Below are positions 1-25,161 of a stretch of DNA of 25,161 nucleotides, one piece after another. The stretch comes from a virus, in the IMG/VR virus record IMGVR_UViG_3300050020_000050, positions 1 to 25,161 of that record. One strand, given 5' to 3'. A model generated the notes under the pieces. It worked only from the letters and a program-made list of their open reading frames with translations, had not been told where the DNA came from and did not search any database. The position numbers were made by a program, and so were the translations under genes. Every line of letters begins with the position of its first letter. Positions within the stretch are counted from its first letter, which is position 1.

Positions 1-1782
1 CAGCGGCTGGAGCGGGGCGTCGCCGCTCTCTTCAATCACGACCGCGACGCGCATCTCGGCCGCACCGATAAGTTTTCCATCAAAAACAAAAAGCTGATGG
101 TCGAGGGTTTCTTCGGCCCGTCTCCGCTGGCGCAGGAAAAGAAGGCAGATTACGCCGCCGGTGTGCTGGTCGACGTAAGTATCGGCTACGCCATTTATCA
201 CATCACCCGCGACCAGGTGGGCGAGTTTCCCAGCGAGGAAGACACGCTGCTGGTGGATGACTGGGAGCCGTTGGAAGTTTCCCTTGTCACGGTTCCGATG
301 GATTGCACGGTCGGAGTTGATCGCGCAGTTGGTCAATTGATTCCGGTTGCGGTTGAAACCGTTCGCCGCAGCGTTGCAACACCCGAAGTTCAACCCGCCG
401 CACCCGCGGCAATTCCCGTAGTTATTGAGGTAAGAACAATGCCCGAAGTGACGCAGCCTGATGCGAATATCCTAGAACTCGCCCGGCGCGACCGCATTAT
501 GGCGATCGCGTCCGATAAGGACTTCAGCAAGTACGTCTCGACCGATGAAGCACGGCAGGCCATCGCCGCGAACACTTCCGCCGAGGCGTTCGCCGAGTCC
601 GTCTCCCGTAAGATCATCGCCGCGAACGAAGCGGACAAGGTCGGAACCGCCGGTTCTGCCGTGCTCGCAGATCTAGGCAAAGACGCGAAGCGTTACTCGC
701 TCGCGCGCGCCCACCGTGCCGCCATTCGCGACTACAAGGCAACCGCCTTCGCGCCGGAAGACGACAAGCTGGAGCGCGAAGTCTCTGCGGAAATCTCCAA
801 GCGGCTCGGCAAGACCACGGGCGGACTCTTTATCCCCAACTCGGTCACCCGTACTCAGACCGCCAGCGCCACGGGTTCGGGCCTCACCGCTCTCACCTCG
901 GTTGTCGGCACCTTCACGGAGCCCGAACTGATCGAGATGTACCGCAACCGCGCGCGCGTTCTGGCGCTCGGCGCAACCCGTCTCGGCGGACTGTCGGGCA
1001 TTATCCGGCTGCCCCGTCAGACCAGCGCAGCCTCGGCCGCATGGCAGTCGGAAACCACCACCTCTTCGGTGAGTAACGTGACAACCGATTACGTCGCCAT
1101 CACGCCCAAGCGGCTCTCGATGCAGAACGCCTACACGGTGGAACTGCTCGCGGAGAGCTCGGTCGATGTCGAGGGCATGCTGGCTCGCGATCGCGCGAAG
1201 GTGCTCAACCTGGCCATCGACCTCGCGTCCATCAACGGCGCAACAGGCGGCGCGAACCCGGTCGGCATGCTGCAGACCAGCGGCCTCGCAACCGTCACGT
1301 CCAGCGGCACGGCGCTCACCAGCACCGGCAAGGCGCTCAGCTACCTCGACTATCTCGCGATGGAATCGGTGCTGGCCGCGGCCAATGCCGACTCCGCAAA
1401 CGCCGGCTTCCTGGTCACGCCAGAAACCCGTGCGCTGGCCAAGGGTACGCCGATGTTCGCAGCGGGCTACGCGATGCCGATCTGGAACTCCAACCAGCGC
1501 GATCCTGAAGGTCTGGAGACTGGGCCGCTCGGCTACAAGGCTGGCGTCACCAACCAGTTACCCAAGAACCTCACTTACAGCGCTGTCAACAACCTGCACG
1601 CGGCCATCTTCGGCGACTTCTCCAACCTGATCGTCGCCGACTATGGCGCGAGCGAGTTGATCGTAGACCCGTTCACTCAGGCTGCCGGCGGTATCTACGT
1701 CGTCACCGAGCGCATGCTGCTCGATGTGGAGATCCGCCACATCACCGCATTCGTCGCCTGCCTCACGGTCGCAGTCGCCTAA
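1..1782 (+). CDS. Prohead protease-major capsid protein fusion (5' partial)
   Basis: One open frame runs from the window edge to a TAA at 1780-1782, so the true start lies upstream. Residues 1-100 (counted from base 1) look like an HK97-type prohead protease (S78 family): an F-N-H-D motif gives His13, and V-S-I-G-Y gives Ser60, a spacing like the catalytic His/Ser pair of that family, followed by the conserved EVSLVTVP strand. After a Pro/Ala/Val linker (about 120-145), a charged helical scaffold-like segment (about 147-250) leads into an HK97-fold capsid domain (about 260-593) with typical LPRQ and AYTVELLAES regions. It should process and build the procapsid shell. Protease-capsid fusions are known in HK97-like phages but are the minority arrangement. 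An internal start at 439 could yield the capsid part alone. The M at 97 is merely the first Met inside the window, not a credible start. Confidence 0.9.
   Translation, partial: QRLERGVAALFNHDRDAHLGRTDKFSIKNKKLMVEGFFGPSPLAQEKKADYAAGVLVDVSIGYAIYHITRDQVGEFPSEEDTLLVDDWEPLEVSLVTVPMDCTVGVDRAVGQLIPVAVETVRRSVATPEVQPAAPAAIPVVIEVRTMPEVTQPDANILELARRDRIMAIASDKDFSKYVSTDEARQAIAANTSAEAFAESVSRKIIAANEADKVGTAGSAVLADLGKDAKRYSLARAHRAAIRDYKATAFAPEDDKLEREVSAEISKRLGKTTGGLFIPNSVTRTQTASATGSGLTALTSVVGTFTEPELIEMYRNRARVLALGATRLGGLSGIIRLPRQTSAASAAWQSETTTSSVSNVTTDYVAITPKRLSMQNAYTVELLAESSVDVEGMLARDRAKVLNLAIDLASINGATGGANPVGMLQTSGLATVTSSGTALTSTGKALSYLDYLAMESVLAAANADSANAGFLVTPETRALAKGTPMFAAGYAMPIWNSNQRDPEGLETGPLGYKAGVTNQLPKNLTYSAVNNLHAAIFGDFSNLIVADYGASELIVDPFTQAAGGIYVVTERMLLDVEIRHITAFVACLTVAVA
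427..441 (+). promoter_or_regulatory. Internal ribosome binding site and in-frame ATG for capsid-only product
   Basis: GAGG (427-430) lies 8 nt before an in-frame ATG at 439, exactly at the junction between the protease part and the scaffold/capsid part. Initiation here would give a 447-aa capsid precursor without the protease. The spacing is ideal for Shine-Dalgarno use; whether it is used is inference. Confidence 0.5.
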
Positions 1783-1817
1783 ACACAAACCCCAACCGAA
1801 GAAGAGAACGGACGAGG

Positions 1818-1849
1818 GGCGTGGGGGAGAAAACAATCTCCGCCACGCC
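1818..1849 (+). other. Strong RNA hairpin downstream of capsid gene
   Basis: Bases 1818-1830 pair with 1837-1849 around the loop AAACAA: 12 of 13 pairs form, with a single G-G mismatch. No T-run follows, so it is not a classical intrinsic terminator. It may stabilise the 3' end of the abundant capsid mRNA or damp readthrough. A GTG at 1821 lies inside the stem, which argues against that codon as the start of the next gene. Confidence 0.6.
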
Positions 1850-1874
1850 GAAAGTCAAAGAGGGAATTTCAGTT

Positions 1875-2081
1875 ATGGCGCACATCTCAGCAGACCGTTT
1901 CTATAGCAGCGGCGGCAGTAAGACGCAGCGGGTCCGGCTGCTGGTTGACCAGGTTATCAAGGGCGTTCCGCTCAGTAAGGGCGACACGGTAGACCTTCCG
2001 CTTGCGGAAGCGACCTACAGCAAAGCAATCGAGCGCGTGGAGTTTGTTGCGGTAATCGAGCCGAAGCAGGCCACTCGCTAA
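1875..2081 (+). CDS. Small hypothetical protein in head gene region (68 aa)
   Basis: ATG at 1875 is preceded by GAGGG (1860-1864) at 10 nt. The frame extends upstream to a GTG at 1821, but that codon sits in a hairpin stem and has poor ribosome-binding spacing. The product is 68 aa, soluble, with a beta-rich pattern (RVRLLVDQVIKGVPLSKGDTV) that suggests a small OB/SH3-like barrel. In many HK97-like phages a small head-decoration or connector protein sits directly after the capsid gene, so a virion role is possible. I do not recognise the family. Confidence 0.65.
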   Translation: MAHISADRFYSSGGSKTQRVRLLVDQVIKGVPLSKGDTVDLPLAEATYSKAIERVEFVAVIEPKQATR

Positions 2082-2285
2082 AAGTTTCCATCGGCGAGGG
2101 CGCCGAGACTGGCTACCGAGGCAGCGGATCACTCATCCGCATAAGGGCCGTCATGCGAACGCGCGGTACTTTCCGTTAGCACGCGGGGACGTAGGCCATC
2201 CTTGCAGGCCGGTCGGGTCAATGTCCTCCCTTTGGATAATCGGGGCGGCGCGTCGGGCCATCAACGTGCCGCTCCACCAATTTTC
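2082..2285 (+). other. Non-coding stretch before tRNA
   Basis: No credible reading frame is present. It holds a perfect 6-bp hairpin (2124-2129 with 2135-2140, loop CACTC) and a second helix (2242-2249 with 2268-2275) followed directly by ACCA. Neither folds into a complete tRNA by eye. It may hold degenerate tRNA remnants next to the intact-looking tRNA at 2286, or a structured leader for the SSB transcript. Confidence 0.4.
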
Positions 2286-2357
2286 TGCGGGTAGTCACGG
2301 AGACGGTCCGGTCTCATAAGCCAGCCTTGCCAGGTTCAATTCCTGGGCCCGCAACCA
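2286..2357 (+). tRNA. tRNA with CAT anticodon (Met-type), short D-arm
   Basis: The acceptor stem TGCGGGT (2286-2292) pairs with GCCCGCA (2347-2353), followed by A and an encoded CCA. The T-arm is CCAGG-TTCAATT-CCTGG, a perfect 5-bp stem with a canonical loop. The anticodon loop CTCATAA carries CAT; its stem CCGGT/GCCAG has one C-A mismatch. The D-arm is reduced to about 3 bp (GTC/GAC with loop ACGGA), giving a total of only 72 nt. The anticodon CAT could be elongator Met, initiator Met or, if the C is lysidinylated, Ile. Phage-borne tRNAs near structural genes are common. The reduced D-arm leaves function open. Confidence 0.68.
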
Positions 2358-2414
2358 AGTTCTCGACACGCTCGCGCGCGTGAAAACCACAACCGGCAAC
2401 TGAGGGATGGAGCA

Positions 2415-2861
2415 ATGGCGAAGGGTATCAATAAGGTTTTTCTGTTGGGCAACGTGGGCAAGACGCCGGAACTGCGCACCACCGGCGGCGGCATGGTGAT
2501 TGCAACCTTTTCGCTCGCCACCGCCGATCGTAAGAAAGACTCGGCAGGCAACTGGCAGGACTCTACCGAGTGGCATTCCTGTATTGCGTTCGGCCGCACC
2601 GCGGAGATTGTCCGCGACTACGCGCCCAAAGGCGCGAAGCTCCACATCGAAGGCAAGCTGCAGACGCAAAGCTGGGACGACAAAAACACCGGCGAAAAGA
2701 AGTACCGCACCCAGATCATCGTCAACGACCTCACGTTGCTGGGCTCGCCGACCGGTAGCCGCGCCGTATCTGACGCCACCGGCCACGCCGACGACGATCG
2801 CGTGATTATGAATACCGAGTACGCCGCCACCCCCATCACTGACGCAGATATCCCATTTTGA
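2415..2861 (+). CDS. ssb: Single-stranded DNA-binding protein
   Basis: A 148-aa bacterial-type SSB. The N-terminal OB fold covers about residues 1-112: it opens with NKVFLLGNVGKTPELR and includes the W-Q-D-S-T-E-W-H segment typical of the ssDNA-binding face, and a LHIEGKLQTQSWDD strand. A short flexible linker ends in the acidic tip D-A-D-I-P-F, the peptide that recruits replication and repair partners in cellular SSBs. It coats single-stranded DNA during phage replication and recombination. ATG is preceded by a purine-rich GGGATGGAG. It stands between the tRNA and a lysis-type enzyme inside the head module, away from any replication genes, which is unusual and suggests an inserted module. 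Confidence 0.95.
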   Translation: MAKGINKVFLLGNVGKTPELRTTGGGMVIATFSLATADRKKDSAGNWQDSTEWHSCIAFGRTAEIVRDYAPKGAKLHIEGKLQTQSWDDKNTGEKKYRTQIIVNDLTLLGSPTGSRAVSDATGHADDDRVIMNTEYAATPITDADIPF

Positions 2862-2871
2862 GAGGTGCCGC

Positions 2872-3414
2872 ATGGCTGTGACCGTAACAAAGTTTCTGCC
2901 GTCCGACGTGGCCTCGATGTGCCGCACGCTCGGGCCGCTGCTCAAGAACGTGCCGCCCGGCGTCGACCCCGCAAGCCTGCTGTGGGCCATCTGTGGTAAT
3001 GAGTCCAGCTTTGGAGTCAACTGTACGCCGCGCCACGAGCCAGCCTACGACGCCGGAGGCGCTTATGCGGACTCACTCACCCAAGCTCCGCTGCTGCGTC
3101 TCTACGGCCCCGCTGCGGCCTATAGCTACGGTCCCATGCAGGTGATGTTCTGCAATGCGCCGCCGGGAGTCCGGCCCGCCGACTTCAACGACCTCGCTAC
3201 CGGGATGCGCGCCGGCGTCTTCGCGCTGAATAAACTGCTGGCGCATTTCAGACCGGCCCGCATCGCCGAGGTGGGCTATTGCTACAACGGCGGACACCTC
3301 GCCAACCCCAACCCGGCCGCGAAAGACTATGGCACGCGCCTGGCTGCCTGCTACCTGCTTAGGCTCATGCCTGTCGAGGTTGGCGCATCTTCCGCAACCG
3401 CGGGTAAGAAGTAA
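2872..3414 (+). CDS. Lytic transglycosylase-like muramidase (180 aa)
   Basis: An SLT/goose-lysozyme-like fold is supported by three motifs in order: A-I-C-G-N-E-S-S-F-G with the catalytic Glu44, Y-G-P-M-Q at 86-90 (the G-x-M-Q motif), and Y-C-Y-N-G-G-H at 136-142. It would cleave the glycan strands of peptidoglycan. There is no signal peptide or membrane segment. GAGAGGTG gives a good ribosome binding site, and the gene starts 10 nt after ssb, so the two are probably co-transcribed. It could be the endolysin, or a virion-associated enzyme that opens the wall at entry. The holin-like genes lie 17 kb downstream, so its placement among head genes slightly favours a virion role. Confidence 0.85.
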   Translation: MAVTVTKFLPSDVASMCRTLGPLLKNVPPGVDPASLLWAICGNESSFGVNCTPRHEPAYDAGGAYADSLTQAPLLRLYGPAAAYSYGPMQVMFCNAPPGVRPADFNDLATGMRAGVFALNKLLAHFRPARIAEVGYCYNGGHLANPNPAAKDYGTRLAACYLLRLMPVEVGASSATAGKK

Positions 3415-3416
3415 TC

Positions 3417-3713
3417 ATGCTCGGTGATAGCGATTTCGTAAGCGGCGTGTTTTTCAAAGATTTCGGCGTGCCCGTGCTGTATGGCACGCAGATGACAGTG
3501 GCGCTGCTCGACAATCCATCGTCGAGCGAGCATTTCGGCAGCACCAGGGTCGAGCTCGGCGGCGCGGTAATCAAGATTGGCAGCATCTCGCTCGATCCCA
3601 TGCCCAAGCCGAAGGACACCATCACCGTCAACGGCCGCGACTACACCGTACAGGAGCGCACCTATCTGGACGACGGCGGCTTTACCGAGTTCAAGCTGAA
3701 AGGGCCGCAATGA
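3417..3713 (+). CDS. Head-tail joining protein (FII / H_T_join type)
   Basis: A 98-aa beta-rich protein. The C-terminal half has the pattern P-K-P-K-D-T-I-T-V-N-G-R-D-Y-T-V-Q-E-R, typical of small head-tail connector proteins (lambda FII and related phage head-tail joining families). It would sit at the head-tail interface after packaging. It starts 2 nt after the previous stop with no clear Shine-Dalgarno, so it is probably translationally coupled, and it overlaps the next gene by 4 nt (ATGA). Family assignment rests on pattern and position, not on a search. Confidence 0.65.
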   Translation: MLGDSDFVSGVFFKDFGVPVLYGTQMTVALLDNPSSSEHFGSTRVELGGAVIKIGSISLDPMPKPKDTITVNGRDYTVQERTYLDDGGFTEFKLKGPQ

Positions 3714-4168
3714 GCACCAGTATTCGCAGCCAGGCAGTTGCCGCGGTGGTCATCGCGCTCGCCACCGACCCATCGCCCGCCACCGGCGGTACATGGCGCG
3801 CGCGCACCGAGCAATTCACCCAGGACGAGTCCCCCGCCTTCAATGTGTGGCCGATCGATGAAAAGTACAGCGAAGACGCCAACGACCGCGACACCCTTGC
3901 TGTGACTTTGTCGCTGCGCGTGCAATGCCTGGTGCGCTCGGGTGCGGAGGTGGATCTGGCCGCCGAGCTGCTCGCCGTCTTCGCCCATCAGCAAATCATG
4001 GCGGATGAGACGCTGGGCGGGATCGTGCAAGATGCGCGGCTCACCGGATCTAAGTGGACTATCGCCGAAGGTGGGCAGGATGTGGTCGCGCTCGACCTCG
4101 ATTTCGATGTGATGTATCAGATTAGCCGCGCTGATCCCACCGTCAACCAGTTTTATCAATCCTCGTAA
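3710..4168 (+). CDS. Tail terminator / minor tail protein U-like
   Basis: A 152-aa protein whose ATG overlaps the previous stop (ATGA). N-terminal helix with R-S-Q-A-V-A-A-V-V, then alternating strands including a long TLAVTLSLRVQCLV strand and the helix D-L-A-A-E-L-L-A-V-F. This architecture and its position between head-tail joining protein and tail tube match lambda gpU-type terminators, which cap the tail tube and bind the head. Function is inferred from order and pattern. Confidence 0.6.
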   Translation: MSTSIRSQAVAAVVIALATDPSPATGGTWRARTEQFTQDESPAFNVWPIDEKYSEDANDRDTLAVTLSLRVQCLVRSGAEVDLAAELLAVFAHQQIMADETLGGIVQDARLTGSKWTIAEGGQDVVALDLDFDVMYQISRADPTVNQFYQSS

Positions 4169-4180
4169 CAGGGGTCGCCA

Positions 4181-4453
4181 ATGAAGTTTCTGGTACTGCT
4201 GTTCGCCATGTGGCCGTTTCATCATAAAGCCGCGCCGCCCGCCGCGCCCGCGCCGGTTGCTGCGCCCGCGTTGGGGGTGATGACGCCGCGCGGATTGGTT
4301 CACTTCCCCGACAGCCTCTGCCCGCACTCCGACGATGGGTACTTCTTTCTCGGACCGGACGGCATGATCGGCCTGGCACAAGAATCGTGCGACGCCGCAT
4401 TTACCGACTGGCGGGGCACTGTAGCGAAGCAGGCGCCGCTGCCTTTGATCTAG
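4181..4453 (+). CDS. Small hypothetical protein with signal-like N-terminus (90 aa)
   Basis: AGGGG lies 8 nt before the ATG. The N-terminus M-K-F-L-V-L-L-F-A-M-W-P-F is hydrophobic, followed by an Ala/Pro-rich spacer (about residues 17-32) and a small globular part with two Cys (about 47 and 70), which could form a disulfide if exported. I do not recognise it. It may be membrane-tethered or secreted, an accessory gene in the tail operon rather than a tail part. Confidence 0.55.
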   Translation: MKFLVLLFAMWPFHHKAAPPAAPAPVAAPALGVMTPRGLVHFPDSLCPHSDDGYFFLGPDGMIGLAQESCDAAFTDWRGTVAKQAPLPLI

Positions 4454-4463
4454 AGGACTCACA

Positions 4464-4685
4464 ATGGCAAACCAGTTCGACACAAGAAATCTCCTGTTCC
4501 CGACCGTTGAAGCCGCCGTCGTGTTCTACGCGAACCAAGCGCAAAGAATACAGGACGATCCCGCAATGGCAGAAGCATTTCAGGCTTCCTGCGAAACGGC
4601 GGAAATACTGCTGCGCCTTCACAAAACTGTGCAAGGGCGTCCGCGACATGCCGAGATCGAATGGTCCCAGCCGGCACACTCGTAA
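4464..4685 (+). CDS. Small hypothetical protein (73 aa)
   Basis: AGAGG precedes the ATG by 7-8 nt and the gene starts 10 nt after the previous stop. The product is 73 aa, largely helical (repeated A-E-A-F-Q-A-S-C-E-T-A-E-I-L-L pattern), without membrane segments. It was preferred over an overlapping 115-aa frame (4387-4734) because of its ribosome binding site and spacing. No family recognised. Confidence 0.5.
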   Translation: MANQFDTRNLLFPTVEAAVVFYANQAQRIQDDPAMAEAFQASCETAEILLRLHKTVQGRPRHAEIEWSQPAHS

Positions 4686-4705
4686 TCAACGGAAACCGGT
4701 GAAGT

Positions 4706-4735
4706 TTGCCGGGTTTTTCTATTCTCCCGCATAAC
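4706..4735 (+). promoter_or_regulatory. Putative late promoter, TTGCCG-N18-CATAAC
   Basis: TTGCCG (4706-4711) and CATAAC (4730-4735) are separated by exactly 18 nt, the spacing found at three other sites (9912, 16158, 20560). It would start a transcript near 4742, giving a leader of about 43 nt with a GGAG ribosome site for the tail tube gene. The CCGG/CCGG stem and T5 run overlapping it (4696-4718) could also act as a weak terminator for upstream readthrough. Confidence 0.6.
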
Positions 4736-4784
4736 AACAGTAACGCTACACGCGAACCTGATTCGCACCACGGAGATTACGCCC

Positions 4785-5216
4785 ATGCCGGTTGTCGCTC
4801 ATAAAATTCAAGGTTTCAAGTCGCAGTTCAGCTTTACGCCGCTCGGCGGCGCGTCCACTCAGGCTAAGGCTCTGGCCGAGTGGTCGCTCGATATCAAGGG
4901 CGAGGCGCTGGACGGATCGGACCACGACTCCGCCGGGTGGAAAGACTACCTCACCGGCATGCTGGATTGGGACGGCACGCTGAAACAGGTGTACGTCGAA
5001 GGCGACGCATCGCAGGTGGCACTCTTCTCTGCGATCGCCAACCAGACGGTATGCGCCGGCGTGTTCTTTCCGGAGAAGTTGACTGGGCAGATGTCGTACA
5101 CCGGCCCCTTCACGATCACCGGGTACAAGCATGGGGGCACCACCAACAACGGTGTCCAGACGCTCGATATCACCATCAAGTGCGCCGGGGCATTGACGCA
5201 GACGGCCCAGGCGTAA
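4785..5216 (+). CDS. Major tail tube protein
   Basis: A 143-aa protein with a GGAG ribosome binding site. The sequence begins with a substrate-like strand pattern (KIQGFKSQFSF), contains the D-S-A-G-W-K-D-Y-L-T-G-M-L-D-W-D-G-T segment characteristic of siphophage tail tube proteins (lambda gpV / TP901-1 MTP class), and ends in strands like TLDITIKCAGAL. Hexameric rings of this protein stack to form the tail tube. It has its own putative promoter at 4706 and is followed by an intrinsic terminator at 5332, which would let it be made in large excess over the downstream chaperones and tape measure, as its copy number requires. Confidence 0.82.
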   Translation: MPVVAHKIQGFKSQFSFTPLGGASTQAKALAEWSLDIKGEALDGSDHDSAGWKDYLTGMLDWDGTLKQVYVEGDASQVALFSAIANQTVCAGVFFPEKLTGQMSYTGPFTITGYKHGGTTNNGVQTLDITIKCAGALTQTAQA

Positions 5217-5331
5217 AGAAGTCCTGGCCGGGGGCGCTCTGCGGGATGGGCATTCAAGTCCTGTAAACCGGGCGGCTGCCGCAGACAGAAGCGCGGCTGA
5301 CCCCGTCGCCTCCCGCTCAGGCACCAACCAC

Positions 5332-5369
5332 AAGGGCGACAGCGCAACAAGCTGTCGTCCTTTGTTTTT
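5332..5369 (+). terminator. Intrinsic terminator after tail tube gene
   Basis: AAGGGCGACAGC (5332-5343) pairs with GCTGTCGTCCTT (5351-5362), 12 pairs with one G-T wobble, loop GCAACAA, followed by TGTTTTT. This is a strong rho-independent signal 20 nt upstream of the chaperone start, probably partial, so that some readthrough supplies the downstream genes. Bases 5217-5331 before it show nothing coding. Confidence 0.85.
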
Positions 5370-5389
5370 GAAATTCAGGAGTCGCAATC

Positions 5390-5791
5390 ATGGCCGTGCA
5401 GCTTCGCACCACTCCGGTAACTCTCTCGCTCGGCGAGCGGACGTTCACCCTGCGTTTCAACCTCAACGCCGCATTGCTCATCCGCGAGGCGGGCAAGGAT
5501 GGCGCGGACGTGTGGGAGCAGATCGGCGAGAAGCCCGTACCGAAGGGTGCGCCCAAAGGTACGGAGCCAGAGAAGCTGTTTCGCGTCGACTACGAGAAAC
5601 TCCGCGTGTATTTATGGGCGATGCTGCAGGACGGCGCGAACAAGCGCGGCGAAGAGTTGACGATTGAAGCAGTCGGCGAACTGATCGAGCAGCGAGATGA
5701 CGTGATGCGCGCAGCCGCCGCCGTGGCTGAGGAAATTGCCCGCTGGTATGGCGTGCCGCTGGGAAAAACCCCGACTCCGCGCGCAAGCTAA
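5390..5791 (+). CDS. Tail assembly chaperone, G-type short product
   Basis: A 133-aa protein with AGGAG at about 9 nt. N-terminal beta strands (TLSLGERTFTLRFNLNAALL) precede a helical C-terminal half. It lies between tail tube and tape measure, the invariant place of the chaperone pair that coats the tape measure during tail assembly (lambda gpG). The last codons carry a slippery heptamer, so most ribosomes should stop here and a minority shift to make the longer GT product. Assignment rests on gene order, the frameshift signal and general pattern. Confidence 0.8.
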   Translation: MAVQLRTTPVTLSLGERTFTLRFNLNAALLIREAGKDGADVWEQIGEKPVPKGAPKGTEPEKLFRVDYEKLRVYLWAMLQDGANKRGEELTIEAVGELIEQRDDVMRAAAAVAEEIARWYGVPLGKTPTPRAS

Positions 5792-6162
5792 AGCGGCGGA
5801 GTCGTAAACCGAAGCTGTGGACGTGGGAAGAAGCCTACCGGCTGTGCTGCGGTCAGATCGGCATGACTGCGGCGGCATTCTATGACCTTACGTATGCCGA
5901 GCTCGCCTTGACTATCGAGGGGTACACGGAACGCATGAAGCAATCGAAGCGCGACCTGGCCTGGGTGGTGAGTTATCTGCTGCAACCGCACTTAAAGGAA
6001 GGCGCAACCATCACGCCCGCGCAACTGCTGGGCGAGAAAGAGCCGCGCGGACGTAAACGCAAAGCTGATGAGCCCGAATGGATGACGCCGGATGATGCCG
6101 CGCGCGAACTGGCGAAGATGCAGCCCGCAGAACCACAAGCTATCGAGGTGAAGAATGGCTAA
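5390..6162 (+). CDS. Tail assembly chaperone, GT-type frameshift product
   Basis: A -1 shift at the AAA codon 5765-5767 moves ribosomes from residue 126 of the short product into a frame open from 5767 to 6162, adding 131 residues for a total of 257 aa. The T part begins N-P-D-S-A-R-K-L-K-R-R-S-R, continues with W-T-W-E-E-A-Y-R-L-C-C-G, then a helical region and a basic segment (G-R-K-R-K-A). The first ATG in the T frame (5863) has no convincing ribosome site, which supports the fusion rather than a separate gene. In lambda the T domain brings the tail tube protein to the coated tape measure. Confidence 0.8.
5761..5804 (+). other. Programmed -1 ribosomal frameshift signal
   Basis: GGGAAAA (5761-5767) is read as CT-G GGA AAA, the exact X-XXY-YYZ phase. 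Four nt later a perfect 9-bp stem forms between 5772-5780 and 5796-5804, extendable past a bulged G by 3 pairs (5782-5784 with 5793-5795) with an 8-nt loop. The zero-frame stop TAA (5789-5791) lies in the loop. Lambda uses the related GGGAAAG at the same gene position. Confidence 0.88.
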
Positions 6163-8518
6163 CCCGTCTCTGGTATTTATCGTCGGCGCGAAGGATGAAA
6201 CGGGCGCCGTGCTCGCCGGCGTCACCGCGCACATGGATAAGATGAAGGCGCAGGCGAAGGAAACCGGCAACGCCTTCGAGGGTATGGGGTCGACCCTACG
6301 CAACGCGCTGGGCGCTGTGGGTATCGGGTTCTCGATGGGGGCTGTCGTCTCGCAGGTAAAGGAGATGATCAACACTAGCGTCGAATTAGGGATGGAGATC
6401 GGTCACCTCTCCGAAAAGACTGGAATCAGCACCGAAACCCTGAGCGGACTCAAATACGTAAGCGATATGACCGGGGTTTCGTTTGAGTCGTTGCAGCGTG
6501 CCAGCAAGAAACTCTCCACGGAGATGCTGGGCGTGGAAGAGAATTCAAAGCCTTCAATTGCGACGTTTGCCCGACTCGGTATCGCGCAGGACGAGGTTCG
6601 CCAGCACTCCAATGACCTGTATGGGATGCTGGAGATCATCGCCAATAAGTTTCAAGTGTTGCCGGACGGTCCACAGAAGGCCGCGATTGCTGTGCAGTTG
6701 TTCGGTAAAACCGGCATGGACTTGATCCCGATTTTAGACCAGGGCAGCGCCGGCCTTGCGAAGATGAAGGCGGAGGCTGAATCACTCGGGTTGGTACTTG
6801 ACTCGGCGGGAATAGCAAAACTACAGGAGATGCACCGCGCCGGCGTTGAACTCGATGGAGCGATGCAGGGCCTTGCGATCTCGCTCACCAATAGCCTTGG
6901 CCCGTCGCTGATTGGGGCCGCCACCCTTATCGAGAAGCTGATTGAGAAGGCGCGCCAGTTGAAAGGGCTCGGTGGAGACTCAAACACGTCGGGCTATGTG
7001 GGCTTTATTCCCCAAAGCACCTACGGGCTTACCGGGAAGGATCTCAATGCGGCCGGAGGAAAGGCCACCGACGCCGCCGGTTCCGCCCAGGCTTCCCTTA
7101 CCGAGTTGAACGCCCGGCACGACAAAGGGCTAGTCTCGCTGAAGGACTATCAAACGAAGAAGCTTGCGCTGGAACGGGAATACTATGCGCAGTCTCAGGC
7201 GGCGGCGGCGGCAGCCTTCCTTATTCAGCAGGATCGCGCCGCACTCTTGAAAGCCGACAGCGCCAACCTGCAAAAGCTGCACCCGATTACCAGCGGATAT
7301 GGTGCGGGCGGCGACATTCTGGTAAAAAACGCTCAAGACATCAACACCGCGACCGGCCTGATGCACAAGTACGGCGAAGCCATGAAAGACGCTTCGGAGA
7401 AGGCCGCAGAGTTAGACAAAAAGCCCGGCAAAGGCCTGATCCTTCAAGATCCAGGCGCCGCCGAAGCAGCGCGAAAGGCCGCCGAAGCCAAACTGAAGGC
7501 GGACGAGGCTGCGCTGAATCAACTCAAGATTAGCGGCGATATGACAGCAAAGGCCGAGTATGAATTTTGGGCCAAGCGTATCGACGCATTCAAGAAAGGT
7601 TCCGATCAGTACGATGCGATCCTGCAAAAACAGGCGAGCCTTGCCGCGGCTGGGGCGCGGACGGCGCACAGCGAGATTGAGAAGTTTAAGAAAAATGAAT
7701 TGGAGGAAGATAAACCCGAGCCGATTGACCGGACTATGCCGTCGATGGCCGATTGGGTCACAAAGCAGCAGTTAGACGCGCTGAATAAAAAGCGGGATTT
7801 CCAAAAGCGCGATGCGTCGACATCGGAGGACTCGATCACGCAGCGGGAAGTAACTGGCGCCATCAATCCGCGTACAGCCGATGCGGATATGCAGGCGCAG
7901 CATCAACAGGAGATCGTGCAACTCCAGGCGCTCGCGGCGGAATATCTCAAACTTGGGCCTGCTGGCTTTGATGCATACGCGGAAATTCAACACGAGATTA
8001 CGAGCACGATGGAAGAGACACAGAAGCAGGCTAGGCTCGTAAGTCAGGAGATGCAGTCGCTCGCGCATTCGGCGATCGACCCGCTAATTGAAGGCACGGG
8101 CACGCTTGGTAAGCGGTGGCTGGAGGTGGGGCAGAACATCCGCAAGGCGCTAGAACAGGCGATGGATAAGGAAATTGTCTCGATGATAGTGGGAAGCAAC
8201 GACATGCCGGGCGGAGGTAAGGGCAAGAGTTCGGCGGGGCAGGGCGGCGCGGCGGCGGGTATTCTCGGGTTAGTCGGCGGACTGTTTCGCGGCAAGGGTG
8301 CCGGAGCCGTCAAGGGAGCCATCTCCGGCGGCGGAAACGCGCCGGTGGTCCAGATTATCAACCAATCCTCGCAGCCAGTGGGCGGCACGGCTACCAGCAG
8401 CACGGGGAACATCACCGACAGCCTGCGCGGTCCGGTCATCCAGATCATTCTTGAGGACATCGAGCGGGGCGGGACCGTTGGGCAGATATTGGGCGGTGGC
8501 CTCGGGCTGATGAGTTGA
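6155..8518 (+). CDS. Tail tape measure protein (787 aa)
   Basis: The ATG overlaps the GT stop by 8 nt and is preceded by GAGGTGAAG. The protein is long, helical and Ala/Lys/Gln-rich, with an N-terminal amphipathic region, a hydrophobic stretch near 50-70 (GAVGIGFSMGAVVSQV), heptad-like segments, repeated lambda H-like motifs (H-L-S-E-K-T-G-I-S) and a Gly/Ala-rich hydrophobic part near 700-730. Tape measure length sets tail length: at the usual 1.5 angstrom per residue, 787 residues predict a tail near 118 nm. Its last 249 nt are overlapped on the other strand by the immunity-like gene. Confidence 0.93.
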   Translation: MANPSLVFIVGAKDETGAVLAGVTAHMDKMKAQAKETGNAFEGMGSTLRNALGAVGIGFSMGAVVSQVKEMINTSVELGMEIGHLSEKTGISTETLSGLKYVSDMTGVSFESLQRASKKLSTEMLGVEENSKPSIATFARLGIAQDEVRQHSNDLYGMLEIIANKFQVLPDGPQKAAIAVQLFGKTGMDLIPILDQGSAGLAKMKAEAESLGLVLDSAGIAKLQEMHRAGVELDGAMQGLAISLTNSLGPSLIGAATLIEKLIEKARQLKGLGGDSNTSGYVGFIPQSTYGLTGKDLNAAGGKATDAAGSAQASLTELNARHDKGLVSLKDYQTKKLALEREYYAQSQAAAAAAFLIQQDRAALLKADSANLQKLHPITSGYGAGGDILVKNAQDINTATGLMHKYGEAMKDASEKAAELDKKPGKGLILQDPGAAEAARKAAEAKLKADEAALNQLKISGDMTAKAEYEFWAKRIDAFKKGSDQYDAILQKQASLAAAGARTAHSEIEKFKKNELEEDKPEPIDRTMPSMADWVTKQQLDALNKKRDFQKRDASTSEDSITQREVTGAINPRTADADMQAQHQQEIVQLQALAAEYLKLGPAGFDAYAEIQHEITSTMEETQKQARLVSQEMQSLAHSAIDPLIEGTGTLGKRWLEVGQNIRKALEQAMDKEIVSMIVGSNDMPGGGKGKSSAGQGGAAAGILGLVGGLFRGKGAGAVKGAISGGGNAPVVQIINQSSQPVGGTATSSTGNITDSLRGPVIQIILEDIERGGTVGQILGGGLGLMS

Positions 8519-8773
8519 TTCGCGCATCGCGGCGGCGAGTTTAGCGTAGTCGATCACCTTAGATTTAGCCTCGGATTCTGTCTCCCCTGAGGCGGCCCAT
8601 ATCAGCGCGCCAAGCCATCCTACGACCGTCCATCCGAGTAGTAAATTCAGGGCGAACAAGCCGCCCCATGCCTGCACCTTCCGGATACCCGCGACGATCA
8701 CCGGCAGAAAGTAAAGCAGGAATGCAACCGCTACCAGAACCATTGCCGTTACTGTTGCCGAAGAGTCATCCAT
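8270..8773 (-). CDS. Superinfection-immunity-like membrane protein, C-terminus overprinted on tape measure
   Basis: GAGAGGGG precedes the ATG at 8773. Residues 1-84 hold two membrane segments (about 8-30 and 35-62) with F-L-L-Y-F-L-P-V-I-V-A and L-N-L-L-L-G-W-T-V-V-G-W-L, the signature of the T4 Imm-like superinfection immunity family, small inner-membrane proteins that stop DNA entry by related phages. The family is usually about the length of this N-terminal part. Here no stop occurs, so the frame continues another 83 residues antisense to the end of the tape measure gene; that tail is Ala/Asp/Arg-rich and unlike the domain. Orientation against the late operon fits a moron expressed from the prophage. 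Family call is from motif memory. Confidence 0.72.
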   Translation of the reverse strand: MDDSSATVTAMVLVAVAFLLYFLPVIVAGIRKVQAWGGLFALNLLLGWTVVGWLGALIWAASGETESEAKSKVIDYAKLAAAMRESTHQPEATAQYLPNGPAPLDVLKNDLDDRTAQAVGDVPRAAGSRAAHWLRGLVDNLDHRRVSAAGDGSLDGSGTLAAKQSAD

Positions 8774-8863
8774 AAAGCCCCTCTCAGATTACAAAATCAC
8801 TGAATAGACGGGATGCACGTCCTGCTCATCCTGGCTATCCACGATCAGGGATTGCCAACCGTT

Positions 8864-8892
8864 TGTCAAGCCTTATTTGCGAACTATTCGCA
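8864..8892 (-). promoter_or_regulatory. Candidate -35 element and palindrome between divergent genes
   Basis: On the minus strand a perfect TTGACA (8869-8864) lies upstream of the immunity-like gene, but I see no matching -10 at 16-18 nt. Beside it is a palindrome TGCGAA-CTA-TTCGCA (8878-8892) that could be an operator for either divergent gene. Weak evidence. Confidence 0.3.
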
Positions 8893-8912
8893 TACGGGGG
8901 CATGATGCGCGC

Positions 8913-9137
8913 ATGGCCAAGCTACTCGACTTCATCCCCGGATACAAACCCAAGCCCAGCCCCATCCACGCCGCACCCGTCTCCAAGATCAAGTTTGCGG
9001 ACGACATCGAGAAACTGATTGCCGGGTACTCCGCGCCGGAGGCTCTGGTGGTCTGTGAGGTGGTGATTCGCCGGCTGCGGGTGCGCGAGATCGAGGAAGC
9101 GCTGCTCGCCGCAACGCCGCCCGAGGGTGCTGCCTAG
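8913..9137 (+). CDS. Small hypothetical protein (74 aa)
   Basis: The frame is open from a TTG at 8877, but that codon lies in a palindrome; ATG 8913 is the first sensible start and gives M-A-K-L-L-D-F-I-P-G-Y. No strong Shine-Dalgarno precedes it. The first third is Pro-rich, the rest forms amphipathic helices (D-I-E-K-L-I-A-G-Y and V-R-E-I-E-E-A-L-L). No family recognised. It lies inside the mixed-strand island between tape measure and tail tip. Confidence 0.55.
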   Translation: MAKLLDFIPGYKPKPSPIHAAPVSKIKFADDIEKLIAGYSAPEALVVCEVVIRRLRVREIEEALLAATPPEGAA

Positions 9138-9154
9138 AGCGACGGTAATCCAGC

Positions 9155-9892
9155 CTAGAACTTGATTCCCTTGACGCGAATCGTGTTCCACACGCGCTCC
9201 CAGATTGTCACCCAACCCTCTTTTATCGCCGTCTCGCAGAGACGCTCGAACGGGAAGATGGCTTTGATGCGCGCCTCGGGAACCAACCAGTAAAAGACGT
9301 ACGCCTGGCGGTCGGTGATGTACCGGCCCATGATTGCGTCGACGCCACCCGCCTTCTGTAGAAAGAAGACGAAGCCGCGCACGATTTTCTGGCTCGCCAG
9401 GACCTTCTCGTCTTTCCGTTTCCCGCTGCGCAGTGTCTTTACGTATTTGCCGCTGTGCGCGGCCTCGGCTATCAGGTTCTTGGCGCGCAACTCGGCGGGG
9501 ATGATGTTACCCTTTCCGACCATCTGAATCAGCTTGTCGCTGGGCACGGCAATGTGCTCGTGACCGTTGTGCGGGACCTTCTCGCCGCCGGCGTCCTGTA
9601 GCGCCAGGTAGTTGCCGCCGTGCTCGTTGGTGGTATCGGCGATCACGGCGGCTTGCAGTGGCAGGGTTCCCTTTTCCGCGCGCCGCAGTCCAATCGACTT
9701 GCTAGTCCATGCGTTGCGGATGGTGAACGGGAATGAACTCCCCGGAGAGACTACTTTCTGCACGGAGTGTTGCGCGCTGGCAGCGCACTCGGTGAGTACG
9801 CGGGCAACGGCATACGGTAGCTGCGTCTTTTCGAGGTCGGTTAGGGCTTCGACGGCTTTAGTGATGTCCAGGCTCATGCTCATCTGTGGCAT
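9155..9892 (-). CDS. Putative tail-completion/minor tail-type protein on the opposite strand (245 aa)
   Basis: The start is uncertain: the frame opens at 9949, but M-P-Q-M-S-M-S-L at 9892 (or ATG 9883/9877) is more likely; no clear ribosome site is seen. The pattern L-P-Y-A-V-A-R-V-L-T-E-C-A near the N-terminus, an F-T-I-R-N-A-W segment near residue 55, a G-G-E-K-V-P-H-N-G region, A-V-P-S-D-K-L-I and a C-terminal aromatic stretch (V-F-Y-W-L-V-P) resemble phage minor tail or virion-morphogenesis proteins that start with a K-x-L-P-x-A-x-A helix. It is encoded against the flanking late genes, so it would need its own promoter. Function is tentative; the gene itself is well supported. Confidence 0.55.
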   Translation of the reverse strand: MPQMSMSLDITKAVEALTDLEKTQLPYAVARVLTECAASAQHSVQKVVSPGSSFPFTIRNAWTSKSIGLRRAEKGTLPLQAAVIADTTNEHGGNYLALQDAGGEKVPHNGHEHIAVPSDKLIQMVGKGNIIPAELRAKNLIAEAAHSGKYVKTLRSGKRKDEKVLASQKIVRGFVFFLQKAGGVDAIMGRYITDRQAYVFYWLVPEARIKAIFPFERLCETAIKEGWVTIWERVWNTIRVKGIKF

Positions 9893-9911
9893 GGCGCGAT
9901 GATGCCGTAAA

Positions 9912-9941
9912 TTGCCCGATTCGCGCGAACGGCCAGATAGT
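9912..9941 (+). promoter_or_regulatory. Putative late promoter, TTGCCC-N18-GATAGT, leaderless type
   Basis: TTGCCC (9912-9917), 18 nt, GATAGT (9936-9941), then 6 nt to the ATG at 9948. The upstream context AAATTGCC matches the sites at 16158 and 20560. With initiation at the usual distance the transcript would begin at or next to the start codon. It would drive the tail-tip operon. Confidence 0.6.
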
Positions 9942-9947
9942 CGCGGC

Positions 9948-10103
9948 ATGGAACTGCGGGATTTAGTCTTCCTCGGGGCGTGTCAATTGCTTGCCGATTC
10001 GGTGCGCCGCGACGGGTTCCAGATTGCGGTGCGCGAGATACCCAAAGCGCTCGCCTTGTCGAAAAGTATATGGGACGCCGCTGTCGAGGATAAAAGCCTG
10101 TGA
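9948..10103 (+). CDS. Small hypothetical protein at head of tail-tip operon (51 aa)
   Basis: ATG lies 6 nt after the -10-like element of the putative promoter, with no Shine-Dalgarno, so it is probably translated from a leaderless mRNA. The stop overlaps the GTG of the next gene (GTGA), indicating coupling. The product is helical with a hydrophobic N-terminal half (D-L-V-F-L-G-A-C-Q-L-L-A). Not recognised. Confidence 0.6.
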   Translation: MELRDLVFLGACQLLADSVRRDGFQIAVREIPKALALSKSIWDAAVEDKSL

Positions 10104-11026
10104 GCTATCCCATCCTGCCGTCGCTCTCCCGCGCTCCAGCGTTCAAATCGACCCGCACGGTGGCGAAGGGTGCAACCCTCTCCGACCCGATGGAGTCCGG
10201 CTACGTGGCTACGCGGCCGCGCTTCACCCGCCAGCGCCGCACCTTTGGGGTGACGTACGACTTTTTGACTGGCGAAGATGCGCGCGTGCTCGATATGTTC
10301 GAGTGCTTTGGCGTGATGGGCGAGGCGGGCGCGTTTTACATGCCCAACCTTCTGCCCAACGGCAGTTTTGAGATTCCCGACCCGATGGGCGGTATCTCCG
10401 GGTGGACGCCCGCGGCCGATCCCGGCTGGTCGGTCGCGCTGGGTGCGCCGCCGTCCGATGGCGCCAATGCGGTCGCGTTTGTGATCTCCGCCGCGGCCAC
10501 CAGCACGGCGCAGACCGGCTCCGTCCTCTCCAATAACAACTTCCCCGCGCTGGCTGGCGATGTCTACCAGGTCAATGCAGACGCTTCATTGGTCAGCACC
10601 TACGCCGCAGCCGTTGCGCTCAAGTTCGTGCTGCAGCTTGCGTATGCCGATGGCTCAACCATGACGCTCACGGCCCCGCTGCTCGCGGTTGAATCCTCGG
10701 CATACACGGAAGTCACCGCCGCGCTGACGATCCCCGCCAGTGGCACCGGCGCGACCGTATGCGTCGCCACCGCCAGTTTCGTTGCAACGCTGATTACCGG
10801 CACCACCGACGCGGGCGTAACTACCTCCGGCTCGCCATCCGCAACCATCCTGCTCGATGCGGTGGGCCTGGCGCTGATTACGCCGCAGCAAGCCTTCGGT
10901 CGCATGCCGGGATCGTCGCCGCTGGGCTCGCTGGTGCGCTTTACCAAGACACCCGCGCTGCGCGACGCAGGCTGGGCCGGCGGACAGAAGCGTTACGCCT
11001 GCACCTTTGAAATCTCGGAGGTGTAG
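10100..11026 (+). CDS. Tail-tip minor protein M-like with inserted carbohydrate-binding-type domain
   Basis: GTG start overlaps the previous stop. Residues 1-82 and 271-308 form a split minor tail protein of the lambda gpM type: the N-terminal half ends in G-E-A-G-A-F-Y-M-P-N, and the C-terminal piece has L-V-R-F-T-K-T-P-A-L-R and finishes C-T-F-E-I-S-E-V, typical of the strand closing the distal tail barrel. Between them, residues 83-262 begin L-L-P-N-G-S-F-E-I-P-D and look like a jelly-roll carbohydrate-binding module (CBM4/9 class). Lambda gpM is only about 109 aa, so the extra length is the insert. The tip probably binds cell-surface glycan. The domain call is by pattern only. Confidence 0.72.
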   Translation: MSYPILPSLSRAPAFKSTRTVAKGATLSDPMESGYVATRPRFTRQRRTFGVTYDFLTGEDARVLDMFECFGVMGEAGAFYMPNLLPNGSFEIPDPMGGISGWTPAADPGWSVALGAPPSDGANAVAFVISAAATSTAQTGSVLSNNNFPALAGDVYQVNADASLVSTYAAAVALKFVLQLAYADGSTMTLTAPLLAVESSAYTEVTAALTIPASGTGATVCVATASFVATLITGTTDAGVTTSGSPSATILLDAVGLALITPQQAFGRMPGSSPLGSLVRFTKTPALRDAGWAGGQKRYACTFEISEV

Positions 11027-11029
11027 CGG

Positions 11030-11677
11030 ATGAATCTCGCCGTTCTCTCCCTAGTGGCTGCGCAGGATAAACATAAGCTGGCGTCGACCACGCCGTGGCT
11101 GTTGCTGGTGGATTTCAACTGGCAAGGCGAGCATGTGCGCGTGGTGCGCAATACCGACCCGGTTACGTTCGATGCGGGCGACGGCGCGGGGCCGCAGGTG
11201 TACTCACCGTGGGCGTTTGAGATTACCGGCGCGCAGACTACCAACGACGGCAGCCTGCCGCAGATCGCGTTGAAAGTCTCAAACATCAACCGCCTGATTG
11301 AAGGCGCGCTGATTCAGTATTCCGGCGCGGTGGGCGCAACCGCCAGCCTCTATGTGCTCAACACCGAGCACCCGGCGGGCGAGCCGGATCTCGCCATGCA
11401 GACGACCATCATGCGGACCAGCACAACCGCCGCGTGGGTCACCTTCACGCTCTCCGCCATCTCGCCGCTGCGGGCGCTCTTCCCGAAATATCTCTACTAC
11501 CAGGGCACATGCAACTGGCAATACAAGGGCTTGCAATGCGGGTACGCCGGCGGACTCACGGCCTGCGACCTCACCTTCGACGGCGCGAATGGCTGCATCG
11601 CGCACGCGAATCAAGCCCGCTTCGGCGGATATCCAGGCATCGGCAGCAACGGCGCCAGCGTGGCAGGCCAGATTTGA
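11030..11677 (+). CDS. Tail-tip minor protein L-like with four-cysteine cluster
   Basis: A 215-aa protein 3 nt after the M-like gene. The C-terminal third carries Cys161-x8-Cys170-x8-Cys179-x9-Cys189 within Y-Y-Q-G-T-C-N-W-Q-Y-K-G-L-Q-C-G. Lambda gpL and relatives bind an iron-sulfur cluster through four Cys in their C-terminal domain, so a [4Fe-4S] ligand set is the natural reading, although the spacing differs from lambda. It bridges M and the J spike at the tail tip. The stop overlaps the TTG start of the next gene. Confidence 0.82.
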   Translation: MNLAVLSLVAAQDKHKLASTTPWLLLVDFNWQGEHVRVVRNTDPVTFDAGDGAGPQVYSPWAFEITGAQTTNDGSLPQIALKVSNINRLIEGALIQYSGAVGATASLYVLNTEHPAGEPDLAMQTTIMRTSTTAAWVTFTLSAISPLRALFPKYLYYQGTCNWQYKGLQCGYAGGLTACDLTFDGANGCIAHANQARFGGYPGIGSNGASVAGQI

Positions 11678-12069
11678 TTCTTGACGTGAAACTTTACGCC
11701 GACCTGATCGGCAAGCCGTTCTTGGAAGGCGCGCGCGGGCCGGAGGCGTACGACTGCTGGGGATTGCTCCAGGCGGTGCTGCGCCGCATGGGTCACAACC
11801 CCACCGACTTTCCCTCGGACCCCGCGCTGCTGTTGCAGGCTGTCTCCGACGAATGGCAGCCGCTCGACCGCGAGCCCATCGAGCCGGGCGACGGAATCTT
11901 GCTGCGTTCCACCATTGCCCGTTATGTGTGGCATGTGGGCGTAGTGGTTTCGCCGGGCCGCTACCTCCATGCGCGCGAGTCCGTTGGGGCTTGCGTGGAA
12001 CGGTTCGATACCCCGGCAGTACGCCGCCGCACCGCTGGTTTCTATCGCTATCGAGGGCTTCCAGTTTGA
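11674..12069 (+). CDS. Tail-tip NlpC/P60 cysteine peptidase, K-like (131 aa)
   Basis: The NlpC/P60 fold is shown by G-P-E-A-Y-D-C-W-G-L with the nucleophile Cys28, and Y-V-W-H-V-G-V-V-V with His87; His99 (Y-L-H-A-R) is the likely third residue. It should cut peptide cross-links in the wall during infection. Lambda gpK also has an N-terminal JAMM/Mov34 domain, absent here. Start: TTG 11674 overlaps the L stop in the sequence TTTGATTC, the same arrangement as at the next junction; GTG 11686 is the alternative. Confidence 0.85.
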   Translation: MILDVKLYADLIGKPFLEGARGPEAYDCWGLLQAVLRRMGHNPTDFPSDPALLLQAVSDEWQPLDREPIEPGDGILLRSTIARYVWHVGVVVSPGRYLHARESVGACVERFDTPAVRRRTAGFYRYRGLPV

Positions 12070-15000
12070 TTCGCTTAGTCGCCATTGCCAACCCGTTTCA
12101 ACCGATCCTTTCGCGGACGGTGTACGAGTTGTCGCACGTCGACGGCACCATGCTGGCGGACGTGCTGCGCGATGCGGAGATTGACCCCAACCGCCATACC
12201 TGCATCATCGACGGCTACGCCGTTCCGCCGGAGATACTCGCCGGCTACCCGGTGCGCGACGGTGTCGAAATTATCGCTATCCCAACCGTCGCTGGGCATG
12301 GCTGGGAGAAGATGACTGCCGAGCTCGCCGTGATGGCTGCGGTGGTGGTGGTGACCGGCGGACTCGCCGCGGGTCCGATGGCTGGACTCGGCGCGGGCGC
12401 GATGGGCTCTATGTTCGCATCGATCGGGCTGGGCGGGCTGAGTTCCGCAACCGTCGGACTGATCGGCGCGGGCATCGCATTGGGCGGCAACATGCTCGTG
12501 AATGCCTTCCTCGGCAACGTGGGCGGCAGCGGCAACAACTCCGCAAGCTGGGACCCCACCGGGCCAAAGACCGTCGCCTCGGGCAGCACGCCGATCCCGA
12601 AGGGTTACGGCACCGTGATGAGCGGCGGAAACATTATCGCCAGCTATCCGACGGCCGAAGGCGAAGACAATTATCTCAACGTCGAGGTGAGCCACGGCTG
12701 GGGGCCGGCGCGGTCGCTCGCCGATCTGCGCATCAATAAAAACTCAATCCAGAATTTCATCGGCGTCACCTACCAGGTGCGCTACGGCTCGAACGCGCAG
12801 ACACCGATCCCCTACTTCTCAAACATCGTCAACGGCTACCCCCAGGCGACACGCTGTATTGCGGTGGGCGCGGGCGGCTCGCCGGTGGTCATCAACGGAA
12901 CCGGAACCGCAACGCAGGGGCTGGAAGTTGTGATCCAGTTTCCAGACGGCGTCTTTTACTCGACCAATAACGGCAACACGATACCGCTGCGGGTTGCGTA
13001 CCTGATCGAATACTCGGTGCATGGCTCGGGCACCTGGCAGCAGCCGTACATCCCCGACGCCACCCAGGACATCATCACGCGGGACATCCACGGCGTTATC
13101 ACCTACGCGCCGACGTGGGTGGTCATCCCCAGCAATACGCACTACTCTTCGGGCGTCGTCTATCAGTGGGATAGCGGCTCGCATACGCCCGGCGACATCT
13201 GGACCGGCACGCAGACGCTTACCATCGTCCGTCCGGACGGCTCGACTTTTACCACCTCGGTCGCGCTTGCCGGTGAGTGGCAGCCGTGCGACACCAACCT
13301 AAACCAGCAGGGCGTGATGAGTTGGCGGCAGGGCTACGTGATTTTTTCCGGAGCGAATCAAGGCGCGCTCTACCACCAGACCGCCATCTACAATCTGACG
13401 CCCGCGCAGTACGACGTGCGTGTGACCAAGTACGGCTCCGCCATCTCGCCCGACGCGATCCAGCAGGTTGAGGGCAATAACAACCGCACCGGCGACCAGG
13501 TGTGGGTGCATTCCATCAACGAAATCCAGTATCAGGATCTCGCCTATCCGAATATGATTCTGGCCGGCGTGCGCGCGCTGGCCACCGACCAACTCTCCGG
13601 CGCCAGCATCAACCTCACGGCGCTGGTTACGTTCGGCATCAACGCCACACTGCCCGCGGCGCTCGCCGGATTCGGCGAAGATAACCCGGCGGTGGTGGCC
13701 TACGACATGCTCGTCAATCCGCTGTATGGCGGCAACGTCTCCGCCGCCAACATCGATGTTCCGGCGTTCGCGGAGTGGGCAGCGTACTGCGACCAGACGG
13801 TCTCCGATGGATTCGGCGGGACGATCAAGCGCTCCGTCTTCAACGGCATCTTCGACCAGCCGGGCACGAATCTCTGGAAAGCGCTGCAGAAGGTCGCCAT
13901 CCTCGGCTATGCGTCGATGGTGCAGATCGGGCAATACTACACCGTCAACATCGATCAATTGGTGACCGTTCCGGCGCAGGTATTTACCGTCGGCAACGTT
14001 ATCCGCGACAGCATCAAGGACACCTGGATTGCGCTGGACGATCGCGCCAACCGCATCGAGGTAACCTTCGCCGACGCCGCCCGCGACTACCGCACGGACG
14101 AGCCATGCGCCGTGATGCTGGCGGCCAACATCAACACCGGCGCGGAGATCAAGCCCACCCGCGTGCAACTGCTCGGCTGCACCAACCGCGCGCAGGCGTG
14201 GCACTGGGCATACCGCAAGCTGATGTCGACTTCGCTGTGTCTGCTGCAGCGCAGCTTCGATGTGGGTATTGAGGCGGTGGCGTGCCAGGTTGGCTCCGTG
14301 ATCGGCATTCAGGACGACGTCACCCAGTGGGCCTACGGCGGCCGGATTCAGGCAGGCAGCACGGCGAGCAGTTTGATAGTCGATCGCGACGACCTGCCGT
14401 GGGCCTCGGGCGTGGGTTGGACCGCGACCGTCGTCCATCCGGTCGTGCAGCGCGGAACTGGGACAGTATCAAGCATAACCGGCAACGTCGTAACCTTCGC
14501 CGCGCCCATCCCCACCGCGCGCGTCGTCAACTTTACCGGGCCAACCGGGACGAATTACATCATCGAAGGTGTAGGAACCTCAACTGCAACGGTGCAGAGT
14601 GTCACCGGCTTATCGGGCGGGCAGGCGGTCACCTTCTACGATCAGGACGTCGTCGACACCCAGCCCATCTCCGCGCGGGTGGGCGGAGTACTGACCCCCT
14701 ATGCTCCATTCCTTCAGGCGCCCAGCGCCGACTCGCCGTGGGTGTACGGACAGTCCGCCGGAGCGTTCCCCGCGCAACTCTTCACTGTCACCAACATTCG
14801 CCGCAAGGGTGATCTGCAGATGACCATCGACACGCTGGTCTACGAGCCCGCCATCTACTCGGACGACACGCCGCTGATCACCCAAACGCTCTCCGTGCCG
14901 GATGCCAACGCGGCCGTTACCAGCCTCACCGCAGTCGAGAATTACACCATGGCGAACTCTGCCAACGGCGGCCAGGCGTCGGTGATCAATGTCGGATGGC

Positions 15001-16154
15001 AGAACGGGCCAAACACCGCGCGCACGGAACTCTGGATCGCGCAGAGCATGCCCGCCATCCCGCAATCGCCCGAGCGGCTGTATGAGACGGTATCGAAGGG
15101 CACCAGCGCACAGCTATCCTTCGCCACCGGAACCATCCTCCAGATTCGCGCCGTCGGCGTCGACGCGCAGGGCAACCCGGCGCCATTCGCAACCGCGCCG
15201 GTAGTCACGATTACGGTGCAGGGCTCGGGCTCTGCACCGGGGGATGTGCCGCTGTTCGCAGGCGCGTTTGTCTCGAGCGTTACTGTTCTGACTTGGGGCG
15301 CGGCAACCTCGGCGGCAAACTACGAAGTCCGCTACAACTCCGACCCGGCGAATACCAACTGGAATACTGCCGGGCTGCTGTGGAGCGGCAGCGCGCTTAC
15401 TTGGGCGGATGCGCAGGTGCGGCTCGGCTGCTATCTCATCAAGTCGATATCGAGCACGACGGTTGAATGTGTCAGCGCCGCCTCGTGGAACTACCTGCAG
15501 AATCCCGTGCGTGTCAACACAATCGGCCTGATGCCAGGGCAGGGTCCGTTTGTCGCGCTCACAACGAACACCTACGACAGCGGAACCAGCCTGTCGACGC
15601 TGGTCTTTACGGTGGTGCCGCAGTCGCCGCTATTGACGGATGGAACGCCGGTCGCGTTGCCTGCCTCGTCTGTCTCGTGGACAGGCACACTGGCACCTAC
15701 GACGGTGTATTACATCTATCTCTACCTGCAGCCGGGCACGTTTCTGCTGGCGGCATCGACCGGCGGATCTCCCACTCCGGACACGGCGGCCAGTACGCCG
15801 GATCTCAACTTCTGCTCGGCGAACGGAAACTATCTCGCATTTACCGCCGCAATCACCACGGCCGGGCCTGTCAGCGGGGGTAGCTCGACGGGGGCAGCGT
15901 TCGACGTTACAACGACGATGGTCACCGACTTCTTTGGTGATCCGGCGTATGAGGATATCGACATCACCGTCATTACCGGCGGCACCGGGTACACCAGCGG
16001 CACCGCCTCGCTTACGGGCACCGTGGCACCGCATCAGACCTCCACCAGCACTCGCCGCATGGTCAGCTATACCGCAGTCGGCGGCGTGGTTACGGCGGTC
16101 TCGGGGTGGGATTCGAGCCTGATCTGGCTGGCGCCGCCCTCACTTGTCATCTAA
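12066..16154 (+). CDS. Tail-tip I-J fusion: central spike / host specificity protein (1362 aa)
   Basis: The frame is open from 11853, but homology-like sequence begins at L-I-R-L-V-A-I-A-N-P-F. TTG 12066 overlaps the K stop, so translation is probably coupled. Residues 1-75 are a small beta-grasp-like domain, then a long Gly/Ala hydrophobic region (about 85-150), together like lambda gpI. From about 170 on, K-T-V-A-S-G-S-T-P-I-P and later modules match J-type proteins, with the R-A-Q-A-W-H-W-A-Y-R-K motif near 720 and two fibronectin III-like regions after about 960. J forms the trimeric tip that binds the receptor. It exceeds lambda J (1132 aa), partly because I is fused to it. The C-terminus (after about 1150) is Thr/Gly-rich and probably variable. 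Confidence 0.85.
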   Translation: MIRLVAIANPFQPILSRTVYELSHVDGTMLADVLRDAEIDPNRHTCIIDGYAVPPEILAGYPVRDGVEIIAIPTVAGHGWEKMTAELAVMAAVVVVTGGLAAGPMAGLGAGAMGSMFASIGLGGLSSATVGLIGAGIALGGNMLVNAFLGNVGGSGNNSASWDPTGPKTVASGSTPIPKGYGTVMSGGNIIASYPTAEGEDNYLNVEVSHGWGPARSLADLRINKNSIQNFIGVTYQVRYGSNAQTPIPYFSNIVNGYPQATRCIAVGAGGSPVVINGTGTATQGLEVVIQFPDGVFYSTNNGNTIPLRVAYLIEYSVHGSGTWQQPYIPDATQDIITRDIHGVITYAPTWVVIPSNTHYSSGVVYQWDSGSHTPGDIWTGTQTLTIVRPDGSTFTTSVALAGEWQPCDTNLNQQGVMSWRQGYVIFSGANQGALYHQTAIYNLTPAQYDVRVTKYGSAISPDAIQQVEGNNNRTGDQVWVHSINEIQYQDLAYPNMILAGVRALATDQLSGASINLTALVTFGINATLPAALAGFGEDNPAVVAYDMLVNPLYGGNVSAANIDVPAFAEWAAYCDQTVSDGFGGTIKRSVFNGIFDQPGTNLWKALQKVAILGYASMVQIGQYYTVNIDQLVTVPAQVFTVGNVIRDSIKDTWIALDDRANRIEVTFADAARDYRTDEPCAVMLAANINTGAEIKPTRVQLLGCTNRAQAWHWAYRKLMSTSLCLLQRSFDVGIEAVACQVGSVIGIQDDVTQWAYGGRIQAGSTASSLIVDRDDLPWASGVGWTATVVHPVVQRGTGTVSSITGNVVTFAAPIPTARVVNFTGPTGTNYIIEGVGTSTATVQSVTGLSGGQAVTFYDQDVVDTQPISARVGGVLTPYAPFLQAPSADSPWVYGQSAGAFPAQLFTVTNIRRKGDLQMTIDTLVYEPAIYSDDTPLITQTLSVPDANAAVTSLTAVENYTMANSANGGQASVINVGWQNGPNTARTELWIAQSMPAIPQSPERLYETVSKGTSAQLSFATGTILQIRAVGVDAQGNPAPFATAPVVTITVQGSGSAPGDVPLFAGAFVSSVTVLTWGAATSAANYEVRYNSDPANTNWNTAGLLWSGSALTWADAQVRLGCYLIKSISSTTVECVSAASWNYLQNPVRVNTIGLMPGQGPFVALTTNTYDSGTSLSTLVFTVVPQSPLLTDGTPVALPASSVSWTGTLAPTTVYYIYLYLQPGTFLLAASTGGSPTPDTAASTPDLNFCSANGNYLAFTAAITTAGPVSGGSSTGAAFDVTTTMVTDFFGDPAYEDIDITVITGGTGYTSGTASLTGTVAPHQTSTSTRRMVSYTAVGGVVTAVSGWDSSLIWLAPPSLVI

Positions 16155-16157
16155 AAA

Positions 16158-16187
16158 TTGCCCGATCCTGGCGCTGTGCAGCATAAC
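16158..16187 (+). promoter_or_regulatory. Putative late promoter, TTGCCC-N18-CATAAC, leaderless type
   Basis: TTGCCC (16158-16163), 18 nt, CATAAC (16182-16187), then CGAAGT and the ATG at 16194. It begins 3 nt after the J stop codon. No Shine-Dalgarno fits between promoter and ATG. Same layout as the sites at 9912 and 20560. Confidence 0.65.
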
Positions 16188-16193
16188 CGAAGT

Positions 16194-19187
16194 ATGAAAC
16201 TCATCCGCCTCCGCATCCTTGCGCTCTACCTCGCCGCCGTCCTGGCTGGCGGCCTCGCCGAAGTAGCCGCAGCGCAGACCACGTCCATCACCGCATCGAG
16301 TGGCGGCATCCGCATGGGGGGAGTAACGCTTGCGACCGGCTCGGCGGTGCTGGTCCCGGTCGATGCCTACGGGCATCCGATCGCAGTCGAGATCTCCGGC
16401 GGCGGGCTGAATATCCCCGGCTCAGTACAGAAGCCGGTGGGCTACTCCTGCACTATCACGGCGGGCGCGCTGGGAACCTGCAATGTGCCGGATGAGATTA
16501 CCGCGCAGCCCAGCGGCTTCCACTACAACATCACTATTTCGGACACCACCACCTTCGGCCATCCGACCAGCGGAATGTCTTTTCTGTTGCCGAGCGTGGG
16601 CGGCATCACGGGCGGCAGTTTCGCGCTGGATCTCTACGTTCCCACGGCATCCGTGCCCACGACCGCAGCCCTCACATTCACCAGCGGCTCCGGCACCCCG
16701 GTCGGTGCATGTACGGCCCCAGCACTCTACACCAACACGGTGTCTAGCACTCTTTATCAATGCGTCGCGGGCGCATGGGTGCAGATCATCGGTGCCGGCG
16801 GCGCGGTCAATAGTTTGACTACCACCGGAAGCGGCGCGGCAACACTGGCGGCCGGAGTGCTGAATATTCCGGTCGGCGGCAACCAGTTCTCTGTGATGAA
16901 CTACGCTGGAAACTCCGGCGGAACGATTGATAACTCCGCCGCGGTGACAGCCGCCTGCGCGGCCAATGGTCAAGTGTTCTTTCCGGTTGGCACTTACAAC
17001 TTCACTAGCAACTACACTGTGCCGTGCCCCAGCACCTACCAGATTGGTGCGGCGCTGAAAGCACCCAACGCGGTGACTGTGACGCTGGGTGCTCAGCCTT
17101 CTGCACTGCCATCTCAGCAGATATTTGTGTGGGCCGGAACTGGCAAGTTTGTCGGACTCTCCGGGACAATCCCGGTTGAGTGGTTTGGGGTGAAGAGCTA
17201 CCAGACGCTTGCAGCAGCAGCAGCAGCAGCAGACGATACTGCGGGATTTGCGGCGACATTGACAGCAGTAGCAATGCGTGGCAATGCCCTGCTACAGTGT
17301 GCCGTCTACAATGCATCTTCTACGATTCTGGTTAGTACGTCGTCAACTGGAATTCACGGATCTTGCCCAGGGATAATCGGAGCACCTTTCCCTGCAACTG
17401 GTATCCCATCCACCATCATTTCTACCAGCCCAAGTGCGGATATTATTGACTTGATAGGAACCTCATTGGCCTGGTTGGATTGGAACATATTTGATAACTT
17501 CACTGTGCAAAGAACATCAGGCCCAACCGGAACGGCGGCAGGCATAAATGTATTATATGCTGGCGGCTTTGTGTTGAATAGGATAGTTTCTGCCGATAGC
17601 ATTTGTGACTTTGGATTCAATTCCGCAGCCGGATATACGGGTGAAGTTTCCTTCAATGCGGCTGTGTTCGGCCAGGTTTTTGCCTATACAGCAGACACTA
17701 CCGGATGGTGCGTAACTGGCAACACTCCCAGCCTATATTTTGTGAACGATCAAACTGCTAACACAAATTCTCTGCATAGTGGCGTGGCACGCGGAATTTT
17801 GATTGAAGGCTCAAATATCCGTGATCAAATTTGGACGAACTACACTGATGCTGGGATGGACTTCCCCATCACCATCCACAACACTGGCACTGACAAGGAT
17901 GATGATATCCATTTTATAAATGCGATTTTGGATGGATTTGATGGTACTGGCGTGACCATTGAAAACATCTTCCCTGCGGCTGGTGGTGGTGGAGGCATCA
18001 CTTTTGTTGACGGATACATGTCTGGTGGTGGTGATGGTGCCAAGGATTTTGACATCAAAAGCAGTTCTGGAATTATCATTGGGCCGATGCAGATTGAGGG
18101 ATCAGGTAACCCTGTGCTCACTGTAGATAACAGTTTGGGTGGGGTCAGCTCAGAAATCAACATTCATGATTTGTATGTCTCCCTAAGCACCGGAAGCACC
18201 AACGTCAATCCTTTCCTTATAAGCAACACAAAAAACAGTACCTTCCACGACAATATTTTTGACACAGGTGGCTCGACCGCAGCCATTACTATAACCAATG
18301 GTCATGGGCTTGCAGTTCACGGCAACTCCATATCAAATGCTGGGGCGGGAATAAAGGTTGACGGAACGAGCGGTCACAACTCAGTCACAGGGAACACTTG
18401 TGACGCTGTCACTGTTACAGGCGCTTGCCTAGCAGACCTAAGCTCAACAGATGTATGGATTGATCCTGCAACCGGAAATGCTCAATTCCCAGGAACCATC
18501 AGCAGTGGCACCGGAATATCCGGCCTCCCAGCCGCAATCTGGAAAGTGTGCGGTGACATATCCGGCGGAAGCGGTTGCGTTCCAACATCCTCAACAGTTG
18601 CTTACGATTCCAGCGGTAACGGGCTAAATGGCACATGGAATGGGACGCAAAGCGGTACAACCAACTGGTACTCCGCGAGCACGCCAGAAGTGTATGCCGG
18701 AACGTTCGATGGTAGCACTGACTACATCCAGACTGGATACACACCGAGTGGGCTTACAAACTTCACCTTGTCTGCGTGGATTTATGTCCCGGCGTGGGGC
18801 ACAGAGTTCGCGGTGTCAAGTAGAACTACCGCTGCGAACGGAATAATGCTCTTTATGAACGGCGGCTCTGGAACAAACATGTTTGTCTACGGTGGATTTT
18901 CTGATGGCAGCGGTAATTCCACGCTGGCCAATGCAACAACTACCATAGGCGCGTGGCATTGTGTAGCTGAGACGCACGTCGCCGGGGCCACTAACGTTAC
19001 CTTATACATTGATGGGGTCTCATCAGGAGTGCCAACGTCAGGATCAACAGCAACCAATCCTGGTTCCGGCGGCCCTTTGTATATAGGAAAAGATGGTAAC
19101 GGTGGCAACTATTGGAATGGCATGATCAATGATGTGCGCGTCTATCCCAGCGTGCTCCCGTCAGGCGCAATACCCGGCTGTATTTAG
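16194..19187 (+). CDS. Tail fibre/tailspike with beta-helix and LamG-like lectin domain (997 aa)
   Basis: ATG 16194 is set by the promoter; a TTG at 16158 is the promoter's own -35 element. Residues 1-28 look like a Sec signal peptide (L-A-L-Y-L-A-A-V-L-A-G-G then A-A-A-Q), odd for a virion part. Residues about 30-225 are Gly/Thr-rich beta modules. About 229-750 read as a right-handed beta-helix of the pectate-lyase/tailspike class, starting G-G-T-I-D-N-S-A-A-V-T-A-A-C and Q-V-F-F-P-V-G-T-Y. About 780-997 form a LamG-like jelly roll (Y-D-S-S-G-N-G-L-N-G-T, F-D-G-S-T-D-Y-I, T-L-S-A-W-I-Y-V). It would bind or degrade surface polysaccharide. DNA from about 17240 to 19190 is clearly more AT-rich than its neighbours, indicating a swapped receptor module. 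Confidence 0.8.
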   Translation: MKLIRLRILALYLAAVLAGGLAEVAAAQTTSITASSGGIRMGGVTLATGSAVLVPVDAYGHPIAVEISGGGLNIPGSVQKPVGYSCTITAGALGTCNVPDEITAQPSGFHYNITISDTTTFGHPTSGMSFLLPSVGGITGGSFALDLYVPTASVPTTAALTFTSGSGTPVGACTAPALYTNTVSSTLYQCVAGAWVQIIGAGGAVNSLTTTGSGAATLAAGVLNIPVGGNQFSVMNYAGNSGGTIDNSAAVTAACAANGQVFFPVGTYNFTSNYTVPCPSTYQIGAALKAPNAVTVTLGAQPSALPSQQIFVWAGTGKFVGLSGTIPVEWFGVKSYQTLAAAAAAADDTAGFAATLTAVAMRGNALLQCAVYNASSTILVSTSSTGIHGSCPGIIGAPFPATGIPSTIISTSPSADIIDLIGTSLAWLDWNIFDNFTVQRTSGPTGTAAGINVLYAGGFVLNRIVSADSICDFGFNSAAGYTGEVSFNAAVFGQVFAYTADTTGWCVTGNTPSLYFVNDQTANTNSLHSGVARGILIEGSNIRDQIWTNYTDAGMDFPITIHNTGTDKDDDIHFINAILDGFDGTGVTIENIFPAAGGGGGITFVDGYMSGGGDGAKDFDIKSSSGIIIGPMQIEGSGNPVLTVDNSLGGVSSEINIHDLYVSLSTGSTNVNPFLISNTKNSTFHDNIFDTGGSTAAITITNGHGLAVHGNSISNAGAGIKVDGTSGHNSVTGNTCDAVTVTGACLADLSSTDVWIDPATGNAQFPGTISSGTGISGLPAAIWKVCGDISGGSGCVPTSSTVAYDSSGNGLNGTWNGTQSGTTNWYSASTPEVYAGTFDGSTDYIQTGYTPSGLTNFTLSAWIYVPAWGTEFAVSSRTTAANGIMLFMNGGSGTNMFVYGGFSDGSGNSTLANATTTIGAWHCVAETHVAGATNVTLYIDGVSSGVPTSGSTATNPGSGGPLYIGKDGNGGNYWNGMINDVRVYPSVLPSGAIPGCI
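17211..17231 (+). repeat. (GCA)7 trinucleotide repeat
   Basis: Seven perfect GCA units encode a seven-Ala run in the fibre, right where base composition changes. A slippage-prone tract that may mark the recombination joint. Confidence 0.9.
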
Positions 19188-19196
19188 GAGTTCCCT

Positions 19197-19838
19197 ATGA
19201 TCCGAATCGTCCGTCTCACAATGCTCGCCGCACTGGCCACCGCGCTGGTCTATTCCGCCCACGCGCAGAACACGCCTGCTCCCGTAGTTCCGCCCGTCCC
19301 CGCGCCAGTGTGGGTGACAATCTCGCCCGAAAGTGCAACCGTTTCGGTTACGCTGCCGGCTGGCGCCACCTATCGCTTCGGCGATGCGGTGAATAATCTG
19401 TGGAGCGCGCCGATCACAGTGCAGGTCGCGACCACGTTCAGCCCGGTATTCTTTCCCTCCGGAGTGTTTCCCTTCAGCGATCCGGACCCGAACACCGCGA
19501 AAGAACTGGATGTGCTCGAGACCGCCGACGCGCAGGGTGTCACTATCACGGACCTGTCGACCTCGCCCGTCGCGGTGACTACGCAGATCGTTCCCGCGCT
19601 GGCAGCGCCTCCGCCCGCGCATACCGTCACGTTTACTAACTTCCAGAACACTGCCGTCGGGCAAACCGCGCTACTCTTCGCGTTCGCCAATCTCCCCGAT
19701 CAAAGCGGAGCGGGCGCGAGCGTATGGGAAGGCACGCAGATGGATATCGCCATCGATGGCGTCACCTGGACCTGCAGCTACGGCCAGAACTACACCGACC
19801 AGGTCTACACGCTGAATTGCAACCCGCCCACGCCATGA
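19197..19838 (+). CDS. Secreted hypothetical protein (213 aa)
   Basis: AGGAG sits 6-7 nt before the ATG. The N-terminus M-I-R-I-V-R-L-T-M-L-A-A-L-A-T-A-L-V-Y-S is a clear signal peptide, with predicted cleavage after S-A-H-A-Q. A Pro-rich linker (25-40) leads to a beta-rich domain with two C-terminal Cys (T-C-S-Y and L-N-C-N) that could form a disulfide. It follows the fibre gene by 9 nt and overlaps the next by 4 nt. It may be a fibre-associated or periplasmic protein; no family recognised. Confidence 0.7.
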   Translation: MIRIVRLTMLAALATALVYSAHAQNTPAPVVPPVPAPVWVTISPESATVSVTLPAGATYRFGDAVNNLWSAPITVQVATTFSPVFFPSGVFPFSDPDPNTAKELDVLETADAQGVTITDLSTSPVAVTTQIVPALAAPPPAHTVTFTNFQNTAVGQTALLFAFANLPDQSGAGASVWEGTQMDIAIDGVTWTCSYGQNYTDQVYTLNCNPPTP

Positions 19839-20512
19839 GGCTGCTCGACACACTCAAAGCGCTCGCGCTCGCAACGGTTCCGGTGGTGGGAGCGTTCGCC
19901 ATGTGGACGCTGTGGCCGGTGCATGGCGCCATCCTCGGCGCGCGGGCGCAAGGGTACACGCTGGCGGTAAAGGCCGGTGCAGTGCTCGGGCACGTCGACA
20001 ATGCGGCGCTGGCCGGCGGCAAGCTGATCAACGACTCCCGCGTCACCGTCTCCGAAATGAACCGCGCCGCGCTGGATGAGCGCAAGTATTTCGAGGTGAT
20101 GCTGCCGCCGCTGCTTAGCCAGGCGCAGGGTATCCTCGCCAACGTGCAAACCGATACGGCGGATCTGCATACGGTATTACTGGCAGGCGCAGGGACGGCC
20201 AACGCCGCCTCCGCAGCCATTCAGACGGCTAACTCATCCATCCCGCGCACGCAGCCGCTGGTGGACGCCGCTACGCTCGCCATCGGGCATGCGGATGCAA
20301 CCACCGTGCGGGTGAATGCCTTCCTCGATGCACCGCTGCTCACAGATACCGGCAAGCACACCGCATCGATCGTCGCGCACGCCGACGCCATCACCGGAGA
20401 TGCGCAGTTCGAGGCGGACAGGTTCACCCACCCGCCGCCGCAACGCTGGTACCAAAAGGTGTGGCACATAAGTGTGCAGGTGGGCACGCTGGTCTACGAC
20501 TTCATCCGGTAG
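19835..20512 (+). CDS. Membrane-anchored helical hypothetical protein (225 aa)
   Basis: ATG 19835 overlaps the previous stop (ATGA). One N-terminal membrane segment (about 7-27, A-L-A-T-V-P-V-V-G-A-F-A-M-W) is followed by a long Ala/Thr/Val-rich helical region with heptad-like spacing (about 45-190) and a C-terminal aromatic part (R-W-Y-Q-K-V-W-H). The shape resembles periplasmic coiled-coil proteins such as spanin-like or MCE-like tethers, but this is not a family match. It ends the fibre transcription unit, before the lysis promoter. Confidence 0.65.
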   Translation: MRLLDTLKALALATVPVVGAFAMWTLWPVHGAILGARAQGYTLAVKAGAVLGHVDNAALAGGKLINDSRVTVSEMNRAALDERKYFEVMLPPLLSQAQGILANVQTDTADLHTVLLAGAGTANAASAAIQTANSSIPRTQPLVDAATLAIGHADATTVRVNAFLDAPLLTDTGKHTASIVAHADAITGDAQFEADRFTHPPPQRWYQKVWHISVQVGTLVYDFIR

Positions 20513-20559
20513 GTGCTTCGCACTGTTCTCCACGCTTCGCGTAAAAACTTCCCTGTAAA

Positions 20560-20589
20560 TTGCCGCCTTTACGCGCTCTGCCGCATAAC
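20560..20589 (+). promoter_or_regulatory. Putative late promoter, TTGCCG-N18-CATAAC, leaderless type
   Basis: TTGCCG (20560-20565), 18 nt, CATAAC (20584-20589), then TAAGGC and ATG at 20596. Preceded by AAA as at the other sites. It sits in the 83-nt gap before the small membrane protein genes. Confidence 0.65.
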
Positions 20590-20595
20590 TAAGGC

Positions 20596-20793
20596 ATGAA
20601 AGCCGCCATCGCCCACAACTTCAACGCATACTTCCTCGCATTGCTTGGGGTGTTGTGTGTCCAGTATGGGTTCCACTCCGGAAATGTAGCCCTGGGCACG
20701 CTAGGAAACGCGGCCTGGGCGGCGGCGCTATACGCCTTCAAGAGTAGCCCTCCACCTCCAGATTACCCGGCGCAGGTGCCGGACCCAAAATAA
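20596..20793 (+). CDS. Small two-membrane-segment protein, holin-like (65 aa)
   Basis: ATG 6 nt after the putative -10. Two hydrophobic segments (about 11-28, A-Y-F-L-A-L-L-G-V-L-C-V; about 31-48, L-G-T-L-G-N-A-A-W-A-A-A) and a Pro-rich soluble tail (P-P-P-P-D-Y-P). Size and topology fit a class II holin, which would time lysis by permeabilising the inner membrane. Many small phage membrane proteins look alike, so this is inferred. Confidence 0.6.
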   Translation: MKAAIAHNFNAYFLALLGVLCVQYGFHSGNVALGTLGNAAWAAALYAFKSSPPPPDYPAQVPDPK

Positions 20794-20807
20794 AGGAGTA
20801 CCACCCT

Positions 20808-21119
20808 ATGTTCAAATCCGTCGGCCACTTTTTCGCTGTTGTTTACAAGAACGTTCTCTCTACACTGCCCGCGATCGCAGCGAGTAAGGGCGTCGTTGAG
20901 GCCGTTACCGCAAAGGTTCCCGTATATGGTCCGCTGGCGGTTTCGGTGGAGGATGCCGGGTACGCATTGCTCGGCGAACTCTCCGCCGTGTTGAATGCTG
21001 GCGGAGCGGCTGCCGCGGCGAAGTTGAACGACGCCGGGCTCGATATCAAAGTGATCCAGACCGTGCAGGATCTGGTTGCCAACGTGCCGCAGTTCGCCGC
21101 GCTGGCGAAGACTCTCTAA
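20808..21119 (+). CDS. Small hypothetical protein in lysis region (103 aa)
   Basis: AAAGGAG precedes the ATG by 9 nt, one of the best ribosome sites in the window, so it is probably abundant. The protein is Ala/Val-rich with moderately hydrophobic helices (V-Y-G-P-L-A-V-S-V-E-D-A-G-Y-A-L-L-G) but no clear membrane span. It shares the transcript with the holin-like gene and ends upstream of a terminator. Not recognised. Confidence 0.65.
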   Translation: MFKSVGHFFAVVYKNVLSTLPAIAASKGVVEAVTAKVPVYGPLAVSVEDAGYALLGELSAVLNAGGAAAAAKLNDAGLDIKVIQTVQDLVANVPQFAALAKTL

Positions 21120-21206
21120 CCCCGAAGTCCTTAGACGTTGCTCGAAACGTCCGGAGGCGGTGAGAAGCCGTCCACCAATCTTGTTAGGAGTGCCGCATAA
21201 ACTCCA

Positions 21207-21234
21207 GGGCCGTGCGATTCGGCCCGAACTTTTT
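21207..21234 (+). terminator. Intrinsic terminator in lysis region
   Basis: GGGCCG (21207-21212) pairs perfectly with CGGCCC (21220-21225), loop TGCGATT, then GAAC and five T. A further perfect hairpin GACGTT/AACGTC lies upstream at 21133-21150, so the 132-nt gap is highly structured. It ends the late transcript just before the next small membrane gene. Confidence 0.75.
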
Positions 21235-21251
21235 ATCGAGGTGTTGTCCAA

Positions 21252-21491
21252 GTGAACTTTGCGCTGTGGGGCCCGACGATTGTCTCGGTAGTTGTGATGA
21301 TCTTTACTGCCGGACTACTGGTCGGCGCTCTCCGAAATGAAACCAAGCGCAACGATGGGCAAGACGGCCGCCTGGACGGGCACGACGAAAAGATTGAACT
21401 TGCTGCGCTATCGATTGCCCGCCTGGAAGCATGGCGCGATGGCTACAACGCCGCGGTGTCGCGTCATCCCGAACTAAAGCCCGAACAGTAG
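21252..21491 (+). CDS. Single-span membrane protein with cytoplasmic helix (79 aa)
   Basis: GTG start with GAGG about 11-12 nt upstream. One N-terminal membrane segment (about 5-26, W-G-P-T-I-V-S-V-V-V-M-I-F-T-A-G-L-L-V-G) then a charged region and a helix I-E-L-A-A-L-S-I-A-R-L-E-A-W. This layout is seen in XhlA-like holin partners and in inner-membrane spanins. Probably a lysis accessory protein; exact role unknown. Confidence 0.55.
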   Translation: MNFALWGPTIVSVVVMIFTAGLLVGALRNETKRNDGQDGRLDGHDEKIELAALSIARLEAWRDGYNAAVSRHPELKPEQ

Positions 21492-21510
21492 TCCTCGAGG
21501 TAAGCGCACG

Positions 21511-22653
21511 ATGCCAACCCCTCCGCTCGCTGCATCGAAGATTCAAGCGGTCCGCGACCTGCTCGCGAAGAAACCCTGTCCGACCAGGAGCGAAATCAGT
21601 CGGCTTACTGGAGTGTCCGCCGGCTCCATCCATGGAATCTACACGGGCGCGATGAAAGAACCTGCCCCGGCTGTCATTCCCGCCGCCGTCGCCGAGCCGA
21701 TCGCCTTCGATGCCGTCCGCAAAGTGCTGCGCAAGGGCGCCAAGACGGTGCCGGAGATGGCGGACGCGCTCGACTGCTCGCCGCAGCGGGTACGCGACCT
21801 ATTGGCCGAGATGAACGCCAAGGGCGCCATGCTGTTTGAGGCGGACGGGCGCTGGGACGTGAAAGACAGCATCCTGATCGAGCCGGGCAAGACCGTTCTT
21901 CAATCCCTGCCAGGCGTGCGGCGCTTCGGAGTCACTGGCGACAATCATCTATGCAATAAGCACTCGCGGCTGGACGTGTTGAACGCGGCGTACGACCATT
22001 TCGAGCGCGAAGGCATCACCGACGTATTCAACACCGGCAACTGGATCGACGGCGAGGCAAGATTCAACAAGACAGAATTGGTCACCGCGCCGGGCATGGA
22101 CAACCAGCTTGATTACCTGATCGACAAATTCCCGGTCCGCAAGGGCATCACCACGCATTACATCGCCGGCGACGATCACGAGGGCTGGTATCAGCAGCGC
22201 GAGGGGATCGAGGTGGGCCGCTACCTGCAGATGAAGGCGGAAGAGGCGGGGCGCACGGATCTCAAATATCTCGGCTACGGCGAGTGCGACGTGAAGCTGG
22301 CGGCCGGAACCGGGTCGAGCGTGATGCGCGTCGTCCATCCCGGCGGCGGCTCCAGCTACGCCATCAGCTACACCGACCAGAAGCGCGTGGAGAGCTACCA
22401 GGGCGGAGAGAAGCCGCAGATCGAGCTCGCCGGCCATTATCACAAGTTCAACTACGGCTATCCCCGCGAAGTCCACGCCGTGCAGACGGGCTGCACCTGT
22501 GATCAAAGTATGTTTATGCGCAAAAAGAAGCTGCAGGCGCATGTGGGCTTTCTGGTGATTGAGGTGACGCAGGATGATCGCGGCGTTGTAACCCGCTTCG
22601 GCGTCGAGTGGTTCCCGTTCTACGATCGCGGATTTTACGAAAAGAGGTTCTAG
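21511..22653 (+). CDS. Winged-helix domain fused to metallophosphoesterase (380 aa)
   Basis: Residues 1-115 contain two helix-turn-helix-like units (P-T-R-S-E-I-S-R-L-T-G-V-S; V-P-E-M-A-D-A-L-D-C-S-P-Q-R-V). From about 135 the calcineurin-type metal ligands appear in order: G-D-N-H (Asp144, His146), G-N-W-I-D (Asn177, Asp180), G-D-D-H-E (Asp221-His223), His276 in V-H-P-G-G-G, and G-H-Y-H (His309, His311). The third motif is G-D-D-H where most relatives have G-N-H. It could be a phage phosphodiesterase or nuclease directed to DNA by the N-terminal domains; phages often carry such proteins, but the substrate is unknown. GAGG precedes the ATG by 10 nt. Confidence 0.82.
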   Translation: MPTPPLAASKIQAVRDLLAKKPCPTRSEISRLTGVSAGSIHGIYTGAMKEPAPAVIPAAVAEPIAFDAVRKVLRKGAKTVPEMADALDCSPQRVRDLLAEMNAKGAMLFEADGRWDVKDSILIEPGKTVLQSLPGVRRFGVTGDNHLCNKHSRLDVLNAAYDHFEREGITDVFNTGNWIDGEARFNKTELVTAPGMDNQLDYLIDKFPVRKGITTHYIAGDDHEGWYQQREGIEVGRYLQMKAEEAGRTDLKYLGYGECDVKLAAGTGSSVMRVVHPGGGSSYAISYTDQKRVESYQGGEKPQIELAGHYHKFNYGYPREVHAVQTGCTCDQSMFMRKKKLQAHVGFLVIEVTQDDRGVVTRFGVEWFPFYDRGFYEKRF

Positions 22654-22979
22654 TGCGCCGCCCACGGTCCGACCGCCAGTTGCGGCGATGGTATCGGCTT
22701 TACAACCGCAAGTATTTCCGCGGAAAGCTGCCCTCGAGCATCTTTATCGTGTACGAAACGGTCGAGCGCGCCTATGGCGACTGCTGGGTTACGCCGGAAG
22801 GTTGGTTTCGTATCCGCGTCAATCCGGATCTTTGTGTCGGCCGGTCCGCGCGGCGCTTTACGCTGATGCACGAGATGGTGCATGTCGACCTGTGGGGCGT
22901 GAATGATCGCCACGGGCCAATCTTTGACGCTCAGATGTTACGCCTGGCAGCCGCCGGTGCGATGAAAGGACTATGGTAA
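22653..22979 (+). CDS. SprT-like zinc metallopeptidase (108 aa)
   Basis: GTG 22653 overlaps the previous TAG and has AAGAGG upstream; the longer frame to 22608 lies within the preceding gene. The motif L-M-H-E-M-V-H gives the HExxH zinc site, and N-D-R-H-G-P-I-F-D-A-Q-M supplies the third His, the arrangement of SprT-like proteases (Spartan type, which cut DNA-crosslinked proteins in eukaryotes). The N-terminal part is basic (R-R-P-R-S-D-R-Q-L-R-R-W-Y) and could touch DNA. It is coupled to the phosphoesterase and DUF3310 genes. Confidence 0.8.
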   Translation: MRRPRSDRQLRRWYRLYNRKYFRGKLPSSIFIVYETVERAYGDCWVTPEGWFRIRVNPDLCVGRSARRFTLMHEMVHVDLWGVNDRHGPIFDAQMLRLAAAGAMKGLW

Positions 22980-23212
22980 AAATGGCCCAGGATCCAGTAA
23001 ACCACCCAACCCACTACACCGAACATCCAAGCGGCATCGAGTGTATCCAGATCACTGAGCACATGAATTTCTGCATGGGGAATGCGCTCAAATATATCTG
23101 GCGGCACTCCCTCAAGAACGGACTCGAGGACCTCAAAAAGGCCCAGTGGTACATAGCGCGCGAGATTGCGAGACTGGAACGCGAAGCCGCGGCTAAACCT
23201 CGCCGGCGGTAG
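22973..23212 (+). CDS. DUF3310 family phage protein (79 aa)
   Basis: N-H-P-T-H-Y-T, G-I-E-C-I-Q-I-T-E-H-M-N-F-C-M-G-N-A and the segment Y-I-W-R-H-S-L-K-N-G-L-E-D-L-K-K-A are the hallmarks of DUF3310, a short family common in phages and sometimes labelled nucleotide-kinase-like without proof. It starts by overlapping the SprT stop; ATG 22982 is the alternative start, better spaced from AAGGA. Its last 20 nt overlap the convergent regulator gene. Confidence 0.85.
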   Translation: MVKMAQDPVNHPTHYTEHPSGIECIQITEHMNFCMGNALKYIWRHSLKNGLEDLKKAQWYIAREIARLEREAAAKPRRR

Positions 23213-23378
23213 TCTCCCGCTCTGCGCGTCCGTCCCGGTCTAACTTCTCCAATAGTGCCATCCTCAAATATGCGGAACGTGCGAGACCTTTGGGCCGGCG
23301 AGCCTCATCCATGCGGAGCGCCTCGGCGTCATTCAGCCGTACCGGTACGACTGTAGTCCTGCGTTCTTCCAAGCGCAA
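23193..23378 (-). CDS. Ribbon-helix-helix (Arc/CopG-like) regulator (61 aa)
   Basis: R-T-T-V-V-P-V-R-L-N-D-A-E-A-L-R-M-D-E-A-R-R reads as the beta strand and first helix of an RHH domain, and G-L-A-R-S-A-Y-L-R-M-A-L-L-E-K-L as the second helix. It should bind DNA as a dimer. The start is TTG at 23378 or, better placed behind AGAGGG, TTG 23372. It is transcribed toward the late genes and divergently from the integrase, so the operator-like repeats between them are its natural targets: an autoregulated switch for integration is plausible but unproven. Confidence 0.72.
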   Translation of the reverse strand: MRLEERRTTVVPVRLNDAEALRMDEARRPKGLARSAYLRMALLEKLDRDGRAERETTAGEV

Positions 23379-23423
23379 TCCCTCTTTCGGTCCATAGAAA
23401 GAAGGATATGGCCCGCGTTACTC

Positions 23424-23437
23424 TGTATACGAAAGTA
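23424..23437. repeat. Operator-like repeat copy 1
   Basis: TGTATACGAAAGTA, with a near inverted repeat GTATAC-GAAA-GTATGC around it. A 13/14 match occurs at 23512. It lies in the divergent region between the RHH regulator and the integrase. Confidence 0.6.
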
Positions 23438-23511
23438 TGCGGCCGGGGAAGCAGCGGTCTCCACGTCCTTATGCCCGCTACTGCACGTAAGTTCTAGTAA
23501 CTAAATGGTAA

Positions 23512-23525
23512 TGTATACGAATGTA
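23512..23525. repeat. Operator-like repeat copy 2
   Basis: TGTATACGAATGTA, same orientation as copy 1, 88 nt downstream and immediately upstream of the putative integrase promoter. Either a repressor operator or an integrase/excisionase arm site. Confidence 0.6.
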
Positions 23526-23526
23526 G

Positions 23527-23554
23527 TTGAAAAGTTGACATAGTTCGTGTATCT
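23527..23554 (+). promoter_or_regulatory. Candidate integrase promoter, TTGAAA-N16-GTATCT
   Basis: A sigma70-like pair 35 nt upstream of the integrase ATG, directly after operator copy 2. A TTGACA at 23535 is inside the spacer but has no good partner. Confidence 0.35.
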
Positions 23555-23588
23555 CTTGCGGGGAAGGTAACCCCCAGAGGTAACCATT

Positions 23589-24731
23589 ATGCCAACATTG
23601 TTTCACTTCCTGCCCAGTCTCCCGCCTATCATGGCGGCAAACCATAGAACAGATTTGAACCAGCACACCGTCGGGCATCTCGATTGCCCCGCGTGTTATG
23701 CGGCTGGACGGGCCATAATGATCGCAGAGTTGGATATTTCACACTTGAATTTTGAAGATGCATGTACCGCGTGGCTGGCATGGCGCGAGTCCTACCGCAG
23801 TAAAGGCACCGTCGCAAACTACCGCGCGCACGTCTCTGCGCTGAAAGTCTTCTTCGCCAGGCTCCCGCTGGCGGAGATCCAATCCGGGCACATCCGCAGC
23901 TACCAGCAACAGCGCCTGGTGAACGAGGGCGCGCAGTGGGCGTGTCGCTCCGGCGCCAGCTACATCAACCACGAATGCAACACGCTCAAGCAGATGATGG
24001 TAGTCGCCGGGGAGTGGAAGCGCATCGAGCGGTACTATCAACCGCTGATGCTGCCCAAGAATATTGTCCAGCGGGTGATGACCGAGAAGGAATCCGCGGC
24101 GATGCTGGAGGCGGCGGCGAAGGACGACCGCTGCTATCTCGCGTACCTGGTTGCGGTCATCTCGCAGAACACTACCGCGACCGGCGCGGAGTTGCGCTCG
24201 CTGCAGCTTCGTCACGTCACGATGGACGGCCCCGAGCCGATGATCGAGATTCCGCACGAGATGGTGAAGAACGCCTTCCGCGCGCGCCGCATCCCGCTCA
24301 ACGCGGAGGCGTTCAAGATGTTTCGCCGGGTGCTGGAGCGCGCGCAATTCCTCGGATCGAGCCAGCCCACCGACTACATCTTCCCGCTGCGCGTCAAGAC
24401 CGGCCTCTACGATCCCACGCGGCCGGCGTCCGCTTCCTGGCTGCGCAAGCAGTGGGAGGCGCTGCGCGAAGTCTCCGATCTGCCCTGGGTGCGGCCCCAC
24501 GATATGCGCCACCAGGCCATCACCCGCATGCTCGAACACAATATCTCTGAAGATGCGGTGCGCTCGGTCGCTGGCCATGTCTCGCAGGACATCCTCCGAC
24601 GCTACTCGCATCAGCGCTACGCGGCCAAGCGGATCGCAGTGGATATCCTCGGCACGCCGACACCGCAGCCACGCCGCACGCTGGTCTACCGCGATTCATC
24701 GCGCGATCGTATGATGCGGAATATTCGCTAG
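23589..24731 (+). CDS. int: Tyrosine recombinase (phage integrase)
   Basis: GAGG lies 8 nt before the ATG. A 380-aa protein with an N-terminal C-P-A-C element (about residues 34-37), a SAM-like core-binding domain (about 50-145: F-E-D-A-C-T-A-W-L-A-W then S-Y-I-N-H-E-C-N-T-L-K-Q) and a catalytic domain. Catalytic residues visible: Arg203 (G-A-E-L-R-S-L), His304 and Arg307 (P-H-D-M-R-H), His330 (A-G-H-V) and nucleophile Tyr339 (R-R-Y-S-H). It catalyses attP x attB recombination. The tRNA-Gly fragment 350-400 nt downstream is the likely crossover partner. Confidence 0.95.
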   Translation: MPTLFHFLPSLPPIMAANHRTDLNQHTVGHLDCPACYAAGRAIMIAELDISHLNFEDACTAWLAWRESYRSKGTVANYRAHVSALKVFFARLPLAEIQSGHIRSYQQQRLVNEGAQWACRSGASYINHECNTLKQMMVVAGEWKRIERYYQPLMLPKNIVQRVMTEKESAAMLEAAAKDDRCYLAYLVAVISQNTTATGAELRSLQLRHVTMDGPEPMIEIPHEMVKNAFRARRIPLNAEAFKMFRRVLERAQFLGSSQPTDYIFPLRVKTGLYDPTRPASASWLRKQWEALREVSDLPWVRPHDMRHQAITRMLEHNISEDAVRSVAGHVSQDILRRYSHQRYAAKRIAVDILGTPTPQPRRTLVYRDSSRDRMMRNIR

Positions 24732-24878
24732 AAAATCGCGCCATAAGCTCGATAGCGCACAATGCGGCGCGCCGTTCGCGGAGTATGAATGTATTGGTAG
24801 TATTTCAGCGGAGTGTACTATCTTGATTCCCTTAGATGAGCCGCATGGCGAAAAAGTTGTAGTTAGCGAAAATAGTTC
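24732..24878 (+). other. Non-coding region after integrase, candidate arm-site pair
   Basis: No gene is visible. A near-perfect inverted pair GGTAGTA (24796-24802) and TACTATC (24816-24822) could be integrase or excisionase arm sites. The DNA is more AT-rich than the coding regions, as att regions often are. Confidence 0.35.
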
Positions 24879-24906
24879 TTGACATCGGGAAAGCATCCTT
24901 TATACT
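24879..24906 (+). promoter_or_regulatory. Strong sigma70-type promoter, TTGACA-N16-TATACT
   Basis: A perfect -35 and a near-perfect -10 at 16 nt, the best consensus promoter in the window, directed toward the tRNA-Gly fragment. No open frame follows, so it probably drives an RNA. Bases 24907-25080 hold no gene I can name. Confidence 0.65.
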
Positions 24907-25080
24907 TGGGTTGCTTTTGTAACTGATGTTTGCCCGAATTGAACCCCGGCCTCCCCGCAGTAGAAGTAAACCAGCCCCCCGTTTCCCGCTTCTCCGGACC
25001 ATTGGACCAACCAGGGCATTACGTGATCCATGTGTGCGGAGTTTCGCCGAGTAGCAGGACTAGAGCATCAGCCTGCAAAA

Positions 25081-25138
25081 CGCGAGCATTAGCTTCCCAA
25101 GCTGAATGTCGCCGGTTCGATCCCGGTCTCCCGCTCCA
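25081..25138 (+). tRNA. 3' part of tRNA-Gly(CCC), probable attachment-site junction
   Basis: From the D-stem 3' strand onward the tRNA is canonical: anticodon stem TTAGC/GCTGA with loop TTCCCAA (anticodon CCC), 5-nt variable region, T-arm GCCGG-TTCGATC-CCGGT, acceptor 3' strand CTCCCGC, T, CCA. The expected 5' strand (GCGGGAG) and D-stem partner are missing upstream, where a second, Cys-like anticodon arm (loop CTGCAAA) appears instead. A 3'-only tRNA next to an integrase, pointing away from the phage, is the usual geometry of attR. After 25138 the DNA may be host. Confidence 0.7.
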
Positions 25139-25161
25139 GAATCTCACTCTTCGTTTTAGCA

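Follow-up and report, generated by a model that had tools for sequence, protein, structure and literature searches.

A rigid 36-base element repeated in related phages and prophages: a likely phage-specific late promoter with transcription predicted to begin at the start codon

We describe a rigid 36-base element, repeated ahead of structural genes, which is best explained as a phage-specific late promoter belonging to a clade of phages and prophages that most likely infect Acidobacteriota—with RNA in most copies predicted to begin at the start codon itself. We regard this reading as likely: the sequence of the element, its geometry, its conservation, its restriction to phages and the missing Shine-Dalgarno sequence are shown, while promoter activity, the transcription start, late timing and a specificity factor are inferred, with no RNA or protein data to support them. 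The window analysed is the whole of IMG/VR record IMGVR_UViG_3300050020_000050 (25,161 nucleotides), and a near-identical record of 38,351 bp (G001) extends it leftward. The element comprises an AAATTnGC block, an 18-nt spacer, a (C/G)ATAAC-like hexamer, 6 nt and a start codon; its copies in the window and the genes around them are collected in Table 1.

Table 1. Putative promoter sites and associated genes in the window (promoter roles and +1 positions are predicted).
Feature	Position	Strand	Details
Site 1, terminator-like hairpin fused to putative late promoter	4693..4741	+	-35 4706-4711; -10 4730-4735
Site 2, putative late promoter	9912..9947	+	-35 9912-9917; -10 GATAGT 9936-9941; predicted +1 = A of ATG 9948
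51-aa ORF led by site 2	9948..10103	+	overlaps minor-tail gene start
Minor-tail/virion structural gene downstream of site 2	10100..11026	+	PHROG 384, weak
Divergent site overlapping site 2, back to back	9893..9928	-	-35 TCGCGC 9928-9923; -10 CATCAT 9904-9899; 6 nt; ATG 9892-9890
245-aa minor tail protein gene, read from divergent site	9155..9892	-	PHROG 1924 minor tail protein
Site 3, putative late promoter	16158..16193	+	-35 16158-16163; -10 CATAAC 16182-16187; predicted +1 = A of ATG 16194
Fibre-like gene led by site 3 (997 aa, lectin-like C-terminal domain)	16194..19187	+	PF13385 Laminin_G_3 4.9e-22
Site 4, putative late promoter	20560..20595	+	-35 20560-20565; -10 CATAAC 20584-20589; predicted +1 = A of ATG 20596
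65-aa gene led by site 4	20596..20793	+	lysis-module position (lysis function not shown)
Tentative further site	8877..8912	+	TTGCGA-N18-CATGAT-N6-ATG(8913); geometry only
Capsid/protease gene, cut by window edge	1..1782	+	PF05065 Phage_capsid

The pattern TTGCC(C/G)-N18-(C/G)ATA(A/G)(C/T) matches the window exactly four times, always on the + strand, against 0.05 matches expected from dinucleotide shuffles; this expectation is post hoc, because the pattern was derived from the four sites themselves. An independent weight matrix was therefore taken as the yardstick, built from 14 sites that all come from other phages. Under this matrix, the top five places in the ~38-kb phage genome fell to the capsid site (43.1 bits) and the sites at 4706 (30.7), 16158 (25.7), 20560 (22.8) and 9912 (18.9), followed by the minus-strand site at 9928 (12.4), a connector site (11.1) and a next-best score of 8.8. 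The capsid site is a fifth exact match, held by G001 some 186-222 bp left of the window, and reads TTGCCG-N18-CATAAC-CAACGT-GTG, with 6 nt between the -10 hexamer and the capsid GTG. Chance does not account for the four sites, which are genuine. An earlier sequence-only reading of the window had listed them with their coordinates and 18-nt spacer, both of which held, and had proposed scanning phage and host with a weight matrix built from the four sites; the scan reported here uses other-phage sites instead.

The same reading had each site opening a functional block (tail tube, tail tip, fibre and lysis) and placed the ATG exactly 6 nt after the -10 hexamer at the last three sites (9948, 16194 and 20596). 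The ATG spacing held, and the block at site 2 had to be refined: this site opens the 51-aa ORF, which has no PHROG family, just before the minor-tail gene. The latter carries its own Shine-Dalgarno sequence (dG -5.9) and has orthologues in 6/6 compared contigs, and the position of site 2 is orthologous to CATAAC-N6-GTG sites lying directly on the minor-tail gene in L009, L025 and L036. A divergent pair like that at site 2 is also found in L037, and L009 has GATAAC-N6-ATG at its fibre-position gene. No family match was obtained for the 65-aa gene behind site 4 in domain and PHROG searches, and both the fibre and the lysis labels rest partly on gene order. At site 1 the leaderless reading fails. 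Its predicted +1 is A4742, where there is no start codon, and the tail-tube gene (4785-5216; Phage_tail_2 / PHROG major tail protein) follows a leader of ~43 nt with a Shine-Dalgarno sequence (GGAG), so that the transcript of this site is predicted to be leadered. The hairpin fused to site 1 has a folding energy of -9.5 kcal/mol. Two weaker candidates were not counted as members. The tentative site before 8913 lies below the matrix threshold, and its upstream G-run could serve as a Shine-Dalgarno sequence (dG -8.6). The sequence TTGCCA-N18-TAGCTT-N6-ATG upstream of TerS in this phage was excluded from the family, because relatives do not conserve it as a promoter and mostly carry another conserved block at that place.

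Relatives at 30-77% amino-acid identity were recovered with the tail, terminase and capsid proteins as queries; an initial scan of genome contigs with the minor-tail protein had found none. The element occurs in ~20 related phage and prophage contigs, ahead of head-tail connector, capsid and minor-tail genes, and is conserved across phages whose protein sequences differ by 30-70%—and in L044 it is kept even though the capsid protein is only 29% identical. Many of the compared contigs are fragments, and near-identical contigs of one phage were collapsed, as they are not independent evidence. When all combinations of spacer (13-23) and gap to the start codon (2-11) were tabulated over 28 clade loci, the 18/6 cell held 21 sites and every other cell 0-2. 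Among 62 loci of more distant phages, two sites fell into the 18/6 cell of the grid, and a matrix scan gave a clear capsid-gene site in L177 and L180. A matrix of 18 non-redundant sites further revealed conservation that had not been selected for, with A at -38 in 18/18 sites and at -39 in 17/18. The family consensus is accordingly AAATTnGC for the -35 block and (C/G)AT(A)nn(C/T) for the -10 hexamer, which corrects the -35 of TTGCCS, preceded by AAA at three sites, that had been proposed before: the AAA ahead of TTGCC belongs to a conserved AAAT-T-n-G-C block. The TTGACA/TATAAT consensus is not matched by the element, whose own consensus runs TnGC.. and (C/G)ATAA(C/T), and sites 1-3 were absent from the list returned by a standard promoter scan of positions 1-20000.

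The predicted RNA start was examined in 45 non-redundant sites scoring >=13 bits. ATG or GTG stands exactly at the predicted +1, the seventh base after the hexamer, in 38 of the 45, which meets the leaderless-gene criterion of a -10-like hexamer ending 6-7 nt before the start codon; outside the training set this holds for 21/28 sites. The remaining seven sites all have A at +1, and in three of them a Shine-Dalgarno sequence (AGGGAG, AGAGGT or AGGGGAG) lies right at the 5' end, with the start codon 12-15 nt on (AGGGAGACGCCC-GTG, AGAGGTTGAGCG-ATG and AGGGGAGTAAGACCA-GTG). Such an arrangement is difficult to account for if transcription starts anywhere but at that base. Moreover, the five genes behind start-codon sites lack a Shine-Dalgarno sequence, their anti-Shine-Dalgarno dG being -1.7 kcal/mol or weaker, versus -2.9 to -13.3 kcal/mol for the other genes of this phage, where such a sequence is present. 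The claim that the last three sites of the window have no usable Shine-Dalgarno sequence held as well (-1.7, -1.4 and +1.4 kcal/mol for genes 9948, 16194 and 20596, respectively).

For most capsid genes, the element overlaps the 3' arm of a terminator whose hairpin folds at -18 to -23 kcal/mol; the capsid site of this phage overlies the strong intrinsic terminator CCCGGCGAAATTTGCCGGGTTTTT (-21.8 kcal/mol). In these cases only some 20 nt separate the end of the terminator from the start codon, so the capsid transcript must begin inside that short interval, with hardly any space for a leader. Folding gave a weak hairpin or none at the capsid sites of L168, L248 and L180. The overlap of a terminator with a leaderless promoter represents a compact design worth testing.

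These observations bear on two rival explanations. The first holds that the element is not a promoter but a DNA operator or an RNA/translation element at start codons, comparable to the start-associated sequences of mycobacteriophages. The fixed distance to the start codon in 38/45 sites speaks for it. However, the seven copies away from a start codon, all with A at +1 and three with an immediate Shine-Dalgarno sequence, argue against a purely translational element; the strong terminator just upstream at most capsid sites requires a new start before the start codon, and the -10 and -35 positions relative to +1 fit promoter geometry. We consider this rival very unlikely. The second, a dispersed mobile or duplicated repeat without a role in expression, draws support from a recent duplication: over ~43 bp, site 1 is a 91% copy of the terminator-promoter unit at the capsid gene. 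The other sites, however, have just the conserved blocks in common and occupy orthologous positions across phages of 35-70% protein identity, and this possibility is all but excluded. Promoters of the sigma-54, sigma-28 and ECF types were also considered and rejected, as their spacing or sequence does not fit. The sigma-28 promoter reads TAAA-N15-GCCGATAA.

The closest genome matches are a prophage in an 'Acidobacteria bacterium' MAG (62% terminase) and another in MAG NGEE_A_bin35 (69% terminase), all other genome matches being <=46%. On this basis we infer that the host is probably an Acidobacteriota member, an assignment that rests on prophages in two MAGs, just one of which is named Acidobacteria. 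In 2.4 million positions of these hosts (1.22 Mb sampled from the two MAGs), the independent matrix reached a maximum of 17.0 bits. The stricter TTGCCS pattern occurred once in the two prophage-bearing genomes, at the prophage capsid gene of one, and a strict-pattern search of 61 genomes related to the MAG host returned, besides the prophage capsid site, only two matches. The element is found in viruses and essentially not in bacteria. Equal frequency of the motif at random host positions, which had been named as a refutation, was thus put to the matrix scan and the 61-genome pattern search and is not the case.

A third rival proposes that the phage simply copied ordinary host leaderless promoters of the sigma-70 type, with no need for a special factor. 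Three points favor it. Host genes display a leaderless geometry, with TANNNT hexamers at gap 6 before 13 and 19 starts in the same 1.22 Mb, vs ~4 and 6 at other gaps; Acidobacteria use leaderless genes (9.7-19.4% of genes; PMC3160421); and at the capsid gene of L037, a distant relative, the sequence is TTGACA-N18-CATCAT-N6-GTG. Part of the TANNNT peak is an artefact of ORF starts being set by in-frame TAA/TAG; no comparable peak was found at the other in-frame gaps (0, 3, 9 and 12). Against this rival, the phage hexamer is not TANNNT: (C/G)ATA(A/G)(C/T) shows no peak at gap 6 of host starts (1 and 0), while the phage clade has 16 such hexamers at this gap vs two of TANNNT. Additionally, no host site reaches 18 bits, and the T.GC block at spacer 18 is absent from the host leaderless candidates. 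Taken together with the leaderless habit of the phylum, the TANNNT peak suggests that leaderless mRNAs are tolerated by the host, yet the promoter sequence is the phage's own. Copied host promoters are therefore unlikely, and so is the host sigma preference that had been offered as one reading of the -35 sequence, since host genes do not carry the motif.

The preferred explanation remains a phage-specific late promoter. RNA polymerase with a specificity determinant not used by host genes—an unidentified phage sigma-like factor or activator—would read AAATTnGC at about -40 to -33 and the (C/G)ATAA(C/T)-like hexamer at -12 to -7, and RNA would begin at the A or G lying exactly 7 nt past the -10 hexamer. 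For most copies this +1 would be the first base of ATG or GTG, yielding a leaderless mRNA translated by a mode of initiation already in use in the host phylum; in a few (site 1 of the window and the lysis-region sites of relatives), the same start would give an mRNA with a short leader. The -35 block of most capsid sites would double as the 3' arm of the intrinsic terminator, such that a single unit of 60 bp closes the packaging/portal transcript and opens the capsid one. Multiple promoters of this kind would thereby split the late genes among several units, each with its own start. It is doubtful that host polymerase would act on them unaided, because neither -12 nor -7 of CATAAC is the T favored by the housekeeping sigma. 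The original proposal of a promoter family with leaderless transcripts is thus supported by the geometry, the start codon or A at +1, the missing Shine-Dalgarno sequence, the terminator overlap and the phage-only occurrence, although in the absence of RNA data it remains an inference.

That leaderless late phage mRNAs would be unusual, as also proposed, is only partly borne out: there is a precedent, and Acidobacteria themselves use leaderless genes. In Thermus phage phiYS40, most middle and late mRNAs lack a leader, the host phylum is rich in leaderless genes and a shift in IF2/IF3 has been reported (PMC3594737). The present case, predicted from sequence only, resembles it in its leaderless late mRNAs and leaderless-rich host phylum but involves an unrelated phage and an unrelated host phylum. 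TANNNT-led leaderless bacterial genes, with Acidobacteria among the positive phyla (Zheng et al. 2011, PMC3160421), likewise have a -10-like hexamer ~12 bp before the start codon, the start codon as +1 (here predicted) and no Shine-Dalgarno sequence; the phage element differs in its (C/G)ATAA(C/T) hexamer and in the conserved AAATTnGC at a rigid 18-nt spacer. Cluster O mycobacteriophages have SigA-like promoters predicted to yield leaderless mRNA (PMC4351075), but these follow the host-sigma consensus and are few per genome, whereas the present element is non-consensus, phage-only and repeated at late genes. The start-associated sequences of Cluster K, a 13-bp GGGATAGGAGCCC motif with a Shine-Dalgarno-like core interpreted as a translation signal (PMC3203893), are similarly repeated beside phage start codons and absent from host genomes; our element has another sequence, no Shine-Dalgarno core and a promoter layout. 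We found no description of it in the open-access literature searched, a scope that leaves out most subscription papers, and promoters go unmentioned in a 2025 paper about Acidobacteriota phage isolates (PMC11924767). Acidobacteriota are one of the most abundant soil phyla, and hardly any gene regulation has been described for their phages. The element points to a late-gene regulon open to testing across many uncultured phages and gives a signature by which more of them can be recognised; it also offers a case of a phage late regulon that apparently relies on leaderless translation with a promoter unused by the host.

As for the specificity factor, the dedicated activator suggested previously, or a sigma factor, is plausible, but none has been identified, and the searches turned up no factor shared by every member. 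The late promoters of T4, which depend on gp55/gp33/gp45 (PMC7892883), offer an analogy: they too are numerous, short, phage-specific and unused by host genes, and both systems have a phage-encoded sliding clamp (here DnaN, TIGR00663 7.5e-57, conserved in 5/6 compared contigs). The -35 is conserved here, however, with none in T4, and a gp55/gp33 counterpart has not been shown; clamp-coupled late transcription is a possibility that we raise as speculation. In a bolder reading, which we consider possible but less likely than not, a phage-encoded factor—sigma-region-4-like, or a coactivator tethered to DnaN—would drive the AAATTnGC-18-CATAAC promoters and coordinate leaderless late structural mRNAs, some of them fused to the terminator of the preceding operon. 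A sigma-region-4-like ORF adjoins dnaN on its upstream side in G027, G028, G030 and G033 and was not found in this phage or in G031; a search with this phage's own HTH protein gave nothing convincing in relatives. The AlphaFold2 model of another candidate, a conserved 175-aa protein, was poor (mean pLDDT 51) and was not used for a fold search. The gene for this protein immediately precedes the terminase genes and occurs in this phage, the L045 prophage and most relatives that have the region; the protein ends in residues similar to a sliding-clamp-binding motif (mostly QLALF among relatives, QGCLF in this phage). Finally, small HTH proteins encoded near dnaN in this phage are further candidate factors.

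The spacer region at 9890-9950 is common to two back-to-back promoters of the family, site 2 on the plus strand (predicted first RNA base at the A of ATG 9948) and a minus-strand site. This divergent pair is also present in the related locus L037, where it carries a TTGCC-N7-GGCAA dyad. Among the host genomes, matches to the strict pattern were found at L369 and L370 (G021 and G062), two sites that resemble each other. In the lysis region of relatives, the predicted first RNA base of the leadered promoter copies (loci L375, L376 and L378) is the beginning of the Shine-Dalgarno sequence; as inferred from sequence alone, the product of the gene behind the L378 copy resembles an endolysin.

A block unlike the promoter family, built around CTAG(C/A)G(C/A)CAG and followed by a T-run, is conserved ahead of the terminase small subunit (TerS) gene in most relatives, with equivalent locations in L029, L239, L240, L242, L244, L245, L249 and the prophage-bearing locus L044. 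The block could possibly represent a cos or terminase-binding site. The 175-aa protein encoded in this region ends in residues that resemble a motif for binding the beta clamp; they read QGCLF in this phage, and the majority of relatives have QLALF there.

In four relatives, just upstream of the sliding-clamp gene dnaN, lies a gene for a conserved protein of ~130 aa with a sigma-70 region-4-like C-terminus, matching PHROG 1740 (3e-6). Within the tail module of the window, the superinfection immunity gene has its own Shine-Dalgarno sequence, GAGAGG. The single-stranded DNA-binding protein (SSB)-like gene is conserved in 6/6 compared relatives (42-52%).

Locations of promoter copies, conserved blocks and genes in the window and in related loci (L) and genomes (G)
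Feature	Location	Strand	Remark
Family site	within 9890-9950	minus	would serve minor-tail gene 9155-9892
CTAG(C/A)G(C/A)CAG block	L021	reverse	just upstream of TerS
Conserved 175-aa protein, unknown family	L027:6954-7478		directly upstream of TerS
~130-aa sigma-70 region-4-like protein	L373 (G027), L324 (G028), L326 (G033), L327 (G030)		
Leadered promoter copy	L375:11072		lysis region
Leadered promoter copy	L376:16746	minus	lysis region
Leadered promoter copy	L378:14551	minus	lysis region
Superinfection immunity protein	8525-8773	minus	PF14373, 1.8e-15
SSB-like gene	2415-2861		amid head/tail genes
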